A stretch of 64,000 bases of DNA, from NCBI RefSeq assembly GCF_032341995.1, contig NZ_CP135439.1, forward strand, positions 1,116,001-1,180,000, given 5' to 3'. The notes beneath the pieces were generated by a model that did not search any database, was not told the origin of the DNA, and was given only the letters and a program-made list of their open reading frames with translations. Below are positions 1 to 64,000 of this stretch, in pieces. This DNA comes from Domibacillus sp. DTU_2020_1001157_1_SI_ALB_TIR_016. Its GTDB lineage: Bacteria; Bacillota; Bacilli; Bacillales; Domibacillaceae. Position numbers and translations under genes: made by a program. Each line of letters starts with the position of its first letter. The first letter of the stretch is position 1.

Positions 1-2247
1 TCACTAAATACGGAAGAGGTACAGCGGTGGCTCGATGAAACAGAAGAAGCAGCCGCTGTGATTCGCATTAAAGGAAATGTTCCGCTTGACGGCATTTATG
101 ATATCCGTCCGCATGCTAAACGCGCGCAAATCGGCGGCGTACTCAGTGGTACAGAACTAGTGCGGATTGCCAGCACAATCGCTGCAAGCCGCCACATCCG
201 TAATTTTATTGAAGATGTACGTTCAGAAGGACAGGTGACCCTGCGTATTTTACCGGAAAAAACAGCCGTGATTCCGGTTTTAACAGACCTTGAACATAAA
301 ATTAAACATACAGTCGATGAAAATGGCCGCGTGCTTGATTCAGCAAGTGACAGCCTGCGGCATATTCGTCACGGCATGCGTTCGGCGGAATCGCGTATCC
401 GGGCCAAGCTTGAAAGCCTGACACGCGGGCAAAGTGCACAAAAAATGCTGTCGGATGCCATTGTGACTATTCGAAACGACCGCTATGTTATTCCGGTAAA
501 GCAGGAATACCGTTCCCACTATGGCGGTATCGTACATGACCAGTCGTCTTCTGGACAAACCCTGTTTATTGAACCGGCATCGGTTGTCAGCTTAAACAAT
601 GAACTGCGAGAGCTGACCGTAAAAGAGCAGTATGAAGTGGAAAAGATTCTGCAGGAGCTGACCGCCCAAACGGCTGAGCACGCACCGGGTCTTTTCACCA
701 TGACAAAGATGCTGTCTGAAATTGATTTTATTTTTACAAAAGGAAAGTTTGCCCGCTCGATGAATGCCACAAAGCCTCTTTTAAACGAGGAAGGCTATAT
801 TCATTATATTGGCGCGCGGCATCCGCTTTTGCCTGCGGATGAAGCGGTAGCAAGTGACATTGAGATCGGCCGCGAATATACCGCGATTGTGATCACGGGT
901 CCGAATACTGGTGGTAAAACCGTTACGCTAAAGACAACGGGTCTTTCTGTGCTGATGGCGCAGTCCGGTTTGTTTATCCCTGCTGAAGACGGATCCGAAA
1001 CAGCGGTTTTCCAATCCGTTTTTGCCGATATCGGTGACGAGCAGTCGATTGAACAAAACTTAAGTACCTTTTCTTCTCATATGGTTAATATCGCCGCCAT
1101 GCTAAAAGAAATTGACCATGAAAGCCTTGTCCTATTCGATGAGCTTGGATCAGGAACGGACCCGCAGGAAGGATCAGCTCTGGCGATTTCGATTTTAGAT
1201 GAAGTGATCAGCCTAGGGGCACGGGTAATCGCAACAACGCATTATCCAGAGCTAAAAGCCTACGGATATAACCGTGATAGAGTCATTAACGCAAGTGTGG
1301 AATTTAATGTGGAAACGTTAAGCCCGACATACCGCTTGCTGATCGGCATTCCGGGACGAAGCAACGCGTTTGAAATTTCGAAGCGGATTGGGCTTGATCC
1401 TGCGCTTATCGAAAATGCCCGGAATTTAATCAGCGCCGATTCGCACGAAGTGGATAATATGATTGCAGCGCTTGATGAGAGCCGCCGCAAAGCTGAACAG
1501 CATGAACAGGAAACGCGTGCTTATTTGCGTGACACAGAAAAACTTCATCGTGACCTGCAAAAAGAAGTGATTGATTACCACGAGCAGAAAGAAAAAATGG
1601 AAGAAAAAGCGCGTGCGGAAGCAGCCGAGATTGTAGAAAAAGCACGTGCAGAAGCAGAAGAAGTGATGAAAGAGCTTCGCGCACTTCGCCTGGCAGGCGG
1701 AGCGAATGTAAAAGAGCACGAGCTGATTGAAGCACGTAAAAGGCTGGAAGACGCGGTGCCGGAACGGAAAACGAAAAAGCCGGCTATTGAACCAGCGAAA
1801 CGCCAGTGGAAACCAGGCGATGAAGTCAAAGTGGTCAGCTTCGGCCAAAAAGGCAGCATCATTGAAAAAGCCGCCGGCGATGAATGGATTGTTCAGATGG
1901 GGATCATCAAAATGAAGGTAGCCGAATCGGATATGGAATTCATTAAATCCGAGAAAAAGAAAGAACCAAAACCAATTGCGACGATCAGGGGCAAAGATTT
2001 TCACGTTTCCTCTGAACTGGATTTGCGCGGTGAACGATATGAGGATGCACTGAAGCGAGTGGAAAAGTACCTGGATGACGCGCTTTTAGCGGGGTATCAT
2101 CAAGTGTCGATTATCCACGGAAAAGGAACGGGTGCGCTTATGAAAGGGGTACGCAGTTACCTGACAAAACACCGGATGGTCAAAAATATACGATTTGGCG
2201 GAGCGGGCGAAGGCGGACTTGGTGTCACAATCGCTGAGCTGAAATAA
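1..2247 (+). CDS. mutS2: Endonuclease MutS2, 5' end outside window
   Basis: This is a MutS-family ATPase that acts on stalled ribosomes and on recombination or branched DNA, depending on species. The reading frame is open from base 1, so the gene starts before the window; 748 residues are visible against about 785 in the B. subtilis homologue, so only the first few dozen codons are missing. Walker A (GPNTGGKT) is encoded at about 898-921 and the Walker B segment ([13 protein letters not shown]) near 1126-1164. A long Glu/Lys/Ala-rich coiled coil follows at 1470-1700. The C-terminal Smr nuclease domain has LDLRGE (about 2019) and [10 protein letters not shown] (about 2110). A GTG at 58 is in frame but lies inside the conserved domain, so it is not the start. 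Family identity is certain; the biological role is family knowledge. Confidence 0.97.
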
Positions 2248-2261
2248 GAGGGGGCCGGGTT

Positions 2262-2669
2262 ATGACAGGTTTTTGGGAAAACCAATATGTGCAGATGGCG
2301 GGCTATTACAGCATTGCAACCATCTGTATTATTATCTGCCTGGCTATATTTGAACTGGTCACATCGTATCGGAATTGGGAAGAAATCAAAAAAGGCAATA
2401 TGGCAGTAGCCATGGCAACTGGAGGCAAAATCTTCGGTATTGCCAACGTTTTTCACCATTCTATTTTGCATAATGATTCTGTTTTAACCATGGCGGGATG
2501 GGGCATTTTCGGCTTTATCCTGCTATTGGCCGGCTATTTTATGTTTGAGTTTCTGACGCCGAGCTTTAACGTAGACAAAGAAATCCAGCGTGATAACCGG
2601 GCTGTCGGCTTTATTTCATTTATCATTTCTGCAGGCCTCTCATACATGATTGGCGCTGCGCTTTTGTAA
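2262..2669 (+). CDS. yshE: DUF350 family membrane protein (YshE-like)
   Basis: This 135-residue protein has four hydrophobic segments (about residues 10-32, 48-70, 77-98 and 112-134), as in the DUF350 family, whose function is unknown. It starts 14 bases after the mutS2 stop, behind a purine-rich AGAGGGGG site, so it is probably co-transcribed with mutS2. The same neighbour pair (mutSB-yshE) is found in B. subtilis. The sequence gives no catalytic motif. Position and topology support the call, but no function is assigned. Confidence 0.85.
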   Translation: MTGFWENQYVQMAGYYSIATICIIICLAIFELVTSYRNWEEIKKGNMAVAMATGGKIFGIANVFHHSILHNDSVLTMAGWGIFGFILLLAGYFMFEFLTPSFNVDKEIQRDNRAVGFISFIISAGLSYMIGAALL

Positions 2670-2688
2670 AGAAAAGAGGAGCACAAAC

Positions 2689-2772
2689 ATGGAAACATTA
2701 GCAAAGATCTTGATGGCCTGCTGTGCAGCTTTTTTGATTGTCGGCATCATTTATATGGTGATGAACTCATAA
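2689..2772 (+). CDS. Putative 27-residue membrane peptide
   Basis: This short frame begins with ATG at 2689, preceded by a good ribosome binding site (AAGAGGA, 2673-2680), and ends with TAA at 2770. The product is one hydrophobic helix (LMACCAAFLIVGIIYMVM) with a short charged N-terminus. It lies 19 bases after the DUF350 gene and before the terminator at 2806-2835, so it would be the last gene of the mutS2 operon. I recognise no family. The RBS spacing and single-helix design make translation plausible but not proven. Confidence 0.5.
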   Translation: METLAKILMACCAAFLIVGIIYMVMNS

Positions 2773-2805
2773 AATAAAAAAGAAATAAAACCGCTTATGG
2801 CGGAA

Positions 2806-2835
2806 AGAAAAAGCGGCTCAAGAGCTGCTTTTTCT
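2806..2835 (+). terminator. Rho-independent terminator after mutS2 operon
   Basis: The inverted repeat AGAAAAAGCGGCTC / GAGCTGCTTTTTCT has 14-base arms with one G-U pair and a 2-base loop. The T-rich 3' arm continues into TTCTCTTG. It separates the mutS2-yshE unit from fadD. Confidence 0.8.
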
Positions 2836-2839
2836 TCTC

Positions 2840-2868
2840 TTGTAAAATGAATTTCTGTTCATTATACT
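2840..2868 (+). promoter_or_regulatory. fadD promoter with spacer palindrome
   Basis: The -35 TTGTAA (2840-2845) and -10 TATACT (2863-2868) are separated by 17 bases. The spacer carries a perfect inverted repeat, AATGAA-N6-TTCATT (2846-2863). It shares the AATGAA half-site with the FadR operator in front of fadR, but the arms are 4 bases further apart, so repression by FadR here is an inference. Confidence 0.7.
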
Positions 2869-2902
2869 GAAGGCAGCACCTATTCTTTTTGCAAAGGGGC
2901 AG

Positions 2903-4588
2903 ATGAAGATGTCCGAAAAACCGTGGCTGATTCATTATCCAAAGGAAATTCCCGCTGCGCTGGATTACCCGAAGGATCCGCTGTCATCGTTTCTAACGAA
3001 AGCCGCTGCGAAGTATCCCGATAAAACGGCTATTCATTTTCTTGGGAAAGAATTATCTTATAAAGAGCTTCATGAATCCGCACTGAAACTTGCCTTCTAT
3101 TTTAAAAAACTCGGTATTCAAAAAGGCGATCGTATCGGTATTATGCTTCCCAATACGCCACAGGCTGTGATCAGCTTTTACGCTATTTTGTACACAGGGG
3201 CAGTCGTTGTCCAGTTCAATCCGCTTTACAAAGAACGGGAAATTGAGTATCAATTAAAAGATTGTGGTGCCAAAGTGATGATTGTCCTCGACCTTCTTTA
3301 TCCACGCGTTCAAAAAATCATTCACCATACAAACGTGCAGCACTTGATTGTAACCGCTATCAAAGACTATCTGCCCTTTCCAAAAAACGTCCTTTATCCC
3401 TTTATTCAAAAAAAGCAAACTGGCATCTCGGTAAGTATAGAAAACCGTTATAACAATCACTTTTTCACATCTATTATGGAAGAGATCGAAGCAAAAGAAG
3501 AAGCCTTGGAAGTGGATATTGAAAACGATCTGGCCGTTTTGCAGTACACAGGAGGTACGACGGGCTTTCCAAAGGGTGTGGTCCTAACTCACCAAAATCT
3601 TGTGGCAAACGCTTCAATGTGCGGCGCATGGATGTACAAATACCGCCCTGGCGGGGAAGTGATTTTAGGCGTCATTCCTTTTTTCCATGTATACGGCATG
3701 ACAACCGTGATGATTTTAGGCGTTATGCAAGGATATAAAATGGTACTGCTGCCGAAGTTTGATGTGAAAACAACCTTAAAAACGATTCATAAGCAAAAGC
3801 CGACTATTTTTCCGGGGGCGCCGACGATTTACATTGGTCTGCTTAACGCTCCACGCTTACAAAAGTATGATTTATCTTCTATTGATTCATGTATCAGCGG
3901 TTCAGCGCCGCTGCCGGTTGAGGTGCAGGAAAAGTTTGAGCGGGCCACAGGCGGAAAGCTTGTTGAAGGATATGGCTTAACAGAAACCTCTCCCGTTACC
4001 CATGCTAATTTTATCTGGGAAAAGCGTGTAAAAGGAAGTGTCGGCGTTCCATGGCCGGATACAGAAGCAGTGATTTTATCACTGCAAACCGGAAAGCCGG
4101 TGGATCAGCCGGGAGAGCGCGGAGAAATTGCTGTCCGCGGCCCGCAGGTGATGAAAGGATATTGGAACCGGCCGGAAGAAACGGAACAGTGTTTTCAAGA
4201 CGGCTGGCTGTTAACGGGAGACATTGGCTATATGGATGAAGACGGCTTCTTTTATGTAGTCGATCGAAAAAAAGACATGATTATCGCAGGAGGATTTAAT
4301 ATATATCCGCGCGAAGTAGAAGAAGTACTCTATGAGCACGAAGACGTCCAAGAGGCCGTAGTGGCAGGTGTTCCAGATCCATACCGCGGTGAAACAGTCA
4401 AAGCTTTTATCGTCTTGAAAGAAGGTCGGCATACAGCTGCAGAAGAGCTCGACAAATACTGCCGGACACATTTAGCCGCTTTTAAAGTACCCCGGATTTA
4501 TGAATTCCGTGACGAGTTGCCGAAAACAGCTGTCGGTAAAATTTTACGCCGCGTGCTCATTGAAGAAGAAAAGCAAAAAACGGACTAA
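2903..4588 (+). CDS. fadD: Long-chain acyl-CoA synthetase
   Basis: This enzyme activates fatty acids to acyl-CoA with ATP, the entry step of beta-oxidation (LcfA in B. subtilis). The 561 residues contain the adenylate-forming signature YTGGTTGFPKG (about residues 214-224), GYGLTETSP (about 355), the LLTGDIG hinge region (about 434) and the C-terminal catalytic lysine segment KTAVGKILRR. A second in-frame ATG at 2909 is better spaced from the AAAGGGG site (2893-2899) than the ATG at 2903, so the true start may be two codons downstream. It is followed by fadR, etfB and etfA, a fatty-acid degradation neighbourhood. The first promoter upstream has its own palindromic spacer. Confidence 0.95.
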   Translation: MKMSEKPWLIHYPKEIPAALDYPKDPLSSFLTKAAAKYPDKTAIHFLGKELSYKELHESALKLAFYFKKLGIQKGDRIGIMLPNTPQAVISFYAILYTGAVVVQFNPLYKEREIEYQLKDCGAKVMIVLDLLYPRVQKIIHHTNVQHLIVTAIKDYLPFPKNVLYPFIQKKQTGISVSIENRYNNHFFTSIMEEIEAKEEALEVDIENDLAVLQYTGGTTGFPKGVVLTHQNLVANASMCGAWMYKYRPGGEVILGVIPFFHVYGMTTVMILGVMQGYKMVLLPKFDVKTTLKTIHKQKPTIFPGAPTIYIGLLNAPRLQKYDLSSIDSCISGSAPLPVEVQEKFERATGGKLVEGYGLTETSPVTHANFIWEKRVKGSVGVPWPDTEAVILSLQTGKPVDQPGERGEIAVRGPQVMKGYWNRPEETEQCFQDGWLLTGDIGYMDEDGFFYVVDRKKDMIIAGGFNIYPREVEEVLYEHEDVQEAVVAGVPDPYRGETVKAFIVLKEGRHTAAEELDKYCRTHLAAFKVPRIYEFRDELPKTAVGKILRRVLIEEEKQKTD

Positions 4589-4610
4589 ACAAGCTGAAGG
4601 GGCTGCCTGC

Positions 4611-4639
4611 TTGACGAAATCAAAGAATAAGAATAAGAT
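4611..4639 (+). promoter_or_regulatory. Promoter of fadR-etfBA
   Basis: TTGACG (4611-4616) and TAAGAT (4634-4639) have a 17-base spacer, a good sigma-A match. The predicted transcription start (about 4646) abuts the FadR operator, so repressor binding would block initiation or early elongation. Confidence 0.75.
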
Positions 4640-4646
4640 AAATTCA

Positions 4647-4664
4647 TGAATGAATAGTCATTCA
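4647..4664 (+). promoter_or_regulatory. FadR operator (perfect palindrome)
   Basis: TGAATGAATAGTCATTCA fits the B. subtilis FadR consensus TGAATGAMTANTCATTCA at every position. It lies just downstream of the fadR promoter, which points to autoregulation and to acyl-CoA-relieved control of fadR-etfB-etfA. Confidence 0.88.
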
Positions 4665-4694
4665 TTATTGATTTCACAGGAGGCGGCTTGCTTC

Positions 4695-5279
4695 ATGCAG
4701 CGAAACAAACCAAAATACCATCAAATCATCGATGCCGCCGTTGTCGCTATTGCCGAGAACGGATACCATCAAGCACAAGTATCGAAAATAGCCCGGCAGG
4801 CCGGTGTCGCGGATGGAACCATCTATTTATACTTTAAAAACAAAGAAGATATTTTAATTTCATTGTTCCAGGAAAAAATGGGGACATTTATCCAAAAAAC
4901 AAGTGAAATTATTGAAACGAAGCAAACAGCAGCTGAGCAGCTGGAGCTGCTTGTCCAAAACCACTTCGGGCTTCTTGCAGAAGATCCCCATCTGGCGGTT
5001 GTAACCCAGTTAGAACTGCGTCAGTCCAATAAGGAGCTGCGTTTGAAAATCAATGAAGTGTTAAAATCATACTTGCAGCTGATCGAACAAATTTTACAAA
5101 AGGGAGTCCAAAACGGCGAGTTCAACGCGGTCTTAAATATACGCCTGTCCCGGCAAATGGTATTCGGAACACTCGATGAAATGGTCACTACCTGGGTGAT
5201 GAATGACCAAAAGTATAACCTGGCTGCTTCAGCGGAAGAAGTAACCAGGATGCTGTTAAATGGTTTTTCCGGCCGTTAA
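4695..5279 (+). CDS. fadR: TetR-family fatty-acid degradation repressor FadR
   Basis: This is a TetR-type regulator that in B. subtilis represses beta-oxidation genes and is released by long-chain acyl-CoA. An upstream ATG at 4650 is in frame but overlaps the operator. I chose ATG 4695 because AGGAGG (4678-4683) precedes it, and because the resulting 194 residues equal the known length and start with the conserved KPKYHQIIDAA. The N-terminal helix-turn-helix includes VSKIARQAGVADGTIYLYFKNKEDIL. The gene sits directly under a consensus FadR box and upstream of the ETF genes. In B. subtilis an enoyl-CoA hydratase gene (fadB) follows; here etfB follows directly. Confidence 0.95.
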   Translation: MQRNKPKYHQIIDAAVVAIAENGYHQAQVSKIARQAGVADGTIYLYFKNKEDILISLFQEKMGTFIQKTSEIIETKQTAAEQLELLVQNHFGLLAEDPHLAVVTQLELRQSNKELRLKINEVLKSYLQLIEQILQKGVQNGEFNAVLNIRLSRQMVFGTLDEMVTTWVMNDQKYNLAASAEEVTRMLLNGFSGR

Positions 5280-5305
5280 TTGTCTGAACAGAAGGAGGAA
5301 ATCAA

Positions 5306-6079
5306 ATGAACTTATATGTTTTAATAAAAAGAACATTTGATACAGAAGAAAAAATCTTTATTTCAGACGGAAGTATTCAAGAAGACGGAGCCGAATTTAT
5401 TATCAATCCATATGATGAATATGCAATTGAAGAAGCCATCAAAATCCGGGATGCGCACGGAGGAGAAGTAACCGTTATAACTGTCGGTACGGACGAAGCT
5501 GAAAAGCAGCTTCGAACAGCTCTCGCCATGGGTGCAGACAAAGCCGTGCTTATCAATATAGAAGAAGAGATCGAGGATGGGGATGCCTTTACCACAGCCC
5601 GAGTTTTGACCGAGTATTTAAAAAACAAAAAAGCAGATCTTATTTTGGCGGGAAACGTCACGATTGACGGAGGCAGCGGTCAGGTCGGACCACGTGTAGC
5701 AGAGAGTCTCGGCATAGTCTGCGTGTCGACCATTACAAAAATAGAAATAAACGGAAGGCAAGTTTTGATCACCCGGGATGTAGAAGGTGATACCGAAAAA
5801 GTAAAAACAACACTGCCGCTTCTTGTAACCTGTCAGCAAGGGTTAAACGACCCCCGTTATCCTTCTTTGCCTGGCATTATGAAAGCGAAAAAAAAGCCGC
5901 TTGAAGAATGCGAGCTCGACGACCTTCAACTCGAGGAAGACGATGCAGCGCCCAAAACAAAAACCGTTGAAGTATTTATGCCGCCCCAAAAAACAGCCGG
6001 ACGCATTCTGCAGGGAGAGTTAGCCGGACAGGTCAGTGAGCTGGTCACATTGCTCCGCTCTGAAGCACATGTCATTTGA
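5306..6079 (+). CDS. etfB: Electron transfer flavoprotein beta subunit
   Basis: EtfB is the AMP-binding small subunit of ETF, which carries electrons from acyl-CoA dehydrogenases to the quinone pool. The protein has 257 residues, with the Rossmann-like segment beginning MNLYVLIKRTFDTEE and the typical ALAMGADKAVLI and LAGNVTIDGGSGQVGPR segments. The start at 5306 has AGAAGGAGG (5290-5298) in front. It lies 26 bases after fadR and is followed by etfA after 20 bases, so the three form one operon under FadR control. Confidence 0.96.
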   Translation: MNLYVLIKRTFDTEEKIFISDGSIQEDGAEFIINPYDEYAIEEAIKIRDAHGGEVTVITVGTDEAEKQLRTALAMGADKAVLINIEEEIEDGDAFTTARVLTEYLKNKKADLILAGNVTIDGGSGQVGPRVAESLGIVCVSTITKIEINGRQVLITRDVEGDTEKVKTTLPLLVTCQQGLNDPRYPSLPGIMKAKKKPLEECELDDLQLEEDDAAPKTKTVEVFMPPQKTAGRILQGELAGQVSELVTLLRSEAHVI

Positions 6080-6099
6080 TTTTTAGAGGAGGGGTTATT

Positions 6100-7080
6100 A
6101 TGCCAAAGAAAATCATGGCAGTAGGGGAAATAAGAGAAGGACAGCTCCGCCGTGTTTCTTTTGAAACCATTGCTGCTGCAAAAGCCGCTGCAGAGGGCGG
6201 GGAAGTGGTCGGTGTTCTGATTGGCAAAGAGGCCGGTGCTCTTGCTGAAGAAATGATTCAATATGGTGCAGACCGGGTGCGGACAGCAGAAGATGAAAAG
6301 CTCGGTCACTACACACCAGACGGATTTGCCAGCGCGATAATTGCGGCTGTTGAGCAGGAGCAGCCAGATGGCATTTTCTTCGGGCATACAGCGCTCGGCA
6401 AGGATTTAGCTCCCAAAATCGCTGCACAGCTGGATGCAGGGCTCGTTTCGGATGTGACGGCTCTCGAAGTAAGGAGCGGAGAGGTTGTATTTACAAGACC
6501 TATTTATGCGGGCAAGGCTTTTCAAAAAGTAACTGTTCCTGAAGGCCTTTTGCTGGCGGCCATCCGGCCGAATAACATTGAGCCATGCCCAAGGGATCGG
6601 ACGCGTTCCGGAGATGTTTCTCCTCTTTCTTTTCCGGTTAAAGATATCCGCGTTGTGATCGAGGAGATCGTTCGAAAATCAGCAGGAAGTGTGGATCTTT
6701 CAGAAGCAAAAGTGATTGTAGCCGGCGGACGAGGGGTAAAAAGCACGGAAGGCTTCCGGCCGCTGCAAGAGCTGGCGGATGTTCTGGGCGGAGCCGTTGG
6801 TGCTTCAAGGGGGGCCTGTGATGCCGGCTATTGTGACTATTCTCTGCAAATTGGACAGACGGGCAAGGTGGTAACCCCTGATTTATACATTGCCTGTGGC
6901 ATTTCCGGAGCCATTCAGCATTTGGCCGGAATGTCCAATTCAAAAGTGATTGTAGCAGTCAATAAAGACCCGGATGCAGAGATTTTTAAGGTGGCAGATT
7001 ACGGAATTGTCGGTGACTTATTTGAGGTAGTCCCGATGCTGACGGAAGAGCTGAAAAAAATAAAGGCGGTGAGCCCCTGA
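6100..7080 (+). CDS. etfA: Electron transfer flavoprotein alpha subunit
   Basis: EtfA binds FAD and pairs with EtfB to shuttle electrons out of fatty-acid oxidation. The FAD-binding C-terminal half shows VIVAGGRGVKS, GQTGKVVTPDLYIACGISGA (about residues 248-267) and the final VADYGIVGDL. An in-frame upstream ATG at 6076 lies within the etfB end. ATG 6100, behind AGAGGAGGGG (6085-6094), gives the usual length (326 residues) and the usual first residues. The stop codon lies in the loop of the terminator hairpin that ends the operon. Confidence 0.96.
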   Translation: MPKKIMAVGEIREGQLRRVSFETIAAAKAAAEGGEVVGVLIGKEAGALAEEMIQYGADRVRTAEDEKLGHYTPDGFASAIIAAVEQEQPDGIFFGHTALGKDLAPKIAAQLDAGLVSDVTALEVRSGEVVFTRPIYAGKAFQKVTVPEGLLLAAIRPNNIEPCPRDRTRSGDVSPLSFPVKDIRVVIEEIVRKSAGSVDLSEAKVIVAGGRGVKSTEGFRPLQELADVLGGAVGASRGACDAGYCDYSLQIGQTGKVVTPDLYIACGISGAIQHLAGMSNSKVIVAVNKDPDAEIFKVADYGIVGDLFEVVPMLTEELKKIKAVSP

Positions 7081-7096
7081 GTTTGGGGCTCTTTTA
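7071..7096 (+). terminator. Terminator overlapping etfA stop codon
   Basis: GAGCCCC (7071-7077) pairs with GGGGCTC (7085-7091), followed by TTTTACTT. The 7-base loop begins with the etfA stop codon TGA. Confidence 0.8.
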
Positions 7097-7100
7097 CTTA

Positions 7101-7144
7101 GGGTAAGCAAAATAATAGCTAACCCCAAAAAACGGTGATATACT
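7101..7144 (+). promoter_or_regulatory. trxA promoter region
   Basis: An extended -10 element, TGATATACT (-10 TATACT at 7139-7144), lies 33 bases before the trxA start. The -35 region (about 7116-7121, TAGCTA) is poor. An imperfect inverted repeat GGGTAAGC...GCTAACCC (about 7101-7125) covers the -35 area and could be an operator, but I cannot name a regulator. Confidence 0.55.
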
Positions 7145-7176
7145 TTCCGTACAGAAACTTTAGGAGGTATTTATAC

Positions 7177-7491
7177 ATGGCAATTGTAAAAGCGACTGAT
7201 GCAAACTTCTCGACTGAAACAGGAAGCGGACTTGTTCTTGCGGATTTCTGGGCACCTTGGTGCGGACCGTGCAAAATGATTGCGCCTGTTCTTGAAGAAT
7301 TAGATTCTGAAATGAGCGAAAAAGTAAAAATCGTCAAAATTGACGTTGATGAAAACCAACAAACTGCTGGCGAATACGGCGTAATGAGTATCCCGACACT
7401 GATCTTGTTCAAAGACGGCCAGCCGGTCGATAAAGTGATTGGATTCCAGCCAAAAGAAGCGCTTGAAGAACTAATCAACCGCAACGCGTAA
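7177..7491 (+). CDS. trxA: Thioredoxin
   Basis: This small thiol-disulfide oxidoreductase has 104 residues and the active site WCGPCK (about residues 28-33) within the thioredoxin fold sequence FWAPWCGPCKM. The cis-proline segment SIPTLILF is also present. The frame is open upstream to 7135, but ATG 7177 follows TAGGAGGT and gives the standard length. It has its own extended -10 promoter and its own terminator, so it is monocistronic. Confidence 0.98.
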   Translation: MAIVKATDANFSTETGSGLVLADFWAPWCGPCKMIAPVLEELDSEMSEKVKIVKIDVDENQQTAGEYGVMSIPTLILFKDGQPVDKVIGFQPKEALEELINRNA

Positions 7492-7502
7492 TGAAAGAAA
7501 GA

Positions 7503-7531
7503 GCGTCCCGCATTGACGGGGCGTTTTTTTT
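7503..7531 (+). terminator. Terminator after trxA
   Basis: CGTCCCG (7504-7510) pairs with CGGGGCG (7517-7523) with a 6-base loop, followed by eight T. Confidence 0.85.
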
Positions 7532-7643
7532 ACGTTATTTCCTTAAAAATCTCCTTCGTTTTCCTGCCAGGCAGCCTTCCGGTAAAGAATGCTGCCTGGC
7601 TCGTCCGCCGTACGCTTTCTTAATATAAAAGGAGTGAAAAAAG

Positions 7644-9419
7644 ATGAATGAACTGATCCAGCATAAACTGGCTCTCCTGCCGGATGAATCTGGATGCTAT
7701 TTAATGAAGGACCGGCACGGGACAGTGATTTATGTGGGAAAAGCAAAAGTGCTGAAGAACCGGGTCCGTTCCTATTTTACCGGCTCGCATGATGCGAAAA
7801 CAACGAGACTGGTCAGTGAAATTGTAGACTTTGAATATATTATTACTTCCTCGGATCTTGAAGCGCTTATTTTAGAGCTGAACTTAATTAAAAAATACGA
7901 TCCAAAGTATAATATCATGCTTAAGGACGACAAAAGTTATCCGTTTATTAAGCTGACTGCAGAGCGGCATCCGCGCCTCATTATCACGAGGAAGGTAAAA
8001 AAAGACAAAGGGAAGTACTTTGGCCCGTACCCGAATGCGTATGCTGCATCGGAAACAAAAAAGCTCCTGGACCGCTTGTATCCGCTCCGCAAATGCTCAA
8101 CACTGCCTGACCGCGTTTGTCTGTATTACCATATGGGGCAGTGTCTCGCTCCTTGTGTAAAAGAAGTGCCAGCTGATACGTATAAAGAAATGGCAGCGGA
8201 AATTACCCGCTTTTTAAATGGCGGCCATCAAGAAGTGAAAAAAGCCTTAACCGCAAAAATGGAAGAAGCAGCGGAAAAGCTTGAATTTGAACGCGCAAAA
8301 GAATATCGTGATCAAATTTCTCATATCGACACCCTGATGGAAAAGCAAAAAATCAACATGGCCGACCTTACTGATCGTGATGTTTTTGGCTATACAGTCG
8401 ATAAAGGCTGGATGTGTGTGCAGGTGTTTTTTGTGCGTCAGGGACGCTTAATTGAACGGGATGTGTCCACTTTTCCTATTTATAGTGAGCCTGAAGAAGA
8501 ATTTTTAACATTTCTTGGCCGTTTTTATGAGGCGCCGGAGCATTTTAAGCCGAAGGAGATTCTTCTTCCGGACGCTGTTGATGCAGATCTTGCCGGCCAG
8601 CTGATCGGTGTGCCGGTTACAAAGCCGCAGCGGGGCAAGAAAAAGGAATTGGTGGAGCTTGCAGGCAACAACGCAAAAGCGGCTTTAAAAGAAAAATTTG
8701 CGTTAATTGACCGGGACGAGGAAAGAACGATCAAAGCGGCTGAGCAGCTTGGCGAAGTCATGAATATTCATGTTCCCCGTCGAATTGAAGCATTTGATAA
8801 CTCAAACATCCAGGGAACAGCACCGGTATCGGCGATGATTGTCTTTATTGACGGGAAGCCTGAAAAAAAAGAATATCGAAAATATAAAATTAAAACTGTA
8901 AAAGGGCCCGATGATTACGGCTCTATGCGGGAAGTAGTGCGGCGCCGGTATACTCGTGTGCTGCGGGAAGGGCTGCCGCTGCCTGATTTAATTATTATCG
9001 ATGGCGGGAAAGGGCAGATAGAAGCAGCGCGCGATGTATTGCTAGATGAGCTTGGGCTTGATATCCCGGTCGCCGGCCTCGCAAAAGACGAGCGTCACCG
9101 CACCTCCCAGCTTCTTTATGGAAGCCCGCTGCAAATTGTGCCGCTTGCGCACAACAGCCAGCCATTTTATTTACTTCAGCGTATTCAGGATGAAGTGCAC
9201 CGGTTTGCGATTACCTTCCATCGGCAAATCCGGGGCAAAGGTGCTTTCCAATCTATTTTAGATGACATAGAGGGCGTGGGGCCGCAGCGGAAAAAGCAGC
9301 TGTTAAAGGCATTTGGCTCTCTTAAAAAACTAAAAGATGCATCAAAAGAAGAAATCATGGCGGCTGGGATTCCAGCCAAAACAGCCGAAGCCGTTATGGC
9401 AGCTCTAAATGAAGAATAG
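7644..9419 (+). CDS. uvrC: UvrABC excinuclease subunit C
   Basis: UvrC makes both incisions around a DNA lesion in nucleotide excision repair. The protein has 591 residues. The N-terminal GIY-YIG nuclease (GCYLMKD...[14 protein letters not shown], residues 17-50) makes the 3' cut. The UVR motif ([13 protein letters not shown], about 213) contacts UvrB. The RNase H-like C-terminal nuclease domain contains FDNSNIQG and IIDGGKGQ. Helix-hairpin-helix motifs end the protein ([13 protein letters not shown]). The ribosome binding site is AAAAGGAG (7628-7635). No LexA-type box is visible upstream. Confidence 0.97.
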
Positions 9420-9439
9420 ACCGCTCAGCGAGCGGTCTA
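9417..9439. terminator. Bidirectional terminator shared by uvrC and yslB
   Basis: TAGACCGCTC (9417-9426) and GAGCGGTCTA (9430-9439) form a perfect 10-base-pair stem with a 3-base loop. The outer TAG bases are the uvrC stop codon on the plus strand and the yslB stop codon on the minus strand. Confidence 0.75.
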
Positions 9440-9871
9440 TTCCCATTTTACCGTAATTTCGACATGCTTATTTTTCTTATGTAATTGACAAATTGCTTCA
9501 GCGTTCGACTCAAAACGGGCTGCTGCCTGTTCCGCAATAAAGCCGCTTTCAAGCGTAAAAGCAGGATCTGCCTGCACGGTAAACCGCCGTTCAACTAAAC
9601 TTCCAGATAAGCGGTAGACCCATTCTTTTCTCGTTTCTTTTACAAGTTCAATTGTACCCCAGCCGGCTTCTTTGAAAAAAGCTGTCAATTCTTCTGTATT
9701 TGCACAAGGAAAGCGCCGCGCCAGCGTTTTTCCGCCCCAATATAAGATTTCAGCCGCGTCATTTCCGAGCAGATCGCCAAGTAAAACATCCCGTATCAGT
9801 TCATAGCCAAAGACAGAAACGGACGCTTTCGGTGCTTCAACGAGTCCCTGTTCTTCGTTTTCAATAGTCAA
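9437..9871 (-). CDS. yslB: YslB-like DUF2507 protein
   Basis: This is a DUF2507 (TRAPP-like fold) protein of unknown function, conserved next to uvrC and sdhC in Bacillus. Shared family segments are FGYELIRDVLL, the LYWGGKTLARRFP region, FFKEAGWGT, and LESGFIAEQ near the end. The open frame extends to an ATG at 9940, but a -10 TATAAT on the minus strand (9904-9899) lies inside that extension. I therefore chose TTG 9871, preceded by GCGAGG, giving 144 residues, close to the 148 of B. subtilis YslB. It is convergent with uvrC. Confidence 0.8.
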   Translation of the reverse strand: MTIENEEQGLVEAPKASVSVFGYELIRDVLLGDLLGNDAAEILYWGGKTLARRFPCANTEELTAFFKEAGWGTIELVKETRKEWVYRLSGSLVERRFTVQADPAFTLESGFIAEQAAARFESNAEAICQLHKKNKHVEITVKWE

Positions 9872-9898
9872 AGTGAATTCCTCGCTTTCTCTCTCGTT

Positions 9899-9904
9899 AT
9901 TATA
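9899..9904 (-). promoter_or_regulatory. -10 element of yslB
   Basis: On the minus strand this reads TATAAT, about 28 bases before the TTG start at 9871. The -35 region is a T-run and poor. This element is the main reason for rejecting the longer ATG start. Confidence 0.5.
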
Positions 9905-9972
9905 TACAATTGACCGTCCCAAAAAAAGCATATTCCGCATGAAAAGCCGGACAAAAATGTCCCCACCTTACC

Positions 9973-10001
9973 TTGACGCTCTTAATTTATGGGAGTAAAA
10001 T
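9973..10001 (+). promoter_or_regulatory. sdhCAB promoter
   Basis: TTGACG (9973-9978) and TAAAAT (9996-10001) are separated by exactly 17 bases. The predicted leader to the sdhC start is about 80 bases. Confidence 0.8.
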
Positions 10002-10088
10002 GAATTTGTCACATCGTAAGATTACTAGATGAAGCAATGTGCGAATAAACAAAATATTTGTCGGATGCTTCAAATTCAAGGGGGGAAA

Positions 10089-10700
10089 ATGGTGGCTGAC
10101 AATCGAGAGTTTTTTTACCGCAGGCTGCACTCATTGCTCGGTGTCATTCCAGTCGGGCTTTTTATGACGCAGCATTTAGTCGTGAATCATTTTGCGACGA
10201 AAGGGGAAGAAGCGTTTAACCAGGCGGCAGGCTTTATGGGAAGTTTACCTTTTGTGCTTGTGCTTGAAACGTTAGTGATCTTCCTGCCACTTTTGTTCCA
10301 CGCGATTTATGGGCTTTACATTGCGTTCACTGCGAAAAACAATCCTGGACGCTTTGGGTACTTCCGCAACTGGATGTTTGTGCTGCAGCGCTGGACAGGC
10401 GTGATTACACTGATCTTTGTTGCATGGCACGTATGGGAAACACGGGTTCAAGCTGCGCTTGGTGCAGAAGTGAATTTTCAGATGATGGAGAATATTTTAG
10501 ATAATCCATTTATGCTTGTTTTTTACATAGTTGGAGTTCTTTCAGCAATTTTCCATTTTGCAAATGGTTTATGGTCGTTTTGTGTGAGCTGGGGAATCGC
10601 AGTATCGCCACGTTCGCAACGCATTGTTACATACGCAACGTTACTTGTATTTTTAGCTTTATCGTATGTCGGATTAAGCGCTATCTTTGCGTTTGTATAA
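10089..10700 (+). CDS. sdhC: Succinate dehydrogenase cytochrome b558 subunit
   Basis: SdhC is the di-heme membrane anchor of succinate:menaquinone reductase. The protein has 203 residues, five hydrophobic helices and the conserved histidines of this family (RLHSLLG, QHLVVNHF, LFHAIYG, WHVWETR, IFHFANGLWSF). The frame is open to 10029. ATG 10089 (or GTG 10092) lies just after AAGGGGGG (10079-10085) and gives the usual start, ADNREFFYRRLHS. It is the first gene of the sdhCAB operon, behind a strong promoter. Confidence 0.95.
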   Translation: MVADNREFFYRRLHSLLGVIPVGLFMTQHLVVNHFATKGEEAFNQAAGFMGSLPFVLVLETLVIFLPLLFHAIYGLYIAFTAKNNPGRFGYFRNWMFVLQRWTGVITLIFVAWHVWETRVQAALGAEVNFQMMENILDNPFMLVFYIVGVLSAIFHFANGLWSFCVSWGIAVSPRSQRIVTYATLLVFLALSYVGLSAIFAFV

Positions 10701-10768
10701 AACCCGGCAATGAATGGAGTTTTGTCAGATAGATAGAAGGCAGGACTGAAAAGGGAGTGGACCTCACA

Positions 10769-12532
10769 ATGAGTAAAGGTAAAGTTATCGTAGTCGGCGG
10801 CGGCTTGGCCGGTTTGATGGCTACGATTAAAGCAGCGGAGGCAGGTACGCCTGTCGAGTTATTTTCGCTCGTCCCGGTAAAGCGTTCTCATTCCGTTTGT
10901 GCGCAGGGCGGCATTAATGGAGCGGTTAATACAAAAGGGGAAGGCGATTCCCCGTGGGTACATTTTGATGACACCATTTATGGAGGCGATTTCTTAGCGA
11001 ATCAGCCGCCGGTAAAAGCGATGGCAGAAGCGGCACCAGGCATTATTCATTTGCTTGACCGTATGGGCGTTATGTTTAACCGGACACCGGAAGGTCTTCT
11101 TGATTTCCGACGTTTCGGAGGCACACAGCATCACCGTACCGCTTTTGCAGGTGCCACTACAGGCCAGCAGCTGCTGTATGCGCTGGATGAGCAGGTGCGC
11201 CGCTTTGAAGTAGCAGGTCTTGTGACAAAATATGAAGGCTGGGAATTTCTCGGCGCCGTAATTGATGACGAAGGAATTTGCCGTGGGATTGTTGGGCAAA
11301 ACCTGGCAACGATGGAAATTCAATCGTTTCCAGCAGATGCGGTTATTATGGCAACAGGTGGCCCTGGTATTATCTTTGGTAAGTCTACAAACTCGATTAT
11401 CAACACAGGCTCAGCTGCATCAATTGTGTATCAGCAGGGCGTTCATTATGCAAATGGCGAGTTCATTCAAATTCACCCAACAGCGATTCCAGGCGATGAC
11501 AAACTTCGCCTAATGAGTGAATCGGCGCGTGGTGAGGGTGGACGCGTTTGGACATATAAAGATGGGAAGCCTTGGTACTTCCTGGAAGAGAAGTATCCAG
11601 CTTATGGAAACCTGGTACCGCGGGATATTGCAACACGTGAAATCTTTGACGTTTGCGTAAACCAAAAACTAGGTATCAATGGTGAAAACATGGTATACCT
11701 GGATCTGTCTCATAAAGACCCACACGAACTAGACATCAAGTTGGGCGGAATTATCGAAATCTATGAAAAGTTCATGGGTGATGATCCGCGTAAAGTACCG
11801 ATGAAAATCTTCCCTGCTGTTCATTACTCTATGGGCGGACTATGGGTTGATTATGACCAGCAGACAAACATTCCAGGTCTTTTTGCAGCTGGTGAGTGTG
11901 ACTATTCACAGCACGGTGCAAACCGTCTTGGGGCGAATTCTCTCCTTTCCGCTATTTATGGCGGTATGGTAGCAGGACCAAACGCAGTACGGTACATTAA
12001 CGGGCTAGAGAAAAGTGCCGAGGCCGTTTCTTCGTCTGTTTTCGACAATCATGTGAAGCAGGAACAGGTAAAATGGAACGATGTCATGTCCTTAAACAAA
12101 GGATCTGAAAATGCCTATGTTCTTCACAAGGAATTGGGCGAATGGATGACCGCTAATGTGACCGTTGTTCGATATAATGATAAGTTGCAGCAGACAGACG
12201 ATAAAATTGTTGAGTTGATGGAACGCTATAAAAACATCGACATTAACGATACAGCCAAGTGGAGCAATCAGGGTGCGATGTTTACCCGCCAGTTGAAAAA
12301 CATGCTTCATTTAGCACGCGTCATGACGATTGGTGCTTTGAACCGGAACGAAAGCCGAGGAGCACACTACAAGCCGGACTTCCCGGATCGTAATGACGAG
12401 GAATTTATGAAAACAACGATGGCCACGTTCACAGGTGAAAACACGGCGCCTTCTTTCCATTACGAAGACATCGATGTATCGCTCATTCCGCCTCGTAAAC
12501 GGGACTACTCGAAGAAGAAGGAGGAGAAATAA
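10769..12532 (+). CDS. sdhA: Succinate dehydrogenase flavoprotein subunit
   Basis: SdhA oxidises succinate to fumarate in the TCA cycle at the inner face of the membrane. The protein has 587 residues. The N-terminal FAD dinucleotide fold is VVGGGLAGL (residues 8-16). The SHSVCAQGG segment carries the histidine that binds FAD covalently. Substrate and catalytic segments are FIQIHPTAIPG, SARGEGGRVW, HYSMGGL and GANRLGANSLLSA. An upstream GTG at 10757 overlaps the ribosome binding site AAGGGAG, so ATG 10769 is the start. The stop overlaps the sdhB start by one base (TAATG), indicating translational coupling. Confidence 0.98.
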   Translation: MSKGKVIVVGGGLAGLMATIKAAEAGTPVELFSLVPVKRSHSVCAQGGINGAVNTKGEGDSPWVHFDDTIYGGDFLANQPPVKAMAEAAPGIIHLLDRMGVMFNRTPEGLLDFRRFGGTQHHRTAFAGATTGQQLLYALDEQVRRFEVAGLVTKYEGWEFLGAVIDDEGICRGIVGQNLATMEIQSFPADAVIMATGGPGIIFGKSTNSIINTGSAASIVYQQGVHYANGEFIQIHPTAIPGDDKLRLMSESARGEGGRVWTYKDGKPWYFLEEKYPAYGNLVPRDIATREIFDVCVNQKLGINGENMVYLDLSHKDPHELDIKLGGIIEIYEKFMGDDPRKVPMKIFPAVHYSMGGLWVDYDQQTNIPGLFAAGECDYSQHGANRLGANSLLSAIYGGMVAGPNAVRYINGLEKSAEAVSSSVFDNHVKQEQVKWNDVMSLNKGSENAYVLHKELGEWMTANVTVVRYNDKLQQTDDKIVELMERYKNIDINDTAKWSNQGAMFTRQLKNMLHLARVMTIGALNRNESRGAHYKPDFPDRNDEEFMKTTMATFTGENTAPSFHYEDIDVSLIPPRKRDYSKKKEEK

Positions 12533-13299
12533 TGAGTGAGCAAAAAACAGTTCGATTTCTCATCACACGTCAAGATGCCGCTGATTCTACTCCTTATGAG
12601 GAAGAGTTCGAAATACCCTACCGTCCGAATATGAACGTGATTTCCGCCCTAATGGAAATCCGTCGTAATCCGGTAAATAAAAAAGGTGAAAAAACAACAC
12701 CGATTACCTGGGACATGAACTGTCTTGAGGAAGTATGCGGCGCTTGCTCTATGAATATCAATGGCAAGCCGCGGCAGTCTTGTACAGCTCTGGTTGACCA
12801 ATTGGAGCAGCCGATTCGCCTGGCTCCAATGAATACGTTCCCGGTTGTCCGTGACCTTCAGGTAGACCGCAGCCGTATGTTTGATTCATTAAAGCGTGTT
12901 AAAGCGTGGGTGCCAATTGATGGAACGTACGATTTAGGGCCTGGACCGCGTATGCCGGAACGGAAGCGCCAATGGGCATATGAACTGTCCAAATGTATGA
13001 CATGCGGTGTATGCTTAGAAGCTTGTCCGAATGTAAACAGCAAATCAAACTTTATCGGTCCGCAGCCATTATCACAGGTTCGTTTGTTTAATGCACATCC
13101 AACTGGTGCTATGAACCGTGATGAGCGCCTCGAAACGATTATGGGAGACGGAGGACTTGCCAACTGCGGTAACTCACAAAACTGTGTTCAGTCCTGCCCG
13201 AAAGGCATTCCGTTAACGACATCGATCGCTGCGTTAAACCGTGAAACTACATTCCAGTCGTTCCGTAATTTCTTCGGAAGCGACCACGCAGTAGATTAA
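12532..13299 (+). CDS. sdhB: Succinate dehydrogenase iron-sulfur subunit
   Basis: SdhB passes electrons from SdhA to the hemes of SdhC. The protein has 255 residues. The [2Fe-2S] cysteines lie in CLEEVCGACSMNINGKPRQSC (split motif, residues about 64-84). Cysteine clusters for the [4Fe-4S] and [3Fe-4S] centres lie in CMTCGVCLEACP (about 160-171) and CGNSQNCVQSCPKG (about 212-225). The GAGGAG site lies in the end of sdhA. A strong terminator follows at once, closing the operon. Confidence 0.98.
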   Translation: MSEQKTVRFLITRQDAADSTPYEEEFEIPYRPNMNVISALMEIRRNPVNKKGEKTTPITWDMNCLEEVCGACSMNINGKPRQSCTALVDQLEQPIRLAPMNTFPVVRDLQVDRSRMFDSLKRVKAWVPIDGTYDLGPGPRMPERKRQWAYELSKCMTCGVCLEACPNVNSKSNFIGPQPLSQVRLFNAHPTGAMNRDERLETIMGDGGLANCGNSQNCVQSCPKGIPLTTSIAALNRETTFQSFRNFFGSDHAVD

Positions 13300-13302
13300 T
13301 AG

Positions 13303-13332
13303 AAAACCTCCAGCTTATGCTGGAGGTTTTTT
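13303..13332 (+). terminator. Terminator of sdhCAB
   Basis: AAAACCTCCAGC (13303-13314) and GCTGGAGGTTTT (13319-13330) form a 12-base-pair stem with a 4-base loop and continue into T. Confidence 0.92.
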
Positions 13333-13696
13333 GCGCGGAAAGATACCATGACCGTTGTCGGTCAATGAAAGCAACTGCGTATGTGAGGCTCTGAAAGAAT
13401 AGGCATGTCTCGGTCATACACCCGCCGTATCTATATGTTCTGGAAAAGGTCTCGTTTGCTTTTTGCAGGCGGGCGGCTCCAAAAAACCAATCGTGGACCT
13501 CATTACAGCTGTAACAGCTGATTTATAAGTAACTATAGGGAAAGGTGTTCTATCGTAATGAACTAAAATGTAAGTAGCTTCCCTTGTCACTTTCCCGGTG
13601 GTTTTTATGGCAAAAAAGTAACGTGATGATGCCCTTGATAAAACCTATGGCCGGTCTGTTTCTTTTACCAATAATACAAAAGAGCTTCTTATGTAA
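13333..13696. other. Intergenic region of unknown content
   Basis: This is about 360 bases between the sdh terminator and the gerE promoter. No frame of useful length with a start and ribosome binding site is visible on either strand, and no family is recognisable in short translations. It contains a perfect 12-base palindrome, TTACAGCTGTAA (13503-13514), and a plus-strand fragment that would read KKPIVDLITAVTADL (13485-13529) before a stop. It may be a decayed gene (the place where B. subtilis has ysmA), but this is a guess. Confidence 0.4.
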
Positions 13697-13725
13697 AACC
13701 AATTACGTATAGCGAGCATATGATA
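13697..13725 (+). promoter_or_regulatory. Sigma-K type promoter of gerE
   Basis: AACC (13697-13700) and GCATATGATA (13716-13725) with a 15-base spacer fit the sigma-K pattern MACM / GMATANNNTA at every fixed position. This agrees with gerE being a late mother-cell gene in B. subtilis. It places transcription start about 40 bases before the gerE start codon. Confidence 0.75.
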
Positions 13726-13773
13726 AGGGTAGTGGCGGCTAACCGACACAGGCTGCTCTTTGAAAGGGTGACG

Positions 13774-13986
13774 TTGTTTGTGGCAGCTCTGATTTTGACG
13801 AAACGCGAAAAAGACGTATTCAAGAGACTGGTTGACGGAAAATCTACACACGACATTGCAGAAGAATTGGGAATCAGTGAAAAAACGGTCCGGAACCATA
13901 TTTCAAATGGCATTCAAAAGCTGGGCGTCAAAGGACGGGCGCAAGCCATTGTAGAATTGCTTCGGATCGGGGAGCTTACGTTATAA
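13774..13986 (+). CDS. gerE: Spore coat transcription regulator GerE
   Basis: GerE is a LuxR-type helix-turn-helix regulator that acts last in the mother cell and controls coat genes. Nearly the whole product is the HTH domain: LTKREKDVF, IAEELGISEKTVRNHISN and QKLGVKGRAQAIVELLR, ending in GELTL like B. subtilis GerE (GELEL, 74 residues). The frame is open to 13720. TTG 13774, preceded by GAAAGGG (13762-13768), gives 70 residues; GTG 13780 is an alternative. A sigma-K-type promoter lies upstream and a terminator directly after, so it is a single-gene unit. Confidence 0.92.
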   Translation: MFVAALILTKREKDVFKRLVDGKSTHDIAEELGISEKTVRNHISNGIQKLGVKGRAQAIVELLRIGELTL

Positions 13987-13990
13987 AGCT

Positions 13991-14020
13991 AAAGCCGTGC
14001 CGGGAAGGGCGCGGCTTTTC
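13991..14020 (+). terminator. Terminator after gerE
   Basis: AAAGCCGTGCC (13991-14001) pairs with GGCGCGGCTTT (14008-14018) with one G-U pair, followed by T and C bases. The T-run is short. Confidence 0.7.
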
Positions 14021-14100
14021 CCTTGCTTGCATTTTGTTTGAAAAAAAGCGAAAATAAAAAAGAATGGCATATTGTTTTACATATGAAAGGGTGCAAAAAC

Positions 14101-14550
14101 ATGTCTCTCACACAAAGCAGTTCGGGAGAAGCGGTCGCCGATATTGAACGGAACCTGCGTCATATTGACAGCATTATCAAGCAAAAAGGCCGTGAAATTT
14201 TAAATGATTATATGATTACGCCGCCACAATTTATTGCCTTGCATTCATTATATGAAAAAGGGGATACAACTATTGGCGATCTTTCTTCAAGAATGTTTTT
14301 GGCATGCAGCACGACAACGGATTTAATTAACCGAATGGAAAAAGCATCCCTTGTTGCGCGCGTCCGGGACACAAAAGACCGGCGCATTGTCCGGATTCAT
14401 CTTCTAGAAGAAGGCGAAAAAATTATTAAAGAAGTTATTAAAAGGCGCCGCCAATATGTGGAGGATGTGCTGGATAACTTTTCGGAGGAAGAAACAGCGC
14501 AATTAAATGCCCTTTTAAGTAAAATGCACATTGAAATGAAAGTGGAATGA
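14101..14550 (+). CDS. ysmB: MarR-family transcriptional regulator (YsmB-like)
   Basis: This is a winged-helix MarR regulator of 149 residues. The DNA-binding part has [27 protein letters not shown], then [31 protein letters not shown], the recognition helix and wing with the usual DxRxxR motif. The frame extends upstream to 14023. ATG 14101, after GAAAGGGTG, is the likely start. It ends 7 bases before murI and may be co-transcribed with it, as in related Bacillus. The target genes and ligand cannot be told from the sequence. Confidence 0.88.
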
Positions 14551-14557
14551 GGCGTCG

Positions 14558-15355
14558 GTGTTGAACAGACCAATTGGAGTAATTGATTCAGGTGTCGGCG
14601 GGCTGACGGTTGCAAAAGAAATGATGCGCCAGCTGCCTAAAGAAACCATTTATTATATAGGGGATACAGCGCGCTGTCCGTACGGCCCGCGGCTGCCCGG
14701 AGAGGTACGGCAGTTTACTTGGGAAATGACCCGTTTTTTAGAGCGGTATGATATGAAAATGCTGGTGATTGCCTGCAACACGGCTACCGCCGTTGTGTTA
14801 GATGAAATCAAACGCCAGCTTCCTATTCCGGTTGTCGGTGTTATTCAGCCAGGCTCCCGCGCGGCTATTAAACAAACCAAGAATCGTCGCATTGCTGTGC
14901 TTGGAACCGACGGCACGGTGAAAAGCAAAGCTTATGAAAAAGCTATTGCTGCTATTGATCCGGGAGCAGAAGTGTATGCTCTTGCTTGTCCGGGATTTGT
15001 CCCGCTTGTTGAAAGTGGAAAATATCGCAGTGAGCGAGCCAAACAGGTGGTGGCCCATACACTTGAACCGCTAAAAGAAACGCCTTCTGATACGGTTATA
15101 CTTGGCTGCACACACTATCCTCTCTTGGAACCGATTATTGCGGATTTTATGGGGGAAGAGGTGTCAGTCATTAGTTCTGGTGATGAAACCGCCCGTGAAG
15201 TCAGTGCGATTTTAGAGTTTAATGAGATGCTTTCAGATAGCGAACAGGCGGATCACCGTTTTTTTACAACCGGAAGTGTCCGGGCTTTTAACGCGATTGC
15301 AGCAGACTGGCTTGGGGATGTTCCATTAAATACGAAAAAAATTCAGCTGGCATAA
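14558..15355 (+). CDS. murI: Glutamate racemase
   Basis: This enzyme converts L- to D-glutamate for peptidoglycan (RacE/MurI). The protein has 265 residues. The two catalytic cysteines sit in IACNTATA (about residue 71) and GCTHYP (about 186), and the N-terminal [13 protein letters not shown] is typical. The start is GTG 14558 or TTG 14561, both after GAGG (14549-14552); homologues begin ML, which favours GTG followed by Leu. The stop codon lies in the loop of its terminator. Confidence 0.97.
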
Positions 15356-15370
15356 ATGCCGGCTTTTTTT
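15345..15370 (+). terminator. Terminator overlapping murI stop
   Basis: AGCTGGCA (15345-15352) pairs with TGCCGGCT (15357-15364) with one G-U pair. The loop TAAA contains the murI stop codon, and a T-run follows to 15370. Confidence 0.85.
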
Positions 15371-15419
15371 CATTTGTCTGCATATATTTGTATGAATGCA
15401 AATGAAAGGGGCGGTTTAA

Positions 15420-16415
15420 GTGCAGAAAAAATGTGGCTTGCTGTTGCTGCTTATACTGTCAGGCTGTTCAGCGGAACCAGAGGAAGGACTGCCGGTGAAA
15501 GTGGTGTATACCGAAGAAGAGGGAGACAAGCCGGTCGCAGCAGAAGAAAAAGTGATGGCAGAATTGTATGTGGTGGACGAAAATGGACTTCTTGTTCCTC
15601 AAATAGCGGCAGTCGAAGGGAACGGGCAGGAAGAGCAAGCTGCGCTTATCGCGCTGGCGGAAGGGAACATTCCAGCCGGCTTCCGTTCTCCATTGCCTGA
15701 AGGAACCGTTATTCAAGATGTCGAGCTCGATGGGAAAACAGCCATCGTAAGTGTGGGGGGCGCTTTTGCTAATTATCCGGCAGAGGAAGAGGAACTTGTC
15801 GCATCAGCGATTACGTGGACGGTTACCGGAATGGGCCAGGCAGATCGCGTTCAAATTAAATTTAACGGCGAAACACTAGAGTCCATGCCAAAAGCAGGAC
15901 TGCCGATTGCAGCCGGAGGCATGAAGCGGGAAGATGGCATCAACTTAAAAGCGGGCTATACCGATCCTGGAGCAACAAAACCGATTACCGTGTATTTTAC
16001 CGGGCAAAATGAACAGGGACCTTATTTAGTGCCGGTTACCCGCCGTATTTCAGAGGATGAAACAGACCTTATTGCTGCTTCGGTAAAAGAGCTGGCGAAA
16101 GGACCTGCAGCAGGCAGCGGGCTTATGACAAGCTGGCCGGCTGATACAAAGCTGACAAAAGAACCAGAAGTAGAAGATGGACGGGCTGTTCTTCAGTTTA
16201 ACGAAGCCGTTTTGGAAAACAACGGAGAAGCTCTTGTTTCAAGCAGTCTGCTAAAGCCGTTATCACTTACGCTGGCTGCTACTGCCCAAATTGAAAGTAT
16301 AGGGGTTGAGGTGGAAGGCCATCCAGAGGTGAAAATGGAAACAGGGGCTCCTCTGCCGGCTTCCTTGACGACTCCTTTATTTGTGAATGAAGAAAGTCTT
16401 CCATCTGCCGAATGA
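15420..16415 (+). CDS. gerM: Germination lipoprotein GerM
   Basis: GerM is a sporulation and germination lipoprotein needed for forespore engulfment and cortex-related functions in B. subtilis. The protein has 331 residues. A short signal peptide has the lipobox LSGC (Cys about residue 16). Two GerMN (Spo0M-like) domains follow, at about residues 60-165 and 190-310, with the repeated pattern of a TVSV-type strand and a 'QFNE' type segment. The start is GTG 15420, after AAAGGGGCGG. It lies upstream of rph, as in B. subtilis. Confidence 0.93.
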   Translation: MQKKCGLLLLLILSGCSAEPEEGLPVKVVYTEEEGDKPVAAEEKVMAELYVVDENGLLVPQIAAVEGNGQEEQAALIALAEGNIPAGFRSPLPEGTVIQDVELDGKTAIVSVGGAFANYPAEEEELVASAITWTVTGMGQADRVQIKFNGETLESMPKAGLPIAAGGMKREDGINLKAGYTDPGATKPITVYFTGQNEQGPYLVPVTRRISEDETDLIAASVKELAKGPAAGSGLMTSWPADTKLTKEPEVEDGRAVLQFNEAVLENNGEALVSSSLLKPLSLTLAATAQIESIGVEVEGHPEVKMETGAPLPASLTTPLFVNEESLPSAE

Positions 16416-16484
16416 ATATTTGACAGACACGTATAATTTTTGGAAAATGGACAGCGGAAGCAGGAAAAAAACGGAGGAATGTAT

Positions 16485-17243
16485 ATGCGCACAGATGGAC
16501 GGACAGAAAAAGAACTTCGGCCGGTTGACATTCAAACCAGCTTTTTAACACATCCGGAAGGGTCCGTGCTGATTTCAGTTGGAAATACAAAAGTAATTTG
16601 CACCGCGACGATTGAAGACCGGGTTCCGCCTTTTATGAGAGGGAGCGGAAAAGGCTGGGTTACAGCAGAATACGCGATGATTCCGCGAGCGACCGGCCAG
16701 CGCAACATGAGGGAATCAACAAAAGGAAAAGTAACCGGACGGACGATGGAGATTCAGCGGCTGATCGGCCGGGCGCTGCGCGCAGTCGTAGACCTTGATG
16801 TTATTGGAGAGCGCACTGTCTGGATCGACTGCGATGTGATTCAGGCAGACGGCGGAACCCGGACTGCAGCCATTACAGGCGCGTTCGTAGCCATGACCCT
16901 GGCTCTGCATGATTTGGCGATCGAAAAGGAGTTTTCCGTTTATCCGATTACGGATTTTCTTGCGGCCACAAGTGTCGGCATTGTCAAGGAGCATGGAGTT
17001 GTTGTAGATTTAAATTATGAAGAAGACAGCACTGCAGAAGTAGATATGAATGTCGTCATGACAGGGACCGGGAAATTTGTGGAAGTACAGGGAACAGGAG
17101 AGGAAGCCACTTTCTCTATGAACGAGCTTCAAGAAATGCTTCAAGCAGCACAAAGCGGCCTGGAAACGTTATTTGATATTCAAGCAGAGGCGCTGGGCGT
17201 TGCAGCAGAGTTGATCTACGAAAGGAAGTCAGTCAATGAATGA
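16485..17243 (+). CDS. rph: Ribonuclease PH
   Basis: RNase PH is a phosphate-dependent 3'-5' exonuclease that trims tRNA 3' ends. The protein has 252 residues. Family segments are [68 protein letters not shown] and the phosphate-site [14 protein letters not shown]. The frame is open to 16440. ATG 16485 follows ACGGAGG with good spacing and gives the normal start. Its 3' end overlaps the next gene by 8 bases, so rph, the XTP pyrophosphatase and ysnB form one unit. Confidence 0.97.
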
Positions 17244-17844
17244 AGTCATCGTGGCTACGCGTAATGCTGGTAAAGCAAAGGAATTTATTCGCATGTTTGA
17301 GCCTGTCGGCATCACAGTGAAAACACTGCTTGATTATCCCGATCTTCCGGATGTAGAGGAGACAGGCAAAACCTTTGCAGAAAATGCCTTTTTAAAAGCT
17401 GATTTTGCCGCCCGGTCAACAGGCCGGCCGGCGATTGCTGACGATTCAGGCTTGATCATTGATGCGCTTGATGGACGTCCGGGCGTGTATTCAGCACGGT
17501 ATGCCGGAGAAGAAAAAAACGATCAGGCGAACAATGACAAAGTACGGGCCGAAATGAAAGACGTACCGAGAGAAGACCGGACCGGCCGTTTTATGTGTGT
17601 GCTCGCTGTAGCGTTTCCGGATGGGCGTGACCCGATTTATGCAGAAGGGCGCTGTGAAGGAATCATTGGTTTTGAAGAAGCGGGCCAGCATGGATTCGGG
17701 TATGATCCATTGTTTATTCCGGAAGGGTACAATGTGACAATGGCACAGCTTGATCCGGAAGAAAAAAACCGAATCAGCCACCGTGCAAATGCCCTTGAGT
17801 CATTACGGGCACAGCTGCCGGAATTGGCAGGTGAACCGGAATGA
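17236..17844 (+). CDS. rdgB: XTP/dITP pyrophosphatase (HAM1 family)
   Basis: This enzyme removes non-canonical purine triphosphates (XTP, ITP) from the nucleotide pool. The protein has 202 residues. Conserved parts are [12 protein letters not shown] (residues 5-16), the ADDSGL motif (about 74-79), [10 protein letters not shown], and [14 protein letters not shown] [14 protein letters not shown] with SHRANAL at the C-terminus. ATG 17236 lies 8 bases inside the rph end, with AAAGGAAG as binding site. The usual rph-ysnA-ysnB order is kept. Confidence 0.96.
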
Positions 17845-18350
17845 AGATGCTTGTCGTAAGTGATAACCATGGATGGAACAGCATTTTGTCGGATTTAAAG
17901 CAGCGCTATGCAGGTAAAGTTTCGGTGATGATTCATTGCGGAGATTCCGAAATGAGGGCAACAGAACCGGAAGTCGTCGGCTATACGATTGTCCGCGGCA
18001 ATTGCGATGATGAGGACAAGTTCCCAAACGACATCTTAGAAAGTGTAGAAGACTGCCGTGTATTTGTGACACACGGTCATCGCTACAATATCAAGATGAC
18101 GTTAACGAACTTAGCTATGAAGGCAAAAGAAACCGGAGCCGATTTTGTTTTTTTCGGTCATTCTCATACCCCGGGTGCTGAAATGGAAGACGGTGTTTTG
18201 TATTTGAACCCGGGAAGCATTTCCCTGCCGAGAGGACGCCGTGAAAAAACATACGCTATTGTCGATGTAAGCAAATCGGCGATTTCCGTTCAATTTTATG
18301 ATGACACACATCAAGAAGTAAAAGAACTAAGCTGCACATTCAGCCGGTGA
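17841..18350 (+). CDS. ysnB: YfcE/MJ0936-type metallophosphoesterase (YsnB)
   Basis: This 169-residue calcineurin-like phosphoesterase has the metal-ligand motifs in order: SDNHG (residues 7-11), CGDSE (about 33), RGNCD (about 53), VTHGH (about 74) and GHSHTP (about 107-112). ATG 17841 overlaps the previous stop by 4 bases (ATGA), indicating coupling. The true substrate in Bacillus is not known. A hairpin terminator follows. Confidence 0.93.
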   Translation: MKMLVVSDNHGWNSILSDLKQRYAGKVSVMIHCGDSEMRATEPEVVGYTIVRGNCDDEDKFPNDILESVEDCRVFVTHGHRYNIKMTLTNLAMKAKETGADFVFFGHSHTPGAEMEDGVLYLNPGSISLPRGRREKTYAIVDVSKSAISVQFYDDTHQEVKELSCTFSR

Positions 18351-18360
18351 GCGAACAGAA

Positions 18361-18389
18361 CGTCCTGCTGTTCGCGCAGGGCGTTTTTG
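18361..18389 (+). terminator. Terminator after ysnB
   Basis: CGTCCTGC (18361-18368) pairs with GCAGGGCG (18376-18383, one G-U), followed by TTTTTG. An overlapping alternative stem, GCGAACAG/CTGTTCGC (18351-18375), could compete. Confidence 0.75.
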
Positions 18390-18446
18390 TTTCAAGTCAA
18401 AAATCGAGCGGTATAACAAATAATTTATTTTAAAATGAAATAAGTG

Positions 18447-18475
18447 TTGACAGCCGATATATGGATTGATATTAT
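18447..18475 (+). promoter_or_regulatory. tRNA-Arg promoter
   Basis: TTGACA (18447-18452) is a perfect -35, followed after 17 bases by TATTAT (18470-18475), 20 bases before the mature tRNA 5' end. Confidence 0.85.
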
Positions 18476-18495
18476 AGATATTGTCTTCAGAGGAA

Positions 18496-18569
<74 letters not shown>

Positions 18570-18573
18570 TAAT

Positions 18574-18602
18574 AAAAAAAGCGCCGTAGGGCGCTTTTTT
18601 TG
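18574..18602 (+). terminator. Terminator after tRNA-Arg
   Basis: AAAAAAAGCGCC (18574-18585) pairs with GGCGCTTTTTTT (18590-18601) around a 4-base loop. Confidence 0.88.
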
Positions 18603-18655
18603 TGTGTATTTATAGGAATCTATCTCTATTTTTATTATATTAAGTAAAGCTGCAG

Positions 18656-18689
18656 ATCAAAGCATGGACCAATGCTTTGATTTTTTTTT
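18656..18689 (+). terminator. Orphan terminator-like hairpin
   Basis: ATCAAAGCAT (18656-18665) and ATGCTTTGAT (18672-18681) form a perfect 10-base-pair stem with a 6-base loop and nine T. No gene lies between it and the tRNA terminator 55 bases upstream. It may end a small RNA or back up the tRNA terminator. Confidence 0.65.
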
Positions 18690-18733
18690 AGAGCGAAAAA
18701 GGAAATCTGGCAGTCCGATATATGGAACAAAGC

Positions 18734-18765
18734 AAAAGCCATACAGGGGATGTATGGCTTTTTTG
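18734..18765. terminator. Terminator of the SET-domain gene (possibly bidirectional)
   Basis: AAAAGCCATAC (18734-18744) and GTATGGCTTTT (18752-18762) form a perfect 11-base-pair stem. On the minus strand it lies about 80 bases after the SET-domain gene stop and is followed by TTTTGCTTTG. On the plus strand a T-run also follows. Confidence 0.65.
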
Positions 18766-18843
18766 CAATGCATGATACAGGACGAGAGGGCTTATTATAA
18801 ACTGGACATAGAGAGCCGCCTTGAGAGTACGGCAGCTTTGCTC

Positions 18844-19233
18844 TTATTGCTCCAGGCTGTCATCATTAAACCAAAGCGGAGCGTTGTCATCCACATCACC
18901 ATTGTAATTAATTAAAATCTCTTCACCGGCCTGAATATCCCGATATGCATAAAATTTAAAAGAATGACTTTCAAAATGAATGTCATATGTAGCATTAGGG
19001 TCATAGGAATGATTAAACAGCATACCATAACCAAGCAGGATAGCTGAGTGATTGACGCCGTATTCAAAAGCATAATCGGCTAACAGGGTCTTTTCGATAT
19101 GGATGTGCTGGTCGTTCGGGTAGGGAATAACAGGCGCCTCGTGAAGCATCTCTCCCTTTTTTATATCACGGACAGCGAAAACGCCGCGGTTCAGTTCACC
19201 GTCGCTTAATGTAGATGTTTTAACTTCGATCAT
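18844..19233 (-). CDS. Small SET-domain protein
   Basis: This 129-residue protein is almost only a SET fold, the domain of protein-lysine methyltransferases. Visible motifs are NRGVFAVRDIKKGEML at residues 15-30 (the SAM-binding N-terminal part), LFNHSYDPNATYD (about 72-84, the NHS motif), AYRDIQAGEEILINYNG (about 96-112) with the catalytic tyrosine context. The minus-strand binding site AAAAGGAGA lies 9 bases before the ATG. It is a single gene, divergent from the TPR gene. Its substrate is unknown; related small SET proteins occur in other bacilli. Confidence 0.85.
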   Translation of the reverse strand: MIEVKTSTLSDGELNRGVFAVRDIKKGEMLHEAPVIPYPNDQHIHIEKTLLADYAFEYGVNHSAILLGYGMLFNHSYDPNATYDIHFESHSFKFYAYRDIQAGEEILINYNGDVDDNAPLWFNDDSLEQ

Positions 19234-19366
19234 GATTGGATCTCCTTTTCATTGTATTCATACTAACAGCATGACAGTCGGAAGCGGCAAGAGCAACTGT
19301 TTTCTCTGTTCAACCGCCCGGTACCATGCTACACTCAACTATTATAAGAGCTGGCGGGTGAGAACG

Positions 19367-20314
19367 TTGAAGAAAAAAAGAAGAAAAAAATCAGGCAATG
19401 TCGTTCAATTTCCTGGCACTTCAGCCCGGCTCCAGCAGCAGGGACAGCAGGCGCTGGAGGAAAAGCGGTTTGATGAAGCCATTCGTCTGTATACCGAAGC
19501 GCTCCGTTTTGACGAAGGGCACCAGGAAGAAATTAAAACAGCTCTCTTAATTGCTTATCACGAAAGCGGGAGCCACGATGAAGGGATAGAGCTTTCCCGT
19601 GCGATGCTGCATGCAGGAGAAGGCCATTATTTTGACGTGCTTGACCTGCATGTGTTGATGCTCATTCAAAAACGGCGGTATAAAGAAGTCGCGGATACAT
19701 TATCCGTCCTGCTTGAAGAAGGGCTTCCGCCAGATCGTTACGAGCATTTTGCACACTTAAAAGCAATGGCAGACCGAATGAGTGTGAAAAAAGAAGAAAC
19801 GCTGTTCCAAACGGACGATTCCTTTCAGGATAAAATGATGAAGCTGGCAGAACTGGCCAAAACGGATGCCGCCCCTTTTGAAAAAGAGCTGATAGACCGG
19901 GCGGGCGATCAAATCGAGCATCCGTTTATTCAAACGATGGCTCTTGGGCTGCTGCGGGATATAGGAACTGCCGAAAGGGTGTTGGTGCGCAAATTTCACT
20001 TTGAAAAAGAGGTTATTCCTGTGATGGAAGGAGAAGTGTTCAGCCATCCTTTTTTCAGAGATGTAATACAATACTTAGAAGAAACCGCCGGCCAAAATGA
20101 CCCCGCCCTGTGCGAGCAGGCTGTGGAGCTGGCCAGACAGTATCAGTTTTTGCTGTATCCTTTTGATCCCCCTGCATCTGTAGAGCAGTGGGCGGAGGCA
20201 TTGGTGCTGAAAATAAGCCGCCTGTACGAGATGAGCAGTACAGTGGAAGGTACTTCAGAAGGCGAAGCAGTGCTTCAATTTATGAAAGAACTCGATGAAA
20301 TTTCAGCCTTTTAG
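19367..20314 (+). CDS. ysoA: TPR-repeat protein (YsoA-like)
   Basis: This protein of about 315 residues starts with a basic tail (KKKRRKKSGNVVQFPG) as in B. subtilis YsoA. TPR-like helices follow (QQALEEKRFDEAIRLYTEALRFD). Later parts are helical and less conserved, with the FLLYPFDP segment matching YsoA near the C-terminus. The frame is open to 19232. TTG 19367, behind GGGTGAG, gives the matching N-terminus; GTG 19358 is the other candidate. It lies upstream of tig, as in Bacillus. No function is known. Confidence 0.8.
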   Translation: MKKKRRKKSGNVVQFPGTSARLQQQGQQALEEKRFDEAIRLYTEALRFDEGHQEEIKTALLIAYHESGSHDEGIELSRAMLHAGEGHYFDVLDLHVLMLIQKRRYKEVADTLSVLLEEGLPPDRYEHFAHLKAMADRMSVKKEETLFQTDDSFQDKMMKLAELAKTDAAPFEKELIDRAGDQIEHPFIQTMALGLLRDIGTAERVLVRKFHFEKEVIPVMEGEVFSHPFFRDVIQYLEETAGQNDPALCEQAVELARQYQFLLYPFDPPASVEQWAEALVLKISRLYEMSSTVEGTSEGEAVLQFMKELDEISAF

Positions 20315-20342
20315 TTGAAACAAAGCGGCTGTATGGTATAAT
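20315..20342 (+). promoter_or_regulatory. tig promoter
   Basis: TTGAAA (20315-20320) and TATAAT (20337-20342) have a 16-base spacer, with TG one base before the -10 (extended -10). The leader is about 85 bases. Confidence 0.8.
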
Positions 20343-20435
20343 GTAAAAGTCGTATTGTGTCCTTTTTATATCAATTCAGAATATACATAGGACGAACGTT
20401 CATATTTATTAATAGATTGTTGGAGGGAATTTTTT

Positions 20436-21722
20436 ATGTCAGCAAAGTGGGAAAAACAAGAAGGCAACCAAGGCGTACTAACAGTTGAGGTTGACGCTGA
20501 AACCGTTGATAAAGGCCTTAACACAGCATTTCAAAAAGTAGTTAAAACAATTAACGTTCCAGGATTCCGTAAAGGGAAAATGCCGCGTCCGTTGTTTGAA
20601 CAGCGTTTTGGCGTGGAAGCTCTTTACCAGGATGCGATTGATGCAATTCTTCCTGAAGCATACGGAAAAGCGATCGACGAAACAGGCATTGAGCCAGTTG
20701 ACCGTCCAGAAATCGATGTAGAGCAATTCGAAAAAGGCAAGCCGTTTATCTTCACTGCGAAAGTTACGGTAAAACCTGAAGTAACACTTGGCGACTACAA
20801 AGGCCTTGAAGTAGAAAAAGAAAACACAGAAATAACAGAAGAAGATGTGCAAAATGAATTAAAAGATCTTCAAAAACGTCATGCTGAGCTTGTTGTAAAA
20901 GAAGACGGTACAGTTGAAAACGACGACACAGTTGTAATCGATTTTGAAGGCTTCGTGAATGGTGAAGCATTCGAAGGCGGCCAAGCTGACAACTATTCAA
21001 TCGTAATCGGTTCTGGCACATTCATCCCAGGTTTTGAAGATCAATTGATCGGCATGAAAACAGGCGAAGAAAAAGACGTTGAAGTAACATTCCCTGAAGA
21101 GTACCATGCAGAAGAGCTTGCGGGTAAACCAGCAACGTTCAAAGTAAAACTTCATGAAATCAAAGCGCAGGAGCTTCCTGAGCTGAACGATGAATTCGCA
21201 AAAGAAACAGACGAAGAAGTAGAAACATTAGAAGCATTAAAAACAAAAATCCAAGAGCGCCTTGCAGAGCAAAAGAAAAATGCTGCAGAGCAAAAGCTTC
21301 GTGACGATCTTGTTGAAAAAGCAGTTGCCAATGCACAAACAGATGTGCCTGAGGCAATGATCAACACAGAAATCGACCGTATGCTTCAAGAATTCACGCA
21401 AAACCTTTCTATGCAAGGTATGAATCTTGACTTGTACTATCAATTCTCTGGACAAACAGAAGAAGACCTTCGCAGCCAAATGAAAGAAAATGCTGAAACA
21501 CGCGTACGTACAAGCTTAACGCTTGAAGCGATCGCAGAAGCAGAAAACCTTGAGCCAACAGACGAAGATGTAGATGCAGAAGTAACAAAAATGTCTGAGC
21601 AATTTGGTCTTTCTAAAGAAGACGTTCAAAAAGCACTTGGAAGTCTTGAAGGCATGAAAGCAGACTTGAAAATTCGTAAAGCAGTCGAATTTCTTGTCGA
21701 AAACAGCACAGTTGGTGCATAA
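20436..21722 (+). CDS. tig: Trigger factor
   Basis: Trigger factor is the ribosome-bound chaperone and prolyl isomerase that meets nascent chains. The protein has 428 residues. The N-terminal ribosome-docking signature GFRKGKMPR lies at residues 43-51. The FKBP-type isomerase domain is about 150-245 ([38 protein letters not shown]). The helical C-terminal arms run to residue 428. Codon use is strongly biased, as for highly expressed genes (many GAA, AAA, CTT). The binding site is TTGGAGGGAA. It has its own promoter and terminator. Confidence 0.98.
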
Positions 21723-21740
21723 TAAATAAAGAACAAACTG

Positions 21741-21772
21741 ACAGGGCGCGACGTGATCGTGCCTTGTTTTCT
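21741..21772 (+). terminator. Terminator after tig
   Basis: ACAGGGCGCGA (21741-21751) pairs with TCGTGCCTTGT (21757-21767, two G-U pairs), loop CGTGA, then TTT. Confidence 0.8.
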
Positions 21773-21921
21773 ACCCAAAAAGAGCTGAGAAACGCTTTTT
21801 CGTTTTGGTTTTGTGGCAGATGTGCTACAATGCGATACATAACTTAGTTACGGCGCAGTTAAAAAGCGGACTATTAAAAAGGGGCTCCCAGCTGCACCAA
21901 CATAGCATAAGGGGTGAACAG

Positions 21922-23187
21922 ATGTTTAAGTTCAATGAAGAAAAAGGACAATTGAAATGTTCGTTTTGTGGAAAATCACAGGACCAGGTGAGGAAACTCG
22001 TCGCGGGACCTGGCGTTTATATTTGCGATGAGTGCATTGAACTATGCACAGAGATCGTGGAAGAAGAACTGGGTACAGAAGAAGAAGTAGAATTTAAAGA
22101 TGTGCCAAAACCAACTGAAATTCGTGAAATTTTAGGTGAGTACGTTATTGGTCAGGAGCGTGCGAAAAAATCGCTTGCTGTGGCAGTGTATAACCACTAT
22201 AAACGTATTAATTCAAACAGCAAAATTGATGATGTTGAATTGGCAAAATCAAATATTTGCTTGATTGGCCCGACAGGAAGCGGGAAAACGCTTCTTGCTC
22301 AAACGCTGGCGCGTATTTTAAATGTGCCATTTGCGATTGCAGATGCAACATCACTGACAGAAGCTGGTTATGTAGGGGAAGATGTTGAAAATATCCTTCT
22401 TAAGTTAATTCAAGCGGCTGATTATGATGTGGAAAAAGCTGAAAAAGGGATTATTTACATCGATGAAATTGATAAAGTAGCCCGCAAATCAGAAAACCCA
22501 TCGATTACACGTGATGTATCCGGTGAAGGTGTTCAACAGGCACTGTTGAAAATCCTGGAAGGAACAGTAGCGAGCGTACCGCCGCAAGGAGGACGTAAGC
22601 ATCCGCATCAGGAATTTATTCAAATTGACACAACGAACATCCTATTTATCTGTGGTGGAGCGTTTGACGGCGTCGAACAAATTATTAAACGCCGCCTTGG
22701 CCAAAAAGTCATTGGATTTGGCTCCGAGCAGAAAAATGATCAAGGCGAGGAAAAATCCTACCTTGCTCAGCTTGTACCGGAAGACTTGCTTCGTTTTGGA
22801 TTAATTCCGGAATTTATCGGACGTCTTCCAGTGATTGCAAGCCTAGAGCAGCTGGATGAAGACGCGTTGATTGAAATTTTAACAAAGCCGAAAAATGCGC
22901 TGATCAAGCAGTACCAAAAAATGCTGGAGCTTGACGATGTAGATCTTCAATTTGAAGATGAGGCTTTAAGTGAAATTGCGAAAAAAGCGATTGAGCGGAA
23001 AACAGGTGCCCGTGGTCTTCGTTCCATTATTGAAAGCATTATGCTCGATGTAATGTATGAATTGCCGACACGTGAAGATATTAAAACATGTGTGATCACG
23101 AAGGAAACCGTAACCGACCTTGCGCCGCCGCGTCTTCTTGATGAAAATGGAAACGATGTCGGCTCTGCCGATAAAACGTCTGCATAA
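21922..23187 (+). CDS. clpX: ClpX ATPase subunit of ClpXP protease
   Basis: ClpX unfolds tagged proteins and feeds them to ClpP. The protein has 421 residues. The N-terminal C4 zinc-binding domain is CSFCGKSQ...CDECIELC (residues 13-39). Walker A is GPTGSGKT (about 116-123), pore loop GYVGED, Walker [10 protein letters not shown], and sensor/arginine-finger region [12 protein letters not shown]. The frame is open to 21805, but ATG 21922, after AAGGGGTGA, matches family length. A weak extended -10 (TGCTACAAT, 21823-21831) lies about 90 bases upstream. Confidence 0.98.
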
Positions 23188-23203
23188 AGACGGGTCATTT
23201 TAG

Positions 23204-23241
23204 GAAGGGACAGTGCCTCTCGGGGTGCTGTCCCTTCTTTT
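23204..23241 (+). terminator. Terminator after clpX
   Basis: GAAGGGACAG (23204-23213) pairs with CTGTCCCTTC (23228-23237), with extra inner pairing, followed by TTTTC. Confidence 0.82.
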
Positions 23242-23312
23242 CAATCGACAGTTTCTGTTCGTTTGCGTTAAGATAGGAAGAAAGAAAGGGAAGAAAAGAG
23301 ATATTTTGGACG

Positions 23313-23425
23313 TTATCCAGCTTTAGGCGCTGCCGGAGATCCACTTATGTAAAGCATAAAAGCACCGCGGTATGATATCGTGGCTTTTGTTTGGATGGAT
23401 AAACGGGCGCCTTGCGCTTTTCTTA
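23313..23425 (+). repeat. Palindromic intergenic repeat, copy A (short)
   Basis: The 5' end TCCAGCTTTAGGCGCTGCC and 3' end CGGGCGCCTTGCGCTTTTC match the ends of two copies near valS. The ends are mutually complementary (AGGCGC 23325-23330 with GCGCCT 23407-23412). The middle differs from copies B and C. The element stops 6 bases before the lon ribosome binding site and lies where B. subtilis has lonB. Confidence 0.7.
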
Positions 23426-23443
23426 CTGGGAGGGAGATTTGTC

Positions 23444-25768
23444 ATGAAGGCAGATACAATTTATACTGTGCCATTGCTTCCGCTGCGCGGAATGCATGTA
23501 TATCCGACAATGGTTCTGCATTTGGATGTAGGCCGTGATCGGTCGATCGAAGCACTTGAAAAAGCCATGATGAACGATCAGCTTGTTTTTTTATCCGCTC
23601 AAAAAGACCCGGATTTAGATGATCCATCTGGGGATGATGTATACGAAGTCGGTACATTAACGAAAGTAAAGCAAATGCTGAAGCTGCCAAATGGAACGAT
23701 TCGTGTGCTTGTTGAAGGGCTGGACCGGGCAAAACTGATTTCTGTTGTAGACCAGGGAGCATTTTATGAAGCGGTCGTAGAAGTGCATAAAGAAGACGTG
23801 ACTAAAGATACAGAAACAGAAGCACTGATGCGGATGCTGTTAAAGCAGTTTGAGCAATATGTCAAGTTGTCCAAAAAAGGTTCGGCGGAAACGATCAGTT
23901 CAGTGGCTGATATTGAAGAACCGGGAAGACTGGCTGATATTGCCACATCTCACATGTCACTAAAAGTAAAAGAAAAGCAGGAGATTTTAGCGACATTCTC
24001 TATAAAAGAACGACTGGAACGATTAATTTCCCTTCTTCACAGTGAACGGGAAGTATTGAATTTAGAAAAGAAAATCGGACAGCGTGTGAAAACATCGATG
24101 GAAAAAACGCAGAAAGAATATTATTTGCGTGAGCAGATGAAAGCGATCCAGCTTGAACTTGGCGATAAAGAAGGAAAAACAGGGGAAGTTGAAGAACTGA
24201 CCACACGCATTATGGCTGCAAATATGCCGGAGCATGTGGAAAAAACAGCCATGAAGGAGCTTGACCGTTACGAAAAAATTCCGCAAAGCGCCGCGGAAAG
24301 CGCGGTTATCCGCAACTATCTTGAATGGCTCGTTACACTGCCATGGTCCAAGGCGACCGAAGATGACCTGGATGTATTAAAAGCCGAAGATGTGTTAAAC
24401 CGTGATCACTACGGTCTTGAAAAAGTAAAAGAGCGGGTGCTTGAATTTTTAGCTGTCCGTCAATTAACGCAGTCACTGCGCGGGCCGATTCTTTGCCTTG
24501 GAGGTCCTCCGGGCGTGGGGAAAACAAGCCTGGTCCGTTCTATCGCGGAATCGCTTGGCCGGAATTTTGTACGCATCTCGCTTGGCGGTGTCCGTGATGA
24601 ATCGGAAATCCGCGGCCATCGCCGCACGTACGTAGGTGCTATGCCGGGCCGGATTATTCAAGGCATGAAAAAAGCAGGTACCATCAACCCTGTTTTCTTG
24701 CTTGATGAAATTGATAAAATGTCGAGCGATTTTCGTGGTGATCCATCTGCTGCGCTTTTAGAAGTGCTTGATCCGGAACAAAACCATAACTTCAGTGACC
24801 ATTACATTGAAGAAACATACGACTTATCGAATGTCATGTTCATTGCAACAGCCAATGATCTGAGCGCTATTCCAGGACCGCTGCGTGACCGCATGGAAGT
24901 GATCTCTATCGCCGGCTACACAGAAGTAGAAAAAATCAATATTGCAAAAGACCATTTATTCCCGAAACAAGTAAAAGAAAATGGCCTTTCACGAAATCAG
25001 CTTCGTTTAAAAGAAGAAGCGATTCGGGATATCGTCCGCTATTATACTCGTGAAGCCGGCGTGCGGGGTCTTGAACGCCAAATGGCTGCCATCTGCCGCA
25101 AAGCCGCTAAAAAAATCGTATCAGGCGAGAAAAAGCGGATTACGGTTACAGACAAAAACTTGCAGGAGTTTCTTGGCAAGCGTATTTTCCGCTATGGGCA
25201 GGCTGATACCGAAGATCAGATCGGCGTAGCGAACGGTCTGGCTTATACCTCTGTCGGCGGCGATACGCTGCAAATCGAAGTGTCACTTTCTCCGGGGAAA
25301 GGCAAGCTTATTTTAACCGGAAAACTGGGAGACGTGATGAAAGAGTCCGCGCAGGCTGCATTCAGCTATGTGCGTTCAAAAGCGGATGAGCTCGGCATTG
25401 AAGCAGATTTTCATGAACATCATGACATTCACATTCACGTTCCAGAAGGGGCGGTTCCAAAAGACGGGCCATCTGCAGGGATTACAATGGCGACGGCACT
25501 TATTTCGGCTCTTACGGGACGCCCAGTACGCCGGGATGTGGGCATGACGGGAGAAATTACACTGCGCGGCCGCGTGCTGCCTATCGGCGGTGTAAAGGAA
25601 AAATCACTCGGTGCGCACCGTGCCGGTTTAACAACGATTATTCTGCCTAAAGACAATGAAAAAGATATCGATGATGTTCCAGAAAGTATCCGTGAAGGCA
25701 TGACGTTCCTGCCTGTTTCGACCATGGATGAAGTATTGGACATCGCGATCGGAGGAAGCAATTCATGA
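23444..25768 (+). CDS. lon: ATP-dependent protease LonA
   Basis: Lon is a cytosolic AAA+ serine protease. The 774 residues equal B. subtilis LonA. The N-terminal substrate domain starts [17 protein letters not shown]. Walker A is [10 protein letters not shown] (about residues 353-362) and Walker [10 protein letters not shown]. The proteolytic Ser is in DGPSAGITM (about 676), with the catalytic Lys in the [14 protein letters not shown] segment (about 719). The frame is open to 23372 through a repeat element. ATG 23444, after GGGAGGGAG, gives the family start. It overlaps engB by 4 bases. The membrane-bound paralogue LonB is not present upstream. Confidence 0.98.
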
Positions 25769-26403
25769 AAGTAAACAATGTGGAACTGGTGATCAGTGCC
25801 GCGAAACCGCACCAATACCCGACGGATGGCCTGCCGGAATTTGCACTTGCCGGACGGTCGAACGTGGGAAAATCATCTTTTATTAACCGCATGATCGGCC
25901 GTAAAAGCCTGGCCCGTATTTCATCAAAACCCGGCAAAACGCAAACACTGAACTTCTATAAAATTGAAGACACCGTCTTTTTTGTCGATGTGCCGGGTTA
26001 CGGCTATGCAAAAGTGGCTAAAACAGAGCGTGAGGCCTGGGGACGCATGATCGAAACGTATATGACGGACCGGGAGCCGCTTGCTGCCTGCATTCATATT
26101 GTCGATTTGCGTCATGCTCCATCTGCTGACGATGTAGCGATGTATGAGTTTCTAAAATATCACGACATTCCAGCTATTGTGATTGCGACAAAAGCAGACA
26201 AAATTCCAAGAGGAAAATGGCAAAAGCATTTAAAAGTGGTAAAAGAAACCCTTGATTTCGATCCGCTCGATGATATCATTGTCTTTTCATCGGAGACGGG
26301 CCTTGGAAAAGATGAAGTGTGGAAAGCTGTGAAAAAACGGATGCTCGATCAAAAAGAATATCAAGCAGAGCTGCGTAAAGAAGAAGAATTCGGAGAAGAA
26401 TAA
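25765..26403 (+). CDS. engB: Ribosome biogenesis GTPase YsxC/EngB
   Basis: This is an essential GTPase for 50S subunit assembly. The protein has 212 residues. The G1 motif is GRSNVGKSS (residues 30-38), switch regions [14 protein letters not shown]3 [11 protein letters not shown]4 TKADK (about 146) and G5 FSSETG. The start ATG overlaps the lon stop (ATGA), so the two are translationally coupled, as in B. subtilis. Confidence 0.97.
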
Positions 26404-26436
26404 AAACAGCCTCCCAATAAGGGAGGCTGTTTTTTT
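26402..26436. terminator. Bidirectional terminator between engB and membrane gene
   Basis: AAACAGCCTCCC and GGGAGGCTGTTT (within 26403-26432) flank a 5-base loop, with an A-run before and a T-run after, so it can act for engB and for the convergent minus-strand gene. Confidence 0.9.
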
Positions 26437-26929
26437 ATGTTTTTTTGCGGGCCGGTCCGCTATTTCTTTTCACAAACAGCAGGTATCCGCCCACCACAAT
26501 TAAAATCAGCGGCCAAAACTGCCAAAAGGAACCCGCCGGTCCGAGCCATTGTTTCACAGTGCCATAAAAAAGCATGACGGATGCTAAAGCTAAAAATAAA
26601 ACACCGTTTAAAAGACCGCGGCCGGTCTGCTGATGTTGCAGCAAAAAGCCTACGGCAATGATGAGAAGAAAAACACCGGTATCATTGGCCCACCAGCCAA
26701 GGTAGTCGACTACATAAAAATGAAACCCAAATCCCGAAAGCACGACACCGGGAACCAGTCCGCTCCCATCACCTTTAAATCCTTGGGCAAGAAAAGCAAG
26801 ACCTGTAATAAAGAGCAGAGCCGGCCAGCCAAGATAAGGCTTAACCCACGTAAAAGCTGATTGGTGGAGAAAGAAGTACAAACCAAAGCCAATTAATAAA
26901 ACTCCTGGGAAGATACGCTGTTCATTCAT
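26435..26929 (-). CDS. LiaI/LiaF-like small membrane protein
   Basis: This 164-residue, very hydrophobic protein has about seven short membrane segments in pairs, with repeated PGVLLIGFG and PGVVLSGFG motifs. That pattern is seen in the LiaI/LiaF transmembrane (DUF5668-type) family of envelope-stress proteins. It ends in a short basic tail (KRNSGPARKKT). It is convergent with engB. The ribosome binding site (AAGCGGGG) is modest. Assignment is by pattern only; function is not known. Confidence 0.65.
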   Translation of the reverse strand: MNEQRIFPGVLLIGFGLYFFLHQSAFTWVKPYLGWPALLFITGLAFLAQGFKGDGSGLVPGVVLSGFGFHFYVVDYLGWWANDTGVFLLIIAVGFLLQHQQTGRGLLNGVLFLALASVMLFYGTVKQWLGPAGSFWQFWPLILIVVGGYLLFVKRNSGPARKKT

Positions 26930-27324
26930 ATCGATTAAGCCCCGCTTTCCAACACATTTAATAGAGCGCCCACAGGAAGTGGGTTATGAAAATGTTGTGA
27001 CAAGACGTCACCTTCTTAGTCTTTATACAATAATTTCAACCTGTTGCTAAAATAATTTTTATTTGATAATATTTATAAATAAGAAACCAAACAAAACGTC
27101 GTTTGAAAAAATACGGCCCCGAACTTATGTCATTTTGCCTGTTGTTCAGCGCATTAGCTCATGCGTTATAACGGTGATCGGTAACGCCGTCGTTTTAGCA
27201 TTGGAGTTTCTGTCTATAGTACAAACAGAAACAGGAATACGTGTACATATGTTTCAAAAACATGACTGTCTTTTATGTTAGCATATGTTCACAATTTATA
27301 AAAAATAAAAACGTTACATTATGG
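26930..27324. other. Intergenic region between membrane gene and hemA
   Basis: These 395 bases are AT-rich in the centre. A 72-codon frame (27063-27281) has no ribosome binding site and no recognisable product. A small inverted repeat, CCCAC/GTGGG, lies at about 26969-26984. The segment TTGATAATATTTATAAA (27063-27079) loosely resembles a PerR box, and PerR controls hemA in B. subtilis, but the match is weak and the distance is large. Confidence 0.35.
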
Positions 27325-27330
27325 TATAAT
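27322..27330 (+). promoter_or_regulatory. hemA extended -10 promoter
   Basis: TGGTATAAT (27322-27330) is an extended -10, 38 bases before the hemA GTG. No good -35 is present. Confidence 0.6.
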
Positions 27331-27367
27331 GAAACCTACAATGAATCGTTTTCGGGGGTGCAGTGAC

Positions 27368-28711
27368 GTGCATATCATCACGGTGGGATTAAATTATAAA
27401 ACAGCCCCGGTAGAAATTCGTGAGCGCCTTTCATTTAGAGAAGAAACGCTCGCGGCAGCGATGGCAGAGCTCCAAAAACAAAAAAGTGTGCTTGAAAATG
27501 TCATCGTATCGACGTGTAACCGTACAGAAATTTACGCGGTTGTTGATCAGCTGCATACCGGCCGTTACTATATAAAAGAATTTTTGTCGAAATGGTTCGA
27601 TATTCCTCAGGCAGACTTTACGCCGTTTTTGTTTATTTATGAGCAAGAGGCTGCGGTTGAACATCTTTTTCGTGTGTCTGCCGGATTAAATTCAATGGTT
27701 CTGGGCGAAACACAAATTTTAGGACAGGTCCGCCAAAGCTTTTTGCAATCACAAGAAGTAAAAGCGGCAGGTACCGTTTTTAACCGTTTATTTAAACAGG
27801 CGATTACATTGGCTAAACGGGCGCATGCCGAAACAGACATTGGCGCGAATGCAGTATCTGTCAGCTATGCAGCAGTGGAACTTGCCAAAAAGATTTTTGG
27901 CCGCTTGTCCGGCCGTCATGTTTTAGTTCTGGGTGCTGGTAAAATGGGCGAACTGGCCATCCAGAACCTGCATGGCAGCGGTGCGACAAAAGTGACTGTC
28001 GTAAACCGGACGTTCGAAAAAGCAGAAGCGCTTGCTGAGCGGTTCCAGGGCCGGGCTAAAACAATGGACGAGCTGCAAGGCGCATTGGTTGAAGCGGATA
28101 TCTTAATCAGCTCAACCGGCTCAAAGGATTACGTCATCACAAAAGAAATAATCGAGGGTGTTCAAAAGCTGCGCAAAGGGCGTCCTTTGTTTATGGTCGA
28201 TATTGCGGTTCCTCGTGATATTGCACCTGAGGTTGCGGATTTGGACAGCATTTTCTTATATGATATCGATGACTTGGAAGGCATTGTCGAAGCGAACCTG
28301 GCTGAACGAGAAAAAGCCGCCGCAAAAATAGGTCTTATGATTGAAGGGGAAATCGTCGCGTTTAATGAGTGGATTAATTTGCTTGGTGTTGTGCCGGTTA
28401 TTTCGGCTTTGCGCCAAAAAGCACTTTCAATTCAAGCGGACACGATGGAGAGCCTCAACCGGAAGCTCCCGCATTTATCAGAGCGTGACCGGAAAGTATT
28501 AAGCAAGCACACAAAAAGTATTGTCAATCAGATGCTGAAAGATCCGATCTTGCAGGCAAAAGAATTAGCCGGTGACAAGCGGGCGGCTGAAAAGCTTGAG
28601 CTTTTTATGCACATTTTCAATATTGAGGAAGACGTTCAAGAACTGAAGCGTGCACAGGAAGAAGAAGAGCGTGTTCAGAGGGTTCAAACAAAGCCTTTAC
28701 TCCAGTTTTAA
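27368..28711 (+). CDS. hemA: Glutamyl-tRNA reductase
   Basis: HemA makes glutamate-1-semialdehyde from Glu-tRNA(Glu), the first committed step of heme synthesis in the C5 pathway. The protein has 447 residues. The catalytic cysteine is in VSTCNRTE (about residue 50). [10 protein letters not shown] (about 114) and the NADPH fold [11 protein letters not shown] (about 184-194) follow, then the C-terminal dimerisation helix. The frame is open to 27329. GTG 27368 gives [19 protein letters not shown], the family start. It begins the hemAXCDBL operon. Confidence 0.97.
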
Positions 28712-28724
28712 GTGAGGTTACGTG

Positions 28725-29558
28725 ATGTTGGAGCAAGGAATGATCCGCCTTCATGAACTTATGATTATTTTGTACGCTGTAAGCGTATTGCTTTATTTTC
28801 TTGATTTTGTTCAAAAAAACCAGCGGGCGAATCGAATCGCCTTCTGGATTTTAACAGTGGTTTGGAGCCTTCAAACTATTTTTTTAGGCTTGTATATGTA
28901 TAATACAGGCCGATTTCCTGTATTGACTCTTTTTGAGGGTCTTTATTTTTATGCATGGGTGCTAGTTACGTTTTCTCTTGTTTTAAATAAGCTGCTTCGG
29001 ATGGATTTCACGGTTTTCTTTACGAATGTGATAGGGTTTATGATCATGACGATCCATACCTTTGCGCCGGTTCAGGTAGAGTCGCAGGCGGCAGCGGAAA
29101 AACTGGTATCGGAGCTTTTGCTTCTTCATATCACGACAGCGATATTGTCGTATGGAGCGTTCTCGCTGTCGTTTATTTTTTCAGCCCTATACCTGCTTCA
29201 ATACCGGCTTTTAAAAATGAAAAAGTGGAATGAACGCCTCTGGAGGCTTGGAGATCTTGGCCAGCTTGAAAAGCTGTCAGTCATCTGGAATGCAATGGGT
29301 GTTCCGCTTTTGCTGCTGAGCTTAATTTTAGGACTAGTTTGGAAAACGATTAAACTGCCTGATGTAAGCTGGTTTGATTTGAAAATTGTTACTTCTTTTG
29401 TTTTACTGTTTATATATAGTGCTTTTTTGTATGTGAAAGTGCGAAAAGGAGTCTCGGGAAAAACCCTTGCATCGATCAATGCAGCGGCTTTTCTTATCAT
29501 CTTAATGAACTTTTTCCTCGGAAGCCGGCTGTCCACATTCCATTTCTGGTATTCGTGA
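28725..29558 (+). CDS. hemX: HemX, membrane protein (CcsA-like)
   Basis: HemX is a cytochrome c assembly (CcsA/HemX) type membrane protein that in B. subtilis lowers the HemA level. The protein has 277 residues and about eight membrane helices. Conserved segments are [21 protein letters not shown] and [19 protein letters not shown], with histidines typical of the family. ATG 28725, after AGTGAGGT, is preferred over GTG 28722. It lies 13 bases after hemA. Confidence 0.92.
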
Positions 29559-29592
29559 CACCGGCTTTCGGGCGGTTATGGAGGGAATCATC

Positions 29593-30519
29593 TTGCGGAA
29601 AATTATTGTCGGATCGAGAAGAAGCCGCCTGGCGCTTACACAAACGAATCAAGTGATCGATCAGCTGAAGGCGCTGTCGCCGGGAACAGAATTTGAAGTG
29701 AAAGAAATCGTGACAAAAGGCGACCGTATTCTGGATGTGACGTTATCAAAAGTGGGCGGTAAAGGCTTGTTTGTAAAAGAAATCGAACAGGCACTGCTTG
29801 ACGGCGAGATCGATATGGCTGTTCACAGCATGAAAGATATGCCGGCTGCCCTGCCGGAAGGTCTGGTAATTGGCGCCGTGCCGGAGCGGGAAGATCATCG
29901 CGACGCGCTTATTTCAAACGGGCATGTGAAGTTTCATGAATTGCCGGCCGGCTCCATTGTTGGTACGAGCAGTCTTCGCCGGAGCGCCCAGATTTTGTCG
30001 GCAAGACCGGATCTTGAGATCAAATGGATTCGGGGCAATATTGACACGCGGCTGACCAAGCTCCAGAACGAAGAATATGATGCGATTATTCTTGCTGCCG
30101 CAGGTCTGGCACGTATGGGCTGGTCTGCAGATACCGTAACAGAATTTTTGAGTGAAGAATTGTCCGTTTCTGCTGTCGGTCAAGGGGCTCTCGCGATTGA
30201 GTGCCGTGAAGATGACAAAGAATTACGGAATTTGCTGGACCAATTCACTTGTGACAACACGAAACGAGCGGTTACTGCAGAGCGTGCTTTTTTAGGAGCA
30301 GTAGAGGGCGGATGCCAGGTACCGGTAGCTGGTTTTGCTACAATAAAAGGTGAAGAGCTGTCTTTAACAGCACTTGTTGCTTCACCGGATGGAAAAACCA
30401 TTTTAAAAGAAACGGTCTCCGGAAGTAACGCTGAAAAAGTGGGCTTAGAAGCGGCACATCTTTTAAAGGACCGGGGCGCGCTCGAATTAATCCAGGCAGC
30501 GAGGGCGGCAGCCGAATGA
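29593..30519 (+). CDS. hemC: Porphobilinogen deaminase
   Basis: HemC polymerises four porphobilinogen units into hydroxymethylbilane. The protein has 308 residues. It starts [13 protein letters not shown] and has [29 protein letters not shown] and SSLRRSAQ. The cofactor-binding cysteine is in [10 protein letters not shown] (about residue 240). TTG 29593 follows GGAGGG; the upstream ATG 29578 overlaps that site. The stop overlaps hemD (ATGA). Confidence 0.97.
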
Positions 30520-31271
30520 AGCCGCTCGCTGGTAAACGAATCGTTGTAACCCGTCCGAGGGGACAGGCAGCACCGTTTATTGGTAAAATAGAAGAAGCGG
30601 GCGGCACAGCATACGCAGTGCCGCTTATCGCATTCCGGGCGTTTGAAGACGGGCAGGAAGAGGCCATTTTGGCCAGCTTGCATACATATGATTGGATTTT
30701 GTTTACAAGCAAAAACGGCGTTGATTTTTTTATGCAAAAAGCCGGTCATCATTTGCACAGAATAAGGGCAAAATGGGCGGCGATCGGCACACAGACGGCT
30801 AAAGCAGCAGCATCCTACGGACTTTCTGTTTCTTATATGCCCGGACGGTTTTCCGCAGAGGATGTTGCCGAAGACATACGAGAAGGATGTTTTCTGCCCG
30901 AAAAAGTGCTGATTCCAAAAGGCAGCATGGCGCGCAGCTTAATAGCGGATACCGTTCGTGAGACAGGCAGACAGGCAGATGAATGGATTGTTTATGAAAC
31001 GTACTTTCCAGCCGATGAGCGGGCACACTTATTAAAGCTGATTCGGACGGAAAAAGTAGATATGATTACATTCACAAGTCCATCTGCTGTCCGGCATTTT
31101 ATGCAGATTCTGAAGCAGGCACAAGAGCCGCTGCCAAGAACAGATTACGGAGTGATTGGCCAGGTAACAGAAAAAGCAGCAGCTGCATGCGGTATACCGA
31201 TTTCGGTCTGTCCATCCGTTTTTACCATTGATGCGCTTGTAAAGGAAATGAGCAGATTTTATAAGGAGTGA
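30516..31271 (+). CDS. hemD: Uroporphyrinogen-III synthase
   Basis: HemD closes and inverts ring D of hydroxymethylbilane. The protein has 251 residues and is weakly conserved, as is usual in this family. Typical parts are [12 protein letters not shown] (residues 6-17), [14 protein letters not shown] (about 56), GTQTAKA (about 91) and [11 protein letters not shown] (about 184). The ATG overlaps hemC by 4 bases, and its stop is 5 bases before hemB. Position between hemC and hemB secures the call. Confidence 0.95.
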
Positions 31272-31276
31272 TACAA

Positions 31277-32254
31277 ATGGAATTGAATTTTGAACGTCAC
31301 CGCCGTTTGCGTCAAACCGCAAATATGCGGGCGCTTGTGCGGGAAACACAGCTTGATGTGAATGATTTTATTTACCCGCTTTTCGTAGCAGAAGGAGAGG
31401 GAATCCGCAACGAGGTTCCATCTATGCCGGGCGTTTTTCAATTGTCTATTGATCAATTAAACGAGGAAATCGAAGAAGTAGTCGGGCTTGGCATTAAATC
31501 GGTAATTTTATTCGGTCTGCCTGATGTAAAAGATGCAGTTGGAACAGGCGCTTATCATAATGATGGCATTGTCCAGAAAGCCACACGCCATATTAAGAAC
31601 CACTATCCAGACCTTATTGTGATTGCGGATACATGTTTATGTGAATATACCGATCACGGTCATTGCGGCGTTATCGAAGGAAGCCGCATATTAAACGACC
31701 CATCTCTTGACCTTTTGGCCAAAGCGGCAATCAGCCAGGCAGAAGCAGGTGCCGACATCATCGCGCCATCAAACATGATGGACGGATTTGTCGCAGCAAT
31801 CCGCAAAGGGCTGGATGAAGCGGGCTTTACAGAAGTGCCAATCATGTCTTACGCTGTAAAATATTCTTCTGCTTATTATGGACCATTCCGTGATGCGGCC
31901 GATTCTACCCCGCAATTTGGCGACAGGAAAACGTATCAAATGGATCCGGCAAACCGGCGTGAAGCGATTCGGGAAGCGCGGGCTGATATTGAACAGGGTG
32001 CGGACTTTTTAATCGTTAAGCCGGCTCTTTCCTATATGGACATCCTCCGGGACGTACGAAACGAATTTGATGCACCAGTTGTGGCATACAACGTAAGCGG
32101 TGAATATGCCATGGTGAAAGCCGCTGCTTTAAATGGCTGGGTTGATGAAAGGGCGATTGTTCTTGAAACATTAACCGGCATGAAGCGCGCAGGTGCAGAT
32201 TTAATTATGACGTATCATGCAAAAGATGCGGCACGCTGGCTAAACGAACAATAA
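31277..32254 (+). CDS. hemB: Delta-aminolevulinic acid dehydratase
   Basis: HemB condenses two aminolevulinate molecules to porphobilinogen. The protein has 325 residues. The zinc cysteines are in [14 protein letters not shown] (about residues 118-131). The two active-site lysines lie in SYAVKYSS (about 195) and LIVKPALSY (about 248). ATG 31277, after AAGGAG, is chosen over the GTG at 31268, which overlaps the binding site. Confidence 0.98.
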
Positions 32255-32268
32255 GAGGAGGCTTTTTC

Positions 32269-33558
32269 ATGCGTTCATTCGAAAAATCAAAAGCTGCTTT
32301 TAAAGAAGCGGTTCAAATGATGCCGGGCGGCGTAAACAGTCCGGTTCGTGCGTTTAAATCGGTCAATATCGATCCTATTTTCATGGAGCGGGGCAAAGGG
32401 TCAAAAATTTGGGATATTGATGGGAATGAGTACATTGATTATGTGCTGTCATGGGGTCCGCTTATTTTGGGCCATTCAAATGACCAGGTAGTTGAAGCAT
32501 TGAAAAAAACGGCGGAAACAGGTACGAGTTTCGGCGCTTCTACGCTGCTTGAAAATGAAATGGCAAATCTCGTCATTGAGCGCGTACCGTCGATCGAAGT
32601 CGTTCGAATGGTATCAAGCGGTACGGAAGCTACAATGAGTACGCTTCGGCTGGCACGGGGATATACAGGACGCAACAAAATCCTTAAGTTTGAAGGGTGC
32701 TACCATGGACATGGAGATTCGCTGCTTATTAAAGCCGGTTCCGGTGTTGCAACGCTCGGACTGCCGGACAGCCCGGGTGTGCCGGAGAGTGTTGCTAAAA
32801 ACACCATTACGGTTCCATACAATGATTTGGAAAGTGTTCGTTTTGCATTTGAACAATATGGTGAGGATATCGCCTGTATAATTGTCGAGCCGGTTGCCGG
32901 CAATATGGGCGTTGTTCCTCCGCTGCCGGGCTTTTTAGAAGGCCTGCGTGAAATTACGGAGCAAAATGGTTCGCTGCTTATTTTTGATGAAGTGATGACG
33001 GGTTTCCGTGTCGGCTACAACTGTGCACAGGGGCACTTCGGCGTTACGCCGGATCTTACCTGTCTTGGCAAGGTGATCGGCGGCGGTCTTCCGGTTGGTG
33101 CTTACGGCGGCAAAGCGGAAATTATGAATAATGTGGCGCCGGCGGGAACCATCTATCAGGCGGGCACGCTGTCCGGAAACCCGATGGCCATGACTGCCGG
33201 AATCGAAACACTTCGTCAATTGACACCGGCATCCTACGAGGAGTTTGGACGCAAAGCGGATATGCTTGAAAAAGGGCTGACGGATGCGGCACGTAAATAT
33301 GGGATTCCAATCACGTTTAACCGTGCTGGCTCGATGATCGGCTGCTTCTTCCATGAAGGACCCGTTCAAAACTATGACGATGCAAAAGGGTCGGACCTTG
33401 CTTTGTTCGCTGATTATTTCCGCGAAATGGCGCTTGAAGGTGTTTTCTTGCCTCCGTCCCAATTTGAAGGGCTGTTTTTATCAACAGCACATTCAGATGA
33501 GGATATTAATCAAACCATTCAAGCAGCCGAAAAAGCGTTTAGCCGCTTGGCAAAATAA
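32269..33558 (+). CDS. hemL: Glutamate-1-semialdehyde aminotransferase
   Basis: HemL converts glutamate-1-semialdehyde to 5-aminolevulinate with PLP. The protein has 429 residues. Signature parts are [11 protein letters not shown] (residues 19-29), [16 protein letters not shown], the [10 protein letters not shown] strand (Asp contacts the PLP ring) and the PLP lysine in [18 protein letters not shown] (about 267). RBS is AGAGGAGG. It closes the heme operon; a perfect long hairpin follows. Confidence 0.98.
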
Positions 33559-33567
33559 AACGACGTG

Positions 33568-33613
33568 GTGTCTATAACAAAGCATTCAATGCTTTGTTAT
33601 AGACACCTTTTTT
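33568..33613 (+). terminator. Terminator of hem operon
   Basis: A perfect inverted repeat spans 33568-33606: GTGTCTATAACAAAGCATT, one central C, then its exact complement, followed by TTTTTTT. Near-symmetrical, so the real loop is a few bases. Confidence 0.9.
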
Positions 33614-33664
33614 TCATGTTTCCGTTTCTGCGCGCATACACTAGCGCGAAAGGGAGGGGTGTGC

Positions 33665-34351
33665 ATGGAAGAGTTATTTTTCGTTGCGCTTCAGGAGGAT
33701 GTTGTATTTCCAGAAGGAGAAGAAGTGGATGAACTGCTGTCCATTTCCCTTGATCCGCAAGTTGTGATTCAAGGAGCAAGTGTGCAGGGCTCTATTGAGG
33801 TAACGGGCGAGTATCGTATACACGATTATTTTGGCCTGGAAGAAGATTCTATCCGCCAGTTTTTCCGTCATATTCCGGTGCAGGCCGTCTTGCCTCCGGA
33901 CCAGCGTGCGGCGGAGGGGGCAGATATTGAAATTCACACCTTTGATTATACAGTAGAAAAGCCGGACCGGCTTATTTTAGAAGCGGAGCTTGCTATTGCA
34001 GTGTCCACTGTCAGAAAAATAGAGGAAGAACCAGCGCCAATCATGGCAGCTGCATACGAGTACGAGCCAGAAGGAAGCTTAGAAAGCGACGCAGAAGAGC
34101 TTGAGGAGAGTGAATCAGAAGAAAGCACAGAAGCCGAAGAAGAGCAGGAAACAGTCGAAATAGAATCAGAAGATGCCGCTGTTCAAGTTCAAAAACGGGC
34201 GGAAGACGATGCTTCCGTTTTTAGCTGGCTTGAAGAGCGGCCTGCACAAAAAGCAAAATGGCGGTTCCAGGTATCCTCCGGCAATGTGGAACTTATAACC
34301 ACTCAAGATGAAGAGCAGCCGCAAGAAGAATCAAAAGAGACAACAGAATAA
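33665..34351 (+). CDS. spoVID: SpoVID-like spore morphogenesis protein, short
   Basis: The N-terminal half matches the SpoVID N-domain that drives spore-coat encasement: VFPEGEEVDELLSISLDPQV (residues 14-33), the VQGSIEVTGEY strand and IEIHTFDYTVEK. An acidic Glu/Ser-rich stretch follows. The protein has only about 228 residues against 575 in B. subtilis, and the C-terminal LysM domain is absent. ATG 33665 follows GGGAGGGG. Position after hemL fits spoVID. The next gene in B. subtilis (ysxE) is missing. An overlapping frame after 34308 adds a basic tail (see findings). Confidence 0.78.
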   Translation: MEELFFVALQEDVVFPEGEEVDELLSISLDPQVVIQGASVQGSIEVTGEYRIHDYFGLEEDSIRQFFRHIPVQAVLPPDQRAAEGADIEIHTFDYTVEKPDRLILEAELAIAVSTVRKIEEEPAPIMAAAYEYEPEGSLESDAEELEESESEESTEAEEEQETVEIESEDAAVQVQKRAEDDASVFSWLEERPAQKAKWRFQVSSGNVELITTQDEEQPQEESKETTE

Positions 34352-34502
34352 CATCAAACGTCGTCGGCAAAAAAAGCGTGCGCAGCCCTTGAAAGCAGCA
34401 GAGCGGAATAATAATCCGGCAGCACATAAAGCGGCAGCGGCGCAGCCACGGCGGCCACCTGTCGTAATGGCGCATCATGGAAAACACTCCTTTTCATATC
34501 AC
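34352..34502 (+). other. Region after spoVID with open basic frame
   Basis: No recognised gene. The frame beginning ATG 34308 (out of frame with spoVID) runs through this region with a codon pattern that looks coding and a basic, Ala/Pro/His-rich product (for example KAAERNNNPAAHKAAAAQP). It then enters repeat copy B, where the codon sense is lost. It may be a frameshifted tail of spoVID or chance. Confidence 0.35.
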
Positions 34503-34679
34503 TGTCCAGCTTCAGGTGCCATCGGGACCCACACGATTGTGGGTCACAAAAGCATTACGGCAAGATGCCGTGTTATTAGCTTTTGTTCCATAAGGCAACC
34601 CCTTCTGGAGGCACAAAACACCTCTGTCAGTGATTGCCTTATGCTTGTCGCCGATAAGCGGCACCTTGCGCTTTTCTTA
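34503..34679 (+). repeat. Palindromic intergenic repeat, copy B (long)
   Basis: Complementary ends are AGGTGCC (34514-34520) and GGCACCT (34660-34666). Inside are nested stems: GACCCACA/TGTGGGTC (34526-34545), ACAAAAGC...GCTTTTGT with inner ACGGCA/TGCCGT (about 34546-34586), and ATAAGGCAA/TTGCCTTAT (about 34590-34641). The 3' half aligns with copy C over about 90 bases. Confidence 0.75.
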
Positions 34680-34712
34680 TCATATGAATTGCACGAAAAA
34701 AGGTGCGTAAGG

Positions 34713-34742
34713 TTGACGCACTGAAGCATTTTCGGCTAAGAT
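34713..34742 (+). promoter_or_regulatory. Possible valS leader promoter
   Basis: TTGACG (34713-34718) and TAAGAT (34737-34742) have an 18-base spacer. If used, transcription would start near 34750, only about 25 bases before the T-box motif. Confidence 0.5.
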
Positions 34743-34775
34743 AATGGTATTGAAAAGAAACGTGTGGACCGGGAA

Positions 34776-34830
34776 AAGGTGGTACCGCAAGCAGCCTCTT
34801 CGTCCTTTTCAGACGGCGGGGCTTTTTTTT
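34776..34830 (+). promoter_or_regulatory. T-box antiterminator/terminator module for valS
   Basis: The T-box sequence AAGGTGGTACCGC (34776-34788) has the UGGU bulge that pairs with a tRNA ending ACCA, as tRNA-Val does. The terminator arms GCCTCTTCGTC (34794-34804) and GACGGCGGGGC (34812-34822) are followed by eight T. Uncharged tRNA-Val would favour antitermination. The usual Stem I with a valine specifier is not found upstream, because the sequence ending at 34679 is repeat copy B. Confidence 0.85.
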
Positions 34831-34834
34831 ATGA

Positions 34835-34952
34835 TGTCCAAGCTCCAGGCGCCATCAGCAAGGGCATAAGCCAGTTCCTTCAGGAGGCCTAAAACGTCTC
34901 TGTGGGGGGTGTCTTAAGCTTGTCGCTGAAAAACGTGTGCCTTGCGCTTTTT
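34835..34952 (+). repeat. Palindromic intergenic repeat, copy C
   Basis: Ends are GTCCAAGCTCCAGGCGCC and GTGTGCCTTGCGCTTTTT. The middle GCATAAGCCAGTTCCTTC...GGAGGC...AAAAC aligns with copy B. It occupies the whole space between the T-box terminator and the valS ribosome binding site (34954-34961), so it is transcribed as part of the valS leader. Confidence 0.75.
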
Positions 34953-34968
34953 ACAAGGAGGAAAAACA

Positions 34969-37611
34969 ATGTCACAACAAGAAACAACGATGCCGACAAA
35001 ATATGATCCACAGGCGATCGAGAAAGGCCGATACGACTGGTGGACAGCCGGCAAATTTTTCGAAGCAAAAAACGATGAATCCAAAACCCCTTATACGATT
35101 GTTATTCCGCCCCCGAATGTTACAGGTAAGCTTCATCTTGGGCATGCATGGGATACAACACTGCAGGATATTTTAACGCGTATGAAGCGCATGCAGGGCT
35201 TTGACGTTCTATGGCTTCCAGGAATGGACCATGCCGGTATCGCGACACAGGCAAAAGTAGAACAGAAGTTAAAAGAAGAAGGCAAGACCCGCTATGATCT
35301 TGGACGTGAGAAATTCCTTGAAGAATCATGGAAATGGAAAGAAGAATACGCCGGGCATATCCGTGCCCAGTGGGCAAAGCTTGGTCTTGGCCTTGATTAC
35401 AGCCGGGAACGCTTTACGCTGGATGAAGGGTTGTCAAAAGCCGTTCGTGAAGTATTCGTAAAGCTGTATGAAAAAGGGCTCATCTACCGTGGTGAGTACA
35501 TTATCAACTGGGATCCGTCTACTAAAACGGCGCTGTCAGATATTGAAGTTATCTATAAAGATGTACAAGGTGCTTTTTATCATATGAAATATCCGCTTGA
35601 GGACGGATCGGGCTCTATTGAAGTTGCCACAACACGCCCGGAGACGATGCTTGGTGATACGGCCGTAGCAGTGCATCCGGAAGATGAGCGTTACAAACAT
35701 TTAATCGGCAAAAATGTTGTCCTGCCAATTGTCGGCCGGGTAATTCCAATTATCGCTGATGAGTATGTAGATCCAGAATTCGGAAGCGGTGTTGTGAAAA
35801 TTACGCCAGCGCATGATCCGAACGACTTTGAAGTCGGAAACCGTCATGATCTTCCGCGTATCCTTGTGATGAACGAAGATGGAACAATGAACAAAGAAGC
35901 CGGTACATACAGCGGCATGGACCGTTTTGAATGCCGTAAGCAGATTGTCAAAGATCTTCAGGAACAAGGTGTTCTATTTAAGATTGAAGACCATTTACAT
36001 TCAGTCGGCCATTCGGAAAGAAGCGGCGCTGTTGTCGAGCCGTACTTGTCTACCCAATGGTTTGTTAAAATGGGGCCTTTGGCTGAACAAGCCGTTGAGC
36101 TTCAAAAAACCGAAAACAAAGTAGATTTTGTTCCGGACCGTTTTGAAAAAACGTACCTGCATTGGATGGAAAACATCCGTGACTGGTGTATTTCCCGCCA
36201 GCTTTGGTGGGGCCACCGCATTCCAGCCTGGTACCATAAAGAAACAGGTGAAGTTTATGTAGGACAGGAAGCGCCTCAGGATGCGGAAAACTGGGAGCAG
36301 GACACCGATGTACTCGATACATGGTTCTCATCAGCTCTATGGCCGTTTTCAACGATGGGCTGGCCGGATGAAGATTCTGCTGAATTCAAGCGCTACTACC
36401 CGACAGCAGCCCTTGTAACGGGATATGATATTATTTTCTTCTGGGTATCCCGAATGATTTTCCAGGGACTTGAATTTACGGGTGAGCGTCCATTCGAAGA
36501 TGTTTTAATCCACGGTCTTGTCCGCGACGCGGAAGGACGCAAAATGTCGAAGTCTCTTGGCAACGGTGTGGACCCGATGGAAGTCATTGACCAGTACGGA
36601 GCTGATTCACTTCGCTACTTCCTTGCAACAGGAAGCTCGCCTGGACAGGACTTGCGCTATACAACCGAGAAAGTGGAAGCAACATGGAACTTTGCCAATA
36701 AAATTTGGAATGCGTCTCGATTCGCCCTGATGAATATGGGCGGCATGACATATGATCAAATTGATTTGACGGGCAAAAAATCAGTTGCAGATGAATGGAT
36801 TTTAACACGCTTAAATGAAACGATTGAAAGTGTGACACACTTATCGGATAAATACGAGTTCGGGGAAGTCGGCCGGACGCTGTATAACTTTATTTGGGAC
36901 GATTTCTGTGACTGGTATATTGAAATGGCGAAACTGCCGTTGTACGGGGAAGATGAACAGGCGAAGCAAATGACCCGTTCGGTTCTTGCTTATGTACTCG
37001 ATAACACAATGCGTCTTCTGCATCCGTTTATGCCGTTTATTACCGAAGAAATTTGGCAGAACCTTCCGCATGAAGGGGAAACGATTGTCGAAGCATCATG
37101 GCCAAAAGCAGATGGTTCTTTAACAAACAAAGAAGCAGCAGCCAATATGAAGCTGCTTGTTGATATTATCCGTGCTGTCCGCAACATTCGTTCAGAAGTG
37201 AACACGCCGATGAGCAAGAAAGTACCGCTTGTTTTAAAAGCAAAAGACGAAGCAGTTCTTTCTACTTTAACAGAAAACCGCTACTACATTGAGCGATTCT
37301 GTAACCCGGATGAGCTTGTAATTGATACAAATCCGGCAGCGCCTGAAAAAGCGATGACAGCCGTTGTAACGGGAGCTGAGCTCTTTATGCCGCTTGCAGG
37401 CCTATTGAATATTGATGAGGAAATTGCCCGTCTTGAAAAAGAAAAAGCAAAATGGCAGTCTGAAGTAGACCGCGTACTGAAAAAGCTGTCTAATGAGCGG
37501 TTTATCTCAAAAGCGCCGCAAAAAGTCGTTGACGAAGAGCGCGCGAAAGAAGCGGATTACCGTGAAAAACTCGCTGCTGTTGAAGCACGCATCGAAGATT
37601 TAAAGAATTAA
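34969..37611 (+). CDS. valS: Valyl-tRNA synthetase
   Basis: ValS is a class I aminoacyl-tRNA synthetase with an editing domain. The 880 residues equal B. subtilis ValS. The HIGH-type motif is [12 protein letters not shown] (residues 47-58), the CP1 editing domain has [17 protein letters not shown], and the KMSKS loop is [11 protein letters not shown] (about 523-533). The C-terminal coiled coil is at about 815-880. The frame is open to 34942 through the repeat; ATG 34969, after AAGGAGG, is the start. Control by the T-box just upstream is expected. Confidence 0.98.
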
Positions 37612-37617
37612 TCGAGA

Positions 37618-37651
37618 AGACGAACCCGCCTCAAGGCGGTTCGTCTTTTTC
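37618..37651 (+). terminator. Terminator after valS
   Basis: AGACGAAC(C)CGCC pairs with GGCGGTTCGTCT (37618-37646) with one bulged C, followed by TTTTTC. folC starts 23 bases later, so some read-through is likely. Confidence 0.75.
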
Positions 37652-37673
37652 GTACATAAGGAGAAGAAATGGC

Positions 37674-38981
37674 ATGAATACGTACGAAGAAGCACTTGCC
37701 TGGATTCATGGACGTCTGCGCGTAGGCATTAAGCCGGGTCTGATGCGGATGGAATATATGATGGAACGGCTTGATCATCCCGAGCGCCGCCTGCGTGCAG
37801 TCCATATTGGCGGAACAAATGGAAAAGGCTCGACTACCGCTATGCTGCGGTCGATTTTAACGGAAGCCGGCTTTGAAACAGGGACGTTTACATCACCTTA
37901 CATTGAACAATTCAATGAGCGGATCAGCGTTGATGGGACGCCTATTTCAGATGAAGAGATTACGGCTTTGGCAGTGAAAATTAAAACGATTGCAGATGAA
38001 ATGGAAGAGCTGGAAATGGGCGGGCCGAGTGAATTTGAAATCATTACGGCTATGGCTTTTTATTATTTTGCTTATATGCACCCGGTTGACCTTGTTTTAT
38101 TTGAAGTCGGTCTTGGCGGCCGCCTGGATTCAACAAACATTGTTCATCCGCTGCTATCGGTGATCACCACGATTGGCATGGATCACCTTCAATTCCTTGG
38201 TGACACGCTGGAAGAAATTGCACGGGAAAAAGCAGGCATTATTAAGAGCGGTGTGCCCGTTATAACAGCGGTTCATCAGCTGGAAGCTCTTGCTGTGATT
38301 GCCGGGACGGCAAAGCAAAAACGTTCAGCACTTTACCAATACGGCCGGGATTTCACGGGCAGCTGGACCGCTTCAACGGAAAAAGGAGAACAATTTGACT
38401 TCACGTCTCTTTACAGCAGCCGTCCTGCTCTCGAAACGGGACTTGCCGGTTTGCACCAGGTGCAAAACGCAGCGACAGCTGTGATGGCAGCTGACTTTTT
38501 ACGTGTATTTTACTCTTTTTTAATCGAAGAGCACCATATTGAGCAAGGGCTCCAAAAAGCCGTATGGCCGGGACGGTTTGAAACACTCTTAGACGATCCG
38601 CTGATCATTGCAGACGGAGCCCACAATGAAGAGGGAGTAGAAGCACTTGTGCGGACAGCCGGCCAGCGTTTTCCGAATAAAAATATAACGGTCCTGTTTG
38701 CGGCAATGAAAGATAAACCGCTGGATGGAATGATTACACGTTTAAATCAAATGGCAGATCAGCTGTACCTGACTTCGTTTGACTTTCCAAGAGCCGCAGG
38801 CGCAAAAGAGTATGAGCCATATCGGTCTAAGAAAATCCACATCATTGAAAATTACAATACGGCTATACAGGTTTTTCAAAATCAGGCTGAAAAAGAGGAT
38901 GTTCTGATTATCACCGGGTCTTTATACTTTATTTCTACTGTGAAAAAAGATATACGTTCCATTCTTTCCAATAAACACTAG
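37674..38981 (+). CDS. folC: Folylpolyglutamate/dihydrofolate synthase
   Basis: FolC adds glutamate residues to folates. The protein has 435 residues. The ATP-binding loop is HIGGTNGKGST (about residues 44-54), followed by GTFTSPYIEQFNERI, LVLFEVGLGGRLDSTN and DHLQFLG. The C-terminal DGAHNEEG motif is at about 313. ATG 37674 has AAGGAG 10 bases upstream. It lies after valS, as in B. subtilis. The promoter of the next gene overlaps its 3' end. Confidence 0.97.
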   Translation: MNTYEEALAWIHGRLRVGIKPGLMRMEYMMERLDHPERRLRAVHIGGTNGKGSTTAMLRSILTEAGFETGTFTSPYIEQFNERISVDGTPISDEEITALAVKIKTIADEMEELEMGGPSEFEIITAMAFYYFAYMHPVDLVLFEVGLGGRLDSTNIVHPLLSVITTIGMDHLQFLGDTLEEIAREKAGIIKSGVPVITAVHQLEALAVIAGTAKQKRSALYQYGRDFTGSWTASTEKGEQFDFTSLYSSRPALETGLAGLHQVQNAATAVMAADFLRVFYSFLIEEHHIEQGLQKAVWPGRFETLLDDPLIIADGAHNEEGVEALVRTAGQRFPNKNITVLFAAMKDKPLDGMITRLNQMADQLYLTSFDFPRAAGAKEYEPYRSKKIHIIENYNTAIQVFQNQAEKEDVLIITGSLYFISTVKKDIRSILSNKH

Positions 38982-38993
38982 GTTTTATATAAT
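38965..38993 (+). promoter_or_regulatory. Promoter of the secreted repeat-domain gene
   Basis: TTTCCA (38965-38970) and TATAAT (38988-38993) have a 17-base spacer; start codon 35 bases downstream. The -35 lies inside folC. Confidence 0.65.
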
Positions 38994-39027
38994 AGTAAAA
39001 AAGGATTGAATTGGGGGATGACCCATT

Positions 39028-40488
39028 ATGCTTCGAAGAGTGGTAAGTGGTGCAGTATGTTCAATGATAGGAATGATCTTATTTATTTTGCTTTTTAACC
39101 CTCTTTTAGCTAATGCTGAGCAGGCTGAGAGCTCAGGCGTGGCTGGTAATGAGACGTTGATATCAACAGAAGCCTATGAGCGAATAGAAGCTTCTTCGGT
39201 CAGTATGCCTGCAGAACCGATTTACATGGCTTCCTATAACAGCTGGCCGGTGATGAAATTGTTTACTATATCCGGGGAACCGCTTGAAGATGAACGAGGG
39301 AATAAAAAAATACAAGTAGATGAAGATGTGCTTGTCTGGCTTGAGAATGTTGACCACACAAAAAATTGGACATATGAATTTAAGAAAAATAATGGACCGG
39401 ACAATCGATCGTTTACACCTTTCTCACCAGAAGATCCGATACTTTTATATAAAAGTGGCAGCAACAAAGTAACGATTCGGATTAAAGATGCTGAAGGAAA
39501 AATGATACATGAATATAGCGAAGAAGAAGTCATCATTCATAATCACAAGAAAGCTCAAGCTTCCATGTACATTCAAATAACGCCGGATGGAATGGAGCTT
39601 CTAGAAAAAGATTCTCAGCCATTTCAAGTAGAGGTTTTGGCTAATAAACGGAAAATAGCTTCTGAAAATTGGGTATATACCGTTGAAAGTGCTGAATATG
39701 GTGTGATTGATGTTCAAAATATAACGCAAACAGCTGGAATCATTGTTGCCCATAAACCGGGCCAGGCGTTCGTAAATGTATCGCTGGAAGATTTTCCTGA
39801 TGTAACCGACCAGCTTTCTGTTTCGGTTGCCGATTATGCTGAATTGCAGGGAGTTCAATTTAGCGAGGATTTTTATGACATCACGCATGAAACACTCATA
39901 GATTTAGAAAGCCTTATTTTGATCAATCCTAGCCATGCACCAGACGTTTCTTATACGTTTGAAACAGATAACGATGATATCGCGGAAGTTGTAAACAAGT
40001 CGGGTAAATCTTATCTTCGGGTAAAAGAAAATACCGGTGGACAAACAACCGTTACTGTAACTGCTGTTCAAAGCAGAACATTAAGTGATGGCCGTAAAGA
40101 GAGAATTGAAAAAACCGCTCAAGCTGACTTTATAGCCAGGGAATTCATTGAGCTTGAAAGAGTTTCTTTTACACAGAAAAAATATGATTTGGATGAGATG
40201 GTTCCGCCGTTTGAATCGTTAGTAAAAATCTATCCATCTAATGCAACAGATGTTCAGCTTGAATTTACCATGCAAAACAATCAAAACTTTGAATTGAATT
40301 ATAGCGAAACAGAGGGCTACACGCTTCAGCCAAAAGAGTCTCAAAAAGGCCAGGCCGTTATACGAGTAACCGCTACCCAGCCTGCTTCGGGCGGAAAAAC
40401 GACTAATAAGCATGATAATGCCGTTATTGTTAACGAAAATGAGTCTCTTCAAGAAGACGAAAACACAGTTATACAGGGAAGGTGGTAA
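39028..40488 (+). CDS. Secreted Ig-like repeat protein next to pilus locus
   Basis: I do not recognise a named family. The 486-residue product has a signal peptide (about residues 1-30, ending ANA). The mature part looks like beta-rich Ig-like (bacterial Big type) domains. Two similar units are visible: VQFSEDFYDIT...LILINPSHAPDVSY and VSFTQKKYDLD...LVKIYPSNATDVQL, each ending with VTVTA or IRVTATQ. No sortase motif or membrane anchor is seen. The gene is visibly AT-richer than its neighbours (a 60-base sample at 39301-39360 has 35% G+C). It has its own promoter and is convergent with the minor pilins. It may be a pilus-associated or surface protein, but this is inference. Confidence 0.7.
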   Translation: MLRRVVSGAVCSMIGMILFILLFNPLLANAEQAESSGVAGNETLISTEAYERIEASSVSMPAEPIYMASYNSWPVMKLFTISGEPLEDERGNKKIQVDEDVLVWLENVDHTKNWTYEFKKNNGPDNRSFTPFSPEDPILLYKSGSNKVTIRIKDAEGKMIHEYSEEEVIIHNHKKAQASMYIQITPDGMELLEKDSQPFQVEVLANKRKIASENWVYTVESAEYGVIDVQNITQTAGIIVAHKPGQAFVNVSLEDFPDVTDQLSVSVADYAELQGVQFSEDFYDITHETLIDLESLILINPSHAPDVSYTFETDNDDIAEVVNKSGKSYLRVKENTGGQTTVTVTAVQSRTLSDGRKERIEKTAQADFIAREFIELERVSFTQKKYDLDEMVPPFESLVKIYPSNATDVQLEFTMQNNQNFELNYSETEGYTLQPKESQKGQAVIRVTATQPASGGKTTNKHDNAVIVNENESLQEDENTVIQGRW

Positions 40489-40506
40489 GAAACAGAATGA
40501 CGATAA

Positions 40507-40545
40507 AAAAACAGCGCATATCCTTAAAATATGCGCTGTTTTTTA
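40507..40545. terminator. Bidirectional terminator at 40.5 kb
   Basis: ACAGCGCATAT (40511-40521) and ATATGCGCTGT (40529-40539) form an 11-base-pair stem flanked by A-run and T-run. It serves the secreted-protein gene and the convergent minor-pilin operon. Confidence 0.92.
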
Positions 40546-42771
40546 TTGAACGGTTAATTGATCACTGTAAACGGATAAATATTTTACTCTTGGTAAATAG
40601 TCCAGCTGTCCGAGCAGAATATTTCGGTCATACTGAATGATAAAGCGTGAGTAATGGCCATCCTGCCGGCTAAGAGAAGGTATAGCACTTTGAATGTTAA
40701 ACCCATCGGTTTCGCCCCGCACCGCATTTACAATAAAATCTCCTTTTGCAAATACGCCGCCGTCCACTAAAAAAAGAGACCCTACTCCGTATAGTTCAGC
40801 AGCGGGCTCGGATATGCCCGCCTGAACATCCTTGTCCGTGTAGAAAAAGCCTTTTAACGGCTGGACCGTACTGTTTTCGTTTAAATCTGGCACATACAGC
40901 CCTTTTCTTGGTTCGGTGCTTTCTTCAAGGTTTTGAAATTCATTAATCCTCGTAATGAGCAGGGAATCACCCGATAAGGAAACGAGCTGGCCATCGTTCC
41001 AGCCTCGAATGGACAAGTTGGAGATCGATGTTTTTTCCCGGGCATACATGGTGGCATCGATAGAAAAAAAGTCGTTCTCCGAGTGGCTGCTTTTTTCATC
41101 ATTGCCTTGTATGGTTAAGTTTTGGTCTGTAAACAGCGAACCCTCAAAATAAATATCACCTTTCTTGCTGTCTTGTACATATAAGTTGATATTATTCTTT
41201 GCTAAAATAAGTCCTTCAAGTGCTGCTTTATCCGACAAGTCTAATGTAATGGAACGTTCGGAAACAAGATGGTTTTTTAAAGTAAATGTGCCGGTAGACA
41301 TAATCTTCATTTCTTCACCACTAAACACCGTATTGCTGTCCGAGTTTGGAAAATCAACCGTCATTTCTCCTTCATTATGAAGAGTTATATGTTCTTGAGT
41401 CCAAAGGGGTCCCATAAGCTCGACAGTACCTGAATGGTTTGTAACGGTAATATTACCGTGGCTCGAAATAGAATAAAAAGAGACTGACTGGCTTTCATTG
41501 TTGATGGTAATACTTTCGTCATCGTAAAGTTGTGCTTCCTTTGAATCAATCATTCCGGCTTCGTTTTCAATTAAAATGCCTCCATCGGAAACCACCTGTT
41601 CTTCCAGCTGCAGTGTACTGCTGTTACGATTGACGATGGTTAAAGTGCCGCCAGAAACAAAGATGTTTTTAAGAACGAGATCATGGTCGGCAAAAATGGT
41701 TAAAGAACCTTTCACGCGTATGTTTTCAATTTGTTTTCCTCTCGGTTCAAGAACTGCGTCTCCTTTATAGTCAACATCAGAAAGACCATCCGCTATCGCT
41801 TCATATTCAGAAAGGGACAGGGTCACCCTTTTGCTTTTTCCATTTTTATCTGTTTCGTATGTGGTTAGTTTTTCACTTGTAGAGGATACGTTTTTCGCTG
41901 GATTATCCGGAACAGGCAGTGTTGTTAGGAATTTCGTTTTTTCTTCAGCAGCCCGGCGCCCTTCAGTATAAGCCTGGCTAAATTGAACGTCCTGGTACTG
42001 ACTGTCATTTTTTAAGCCGGGCACTTCTTCGTGATAAAAATTCTCGGGAACCAAAACGTTTGTTAAAGCCTGGGGATCAAAATCCCAATCAGTGTAGCTT
42101 CCAGGTGTTCCAACATATATATCTCCTGAAATAGATGGTTTGGGCGTTTGCTGTGACAGATTTGTTCCATTTTGAGTCAGGTAGTGGGCTTTTTCATCAA
42201 TTGATAAAGTATTAGCGAAAATATTCCCTTCAAGATGGGGAGAGCCGTTTAAAGACAATCTGCCTTTTTCAGAGCCAAGCGCGTATTTTAAGAAGCTGGG
42301 AAGAGGTGAAACGATCAGTTCTTTATGCGCGGTTCTTGACACTGCAGCACCTTCGTTTTCTTTTGCTGTAATAGACACGGATAGCACACGTGTAAGAGCG
42401 ATGTCTTTGTCTATAGAATATTCGCCGGTTATGTCTCTTACTTGAATGTCTTCAATCGCTGCATTTTCTGCTTTAACCTGCTCAACGACGGTATTGCCCG
42501 CTTGATCCAAAAGAATATCGATCGAAGCCGGGGTTACATTGGCAAGTGCCAGCTGGGCATTCGTTCGTAATTGGTCTGACAGCCCTGCTGTAAAAGAATC
42601 CATTGCTTTAATCGATTCATAGGTTATATCTACATCAGCTGTACGGACAGTGGTTCGTTTGGCGCCTCCAATTGTAGAAGAAACAACAGCCAGGCCAATT
42701 GTGGACATAATGACCATCACTAATAAAACAAGCAGGAGTGCGTTTCCTTTTTCATTTTGCATATACCTCAT
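40543..42771 (-). CDS. Giant PilX/GspK-like minor pilin with beta-helix
   Basis: The 742-residue product starts with a class III-type signal (MRYMQNEKG, then NALLLVLLVMVIMSTIGLAVV). Gly precedes the hydrophobic helix but Glu at +5 is replaced, as in PilX/GspK-like proteins that start or cap pili. After about 150 residues the protein becomes a long series of short beta strands (for example GTLTIVNR, DESITINNES, GNITVTNHSG, EHITLHNEGEMTV, RSITLDLS, NINLYVQ). This pattern suggests a right-handed beta-helix. The start overlaps the PilW-like stop by 1 base; MQNEKG at 42762 is an alternative start. It is the last gene of the minus-strand operon and probably sits at the pilus tip. Confidence 0.75.
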   Translation of the reverse strand: MRYMQNEKGNALLLVLLVMVIMSTIGLAVVSSTIGGAKRTTVRTADVDITYESIKAMDSFTAGLSDQLRTNAQLALANVTPASIDILLDQAGNTVVEQVKAENAAIEDIQVRDITGEYSIDKDIALTRVLSVSITAKENEGAAVSRTAHKELIVSPLPSFLKYALGSEKGRLSLNGSPHLEGNIFANTLSIDEKAHYLTQNGTNLSQQTPKPSISGDIYVGTPGSYTDWDFDPQALTNVLVPENFYHEEVPGLKNDSQYQDVQFSQAYTEGRRAAEEKTKFLTTLPVPDNPAKNVSSTSEKLTTYETDKNGKSKRVTLSLSEYEAIADGLSDVDYKGDAVLEPRGKQIENIRVKGSLTIFADHDLVLKNIFVSGGTLTIVNRNSSTLQLEEQVVSDGGILIENEAGMIDSKEAQLYDDESITINNESQSVSFYSISSHGNITVTNHSGTVELMGPLWTQEHITLHNEGEMTVDFPNSDSNTVFSGEEMKIMSTGTFTLKNHLVSERSITLDLSDKAALEGLILAKNNINLYVQDSKKGDIYFEGSLFTDQNLTIQGNDEKSSHSENDFFSIDATMYAREKTSISNLSIRGWNDGQLVSLSGDSLLITRINEFQNLEESTEPRKGLYVPDLNENSTVQPLKGFFYTDKDVQAGISEPAAELYGVGSLFLVDGGVFAKGDFIVNAVRGETDGFNIQSAIPSLSRQDGHYSRFIIQYDRNILLGQLDYLPRVKYLSVYSDQLTVQ

Positions 42772-43451
42772 TAAAATCCAAACCTACTTTCCAGCTGCAG
42801 TTTTTCTGTTGTTCGATCACTGCCAAGTGTAAATAAAAGCTTGATCGTTCCACTTTGGCAGGTGCCGGTTTCTGTTTCTGCCGAACAGGCAGCAAGCTCA
42901 AAGCTGGGGCTGCCGTCGCTGTTAACTTGAAAACTTGAAGGCACTTTTAAAATTTCTGTACGGGTTATAGCACTTTGGCCATTTTCTATTTCCGTCTGCT
43001 CAATCTGCACTTGCTCATCGATAATAGAAATTGTTGTTTCATTCGCAATGCTTTTGTTTGTGCGGACCGGATCGTAATAGTAATCGGTTGCGCTTGCCTG
43101 ATTCGCATTTTGAACGGCATTAAAAGAGGTATCTGTGTTATCAATCATTTTAATACAGGACGTATCAGTGCCGGACACAGCCGTTGTGTTTTTACAAGTC
43201 ATCACTTCATCAAAAGGGATGGAATACAATTCATTCATGATTCGAGTAGTCACATAGTCGGCGTCTTCACGAAATTGGGTTTCTGCCGTTTGCTTCATAT
43301 AAATTTTCTGGCCGGTTACAAGGGTGCTTGTTAAAACAGATCCGACGATAGCCAAAACGGTGATCACCGCTAAAAGCTCCATCAGTGTGAGGCCGCGTTC
43401 ATCGCATATCCTCGCTTTTAATCGTCCCATCGATTTCCACTTCCGGCTCAT
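42771..43451 (-). CDS. PilW-like minor pilin
   Basis: The 226-residue protein has a leader ending ERG and then LTLMELLAVITVLAIVGSVLTSTLV, with the required Gly -1 and Glu +5 of type IV prepilins, so PilD should process it. The globular part has two cysteine pairs (C-N12-C in MTCKNTTAVSGTDTSC and C-N7-C in CSAETETGTC) that may form disulfides. It overlaps the PilV-like gene by 53 bases and the PilX-like gene by 1, so the three are co-translated. Confidence 0.85.
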   Translation of the reverse strand: MSRKWKSMGRLKARICDERGLTLMELLAVITVLAIVGSVLTSTLVTGQKIYMKQTAETQFREDADYVTTRIMNELYSIPFDEVMTCKNTTAVSGTDTSCIKMIDNTDTSFNAVQNANQASATDYYYDPVRTNKSIANETTISIIDEQVQIEQTEIENGQSAITRTEILKVPSSFQVNSDGSPSFELAACSAETETGTCQSGTIKLLFTLGSDRTTEKLQLESRFGF

Positions 43452-43887
43452 TTTCTTTCCACCTCACTTTAACTGTTACAGGGATATAATATTTTTTTGT
43501 TTCCTCGTTAACAGTGTTGGATGTAACGGTCACTTCATACGCTCCATCGTTTACAGAAATGTTGCTGCAATCCGATTTATCTGCCGCACTTGATTGAAGA
43601 GTGTACACCTTTTCTCCCTGATCATCGGGACACATTTTAATCCATTTTTTGGTACCTGGGTTTTCAAATGTGTATCTCATTTCAACAAAGGACTGCTTTT
43701 CCATAAACATGAGAGCATTACGGGCTACGTTCAAAGCAACGGTTCTGCTTTCATTAACAGTGTTAAATGTCCCAGCTTGGAAAAAGAAGCGGGTGATGGA
43801 AAGTAAAAGGATACTTAAGATCGTCAGTGATACTAATAGTTCCAACAATGTGACCCCCGCCTGACAATTTCTGCTCTTTTTCGTCAC
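43399..43887 (-). CDS. PilV-like minor pilin
   Basis: The 162-residue prepilin has a short basic leader MTKKSRNCQAG followed by VTLLELLVSLTILSILLLSI, with Gly -1 and Glu +5. Cysteines in KMCPDDQG and SDCSN could form a disulfide. The start is GTG 43887, behind AAAGGATGG. It is the first gene of the minor-pilin operon, transcribed away from the plus-strand pilus genes; AT-rich divergent promoter DNA lies between 43888 and 44006. Confidence 0.85.
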   Translation of the reverse strand: MTKKSRNCQAGVTLLELLVSLTILSILLLSITRFFFQAGTFNTVNESRTVALNVARNALMFMEKQSFVEMRYTFENPGTKKWIKMCPDDQGEKVYTLQSSAADKSDCSNISVNDGAYEVTVTSNTVNEETKKYYIPVTVKVRWKENEPEVEIDGTIKSEDMR

Positions 43888-44006
43888 AACTTTCCATCCT
43901 TTCTTTGCAATTGCTTAACTTTATTATACAATATTCCTATTATACTAGTTTTTTCTTACTCAAATTTGTAATTATTCTACTACATTAGTAATAGTGAGGG
44001 TTGTGG
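43888..44006. promoter_or_regulatory. Divergent promoter region of pilus locus
   Basis: This is 119 AT-rich bases between divergent operons. On the minus strand two TATAAT hexamers occur about 15 bases apart (complement of ATTATA at about 43923-43928 and 43938-43943), giving -10 candidates for the minor pilins. No good -35 is visible for either. A plus-strand promoter for the 44 kb gene cannot be fixed. Confidence 0.5.
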
Positions 44007-45557
44007 ATGACAAAAACAGTTATGCTGTTTATCGGATTCTTGCTTATTTTGCCGATTTTACCCTGGCTGCCACTCGGTGTTTCATTAAAAGGAAAGCTGA
44101 TTATTGCGATTGAAAGCTTCGCCATTGCGGGGGCTATTTTGCTCACCACTGCTTATCTCCCGCTTTGGCAAAGTTTTTTGATCGGCTTTCTTTTTTTTGT
44201 CATGACAGGTTATTTTACAGTGAAGTATGGACTTCCAGCCTGGGCAGCAGAAGCAGAATCGTTTACAGATTCCGATCCGGCAGATGATTTCAGCAGTCAG
44301 CCGAAAAAACCTTTTGGTGAAGCACTGTTTACAAGAAAAAAAGGAACGCATGAGCCGGAAGATGTGCTGTTTCAAAAAGAACAGGTTGAGAAAAAACCTG
44401 AGCCAGAGGAGCAGAAGCAAGAAGGACAGGGAACAAGGGCAGAAGAAAAGGATGCATTGATGGCGGATAAAGAAGATATCTTTAATGTGACAAAAGAACC
44501 TGTACAGGAAGCAGATGCCCTGGAGACTTTGCTGAATGAGCAGGATGAACTTGAGGAACTCACATGGTTTAAAGAGGACCATCTAGAAGAATCCACTGAG
44601 AAGAAAGAGGAGAATGAATTAGAAGAGCTCGAGCTGCTTTTTTTTAATACAGAAGCAGATCATAAAACAGCAGAGAACGTGCATACAGACGATTGGCTTG
44701 AGGAGATGAACGAAAACAATCATCTTGAAGTCGAAAGTGATATCAAGTCTGTTGAAGGTGAAGAAGCAGGCGATTTATATTTGCTTGAACTGTTTGAAGA
44801 GGAAGAGTCAGAAAAAAAGAAAGAAACAGAGATTTTTGACCGTGAAGAAATTCCAATTTCAGACGATAAAGAGAGAGAAGCAAAACACTTAGAAGAAACG
44901 GAAAAACTGAATAAGCACTATTTAAACGATTTATTGAAAGAAGAATTCAATGAATCAAAAGCTGAGTCTGCTGAAGAGTCTGAGGATACCATTCCAGAGC
45001 TTGAGAAGAAACTTCTTTTAGAGCTGGAGGGGAAAGAGACAGAAAAAGAGGACATTCATTTAGCCGAAGAAGACATGGTTGAAGAAAATGAAGTCTTTTT
45101 ATCCAATAAAGAGGAACAGGAAGAAGCAGATTTTGTAGAAGAGGTTTGGGGAAATAATCATGCCGTTGTTCATTCTAATGAAGAAATACATAGTATAACG
45201 AATGATTCTGAAGCAGAAGAGTTCCAATCGCCGCCGCGTCTTTCTCCAGAATGGCTTCATCTAATCGTTCAGGAAATTGAGATTAAACAAAAAGCGCTGC
45301 CTTATATGGAAGCCGAAAGCGTGATGCAGCGTTACTTGCAATCCCGGCTTCATGATCGTGATTACTATGTCATTGCCCGTATGCTGGTCGCTTTTTATAT
45401 GGCGAACGGCCATTCATTCGAAGCTGTTCAACTGTTAGAAAAACTTAAACAGCGCTTAGGGGCTTATCCAGTTTTAATAGAAGAAATGAAAAGTATAAAA
45501 GAAATTATTTTAAATCAATCAGTAGAAACAGGTGAGAGAGATGAAGAAAAGCAGTGA
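44007..45557 (+). CDS. Glu-rich membrane protein of pilus locus
   Basis: I recognise no family. The 516-residue product has an N-terminal hydrophobic region with two or three helices (about residues 4-75). A very acidic, low-complexity cytoplasmic part (about 80-400) follows, dominated by Glu, Lys and Ser. The compact C-terminal helical domain (WLHLIVQEIEIKQKALPYMEAESVMQ..., about 415-510) looks TPR-like. ATG 44007, after GTGAGGG, is better spaced than TTG 44001. It is the first gene of the plus-strand pilus run and overlaps the PRC-barrel gene by 17 bases. A scaffold role is only a guess. Confidence 0.65.
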   Translation: MTKTVMLFIGFLLILPILPWLPLGVSLKGKLIIAIESFAIAGAILLTTAYLPLWQSFLIGFLFFVMTGYFTVKYGLPAWAAEAESFTDSDPADDFSSQPKKPFGEALFTRKKGTHEPEDVLFQKEQVEKKPEPEEQKQEGQGTRAEEKDALMADKEDIFNVTKEPVQEADALETLLNEQDELEELTWFKEDHLEESTEKKEENELEELELLFFNTEADHKTAENVHTDDWLEEMNENNHLEVESDIKSVEGEEAGDLYLLELFEEEESEKKKETEIFDREEIPISDDKEREAKHLEETEKLNKHYLNDLLKEEFNESKAESAEESEDTIPELEKKLLLELEGKETEKEDIHLAEEDMVEENEVFLSNKEEQEEADFVEEVWGNNHAVVHSNEEIHSITNDSEAEEFQSPPRLSPEWLHLIVQEIEIKQKALPYMEAESVMQRYLQSRLHDRDYYVIARMLVAFYMANGHSFEAVQLLEKLKQRLGAYPVLIEEMKSIKEIILNQSVETGERDEEKQ

Positions 45558-46476
45558 AGTACAAGGTCTTCCAATTATCAGCATCGCGGATGGAGTAGAA
45601 ATTGGCCAGGTTAAATCATTAATTATCAATCCAGAAAAAAGAAGCATTGATTTTATTACAATTGGACACGAGGAATGGGAGCAGGAAGGAAAAGCGATCC
45701 CATTCAATAAAATTATCGGCATCGGGGATTATGCGCTGACAATTGATCATGAAAGCAGCGTAATTGAAATGAACAGTATTCCGGTTGCGAACGAACTGTT
45801 AAACCGCAGAACAAAAATTGAGCAAACACCCCTTATGTCGAAAAAAGGACAGCTGATTGGACAAGCGGTGGAGTACATGATCGATGATGAAACCGGTGAA
45901 ATTAGTCAGCTGGTTGTAGAAGATAAACAGGAGTTGTTTTTGGTTAGCGGGCAATATGTCATCACCTATGGCCGGGATTTAATTGTAGTAGATGAAGATG
46001 TTGTAAAAGAATCGATAGAAGGAGAAAGTCAGGAGCCGTACTCTCTTTCTATTGATCCCGTAGAGGCAGATGCTTCGGCAGAACCCATCACACAGCCCGA
46101 CGCGCATGCTGAGCATACAAACGAGGAACCTCAGCCTGCCAGTGAAAAGCCAAGTTCTGTTTTAGAAGTTATTGAACCAGTGGAGCAGGAAGTAGAAACC
46201 GTGCAGGAAAAAGCAGCAGCGGAACCAGCTTTTGAAGAACTGGAAGAAGAACCAGCACCAAAGGAGCAGGAGGAGTCTTCTGTCGACCGCTGGCTTCAGC
46301 TGATTGAAGAGCAGCAAAGCAAGCTGTTAGCCGGCAAAACTGTTACAAAAAATATTGAAGTAAACGGAGAGATCTTAATTCCCGCCGGAACGGTTTTACA
46401 AGAAGAAGAGATTCAAAAAGCCCGCACAGCTGGATCGGAAATTCTCGTTGAATTAAGCATGAACAGCGAGGCTTAA
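45541..46476 (+). CDS. PRC-barrel domain protein of pilus locus
   Basis: The 311-residue product has two PRC-barrel-like units: GLPIISIADGVEIGQVKSLIINP...FITIG (residues about 8-45) and PLMSKKGQLIGQAVEYMIDDETGEISQLVVE (about 97-127). A Glu/Pro/Ala-rich linker and a conserved-looking C-terminal piece (VNGEILIPAGTVLQEEEIQKA) follow. PRC barrels are adaptor domains. There is no signal peptide, so it is cytoplasmic. It overlaps the preceding gene and lies 4 bases before the VanW-like gene. Confidence 0.78.
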   Translation: MKKSSEVQGLPIISIADGVEIGQVKSLIINPEKRSIDFITIGHEEWEQEGKAIPFNKIIGIGDYALTIDHESSVIEMNSIPVANELLNRRTKIEQTPLMSKKGQLIGQAVEYMIDDETGEISQLVVEDKQELFLVSGQYVITYGRDLIVVDEDVVKESIEGESQEPYSLSIDPVEADASAEPITQPDAHAEHTNEEPQPASEKPSSVLEVIEPVEQEVETVQEKAAAEPAFEELEEEPAPKEQEESSVDRWLQLIEEQQSKLLAGKTVTKNIEVNGEILIPAGTVLQEEEIQKARTAGSEILVELSMNSEA

Positions 46477-46480
46477 TGGT

Positions 46481-47797
46481 GTGGAAGAAGTACAGCGGCA
46501 CCAAAAAGTGATCGGAAAAACAGCAGGACTGCTGCTGGTGCTTGTGATTTACCTTTCCTTTTTTTCGATATACGGAGGAAGTCTCATCGATCGGATTTTT
46601 TTTGCTGATGATATCTTTGATGAAGGCACAACGATTGGCCCGGAAAAAGTGGATGAAATGACAAGCTATGCTTCGGCAAAACTTTTGAATAACAGAATAG
46701 AAGACTGGGAGAAACGGGCAGTCATCACATTAAAGTATGCAGAAAAAGAAGTGACGATGAATAACAGCTTAATCTCGTTTCAAGTTGAGCAATCTGTGCG
46801 CGAAGCAGCCGATGGCCGGCAAAATCCCTTACTTGCGTCGGTTTCACCTGATGAGCTGAAGGAAGAGCTGACACGTAAAATGCCGGTTCTTCAAACAGAA
46901 GGAAGAATTGATTTGGAAACGGTGGCGGGGGATATTTCAGATATTGGCGACTACTTAAAGTCAGGTGAATCGGTGGTAGATCTTTCTCTTTATTTGAGTG
47001 AGGGCGAGAAATCAGCGAAACTGGCAGAGGTTACAGCGGATGGTTTGGATAGTGCAGCGGAGAGCTTTGTCAAAGCGAACCCGATCCTTCCGGTTAAAGC
47101 CAATATGTCTGTTTCATTTAACAGCTGGGCAGAGGCGGCCGGGGGAAAGATGGGTGAAGAAAGCTTAAATATTTTAGCTTCGTCCTTATACCAGCTCGTG
47201 CTCAAAACAAATTTTAATATTATGGAAAAAAATCAAAGCAATGCTCTTCCAGACGATATCGAACTCGGATATGAAGCAAGGGTGGAACAAACGAAAGAAC
47301 AGGATTTCGTTTTCTTTAATCCAAACGGTGAAGCTTACACAATCAATTGGACAGCTTCAAACGGTGAACTGCGAGTTTCCCTAACAGGTGTGCCTTTTTA
47401 CTACACCTATAAAACGGAGTTGAGAAACAAAAAAACACTCCACCCCAAAACCGTTTTACACTTTAGTCCCGAACTTCCTTACGGGGAAATGCAGGTAGAG
47501 CAGTATGGGGAAGATGGCTCAATGGTTGATGTGTATAGAAGTCAATTTGAAGGAAGCCAAAAACTGGGCAGCGAACAAATAGCAGCTGATTTTTATCCAC
47601 CGGTTCACCAAATTGAATTGTACAGCTCACAGGAACCACCGCCTCCGCCAGAGCCGGAAGAAACGGATGAAGAAACAGACCAAGATGCGTCATCGGAAGC
47701 GGAGGATAACACAGAGGAAGAAAGCCAGAACGAAGATCAAACGGACGGTGATGACTCCTCATCTGCTGAAGAAAACAGTACGGAAAATGAACAATAA
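46481..47797 (+). CDS. VanW/G5-like anchored extracellular protein
   Basis: The 438-residue product has one N-terminal membrane anchor (TAGLLLVLVIYLSFFSIYGG, about residues 14-33). An extracellular part resembles a diverged VanW domain: residues about 225-275 (LASSLYQLVLKTNFNIMEKN, then LPDDIELGYEARV and FVFFNPNGEAYTINW) parallel the VanW LYNAAL...EIVER...LP...G.DATV pattern without its CQ motif. A G5-like strand set follows (KTVLHFSPELPYGEMQVEQYGEDG) and then an acidic Pro/Glu/Asp tail. GTG 46481 has GCGAGG upstream. It lies just before pilB and may shape the pilus passage through the wall (inference). Confidence 0.65.
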   Translation: MEEVQRHQKVIGKTAGLLLVLVIYLSFFSIYGGSLIDRIFFADDIFDEGTTIGPEKVDEMTSYASAKLLNNRIEDWEKRAVITLKYAEKEVTMNNSLISFQVEQSVREAADGRQNPLLASVSPDELKEELTRKMPVLQTEGRIDLETVAGDISDIGDYLKSGESVVDLSLYLSEGEKSAKLAEVTADGLDSAAESFVKANPILPVKANMSVSFNSWAEAAGGKMGEESLNILASSLYQLVLKTNFNIMEKNQSNALPDDIELGYEARVEQTKEQDFVFFNPNGEAYTINWTASNGELRVSLTGVPFYYTYKTELRNKKTLHPKTVLHFSPELPYGEMQVEQYGEDGSMVDVYRSQFEGSQKLGSEQIAADFYPPVHQIELYSSQEPPPPPEPEETDEETDQDASSEAEDNTEEESQNEDQTDGDDSSSAEENSTENEQ

Positions 47798-47809
47798 AGG
47801 TGATGCGGA

Positions 47810-49471
47810 ATGAAAACAAAGCGAAAACGACTCGGTGATCTGCTGGTTGAATCCGGCCTTATTACGGAGGAACAGCTGTCTGTAGCGCTAAAAGAAAAAA
47901 AAGACAACCAGAAGCTGGGTGACGCTCTTCTCAATAGAGGCTTTATTACAGAGCAGCAGCTGATTGAAGTGCTCGAGTTTCAGCTGGGCATTCCGCATGT
48001 CAGCTTGTACCGTTATCCGGTTGACAGCAAGCTGCTTAGCCTTGTTCCGAAAGAGATAGCCAAAAAAAATGTCATCATTCCCTTGAAGAAAGAGGAAAAT
48101 CGGCTGTTTGTCGCAATGGCGGATCCGATGGATTACTTTACGGTAGAGGATTTGCGTCTTTCTACAGGCTTTCAAATTGAGACCGTTATTGCCACGAAGC
48201 AGGACATTTTACGTGCTATTAATAAATATTACGACATGGACGACTCGCTTCAGGAATTTATGCAGCAAAATCAGGACACGGCGGAATCTTCGGAAGCGGG
48301 GGAAGCAGAAGAAGATTCTCCGGTGGTGCGGCTGGTGAACCAGATTATGTCCCGGGCACTCACTGAAAAAGCGAGTGATATTCATATTGACCCGCATGAA
48401 ACCAAAGTGGTCGTCCGCATGCGGGTTGATGGTGTGCTTCAGCTTGACCGCCAGCTGCCGAAGTCCATGCTTGGCATGCTCACAGCGCGCATTAAAATTA
48501 TGGCGAATATGGATATTACCGAGCACCGCGTGCCGCAGGACGGCCGGATCAAAACCAATATTGACTTTCGGGCTGTCGACCTCCGTATTTCTACGCTTCC
48601 AACCGTGTACGGCGAAAAAATCGTCATGCGGATTTTGGATTTAAGCAGTTCATTAAATGATATGAACCAGCTTGGGTTCAATAAAGTAAATTTAAAACGG
48701 ATGGAATCCCTGCTTCAGCGCCCAAACGGGATCGTGCTCATTACCGGGCCGACCGGGTCAGGTAAGTCATCTACGCTTTATGCCGGCTTAAACCAGCTCA
48801 ATAGTGAAGAAGTCAATATTATTACAATCGAAGATCCGGTTGAGTACCAGCTTGAAGGGGTCAACCAGATTCAAGTCAACCCGAATGTAGGGCTGACATT
48901 TGCGGCGGGACTTCGGTCGATTTTGCGCCAGGACCCAAATGTCATTATGGTCGGGGAAATCCGGGACAGAGAAACGGCCGAAATTGCCATCCGTGCTTCT
49001 TTAACCGGCCACCTTGTACTGAGCACCTTACATACAAATGATTCAATCAGCAGTATTACCCGTCTTATTGATATGGGTGTTGAGCCATTTCTTGTGGCGT
49101 CTTCCCTGAGCGGCATCGTCGCCCAGCGATTAATCCGCAAAGTGTGCCGGGACTGCGGCCGGGAAGAATCTGCAACGGAGCGGGAGCGGGAGATTTTTGC
49201 CAAAAGAGGATTGAAAATTGAAAGTGTCAAACGGGGAAAAGGCTGCGCCTCCTGCAATATGACCGGCTACAAAGGCCGATTGGCGATTCACGAAGTACTG
49301 GTTGTCACGGAAGAAATGAAACGCCTTATTTTAAACAATGAACCGCTGTCGAATTTAAAACAAATGGCATTGAAGAACAAAACGATTTTTTTGCTGGATG
49401 ATGGCCTTCTGAAAATTAAACAGGGCATCACCACGACAGAAGAAGTGCTTCGTGCTGTCCTAATGGAGTAG
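47810..49471 (+). CDS. pilB: Type IV pilus extension ATPase PilB
   Basis: PilB powers pilin polymerisation. The protein has 553 residues. Residues 7-30 and 35-58 form two MshEN motifs (pattern RLG..L...G......L...L..Q; RLG and final K in the first, KLG and final Q in the second), a possible cyclic-di-GMP site. Walker A is GPTGSGKSS (about 312-320), Asp box and Walker B are VGEIRDRETAEIA, and His box is STLHTND. The tetracysteine zinc motif is CRDCG...CASC (about 445-485). It lies directly upstream of pilT and pilC. Confidence 0.96.
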   Translation: MKTKRKRLGDLLVESGLITEEQLSVALKEKKDNQKLGDALLNRGFITEQQLIEVLEFQLGIPHVSLYRYPVDSKLLSLVPKEIAKKNVIIPLKKEENRLFVAMADPMDYFTVEDLRLSTGFQIETVIATKQDILRAINKYYDMDDSLQEFMQQNQDTAESSEAGEAEEDSPVVRLVNQIMSRALTEKASDIHIDPHETKVVVRMRVDGVLQLDRQLPKSMLGMLTARIKIMANMDITEHRVPQDGRIKTNIDFRAVDLRISTLPTVYGEKIVMRILDLSSSLNDMNQLGFNKVNLKRMESLLQRPNGIVLITGPTGSGKSSTLYAGLNQLNSEEVNIITIEDPVEYQLEGVNQIQVNPNVGLTFAAGLRSILRQDPNVIMVGEIRDRETAEIAIRASLTGHLVLSTLHTNDSISSITRLIDMGVEPFLVASSLSGIVAQRLIRKVCRDCGREESATEREREIFAKRGLKIESVKRGKGCASCNMTGYKGRLAIHEVLVVTEEMKRLILNNEPLSNLKQMALKNKTIFLLDDGLLKIKQGITTTEEVLRAVLME

Positions 49472-49476
49472 AACCT

Positions 49477-50514
49477 ATGAGAGAAAAGCTTGAATTTATT
49501 TTGCGTTCCGCTTTTGAGCTGAAAGCATCCGATATTCATTTAACAGTCGGTACGGCGCCGGTCTTCCGCATTCACGGAGATTTAAAGAGATACGGAAAAG
49601 ACCCGCTGAAGCCCGCTGACACAGAAGCCATGGCAAAAGCGATTATTCCTGAACACATGTGGGACTCCTTCAAGGAAAAAGGCGAGCTTGATTTTTCATT
49701 CGGACTGCCGCGCGTATCCCGGTTCAGGGTGAACGCTTATCACCAGCGCAATTGTATCGCCCTGGCATTTCGGGTGATTGCGTCCGGCGTGCCGACACTT
49801 GAAGAGCTGCATATGCCGGAAATCCTGAAAAAAGTGTCCGAGCGTCCGCACGGGCTTGTACTTGTGACCGGGCCGACCGGCTCGGGAAAATCAACGACGC
49901 TTGCCAGTATGATTGATTACTTAAACCGCAATACGAGAAAGCACATTATTACGCTTGAAGATCCGATTGAATACCTGCATAAGCATGGAAAATGCATTAT
50001 CGACCAGCGAGAAGTCGGCTATGATACGCAGTCATTTGCCAACGGGCTTCGTGCGGCCCTGCGCCAGGACCCGGATGTGATTTTAGTGGGAGAGATGCGC
50101 GATCTTGAAACGATTCAAACGGCGATTACAGCGGCTGAAACGGGACATCTCGTGTTCGCGACGCTTCATACATCCAGTGCGCCAGCGACCATTGAACGGA
50201 TTATTGATGTGTTTCCAGCTGAGCAGCAGCCGCAAATCCGGACCCAGCTTGCGACCGTGCTGACCGCTGTTATTGCCCAGCGCTTGTTCCCAACCGCAGA
50301 TTTAAAGGGACGGCGCGCTGCGCTTGAAATTATGCTGAACAACTCGGCGGTAGCCAATTTAATCCGCTCGGAAAAAGTGCACCAAATTATTAATGTCATT
50401 CAAACATCGAAAGCACAAGGGATGCAGCTGATGGCAGACCATGCTCAGGAGCTGTTTCGTCAGGAGGCTGTTTCTAAATCGGCCCTGCTTCCTTACTTAA
50501 GAGAAAGGGATTAA
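49477..50514 (+). CDS. pilT: Type IV pilus retraction ATPase PilT
   Basis: PilT depolymerises the pilus for twitching and retraction. The 345 residues are typical. It starts with the PilT N-domain (SAFELKASDIHLTVGTAPVFRIHG). Walker A is GPTGSGKST (about 132-140), Walker B region GEMRDLETIQTAITAAETGH, and the C-terminal retraction motif appears as AVANLIRSEK (canonical AIRNLIRE). Its presence, besides PilB, sets this locus apart from competence pseudopilus operons, which have one ATPase. It starts 5 bases after pilB. Confidence 0.96.
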   Translation: MREKLEFILRSAFELKASDIHLTVGTAPVFRIHGDLKRYGKDPLKPADTEAMAKAIIPEHMWDSFKEKGELDFSFGLPRVSRFRVNAYHQRNCIALAFRVIASGVPTLEELHMPEILKKVSERPHGLVLVTGPTGSGKSTTLASMIDYLNRNTRKHIITLEDPIEYLHKHGKCIIDQREVGYDTQSFANGLRAALRQDPDVILVGEMRDLETIQTAITAAETGHLVFATLHTSSAPATIERIIDVFPAEQQPQIRTQLATVLTAVIAQRLFPTADLKGRRAALEIMLNNSAVANLIRSEKVHQIINVIQTSKAQGMQLMADHAQELFRQEAVSKSALLPYLRERD

Positions 50515-50518
50515 CGGA

Positions 50519-51733
50519 ATGGCTAAATTCGCATACACCGGAAGAGACCGCCGCGGGCCGAAAAAAGGCACGCTGACCGCTAACTCTAAAAAAGAAGCAA
50601 TTGAAAAGCTGCAGTCAAACGGTATTCGGGTCAAAGAAATTGAACAGAAGCCGGAAGCCTTTTGGGAGCAGGATATTATCATCGGGCGGGCGGTTAAGCT
50701 TGAGCATATGGTTATTTTTTTGCGCCAGTTCGCGGCGCTTCTACAGGCGGGCGTTACTGTCGTCGATTCCGCCTTTATTCTTTCCCAGCAAACCGACAGC
50801 AAGCCGCTCAAGCGGGCGCTGATGAATATGGAAATGGAAATGCGGGAAGGCCGTCCGCTGTCAGAAGCCGCTGCCAAGCAAAAAAAAATCTTCGAGCCAT
50901 TGTTTATTAATATGCTGAAAGCCGGAGAAGCGACGGGAACGCTTGACCAGACCTTCAGCGATCTCGCTGTTCACTACGAGCGGCAGCACCGCACCCGCCA
51001 AAAAGTCATTTCGGCGCTTGCCTACCCGGTTGTCGTAGGGATCGTCGCCGTTTGTGTCGTGATCTTTTTGCTCGTTTCCGTTGTGCCGACATTTGTGAAT
51101 ATGTTTGAAGACTTTGGCGGAGAACTGCCGGCGATCACGAAGTTTGTGATCAACGCGAGTGAATGGATGCAGCGATTCTGGTATATGATTGCCCTGCTTG
51201 CGGGAGCAGCGGCAGGAGCCATTTGGCTTATGCGCCGCCGCCCGGAATCAAAAATGTACCTAGACTATGCGATTTTGCGCATGCCCATCTTCGGGAATTT
51301 AATGCGAAAAGCAGTGCTTGCCCGGATGACCCGTACACTCAGCTCGTTGTTTTCCAACTCCGTGCCTATTTTGCGGGCAATGGATATTACCGGCGAGGTC
51401 GTTGGAAATGAAGTGATTGCCGGTGTAATCCGCCAGTCAAGGCAGTCGCTGGAGTGCGGGGAGTCGATCACAGGACCGATGCAGCGCCACTGGGCATTTC
51501 CGCCGCTTTTGCATCAAATGGTGGCGATTGGGGAAGAAACGGGTTCGCTCGATCAAATGCTGTCAAAGGTTGCGGACTTTTACGAGGCCGAAGTGGAAAC
51601 AGTCACGGACCGGTTAAAAGCCCTTATCGAACCGCTTATGATTGTTCTGCTTGCGGCCATTGTCGGGACCATTGTCATTTCGGTCATGGTGCCGATGTTT
51701 GAAATCTTTAATACGGTGCAGGAAAGTGGTTAA
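50519..51733 (+). CDS. pilC: Type IV pilus inner-membrane platform PilC
   Basis: PilC is the integral membrane platform that couples the ATPases to pilin. The 404 residues contain two T2SF domains (about 65-190 and 270-395), each with long helices. Membrane segments are at about 165-190, 215-240 and 375-398. Typical parts are FLRQFAALLQAGV, ALMNMEMEMREGRPLSEA and MVAIGEETGSLDQML. It starts 4 bases after pilT. The segment is G+C-rich (a 60-base sample at 51181-51240 has 63% G+C). Confidence 0.95.
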   Translation: MAKFAYTGRDRRGPKKGTLTANSKKEAIEKLQSNGIRVKEIEQKPEAFWEQDIIIGRAVKLEHMVIFLRQFAALLQAGVTVVDSAFILSQQTDSKPLKRALMNMEMEMREGRPLSEAAAKQKKIFEPLFINMLKAGEATGTLDQTFSDLAVHYERQHRTRQKVISALAYPVVVGIVAVCVVIFLLVSVVPTFVNMFEDFGGELPAITKFVINASEWMQRFWYMIALLAGAAAGAIWLMRRRPESKMYLDYAILRMPIFGNLMRKAVLARMTRTLSSLFSNSVPILRAMDITGEVVGNEVIAGVIRQSRQSLECGESITGPMQRHWAFPPLLHQMVAIGEETGSLDQMLSKVADFYEAEVETVTDRLKALIEPLMIVLLAAIVGTIVISVMVPMFEIFNTVQESG

Positions 51734-51769
51734 ATGTGCTAATTGTTGAGATTTTTTTCCTATATTTCA

Positions 51770-51798
51770 TTGCTTTTGTCTTTGGTAATAAGTAGAAT
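51770..51798 (+). promoter_or_regulatory. Major pilin promoter
   Basis: TTGCTT (51770-51775) and TAGAAT (51793-51798) have a 17-base spacer. A separate promoter here fits the high dose needed for the major pilin. The leader is about 50 bases. Confidence 0.7.
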
Positions 51799-51856
51799 AC
51801 TAGTGTTGGTGTCCTAATACGATACTTATTGTCGAAAAAAGAGAGGAGAAAGAAAT

Positions 51857-52363
51857 ATGTTAAACGCACTAAAACGCCGCATAAAAAACGAAAAAGGGTT
51901 AACCCTGATTGAGCTTTTGGCGGTTGTCGTGATCCTGGGTATTATTGCTGCTATTGCGATTCCGGCTATTGGGGGGTTAATTGATAACTCGAAGAAAGAT
52001 GCGCATGTTGCAAACGCGACGCAGATGATTAACTCTGCAAAAACATACGTAGCTAGTCATCCAAACACTGCAACTACAGATATTTCCTTACAAAACCTTA
52101 TTGATCAAGGACTTATTGATGAACCAGAGGACCCGGATACTGGTGAAAAAGGGACAAATGGTTACGATACTGCTGCTTCTAAAGTTACAATTACAAAAAA
52201 CAGCTCTACTCCAGCAACGGTTGGCACTGATGGTAAAACCACCGCTGAAGCCAAAGCTGTTACTTACTCATACTCAGTTCTGTTAAAAGGTAAAGAACGT
52301 GGCATCACAGGAAATGCTGGAGAGCTTAATCGTGATAAAGTTTTAGCTGCACAGAAAAGATAA
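51857..52363 (+). CDS. pilA: Major type IV pilin (PilA/PilE-like)
   Basis: The 168-residue prepilin has a short leader (MLNALKRRIKNEKG, cut after Gly), then LTLIELLAVVVILGIIAAIA with Glu +5. The globular part is Thr/Ser/Lys-rich and has no cysteine, unlike the minor pilins. It has its own promoter and the strong binding site AGAGGAG. A following GTDGKTTAEAKAVTYSYSVLLKG stretch is beta-rich. It is likely the major subunit because of the separate promoter and spacing. Confidence 0.88.
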   Translation: MLNALKRRIKNEKGLTLIELLAVVVILGIIAAIAIPAIGGLIDNSKKDAHVANATQMINSAKTYVASHPNTATTDISLQNLIDQGLIDEPEDPDTGEKGTNGYDTAASKVTITKNSSTPATVGTDGKTTAEAKAVTYSYSVLLKGKERGITGNAGELNRDKVLAAQKR

Positions 52364-53107
52364 ATGATTAATCTTACTATCCTCCTTTACGGCCTCCTAT
52401 TCGGCTCGTTCTTTAACGTCGTCGGGCTCCGGGTACCGGACGGGAAGTCGATTGTAAAGCCGCGCAGCGCCTGTTCGCTGTGCGGCCATCAAATGACGGC
52501 GCGTGATTTGGTGCCGGTACTGTCTTATGTGTTCTTGAAAGGGCGCTGCCGCAAATGCGGTGCGAACATATCGGTCATTTATCCTCTAACAGAGCTGGCT
52601 GCAGCGCTGTTATTTTTGTATGCATATGTATTATATGGATTCAGTGCGCCATTTTGGATGGCGATTTTGTTGTTTTCGATGCTGTTGATTATTGTCGTGT
52701 CGGATGCGGCGTATATGCTCATTCCCGATAAAATCTTATTGTTTTTTCTGCCGCTGTTTGCGGTGATGCGTTTTATCGATCCGCTCGATCCGTGGTGGGA
52801 TACGCTGCTTGGCGCGGCGGTCGGCTTCGTTCTGCTTTTGCTCATTGCTGTCGTATCAAAAGGCGGAATGGGCGGCGGGGACATTAAGCTGTTTGGCGTG
52901 CTCGGGTTTGTGCTCGGTACCAAGCTTGTACTGCTGACGTTTTTGCTTGCCTGCTTTTTCGGGGCGGCGATTGGGCTCATTTTAATGGCGGCCGGCATCG
53001 TCAAGCGCGGAAAGCCAATGCCCTTTGGTCCGTATATTGCTCTTGCGGCTGTAGCTGCTTATACACATGGTGAAGCCATGATCCGCTGGTATCTTCAGTT
53101 TTTTTAA
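52364..53107 (+). CDS. pilD: Prepilin peptidase PilD/ComC
   Basis: PilD cuts the prepilin leader and N-methylates the new end. The protein has 247 residues. The N-terminal zinc-type domain has CSLCG (about residue 37) and CRKCG (about 64). The two catalytic aspartates lie in VVSDAAYMLIPD (about 120) and GGGD (about 172). Seven or eight membrane helices are visible. The gene is at the place of comC in B. subtilis (between folC and spoIIB) and starts right after the pilin stop. Confidence 0.96.
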   Translation: MINLTILLYGLLFGSFFNVVGLRVPDGKSIVKPRSACSLCGHQMTARDLVPVLSYVFLKGRCRKCGANISVIYPLTELAAALLFLYAYVLYGFSAPFWMAILLFSMLLIIVVSDAAYMLIPDKILLFFLPLFAVMRFIDPLDPWWDTLLGAAVGFVLLLLIAVVSKGGMGGGDIKLFGVLGFVLGTKLVLLTFLLACFFGAAIGLILMAAGIVKRGKPMPFGPYIALAAVAAYTHGEAMIRWYLQFF

Positions 53108-53122
53108 AAGGAGAAAAGAAGA

Positions 53123-54073
53123 ATGGCGCTGCGTTTATTTCAAAAAAAAGATAGAACGATCAATTTTACAATTACAGATGAAGCAATTCGTTTTGTGGAG
53201 CTGCGCCAGTCTGACCCCATTGTCATTGAAAAATTTGGCGAACGGCAGCTGCCGGAGGGATTGATTGTACAGGGTGATCTTGTGAAGATCGATGAGCTGC
53301 AGGATATTTTGGACAATATCGTAGATGAGTGGAAGCTGAAAAAACGGAATATCCGCTTTACTATTCCGGACCGGTTTGTGGCGATCAAAGAAGAAAAAGT
53401 GGACCGTGATTTAACATTGGATGAAATTAAAAACTTCTTTTTTATGCAAATCGGTTCGACTATCCATCTGCCGTTTGATGAGCCGGTTTTTGATGTGGTC
53501 GTAACGGGCTATGAAGAAACGAAGCAGACGGTTCTTCTTGTAGCGGCGCCGGAGCAGGTCATGGAGGAGTACGCAGGCTTGTTCGAACATGCCCGGCTGA
53601 AACCGGCCGCTGCCGATATCGCACCGCTCGCTGTTTACCGGCTGTTTCATGCCGGAGGGCAGACGGAGGAGGAAGCTCACGAGCTGATTATTCATTTGAA
53701 AAAAAACGTCATGACGCTGTCTATTTTTCACCGGCACCAGCTCAAATTTATAAAGCCGGTGTTTATTGAAAAAAGTGAAGATGTACTTGAAATAGAAGAA
53801 ACAGAGGAAAGCGGCGGTTTGGCAGATGCGCTGTCTGAAATTGAAAAAGTCATCAACTTCTATGAAAATTCTGTTCACGGCGGACAAGTGAAAATTGACC
53901 GGATGTTATTTACCGGCTATCATTCCCAGCGGACGTTTGCTGAGCAATTTATCCGACAGTCTTTTGATGTGCCTCTTCGAACCGATGAAGCAATCAGCAT
54001 GGATACAAAGCAGAACGAGGAGCTTCCGCCCGCTTTTTACGCAGCGGCTGGCCTTGCATTGAAAGATGGGTGA
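53123..54073 (+). CDS. pilM: Pilus assembly protein PilM
   Basis: PilM is the actin-like cytoplasmic protein that binds the PilN N-terminus. The protein has 316 residues with an ATPase fold: FTITDEAIRFVELRQ (residues 13-27), RFTIPDRFVAIKEE, VLLVAAPEQVMEEYAGLFEHA and MLFTGYHSQRTF. RBS AAAGGAGAA. pilN follows after 6 bases. Confidence 0.92.
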   Translation: MALRLFQKKDRTINFTITDEAIRFVELRQSDPIVIEKFGERQLPEGLIVQGDLVKIDELQDILDNIVDEWKLKKRNIRFTIPDRFVAIKEEKVDRDLTLDEIKNFFFMQIGSTIHLPFDEPVFDVVVTGYEETKQTVLLVAAPEQVMEEYAGLFEHARLKPAAADIAPLAVYRLFHAGGQTEEEAHELIIHLKKNVMTLSIFHRHQLKFIKPVFIEKSEDVLEIEETEESGGLADALSEIEKVINFYENSVHGGQVKIDRMLFTGYHSQRTFAEQFIRQSFDVPLRTDEAISMDTKQNEELPPAFYAAAGLALKDG

Positions 54074-54079
54074 GTATGC

Positions 54080-54688
54080 ATGTTAATCGATATTAATCTA
54101 CTTCCGGCCAAACGAAAAAAAAATATCCCTCTTTTTGTCTGGCTCCTAACGGGCGCGGCAGTGCTGGCGGCAGGCCTTGCTCTTTTTGCGGCTGTCCATA
54201 TCAAGCAGGGGCAGGTCGAGCGGGCTGAAAAGGAACTTGCGGCCCAGCAGCAGCTGCGGGAAGCACTTGAACAAGCGGCGCAGAATGCCAGCTCCGGTAC
54301 TCAAACAAGTGCAGACCAGCTCCAGCAGGCGGCAGAGTGGTCACAAACAAGGCGGCTGCCCGCTTCACCAATTTTGGAGCACCTTGTATCCCTTTTGCCG
54401 GAACGCGGTTTTTTCCAGGCGATATCTTATGTAAGCGACGAGGCGATGAATTTAACGGTTCAATTTGATACGAGCAGGGAAGGAGCTTACTATCTGGCTG
54501 AATTAAAAGATTCAGAATGGGTGGAAAGCGCGTCGATTCTTCAAGTAGATACCTCAGTGGATGAAACGGAAGAAGAAGCGAAACAAATTCTTGAATTAAC
54601 CGATGGGCTTCCGCGTTATTTAGTGCAGTATGAAATTGTATTTAACCGGCAGGCTGTCCTGCAAAAGGTGGAGGAAGCGAAAAAATGA
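54080..54688 (+). CDS. pilN: Pilus assembly protein PilN
   Basis: PilN is a bitopic protein linking PilM to PilO. The protein has 202 residues. The N-terminal INLLPAKRKKN (residues 4-14) is the PilM-binding INLLP motif. One membrane helix (about 17-37) is followed by a coiled coil (about 45-85) and a ferredoxin-like C-terminal domain. The stop overlaps pilO by 4 bases. Confidence 0.92.
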   Translation: MLIDINLLPAKRKKNIPLFVWLLTGAAVLAAGLALFAAVHIKQGQVERAEKELAAQQQLREALEQAAQNASSGTQTSADQLQQAAEWSQTRRLPASPILEHLVSLLPERGFFQAISYVSDEAMNLTVQFDTSREGAYYLAELKDSEWVESASILQVDTSVDETEEEAKQILELTDGLPRYLVQYEIVFNRQAVLQKVEEAKK

Positions 54689-55494
54689 GCAAAAAAAACA
54701 TTTATATAAGCGTGTTTCTCATTTTAATCCTCCTCCTATTCATTTATTGTTACTTTGCTTTTTACCGGACGGCCGCTGTAAAGCTCGAAACAGTAGAGCG
54801 AGAAAAGCAGGCAGAAGAAACACTGGTCGCAGCGCTTGAAGCAAACAGCGGCGGATCTGGTATAAAAGGCCCGTCTGTTGCGACAAGTTCTCTGCAAAAC
54901 AAAGTGCCGGTCAAGCCGATGAGTGACAAGCTGATGCTCGATTTCGAAAAAGCCGAATTGTTATCCGACAGCTTGATCACAGCAATTGTGTTTACCGAAG
55001 GAGAAGAAGAAACACAGCCTGTTTCAGAGGAAGAAAGCAATACAGACGAAACGCCGGAAAATCCGGATACAGCTGCAGATGAAGAAAATGCTTCAGAGGA
55101 AGAACAGGCAAATGAGCCGGAAGAGGAAAATATCACGGACGGTACAGAAGCCGAGACGGATGCTCAAGAGGAGCCCCTTCCGGAAGAAACACTGCCAGCG
55201 GGTATTGGAAAAATCCGCGCCCAGCTGACTATAGAATCACCCGGATTTGCAGAGATGAATGCTTTTATCGACTCGGTTGAAAATCAGATGAGAATGATCC
55301 GCGTGGAGCAGCTGGAATTTACCGGGCCGGAAGAAGCGGAGAAAATAAAAGGGTCGAATGAACCGGTCACGTACAATTTGACTGTTGCCGCGTATTATAT
55401 GCCGGAGCTGACGGATCTTTTCGAAGATACGCCAGAAGTGGATGCGCCGGACCCTGCCAATAAACAAGATCCGTTTGCAGCCATAGAAGAGTAA
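54685..55494 (+). CDS. pilO: PilO-like pilus assembly protein with acidic insert
   Basis: The 269-residue bitopic protein has one N-terminal helix (VFLILILLLFIYCYFAF, about residues 7-23). A region with LLSDSLITAIVF follows, then a long Glu/Asp/Thr-rich insert (about 107-175), and a C-terminal strand-helix domain (IRAQLTIESPGFAEMNAFIDSVENQ). Position after pilN and topology support PilO. The acidic insert is unusual for the family. Confidence 0.82.
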   Translation: MSKKNIYISVFLILILLLFIYCYFAFYRTAAVKLETVEREKQAEETLVAALEANSGGSGIKGPSVATSSLQNKVPVKPMSDKLMLDFEKAELLSDSLITAIVFTEGEEETQPVSEEESNTDETPENPDTAADEENASEEEQANEPEEENITDGTEAETDAQEEPLPEETLPAGIGKIRAQLTIESPGFAEMNAFIDSVENQMRMIRVEQLEFTGPEEAEKIKGSNEPVTYNLTVAAYYMPELTDLFEDTPEVDAPDPANKQDPFAAIEE

Positions 55495-55495
55495 T

Positions 55496-55915
55496 ATGAA
55501 GATAAATGAAAAAGGCTACACCCTAATAGAGCTGCTCGCTATAGTAGTCATTCTTGGTATCATTTCAGCTATTGCCGTTGTCGGCATCGGCCGCTTGATT
55601 GAGCAGTCAAAAGAAAAAGCATTTGTTGCACAGGCTCTTCATTTCAAAGAAGCGGCAGCATTGTTTGTGACAAATGAGCGGGTCGAAAATCCGGATGCGA
55701 TACCTGAACGCGTGACTTACAAACAGCTGTATGAAAAAGGATTGGTAGAGAAAGTGATCGACCCATTTACAGACAAACTGCTCGATCCGGACGAGAACGA
55801 AACCTACGTCGGTATTCGCTCAAACGGGTCTGTTTATAAAGTTTGTTTGTATGGTGAAGGAAAACAGCTTTGCCCCGATACACTGGCAGGTTTAGAAGAA
55901 AAGAATATTAAATAA
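55496..55915 (+). CDS. Minor type IV pilin
   Basis: The 139-residue prepilin has leader MKINEKG and then YTLIELLAIVVILGIISAIAVVGI, with Gly -1 and Glu +5. Two C-terminal cysteines (VCLYGEGKQLC) form a likely disulfide loop. It resembles the major pilin at the N-terminus but is shorter. It lies 1 base after pilO and ends the pilus run. Confidence 0.88.
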   Translation: MKINEKGYTLIELLAIVVILGIISAIAVVGIGRLIEQSKEKAFVAQALHFKEAAALFVTNERVENPDAIPERVTYKQLYEKGLVEKVIDPFTDKLLDPDENETYVGIRSNGSVYKVCLYGEGKQLCPDTLAGLEEKNIK

Positions 55916-55917
55916 GA

Positions 55918-55951
55918 GAAAGAACAAAGCGTCCTGCGTTTTGTTCTTTTT
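55918..55951 (+). terminator. Terminator of pilus operon
   Basis: AAAGAACAAA and TTTGTTCTTT (within 55919-55949) flank a loop with inner GCG/TGC pairing and continue into T's. Confidence 0.82.
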
Positions 55952-55994
55952 TAATAGATTCGTCGTATATATAGAGTGATGAGGAGGGATAGAC

Positions 55995-56585
55995 ATGGAA
56001 GAGCCGGACTGGACACGCCGGGATGGAGAAGTATTGATTTGGCAGCTTCCTGGTGAAGAAACGGTGCTGCAGAAGCCGAAGAAAAAGCCTGCTTTAAAAG
56101 CGGGGACAGGAATCTTAATCATTGTTGCTGCTCTTTTAACAGGCAGTGTATTTGGGCTGTTAATGATGAGCGCGGTTCCGGATCAAAAATCAGCCAAACA
56201 AGTGCAGGCATCGGGTGCACCTACTGAGCAGGCGCCGTCAGAAGAGGAGTCGGCCGAAAAAGGAACAGCCGCTTCCGAAAAAAGTATTTCGCTGTTTGTT
56301 CTTCAAGGAGGGCTTTATTCCACAAAATCGGCGGCAGACGAAGCAGCTGCTGCATCAGAAGAGCGAGCTGCTGTTCTTTCATCAGAGAAGCAATACAGCA
56401 TGATCTACGGTGTTTTTTTCTCCAAACCCGAAGCGGATCAAGCCGAGCGTCAATTGGAAGCGGGCGGAACAGCCGCTTATGTAAAAGAAACGAAAGTCAC
56501 TGTTTCAAGCGAAGAAGAAAAAGTGTTAAAAAAAGCGGCAGAGGATCAGCAGCTGGAAGAAGCTGCCTCGATTCTGTCACCGTAG
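55995..56585 (+). CDS. spoIIB: SpoIIB-like SPOR-domain protein, short
   Basis: In B. subtilis SpoIIB (332 residues), between comC and maf, localises to the sporulation septum and helps engulfment. Here the protein has 196 residues: a cytoplasmic N-terminus, one membrane helix (AGTGILIIVAALLTGSVFGLLMMS, about 36-59), a Ser/Glu linker, and a C-terminal SPOR-like peptidoglycan-binding region (SLFVLQGGLYSTKSAADEAA, YSMIYGVFFSKPEADQAERQL). The call rests on position and architecture. RBS GAGGAGG. Confidence 0.78.
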   Translation: MEEPDWTRRDGEVLIWQLPGEETVLQKPKKKPALKAGTGILIIVAALLTGSVFGLLMMSAVPDQKSAKQVQASGAPTEQAPSEEESAEKGTAASEKSISLFVLQGGLYSTKSAADEAAAASEERAAVLSSEKQYSMIYGVFFSKPEADQAERQLEAGGTAAYVKETKVTVSSEEEKVLKKAAEDQQLEEAASILSP

Positions 56586-56609
56586 CCTGCCTCCATCCGG
56601 CGGGTTTTT
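56586..56609 (+). terminator. Terminator after spoIIB-like gene
   Basis: CCTGCC (56586-56591) pairs with GGCGGG (56599-56604, one G-U), followed by TTTTT. Confidence 0.7.
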
Positions 56610-56695
56610 ATTGTTTGCCGGTACGTTGTTTGATATGATAAACGCGTAACTCCCAATGACTCTTTATATCCAACCAAAAGGAAAGGTGATCCTCT

Positions 56696-57280
56696 TTGAC
56701 CCACATTATTTTGGCTTCATCATCGCCCCGCAGAAAAGAATTGCTTGCTCAAGTAAACATTCCTTTTACCGTTCATGCGGCCAATACCGACGAAACCATC
56801 ATACCTGGAACGCATCCGGCTCAGGCAGTTGAGCAGCTTGCTCTTCGAAAAGCAGAAGCTGTTTTGGCTGAATATCCGGATAAAGTAGTGATCGGTGCGG
56901 ATACCGTTGTGTCTGTTGACGATCGTATTCTTGGAAAGCCGGAAACCGAGCAGGAGGCGATGGATATGCTTTGCAGGCTTTCCGGCCGTCACCATGCCGT
57001 TTATACCGGTGTTGCCATTCTCTCGAGAAATGAAAGAGTGGTCTTTCATGAAAAAACCGACGTTGAATTTTGGGAACTGACAAAAGCGGAGATGGCGGCT
57101 TATATCAAGACAGGTGACCCGTTTGATAAAGCAGGCAGCTATGGAATTCAAACAGCCGGCGCGCTTTTTGTTAAAGCGATTCACGGTGATTATTTTAATG
57201 TAGTGGGACTGCCGGTTTCCTCACTTCACCGCCGCTTGAATCAATTGGGCCTTCTTGAGGACGGGCCGGTCCGCGATTGA
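56696..57280 (+). CDS. maf: Maf-like nucleotide pyrophosphatase
   Basis: Maf removes modified or UTP/dTTP-type nucleotides and is linked to septum formation. The protein has 194 residues. Signature parts are ILASSSPRRKELL (residues 4-16), VIGADTVVS (about 65), GKPETEQEAMDML, LSGRHHAVYTG, and DKAGSYGIQ (about 142). The start is TTG 56696, after AAAGGTGATCC. It is followed by radC after 18 bases. Confidence 0.95.
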   Translation: MTHIILASSSPRRKELLAQVNIPFTVHAANTDETIIPGTHPAQAVEQLALRKAEAVLAEYPDKVVIGADTVVSVDDRILGKPETEQEAMDMLCRLSGRHHAVYTGVAILSRNERVVFHEKTDVEFWELTKAEMAAYIKTGDPFDKAGSYGIQTAGALFVKAIHGDYFNVVGLPVSSLHRRLNQLGLLEDGPVRD

Positions 57281-57298
57281 AAGAAGGGAAGAATCCAA

Positions 57299-58006
57299 AT
57301 GACCCATGATAAAACAATCCCATCTCAGCCGCTGATGATACGGGATGTTCCGCCGCACGACCGCCCGCGTGAAAGAATGATTGCGAGCGGTCCGCACAGT
57401 TTATCCAACCATGAACTCCTCGCTATTTTACTTCGTACCGGCTCAAAAGAAGAATCGGTTCTGCAGCTGTCCAATCGCATTTTAATCCACTTTGAAGGCC
57501 TTCGCCTGCTCAAGGATGCCTCACTTGAAGAAATTACATCCATCAAAGGAATAGGGAGCGCCAAAGCGATTCAGCTGATGGCGGCCGTTGAAATAGGGCG
57601 GCGTATAGAACGCTTAAAGTATGATGAGCGTTTTACCATCCGCTCTCCGGAAGATGCTGCTAATTATATGATGGAAGAAATGCGCTTCTTAAGCCAGGAG
57701 CATTTTGTCGCACTTTACTTAAACACAAAAAACCAGGTGATGCACAAACAAACCCTGTTTATTGGCAGCTTAAATGCCTCGATTGTCCATCCGCGCGAGG
57801 TCTTTAAAGAAGCATTCCGCCGCTCCGCCGCTTCGATTGTCTGCCTGCATAATCATCCATCGGGCGACCCGTCTCCGAGCCGTGAAGACATCGATGTAAC
57901 TAAACGGCTGGTGGAGTGCGGAAAAATATTAGGCATTGATATCCTCGACCATTTGATTATAGGTGAGAAGAAATATGTGAGTTTGAAAGAAAAAGGTTAT
58001 TTATAA
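57299..58006 (+). CDS. radC: RadC/YsxA JAMM-domain protein
   Basis: The 235-residue protein has an N-terminal helix-hairpin-helix part (LEEITSIKGIGSAKAIQL, about residues 78-95) and a C-terminal JAMM/MPN metal site HNHPSGDPSPSREDID (about 181-196) typical of RadC. Its function in bacilli is unclear. ATG 57299 follows GAAGGGAAGAATCC. It sits between maf and mreB, the conserved order. Confidence 0.95.
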   Translation: MTHDKTIPSQPLMIRDVPPHDRPRERMIASGPHSLSNHELLAILLRTGSKEESVLQLSNRILIHFEGLRLLKDASLEEITSIKGIGSAKAIQLMAAVEIGRRIERLKYDERFTIRSPEDAANYMMEEMRFLSQEHFVALYLNTKNQVMHKQTLFIGSLNASIVHPREVFKEAFRRSAASIVCLHNHPSGDPSPSREDIDVTKRLVECGKILGIDILDHLIIGEKKYVSLKEKGYL

Positions 58007-58032
58007 CGCTATGCTTTTTTTTTTCGTTCCGC

Positions 58033-58038
58033 TATAAT
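58033..58038 (+). promoter_or_regulatory. -10 element upstream of mreB
   Basis: TATAAT at 58033-58038, 105 bases before mreB, is a good -10 but has no clear -35 at the right distance. A second candidate nearer to mreB (TTGAAA 58074-58079) has only a weak -10. Confidence 0.45.
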
Positions 58039-58142
58039 ATAAGTTATGGTTTTTGAGAAGCTTTTCACACATTTTGAAACAGCCATATCTAGTGAAATGA
58101 TCACGATAAAAAGGGTCTATTGAGGAAAGGGAGATACACTAC

Positions 58143-59153
58143 ATGTTTGGAATTGGGAGCCGTGACCTTGGCATCGACCTTGGAACAGCGAATACACTTG
58201 TTTATGCAAAAGGAAAAGGTGTTATTGTACGGGAGCCATCTGTTGTTGCATTGCAGACAGATACAAAACAGATCGTGGCAGTTGGAAATGATGCACGTAA
58301 CATGATCGGCCGGACACCGGGTAATATCATTGCCACTCGCCCGATGAAAGACGGTGTTATTGCCGACTATGAAACAACAGCCACAATGATTAAGTACTAC
58401 ATTAAGCAGGCGACAAAAGGTGCAAGCGGCTTCCTATCAAGCAAGCCGTATGTAATGGTTTGTGTGCCATCTGGTATTACAGCTGTTGAACGCCGCGCGG
58501 TAATTGATGCGACACGCCAGGCGGGGGCACGGGATGCTTATCCGATTGAAGAGCCGTTTGCAGCAGCTATTGGGGCCAATCTTCCTGTATGGGAACCAAC
58601 GGGAAGCATGGTAGTAGATATCGGCGGTGGTACGACAGAAGTCGCGATTATTTCGCTTGGCGGTATTGTGACAAGCGAATCACTTCGGATTGCCGGTGAT
58701 GAAATGGATGATGCGATTATTGCGTATATCCGCAAGCAGTACAATTTGCTGATCGGAGACCGGACAGCAGAAATGATTAAAATGGAGGTCGGGTCAGCCG
58801 GCGATGCGGAAGGCATTCCAAACTTGGAAATCCGCGGCCGTGATTTGTTGACAGGATTGCCGAAAACGATTGAAATTACTGCACAAGAAATAGCAGATGC
58901 GCTAAAAGACACAGTTTACGCCATTGTAGAAACGGTAAAAGGTACCTTGGAAAAAACGCCTCCGGAATTAGCGGCCGATATTATGGACCGCGGTATTGTA
59001 CTAACGGGCGGCGGTGCGCTGCTGCGCAATTTAGACAAGGTGATCAGCAAGGAAACCAATATGCCAGTTATTATTGCCGAAAATCCACTTGACTGTGTTG
59101 CAGTAGGAACGGGTCTTGCATTGGATCACATTCATCTGTTTAAAAACAAATAA
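58143..59153 (+). CDS. mreB: Rod-shape protein MreB
   Basis: MreB is the bacterial actin that guides lateral wall synthesis. The protein has 336 residues. Actin-fold motifs are [12 protein letters not shown] (phosphate 1, residues 7-18), [12 protein letters not shown] (phosphate 2, about 158), [10 protein letters not shown], and [15 protein letters not shown] (about 284, adenosine). RBS AAAGGGAG. Confidence 0.98.
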
Positions 59154-59163
59154 TCTTTGACGA

Positions 59164-59221
59164 TGAGGCCGGTTCTCCGCGCGTCTTAACCGGTTTGCCG
59201 GTGCGCGTTGAACCAGCCTCA
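59164..59221 (+). other. Long hairpin between mreB and mreC
   Basis: Arms 59164-59183 and 59202-59221 pair at about 16 of 20 positions, and an inner stem ACCGG/CCGGT (59189-59193 with 59198-59202) gives the loop TTTG. A short CCGTTTTG follows, so it may be a weak terminator, an RNA stabiliser or a processing site. Confidence 0.7.
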
Positions 59222-59256
59222 CCGTTTTGAATGCTTAGAAAACTGAGGTGGAATTC

Positions 59257-60150
59257 ATGCCGCACTTTTTAACAAACAAGCGGTTGATTATATTGCTCGG
59301 CAGTATTATTCTTCTTGTTGCTATGATTGGTTTTTCCATGCGGGACCGGGAGAACATCACTTGGCCGGAAAAATTTATTAAAGATGTAACAGGTTTCGGG
59401 CAGAATATTGTGTCGAAGCCCGCGGGTGCTGTGGAGTCTTTTTTTGACGATGTAAGCAGATTGCGCCATACATATGAAGAAAATGAAAAGCTTCGTACTC
59501 ACTTGGAAGAGCTTGCCCAGCTGGAAAGTGACGTGGCGCGTCTTGAAAAAGATAATGCCGAACTCCGTAAAGTGCTTGAGAAAGAAGACAGCCTGGCTGA
59601 TTACGAGCCCGTGCAGGCAACGGTCATTGCCCGCAATCCTGACCGCTGGTATGAGTTGATTACCATCGATCAAGGAGAATCAAATGGGATTGAGCCGGAT
59701 ATGGCAGTGATGACAGCGAGCGGCTTGGTTGGAAAAGTACAGAGTACGTCAAAGTTCACGTCTACTGTGCAGCTTTTGTCGGCTCACGATTCAAACAACC
59801 GCGTTTCGGCGCTTGTCCAAGGCGACAAAACCGTTTATGGGCTTATTGAAGGATATGATGAAGAAAAACAAATGCTTCAATTAACGAAGATTCCATCCGA
59901 TGCGAAAGTAAAAAAAGGACAAGCTGTCACAACATCCGGCCTTGGCGGCGTTTTCCCGAAAGGCCTGGTGATTGGAAAGGTGTCAGAGCTCGTTCCGGAT
60001 GAGTTTGGTTTAACGCAGACAGCACTTGTCAAACCGGCCGCAAGCTTTTACGATTTGGAACACGTTATGGTGTCCAAGCGTAAAATGACAAAAGTACTGC
60101 CTGAAGAGGAAGACCGCCAGCAGGTAGTGGTTGAGGAGGAAGGAATGTGA
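59257..60150 (+). CDS. mreC: Rod-shape protein MreC
   Basis: MreC is a bitopic periplasm-side scaffold of the elongasome. The protein has 297 residues: one membrane helix (about 8-26), a coiled coil (about 58-105), and two beta-barrel domains with the PDRWYELITIDQGESNGI, GLVGKVQS and VTTSGLGGVFPKGLVIGKV segments. ATG 59257, after GAGGTG, is chosen over GTG 59248, which overlaps that site. The stop overlaps mreD. Confidence 0.95.
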   Translation: MPHFLTNKRLIILLGSIILLVAMIGFSMRDRENITWPEKFIKDVTGFGQNIVSKPAGAVESFFDDVSRLRHTYEENEKLRTHLEELAQLESDVARLEKDNAELRKVLEKEDSLADYEPVQATVIARNPDRWYELITIDQGESNGIEPDMAVMTASGLVGKVQSTSKFTSTVQLLSAHDSNNRVSALVQGDKTVYGLIEGYDEEKQMLQLTKIPSDAKVKKGQAVTTSGLGGVFPKGLVIGKVSELVPDEFGLTQTALVKPAASFYDLEHVMVSKRKMTKVLPEEEDRQQVVVEEEGM

Positions 60151-60659
60151 AAAAAGCGCTCCTTCCTCTTTTAATGATCGCCCTGTTTTATAGTGATAGT
60201 GTGTTTATGATCTTTTTTTCAGAACAGGCCTTTGACGGGGCTTATATGCCGGTTCCGCGTTTTTTTATCATTGGCCTTTTGTTTATGTCTGTTTTCTTTG
60301 ACAGGAATACAGCTATAAAATATGGCTTTTTCTTCGGCTTTTTATTTGATATGTTTTATACAGGGCTTCTAGGCGCCTATTTCTTTTTCCTGCCGCTTAT
60401 CGTTTACATAACATCCATGCTGACGAAATGGCTTCATGGTACGCTGCCTGTTTTTCTCGTTATCGTGTTGTTTGATATTGCCCTGCTTGAATTGGTCATG
60501 TACGGATTGAATGTGCTCGTACAGCGGACAACCTTTTCATTTGAGCAGTTCACCTATATGCGGCTTTTGGCAACGCTTGTGTTAAACGCTCTTTTTTACA
60601 TTCTGTTTGCCCTCCCGCTTCGAGGTGCTTTTTTGAAATTGAAAAAAGTGTTCGATTAA
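60147..60659 (+). CDS. mreD: Rod-shape protein MreD
   Basis: MreD is the five- to six-helix membrane partner of MreC. The 170-residue, very hydrophobic protein includes FFGFLFDMFYTGLLGAYFF. The GTG start overlaps the mreC stop by 4 bases (GTGA). Position secures the call. Confidence 0.93.
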   Translation: MKKALLPLLMIALFYSDSVFMIFFSEQAFDGAYMPVPRFFIIGLLFMSVFFDRNTAIKYGFFFGFLFDMFYTGLLGAYFFFLPLIVYITSMLTKWLHGTLPVFLVIVLFDIALLELVMYGLNVLVQRTTFSFEQFTYMRLLATLVLNALFYILFALPLRGAFLKLKKVFD

Positions 60660-60725
60660 GAGAGAAAAAAGGAATATCGGATAGCGCTGTCGAATATTGA
60701 GACGTACAGAGGTGGGATACTTTCT

Positions 60726-61403
60726 ATGAAACAAAGTCAAAATGTCGTCATTAAAGGGACGAAAGACGGCCTGACTCTTCAGTTAAGTGATAAATGTTCC
60801 TATAATGAATTAATAGAGGAATTAACCGAAAAATTAGATGCCGTTACAAAAGACGGCGAAAATGCACTCATTACAGTCACGGTTCAAACAGGGAACCGAT
60901 ATTTGACTGAAGAAGAAAAAGAAGAACTGCGTCAGCTGATCAGGCAGCGCCGTCATCTAGTTGTCGAAGACATCAAGTCCAACGTGCTGACAATTGACGA
61001 AGCTATACAATGGAAAGAAGAAAATGAAATTGTTTCATATACAGGCCGTATCCGTTCCGGTCAGGTGCTGGAAGTGCCAGGAGATTTACTGCTGATTGGG
61101 GATGTAAATCCTGGCGGTGCTGTGATGGCAGGAGGAAGCATTTTTATCATGGGGGCGCTAAAAGGCATGGCGCACGCGGGCTGCTATGGAAATGACAATG
61201 CGGTAATTGCCGCTGGGAAAATGATGCCGTCCCAGCTGCGGATCAGCAGTCATTTAACCCGTTCACCAGACCGATATGATGAAGAAGACATTACAGAATC
61301 GGAATGCGCGTTTATTAATGAAGCACAACAATTGGTGATTGATCGGCTGCAAGTATTGAAATATTTGCGTCCTGATTTATCGACGTTTAAAGGGGGCTTT
61401 TAA
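60726..61403 (+). CDS. minC: Septum-site inhibitor MinC
   Basis: MinC blocks FtsZ rings at wrong sites. The protein has 225 residues. The N-domain is residues 1-100. The C-terminal beta-helix binds MinD (GRIRSGQVLEVPGDLLLIGDVNPGG, about 104-128, then GGSIFIMGALKGMAHAGCYGN). RBS is GAGGTGGGATAC. An imperfect palindrome lies at 60673-60698 upstream. minD follows directly. Confidence 0.97.
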   Translation: MKQSQNVVIKGTKDGLTLQLSDKCSYNELIEELTEKLDAVTKDGENALITVTVQTGNRYLTEEEKEELRQLIRQRRHLVVEDIKSNVLTIDEAIQWKEENEIVSYTGRIRSGQVLEVPGDLLLIGDVNPGGAVMAGGSIFIMGALKGMAHAGCYGNDNAVIAAGKMMPSQLRISSHLTRSPDRYDEEDITESECAFINEAQQLVIDRLQVLKYLRPDLSTFKGGF

Positions 61404-62210
61404 GTGGGGGAAGCAATTGTCATTACTTCTGGAAAAGGCGGAGTCGGCAAAACTACAACGACCGCCAATCTCGGCACAGCGCTTGCGCTGCAGGAGAAAA
61501 AAGTATGTCTCGTTGATACAGATATCGGTCTTCGTAACCTGGATGTAGTCATGGGACTTGAAAATCGGATTATTTATGACCTTGTTGATGTAGTGGAGGA
61601 GCGATGCAAAACGCATCAGGCTCTTGTAAAGGACAAGCGTTTTAATGATCTCCTCTATTTGCTGCCGGCTGCCCAAACGACCGATAAGTCTGCTGTTCAG
61701 CCTGAGCAAATGAAAAAATTGGTCGATGAATTAAAACAAGATTACGATTATATTTTAATTGACTGCCCCGCTGGAATTGAGCAGGGATATAAAAACGCTG
61801 TAGCTGGAGCAGACCGCGCCATTGTCGTGACTACACCGGAAAAGTCGTCCGTCCGGGATGCAGACCGTGTAATTGGTCTTTTGGAAAAAGAAGAAGGCAT
61901 GGCACCGCCAAAGCTTGTGGTAAACCGGATACGCAATCATATGGTCAAAGAAGGTGACATGCTGGATGTGGATGAAGTAGCTGCTCATTTGTCGATTGAG
62001 CTGATCGGGATTGTAGCAGATGATGATGAGGTCATTAAATCGTCTCACAACGGAGAGCCGGTTGCGCATAATCCGAACAACCGCGCTTCAATCGCATATC
62101 GGAACATCGCCCGCCGTATACTCGGCGAGTCGGTTCCGCTTCAGCCGCTTGAGCAGGAAAAAGATACGTTTTTCACGAAGTTCAAACGATTTATCGGCAT
62201 GAGCCGATAA
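61404..62210 (+). CDS. minD: Septum-site ATPase MinD
   Basis: MinD is a membrane-binding ParA-type ATPase that recruits MinC. The protein has 268 residues. The deviant Walker A is GKGGVGKTT (about residues 10-18), followed by DTDIGLRNLDVVMG and IDCPAGIEQG. The C-terminal amphipathic membrane-targeting helix is FFTKFKRFIG. The start is GTG 61404 right after the minC stop, with AAAGGGGG upstream. Confidence 0.98.
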   Translation: MGEAIVITSGKGGVGKTTTTANLGTALALQEKKVCLVDTDIGLRNLDVVMGLENRIIYDLVDVVEERCKTHQALVKDKRFNDLLYLLPAAQTTDKSAVQPEQMKKLVDELKQDYDYILIDCPAGIEQGYKNAVAGADRAIVVTTPEKSSVRDADRVIGLLEKEEGMAPPKLVVNRIRNHMVKEGDMLDVDEVAAHLSIELIGIVADDDEVIKSSHNGEPVAHNPNNRASIAYRNIARRILGESVPLQPLEQEKDTFFTKFKRFIGMSR

Positions 62211-62243
62211 AAAAAGCCGCTTTTTTAAAGCGGCTTTTTTTCT
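62209..62243 (+). terminator. Terminator after minCD
   Basis: AAAAAAGCCGCTTT and AAAGCGGCTTTTTT (within 62211-62241) form a strong stem with T-tract and overlap the minD stop. Confidence 0.9.
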
Positions 62244-62281
62244 TTAGACGGCATATACATAAGCAGGCGGGAGGGATTCTG

Positions 62282-62719
62282 ATGATCAAGAAAGTCCTCG
62301 TTTCTGTTTGCTTATTTGCGGCCGTGTATGTTAATCAGCACACCTCCTTTGTGCAAACCATCTTTACCCGTGACTTTTCGTTTGCCGTTTTTTCGGCCGC
62401 ATATGAGGAACAATTCGGTCCTTTATTGCCGGCTATGCATCAAACAAATGACAGGCAGACTTTCGTTGCCAGCACAAACAGCCTGCTCGCCGCAGAACAA
62501 AACGGCGTAGTGGTGCGGGTTGGCGCTGAATATATCGTCATTCAGCAGGAAGATGGTTCAGAAATGGAGGTGAAGGGACTGCGTCCTCATTCGTATCGTC
62601 TTTTTGAACGCATTAAACAAGGGGAGCCGGTTGGATCCGCTTCTGGAAAATCGGTTGAATTCATCGAACGAAAAAACGGCCAGATTCTTTCTTCCAGAAA
62701 AGTGAATGTAAATGAATAA
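62282..62719 (+). CDS. spoIVFA: SpoIVFA-like regulator, short
   Basis: SpoIVFA holds the protease SpoIVFB inactive in the outer forespore membrane until the SpoIVB signal. Here it has 145 residues against 264 in B. subtilis. A membrane segment (VLVSVCLFAAVYVNQH, residues 5-20) is at the very start, so the N-terminal cytoplasmic domain is missing. The rest is a degenerate M23-like fold (GVVVRVGAEYIVIQQEDGSEMEV, IKQGEPVGSA) without zinc ligands. It overlaps spoIVFB by 8 bases. The call leans on position. Confidence 0.82.
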   Translation: MIKKVLVSVCLFAAVYVNQHTSFVQTIFTRDFSFAVFSAAYEEQFGPLLPAMHQTNDRQTFVASTNSLLAAEQNGVVVRVGAEYIVIQQEDGSEMEVKGLRPHSYRLFERIKQGEPVGSASGKSVEFIERKNGQILSSRKVNVNE

Positions 62720-63533
62720 GATATCCATTCATCCGATCACCTGGCTGTTTGGGGCTGTTGCTGCTGCTACAGGTCTTTTTTTAGAAGGGCTTTGTATCGC
62801 CCTCATTCTGTTTGTCCATGAAATGGGGCATGCTGCCGCCGCTAAAGCAGCAGGCTGGCGCATCACCAAAATGGAATTCCTGCCCTTTGGCGGAAAGCTT
62901 GAAACAGATGAGCATGCGGGACGGCCGCTTGTCGAAGAATGGCTCGTTGTCATCTCTGGTCCTTTTATGCATGTCCCTATGCTTGCGGCAAGCACGCTTA
63001 TGCAAAAAGCCGGCTGGATCAGCGCAGATGTATCGCAATTGCTGTTTCAATTAAATGCTTTTATTTTTTTGTTTAATCTGCTGCCGGTCCTGCCGCTTGA
63101 CGGGGGGAAAATGGTTCAGCTCTTTCTATGTACACTTCACCCTTACTACAAAGCGTACAAGCAGTCGATCTTTTTTTCATTTGCGTCGCTTGCTTTGCTG
63201 ATGGGGGCAGCTGTTGTTCTGCTTCCCTTTTACGTCCAGCTCGTTTTAACAGCTTCCTACGTGGCCGTCCAGCTTCTTGTCATGTGGAAAGAAAAAGAGG
63301 TAATGTTTATCCGGTTTTTAACGGCCCGCTATTATGAGCCGGTTTCACTGCGCCTGCTTGATCTGCCGGTATTGAAATCAGACCGCCTTCTTTACACGGT
63401 CAGAAGGTTTAAACGAAACCGGACGCATACGCTTAAAGTGAAAGGCGGCAGGGACATGACAGAAGAACAGCTGCTTCAATCCTTTTTTGCCGGAAAAAAA
63501 TACATCCGGGAAGTTGATGAAAATATGGATTGA
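62712..63533 (+). CDS. spoIVFB: Intramembrane metalloprotease SpoIVFB
   Basis: SpoIVFB cuts pro-sigma-K in the mother cell. The protein has 273 residues. The zinc motif HEMGH is at residues 36-40, the third ligand is in LPVLPLDGGKM (about 129-139), and about six membrane helices are visible. The C-terminal cytoplasmic part is expected to act as the CBS-like ATP-sensing region. The sigma-K-type gerE promoter in this window would be downstream of its action. The rplU promoter overlaps its stop codon. Confidence 0.96.
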   Translation: MNKISIHPITWLFGAVAAATGLFLEGLCIALILFVHEMGHAAAAKAAGWRITKMEFLPFGGKLETDEHAGRPLVEEWLVVISGPFMHVPMLAASTLMQKAGWISADVSQLLFQLNAFIFLFNLLPVLPLDGGKMVQLFLCTLHPYYKAYKQSIFFSFASLALLMGAAVVLLPFYVQLVLTASYVAVQLLVMWKEKEVMFIRFLTARYYEPVSLRLLDLPVLKSDRLLYTVRRFKRNRTHTLKVKGGRDMTEEQLLQSFFAGKKYIREVDENMD

Positions 63534-63558
63534 CACTTCTTTTAAAAGATGATAGAAT
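63530..63558 (+). promoter_or_regulatory. rplU promoter
   Basis: TTGACA (63530-63535), a perfect -35, and TAGAAT (63553-63558) have a 17-base spacer. It overlaps the spoIVFB stop codon. Confidence 0.88.
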
Positions 63559-63564
63559 TCATAT

Positions 63565-63660
63565 GTTATTGTTTGTAGCACCCGTGCTACAACCGCGCAC
63601 AGCAGGTTTTAAGTATCGATCGATCACCTGTTAAGTGGCGAGTCTGAGTAAACAGGGAGG
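63565..63660 (+). ncRNA. L21 leader (ribosomal protein autoregulatory leader)
   Basis: About 95 bases between the promoter and rplU hold a hairpin TTGTAGCAC...GTGCTACAA (about 63570-63592) and a second paired part, CAGGT...ACCTG (63603-63632), followed by GGCGAGTCTGAG. The position and form fit the L21 leader known upstream of rplU in bacilli, thought to let ribosomal protein L21 control its operon. Confidence 0.7.
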
Positions 63661-63667
63661 TGCAGAA

Positions 63668-63976
63668 ATGTACGCAATTATTGAAACAGGCGGCAAGCAG
63701 GTTAAAGTTGAAGAAGGTCAAGCAATCTACATCGAAAAATTGAACGCACAAGATGGTGACACTGTCACTTTTGATAAAGTTCTTTTCGTTGGTGGCAACG
63801 ACGTGAAAGTCGGCAGCCCAGTCGTAGAAGGCGCAACTGTAACGGCTAAGGTTGAAAAGCAAGGACGCGCGAAGAAAATCATCGTTTTCAAATTCAAAGC
63901 GAAGAAAAACTACCGCAAAAAGCAAGGACACCGTCAGCCTTACACAAAAGTAGTCATTGAAAAAATCAACGCATAA
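63668..63976 (+). CDS. rplU: Ribosomal protein L21
   Basis: This is the 50S protein bL21, with 102 residues. It starts [18 protein letters not shown] and ends with [14 protein letters not shown]. The frame is open to 63635, but ATG 63668, after CAGGGAGGTG, is the standard start. The following gene of the operon begins at the window edge. Confidence 0.99.
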
Positions 63977-63988
63977 GGCGATGATGCA

Positions 63989-64000
63989 ATGATCTATGTA
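63989..64000 (+). CDS. Start of next gene (probably prp/ysxB), truncated
   Basis: ATG 63989 with AAGGCGATG upstream would start MIYV. In bacilli a small cysteine protease gene (Prp/YsxB, which trims L27) lies between rplU and rpmA. Only four codons are visible, so the call is from position. Confidence 0.4.

Follow-up and report, generated by a model that had tools for sequence, protein, structure and literature searches.

Type IV pilus (pil) operons have been reported before among the Gram-positive Bacillales. In 2011, Imam et al. (PMC3244431) described them in Bacillus sp. NRRL B-14911 (B. infantis), Geobacillus, and Exiguobacterium. The accessible text of that report places pilT in a number of Gram-positive pil operons, has a Bacillales pil operon beside a com operon, and points out that the pilD/comC homologue is not necessarily within the com operon. 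The locus analyzed here is like those systems, but the same accessible text holds no treatment of locus position, of replacement by a lone comC, or of exchange at the strain level, and folC and radC are absent from its main text. A second precedent is the type IV pilus locus of clinical isolates of Paenibacillus thiaminolyticus (2022, PMC9765702), which, in the portions of that paper available, carries pilB, pilT, pilC, pilD, pilM, pilN, and pilO, is expressed, and is present in some strains and missing, apart from a pilB remnant, in another. That paper places the locus in a predicted mobile-element insertion, whereas the variation between folC and spoIIB in Domibacillus looks like homologous replacement, with comC as the alternative. 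Finally, the Com pilus of B. subtilis, which depends on comG and comC (PMC6668835, PMC4474612), has its prepilin peptidase family in common with the Domibacillus locus, and the available part of a 2019 survey (PMC6668835) treated prepilin peptidases as exchangeable between systems and omitted them from its further analyses.

In the open-licence literature, we found no description of the Domibacillus locus, of its position, or of lone comC as a remnant of it. The Com system is not known to have PilT or PilMNO, and we take comC of B. subtilis to occupy the same neighborhood, upstream of maf-radC-mreB. The Domibacillus genome differs from this arrangement in that comG lies elsewhere and comC is absent.

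The window, meaning the whole stretch of 64,000 nucleotides that was analyzed, belongs to a genome of 2 contigs and 5.1 Mb (completeness 100, contamination 3.85; hereafter G000). According to the open reading frame list, the gap between folC and the spoIIB position holds 16 open frames, which make up a type IVa pilus locus at 39028-55915. Locus proteins were assigned by Pfam and NCBIfam profile searches, and radC and mreB were identified from the open reading frame list together with homology searches. The features are as follows.

37674..38981, plus strand: folC, the upstream flank (open reading frame list, homology search)
39028..40488, plus strand: accessory 1, secreted-type protein with a Big_2 Ig-like domain (family search; low conservation)
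40543..42771, minus strand: large minor pilin of 742 aa, candidate tip pilin (prepilin-like start without Glu5; AlphaFold model)
42771..43451, minus strand: minor pilin (N_methyl above cut-off, E5 present)
43399..43887, minus strand: minor pilin, PilV-like (TIGR02523 E 2.7e-8, under cut-off)
44001..45557, plus strand: accessory 2, acidic protein, hydrophobic segments near the N terminus (no family match)
45532..46476, plus strand: accessory 3, PRC-barrel protein (PF05239 E 4e-12)
46481..47797, plus strand: accessory 4, VanW-like protein with G5 domains and one N-terminal helix (VanW and G5 just under Pfam cut-offs)
47810..49471, plus strand: pilB, extension ATPase with MshEN domain (PF00437, T2SSE, 458 bits)
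49477..50514, plus strand: pilT, retraction ATPase (TIGR01420 485 bits, cut-off 319)
50519..51733, plus strand: pilC, platform protein (T2SSF, PF00482 E 1e-60)
51857..52363, plus strand: pilA, major pilin (N_methyl above cut-off; GLTLIE start motif)
52364..53107, plus strand: pilD, A24 prepilin peptidase (both A24 domains, PF06750 and PF01478, above cut-offs)
53123..54073, plus strand: pilM (PF11104 E 1.5e-15, above cut-off)
54080..54688, plus strand: pilN (sub-threshold PF05137, E 0.026, with gene order and size)
54685..55494, plus strand: pilO (sub-threshold T2SSM_b, E 0.042, with gene order and size)
55496..55915, plus strand: minor pilin (E5 present)
55919..55951, plus strand: hairpin with a T-rich tail, terminator-like by eye (absent from the list of the consensus scan)
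Downstream flank: a short gene at the spoIIB position, SPOR-like (E 0.0086, below cut-off), then maf, radC, and mreB

An earlier, sequence-only reading of this DNA had proposed a full pil gene set between folC and the spoIIB position, ending at 55951, and all the genes that it named were found as open frames; its endpoint is that of the hairpin right after the last gene (55915). Its four accessory genes are also there, encoding the Ig-like secreted-type, acidic, PRC-barrel, and VanW/G5 proteins. For the PilMNO set, PilM is above cut-off, while PilN and PilO combine sub-threshold matches with order and size. Of the four minor prepilins, three of which are on the opposite strand, three have N_methyl above cut-off, as PilA does; the remaining one, at 40543-42771, begins like a prepilin but lacks Glu5. 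Consensus scans for promoters and terminators performed at about chance level, with 22 of each found versus 26.1 and 19.2 in shuffled sequence. We also observed that third-position GC of pilB, pilT, pilC, and pilD (47810-53107) is 53-60%, against 42-50% in six flanking genes.

The components point to a retractable pilus. PilB and PilT occur together with PilC and PilD, as in type IVa pili, and PilA has a class III signal and Glu5, as for a type IVa major pilin. PilT matches solved structures of retraction ATPases. The expected Walker A/B and His-box motifs are present in PilB and PilT, and the two Asp-bearing motifs in PilD. The locus proteins are of the PilB/PilC type and PilD carries A24_N, which sets the locus apart from a Tad/Flp pilus; the presence of PilT separates it from type II secretion, and the position of the comGA-GG set outside the locus from a Com pilus. 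There was no secretin family match among the 16 locus proteins. The PilO-like gene and some of the pilins do weakly match type II secretion models, as would be expected of a type II-like or competence pseudopilus, but we regard that identity as highly improbable, given that PilT is above its curated cut-off, that the comG operon is separate, and that the major pilin matches type IV pilin structures in the PDB (geopilin, PilE1, and PilA), with a poorer match to GspG. The earlier description of a type IVa pilus locus that carries pilT and is separate from comG is supported.

It is also important to consider whether the locus could be silent or residual, on its way to a lone pilD. Such decay is seen in relatives: one genome (G048) has kept vanW, pilD, and pilMNO and is missing pilB/T/C; another (G034) has kept a pilT fragment, pilC, pilD, and pilMNO, with no pilB in the fetched stretch; and in Neobacillus niacini (L159:9212-12833) pilD is open, pilM is truncated, and later genes are partly retained, with pilB/T/C not found. 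A split pilB in Bacillus sp. FJAT-42315 (G004), described below, is of the same kind. In the window, however, all 16 frames are open, the ATPase motifs are present, and PilT, PilB, and PilC are under strong purifying selection between G000 and D. robiginosus (G015), with dN of 0.009-0.037 and dS of 0.82-1.19. We therefore consider decay in this strain very unlikely; the locus is intact and probably makes a working type IVa pilus.

Several observations on relatives can be set beside these. In G104, an open pilin gene abuts the lone comC. In G004, pilB was matched as two separate pieces (G004:C1:1355348-1356777), and the PilD of this genome groups with that of G006, yet its rpoB sister G003 has a lone comC. 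Weak PilT-family matches, absent from G000, occur in four lone-comC genomes (G012:C88:82467-83276, G016:C62:7284-8093, G023:C33:63876-64688, and G020:C41:9398-10015); these are perhaps TadA-like, with a possible trade between kinds of pilus.

Among the less conserved parts of the machine, the 742-aa pilin has a start that presumably resembles that of a PilX/GspK-type pilin lacking Glu5. Its AlphaFold model (mean pLDDT 82, the first 40 residues low) begins with a helix and ends in a long, beta-rich module; Foldseek returned no PDB match for this pilin at E<=0.001. The best matches, to ice-binding proteins and tapirins, were only weak, and we dropped a named adhesin fold for this reason. The VanW-like protein has Foldseek matches to G5 domains (E 2e-6). 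Since 56 of 62 named pil loci have it, this protein may be a regular component of such pilus machines on the wall side. The acidic accessory protein has matches in 34 of the 62. In one locus (G009), the range of this protein (L054:12167-13747) contains a stop; the named record (L107) has an open 521-aa frame there, and the stop is probably a coordinate effect.

Four places in G000 belong to the T2SSE family, namely PilB, PilT, ComGA, and one weak other. The search for a separate comG operon that the sequence-only reading had recommended found a complete one (comGA-GG) elsewhere in the genome (L039), and ComEC is present too. Searches for A24 prepilin peptidases, which could miss a very divergent one, found a single member in the genome, PilD of the locus, sitting where comC would be. 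Since no other was found, the simplest inference is that PilD would also mature the ComG pilins and so do ComC's job, as had been suggested.

The wider sample is in line with such sharing. Exactly one A24_N occurs in 23 of 24 family genomes, the other one (G017, 77% complete) having neither PilT nor A24_N, and in 89 of 91 order genomes, with none in G075 and two in G109. ComGA is above cut-off in 88 of the 91 (not in G037, G065, or G099) and in 62 of the 63 that bear PilT. With ComGA and a single A24_N both this widespread, one peptidase for both filaments looks like the rule where PilT occurs. A mirror case is G060, whose pilus genes are on another contig without pilD and whose sole A24_N gene is at the folC-maf site.

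Next, we consider how the locus is distributed. Within the family, PilT is above cut-off in 12 of 24 genomes, and the 11 PilT-less genomes with a peptidase all have a lone comC between folC and maf (11/11). Across the order, PilT was found in 63 of 91 sampled genomes, with a peptidase (A24_N) no more than 10 kb from pilT in 62 of these 63; lone comC is the minority state. The 28 PilT-less order genomes comprise 2 with a lone comC at the site, 1 without A24_N, and 25 examined separately. Those 25 include 17 with a lone comC that has folC and/or maf-radC as neighbors, 5 in which the stretch fetched around comC shows none of these genes, and 3 whose pil loci lack a full-length pilT. Both maf and radC follow 58 of the 62 named pil loci; of the other 4, three end at contig ends and one, from Oceanobacillus, is full length without maf/radC. 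Across the class, PilT lies within 22 kb of radC in 49 of 70 PilT genomes (23 families), and of the remaining 21, 5 have the two genes far apart and 16 have them on different contigs. The folC-maf site is not fixed for the pilus or comC, as these 21 of 70 class genomes and the 5 of 25 with a comC away from its neighbors demonstrate.

The locus occurs upstream of maf-radC in seven named Domibacillus species (robiginosus, indicus, tundrae, enclensis, mangrovi, aminovorans, and iocasae) and across the Bacillaceae; it is also found in Rossellomorea, Neobacillus, Metabacillus, Lederbergia, Priestia, Salipaludibacillus, Evansella, and others. In a quick pil tree of 61 rows, made without bootstrap, the window's family, with 12 rows, is a single clade. 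For D. iocasae, a clade of its pil genes with D. tundrae and D. enclensis alone was rejected (AU p 5e-77), though rpoB groups all three, and a wider clade with five other pilus-bearing Domibacillus was not (p 0.17); the groups in these tests were named after the trees had been viewed. An rpoB tree of 23 family genomes requires at least 7 changes between the pilus and lone-comC states, and lone ComCs are mostly on long branches or stems in the peptidase tree. From this distribution, the folC-maf site looks like the old home of the pilus locus, with lone comC as the reduced state. The sequence-only reading had described the locus as inserted at the comC position. Comparison of the folC-spoIIB interval across relatives did reveal a lone-comC alternative, but the pilus locus is the commoner occupant of the site in the order, and the proposed history is probably backwards.

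The exchange itself is best seen in the two genomes nearest to G000 on the rpoB tree, G012 (labelled the same species) and G016 (labelled the same genus), which both have a lone comC. Their flanks are 96.5-98.3% identical in DNA to the window; aligned blocks end at 38823 and resume at 55981, so that similarity holds to where folC ends and again from where spoIIB begins. Three segments can be delimited.

35500..38823, no strand: left flank, more divergent from G012 and G016, a putative recombination-tract trace
38824..55980, no strand: replaced segment of 17,157 bp, versus a lone-comC segment of 1,386 bp in G016 and 2,853 bp in G012
55981..56980, no strand: right flank, more divergent from G012 and G016, a putative recombination-tract trace

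The G012 segment is the longer because it has a TnpB-type open reading frame (OrfB_IS605, E 4e-30) inside comC. As this frame (L061:3913-5136, minus strand) splits the only A24_N gene found in that genome, G012 may lack a working ComC. We also observed that the window has 184 bp at 34495-34678 where both G012 and G016 have 4 bp. This segment, whose ends are roughly inverted by eye, contains an Rfam Bacillaceae-1 RNA (34528-34595, minus strand), and the "RNA" here acts like a small mobile repeat.

Divergence is concentrated beside the junctions, and only in comparisons that involve G000. Between G000 and G012, 148 of 4324 positions (3.42%) differ there versus 374 of 23335 (1.60%) elsewhere (p 1.2e-13), and between G000 and G016, 177 of 4324 versus 545 of 23334 (p 3.5e-10); these p-values are optimistic, as the flank boundaries were picked after the divergence profile had been viewed. 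The G012-G016 comparison is flat (88 of 4324, 2.04%, versus 512 of 23333, 2.19%; p 0.53). In addition, the last ~54 codons of folC (from about 38813) are unlike those of the sister strains without the pilus and co-vary with the cassette. The divergence beside both junctions and the folC tail that changes with the cassette together point to replacement through homologous recombination.

The direction of this replacement bears on the main alternative, in which the pilus locus was recently inserted horizontally at the comC position of this strain and displaced an ancestral comC. Such a history would account for the lone comC in both nearest genomes, for G000 being the divergent genome beside both junctions, and for a folC tail in G000 without a good match in any sampled relative. 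Compared with the four nearest pilus-bearing species, this tail shows only 57-59% identity, which is unexpected under plain vertical descent. The cassette, however, looks native in composition and divergence. Its median pS to D. robiginosus is 0.60 (13 genes) versus 0.48 for the flanks (17 genes), medians that exclude genes of <45% identity or <60% coverage. This fits vertical descent, and we rejected the idea that a D. robiginosus-like donor recently supplied the cassette, because cassette pS is not below flank pS. No integrase or transposase family is among the matches of the 16 locus proteins, and the longest exact direct repeat common to both ends is 11 bp and off the boundaries (95% of shuffles gave <=10), with nothing attachment-like. 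Together with the presence of the same locus upstream of maf-radC in the named Domibacillus species and across the Bacillaceae, these results make recent insertion a doubtful explanation. This strain may have gained the locus from a close relative through allelic replacement, which would be an exchange within the old site and no insertion of new material.

The junction pattern fits equally well an import into G000 or an import of comC into its sisters. We tried to polarize the swap with D. robiginosus as outgroup, which failed because G000-derived changes and changes shared by G012 and G016 both rise near the junctions. The lone-comC segment of G016 has 33% GC in a neighborhood of 46% GC, and the comC genes of G012 and G016 (33-34% GC) are AT-rich and share no more than 56% identity with the other peptidases in the family. 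They cannot be simple deletion products of the window's locus, in view of 51-53% protein identity and this GC content. A donor for them was not found at >56% identity among the 41 matches above threshold in 299 order genomes; four of the five best matches were PilDs of Domibacillus.

Taken together, we think it likely that Domibacillus has here a complete monoderm type IVa pilus locus that has long occupied the folC-maf site and swaps with lone comC. In the pilus as we envisage it, PilB, probably tuned by cyclic di-GMP via its MshEN domain, would power polymerization of PilA on PilC, and PilT would retract the fiber. PilM, PilN, and PilO with the VanW-G5 protein would align the fiber across membrane and wall, the three minor pilins encoded on the opposite strand, with the 742-aa protein among them, would make the tip, and PilD would process PilA as well as the ComG pilins. 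The folC-maf locus in Bacilli would repeatedly shed pilB/T/C and pilins, the remaining pilD being what is called comC, and recombination in folC and beside spoIIB would swap the pilus locus with a lone comC. Such a swap would leave competence served, because nearly every allele carries a peptidase.

Beyond this locus, we favor, with some reserve, the view that ComC of Bacillus competence is the stranded PilD of an ancestral folC-maf pilus locus whose pilus genes were lost repeatedly, and that pilus locus and lone comC are alleles within a species, swapping by homologous recombination and compatible via one shared peptidase. As pil operons in Bacillales were already published in 2011 and 2022, the interest lies in the exchange between comC and pilus and in comC as a stranded pilD. 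The strains provide a natural same-species pair with and without the 17-kb pilus locus, usable for functional tests. If true, this view would account for the competence peptidase gene lying far from comG in Bacillus, it predicts a single peptidase serving two filaments in most genomes of the order, and it suggests ordinary homologous exchange, and not mobile elements, as the way in which at least some of the strain-variable type IV pili of Bacillales turn over.
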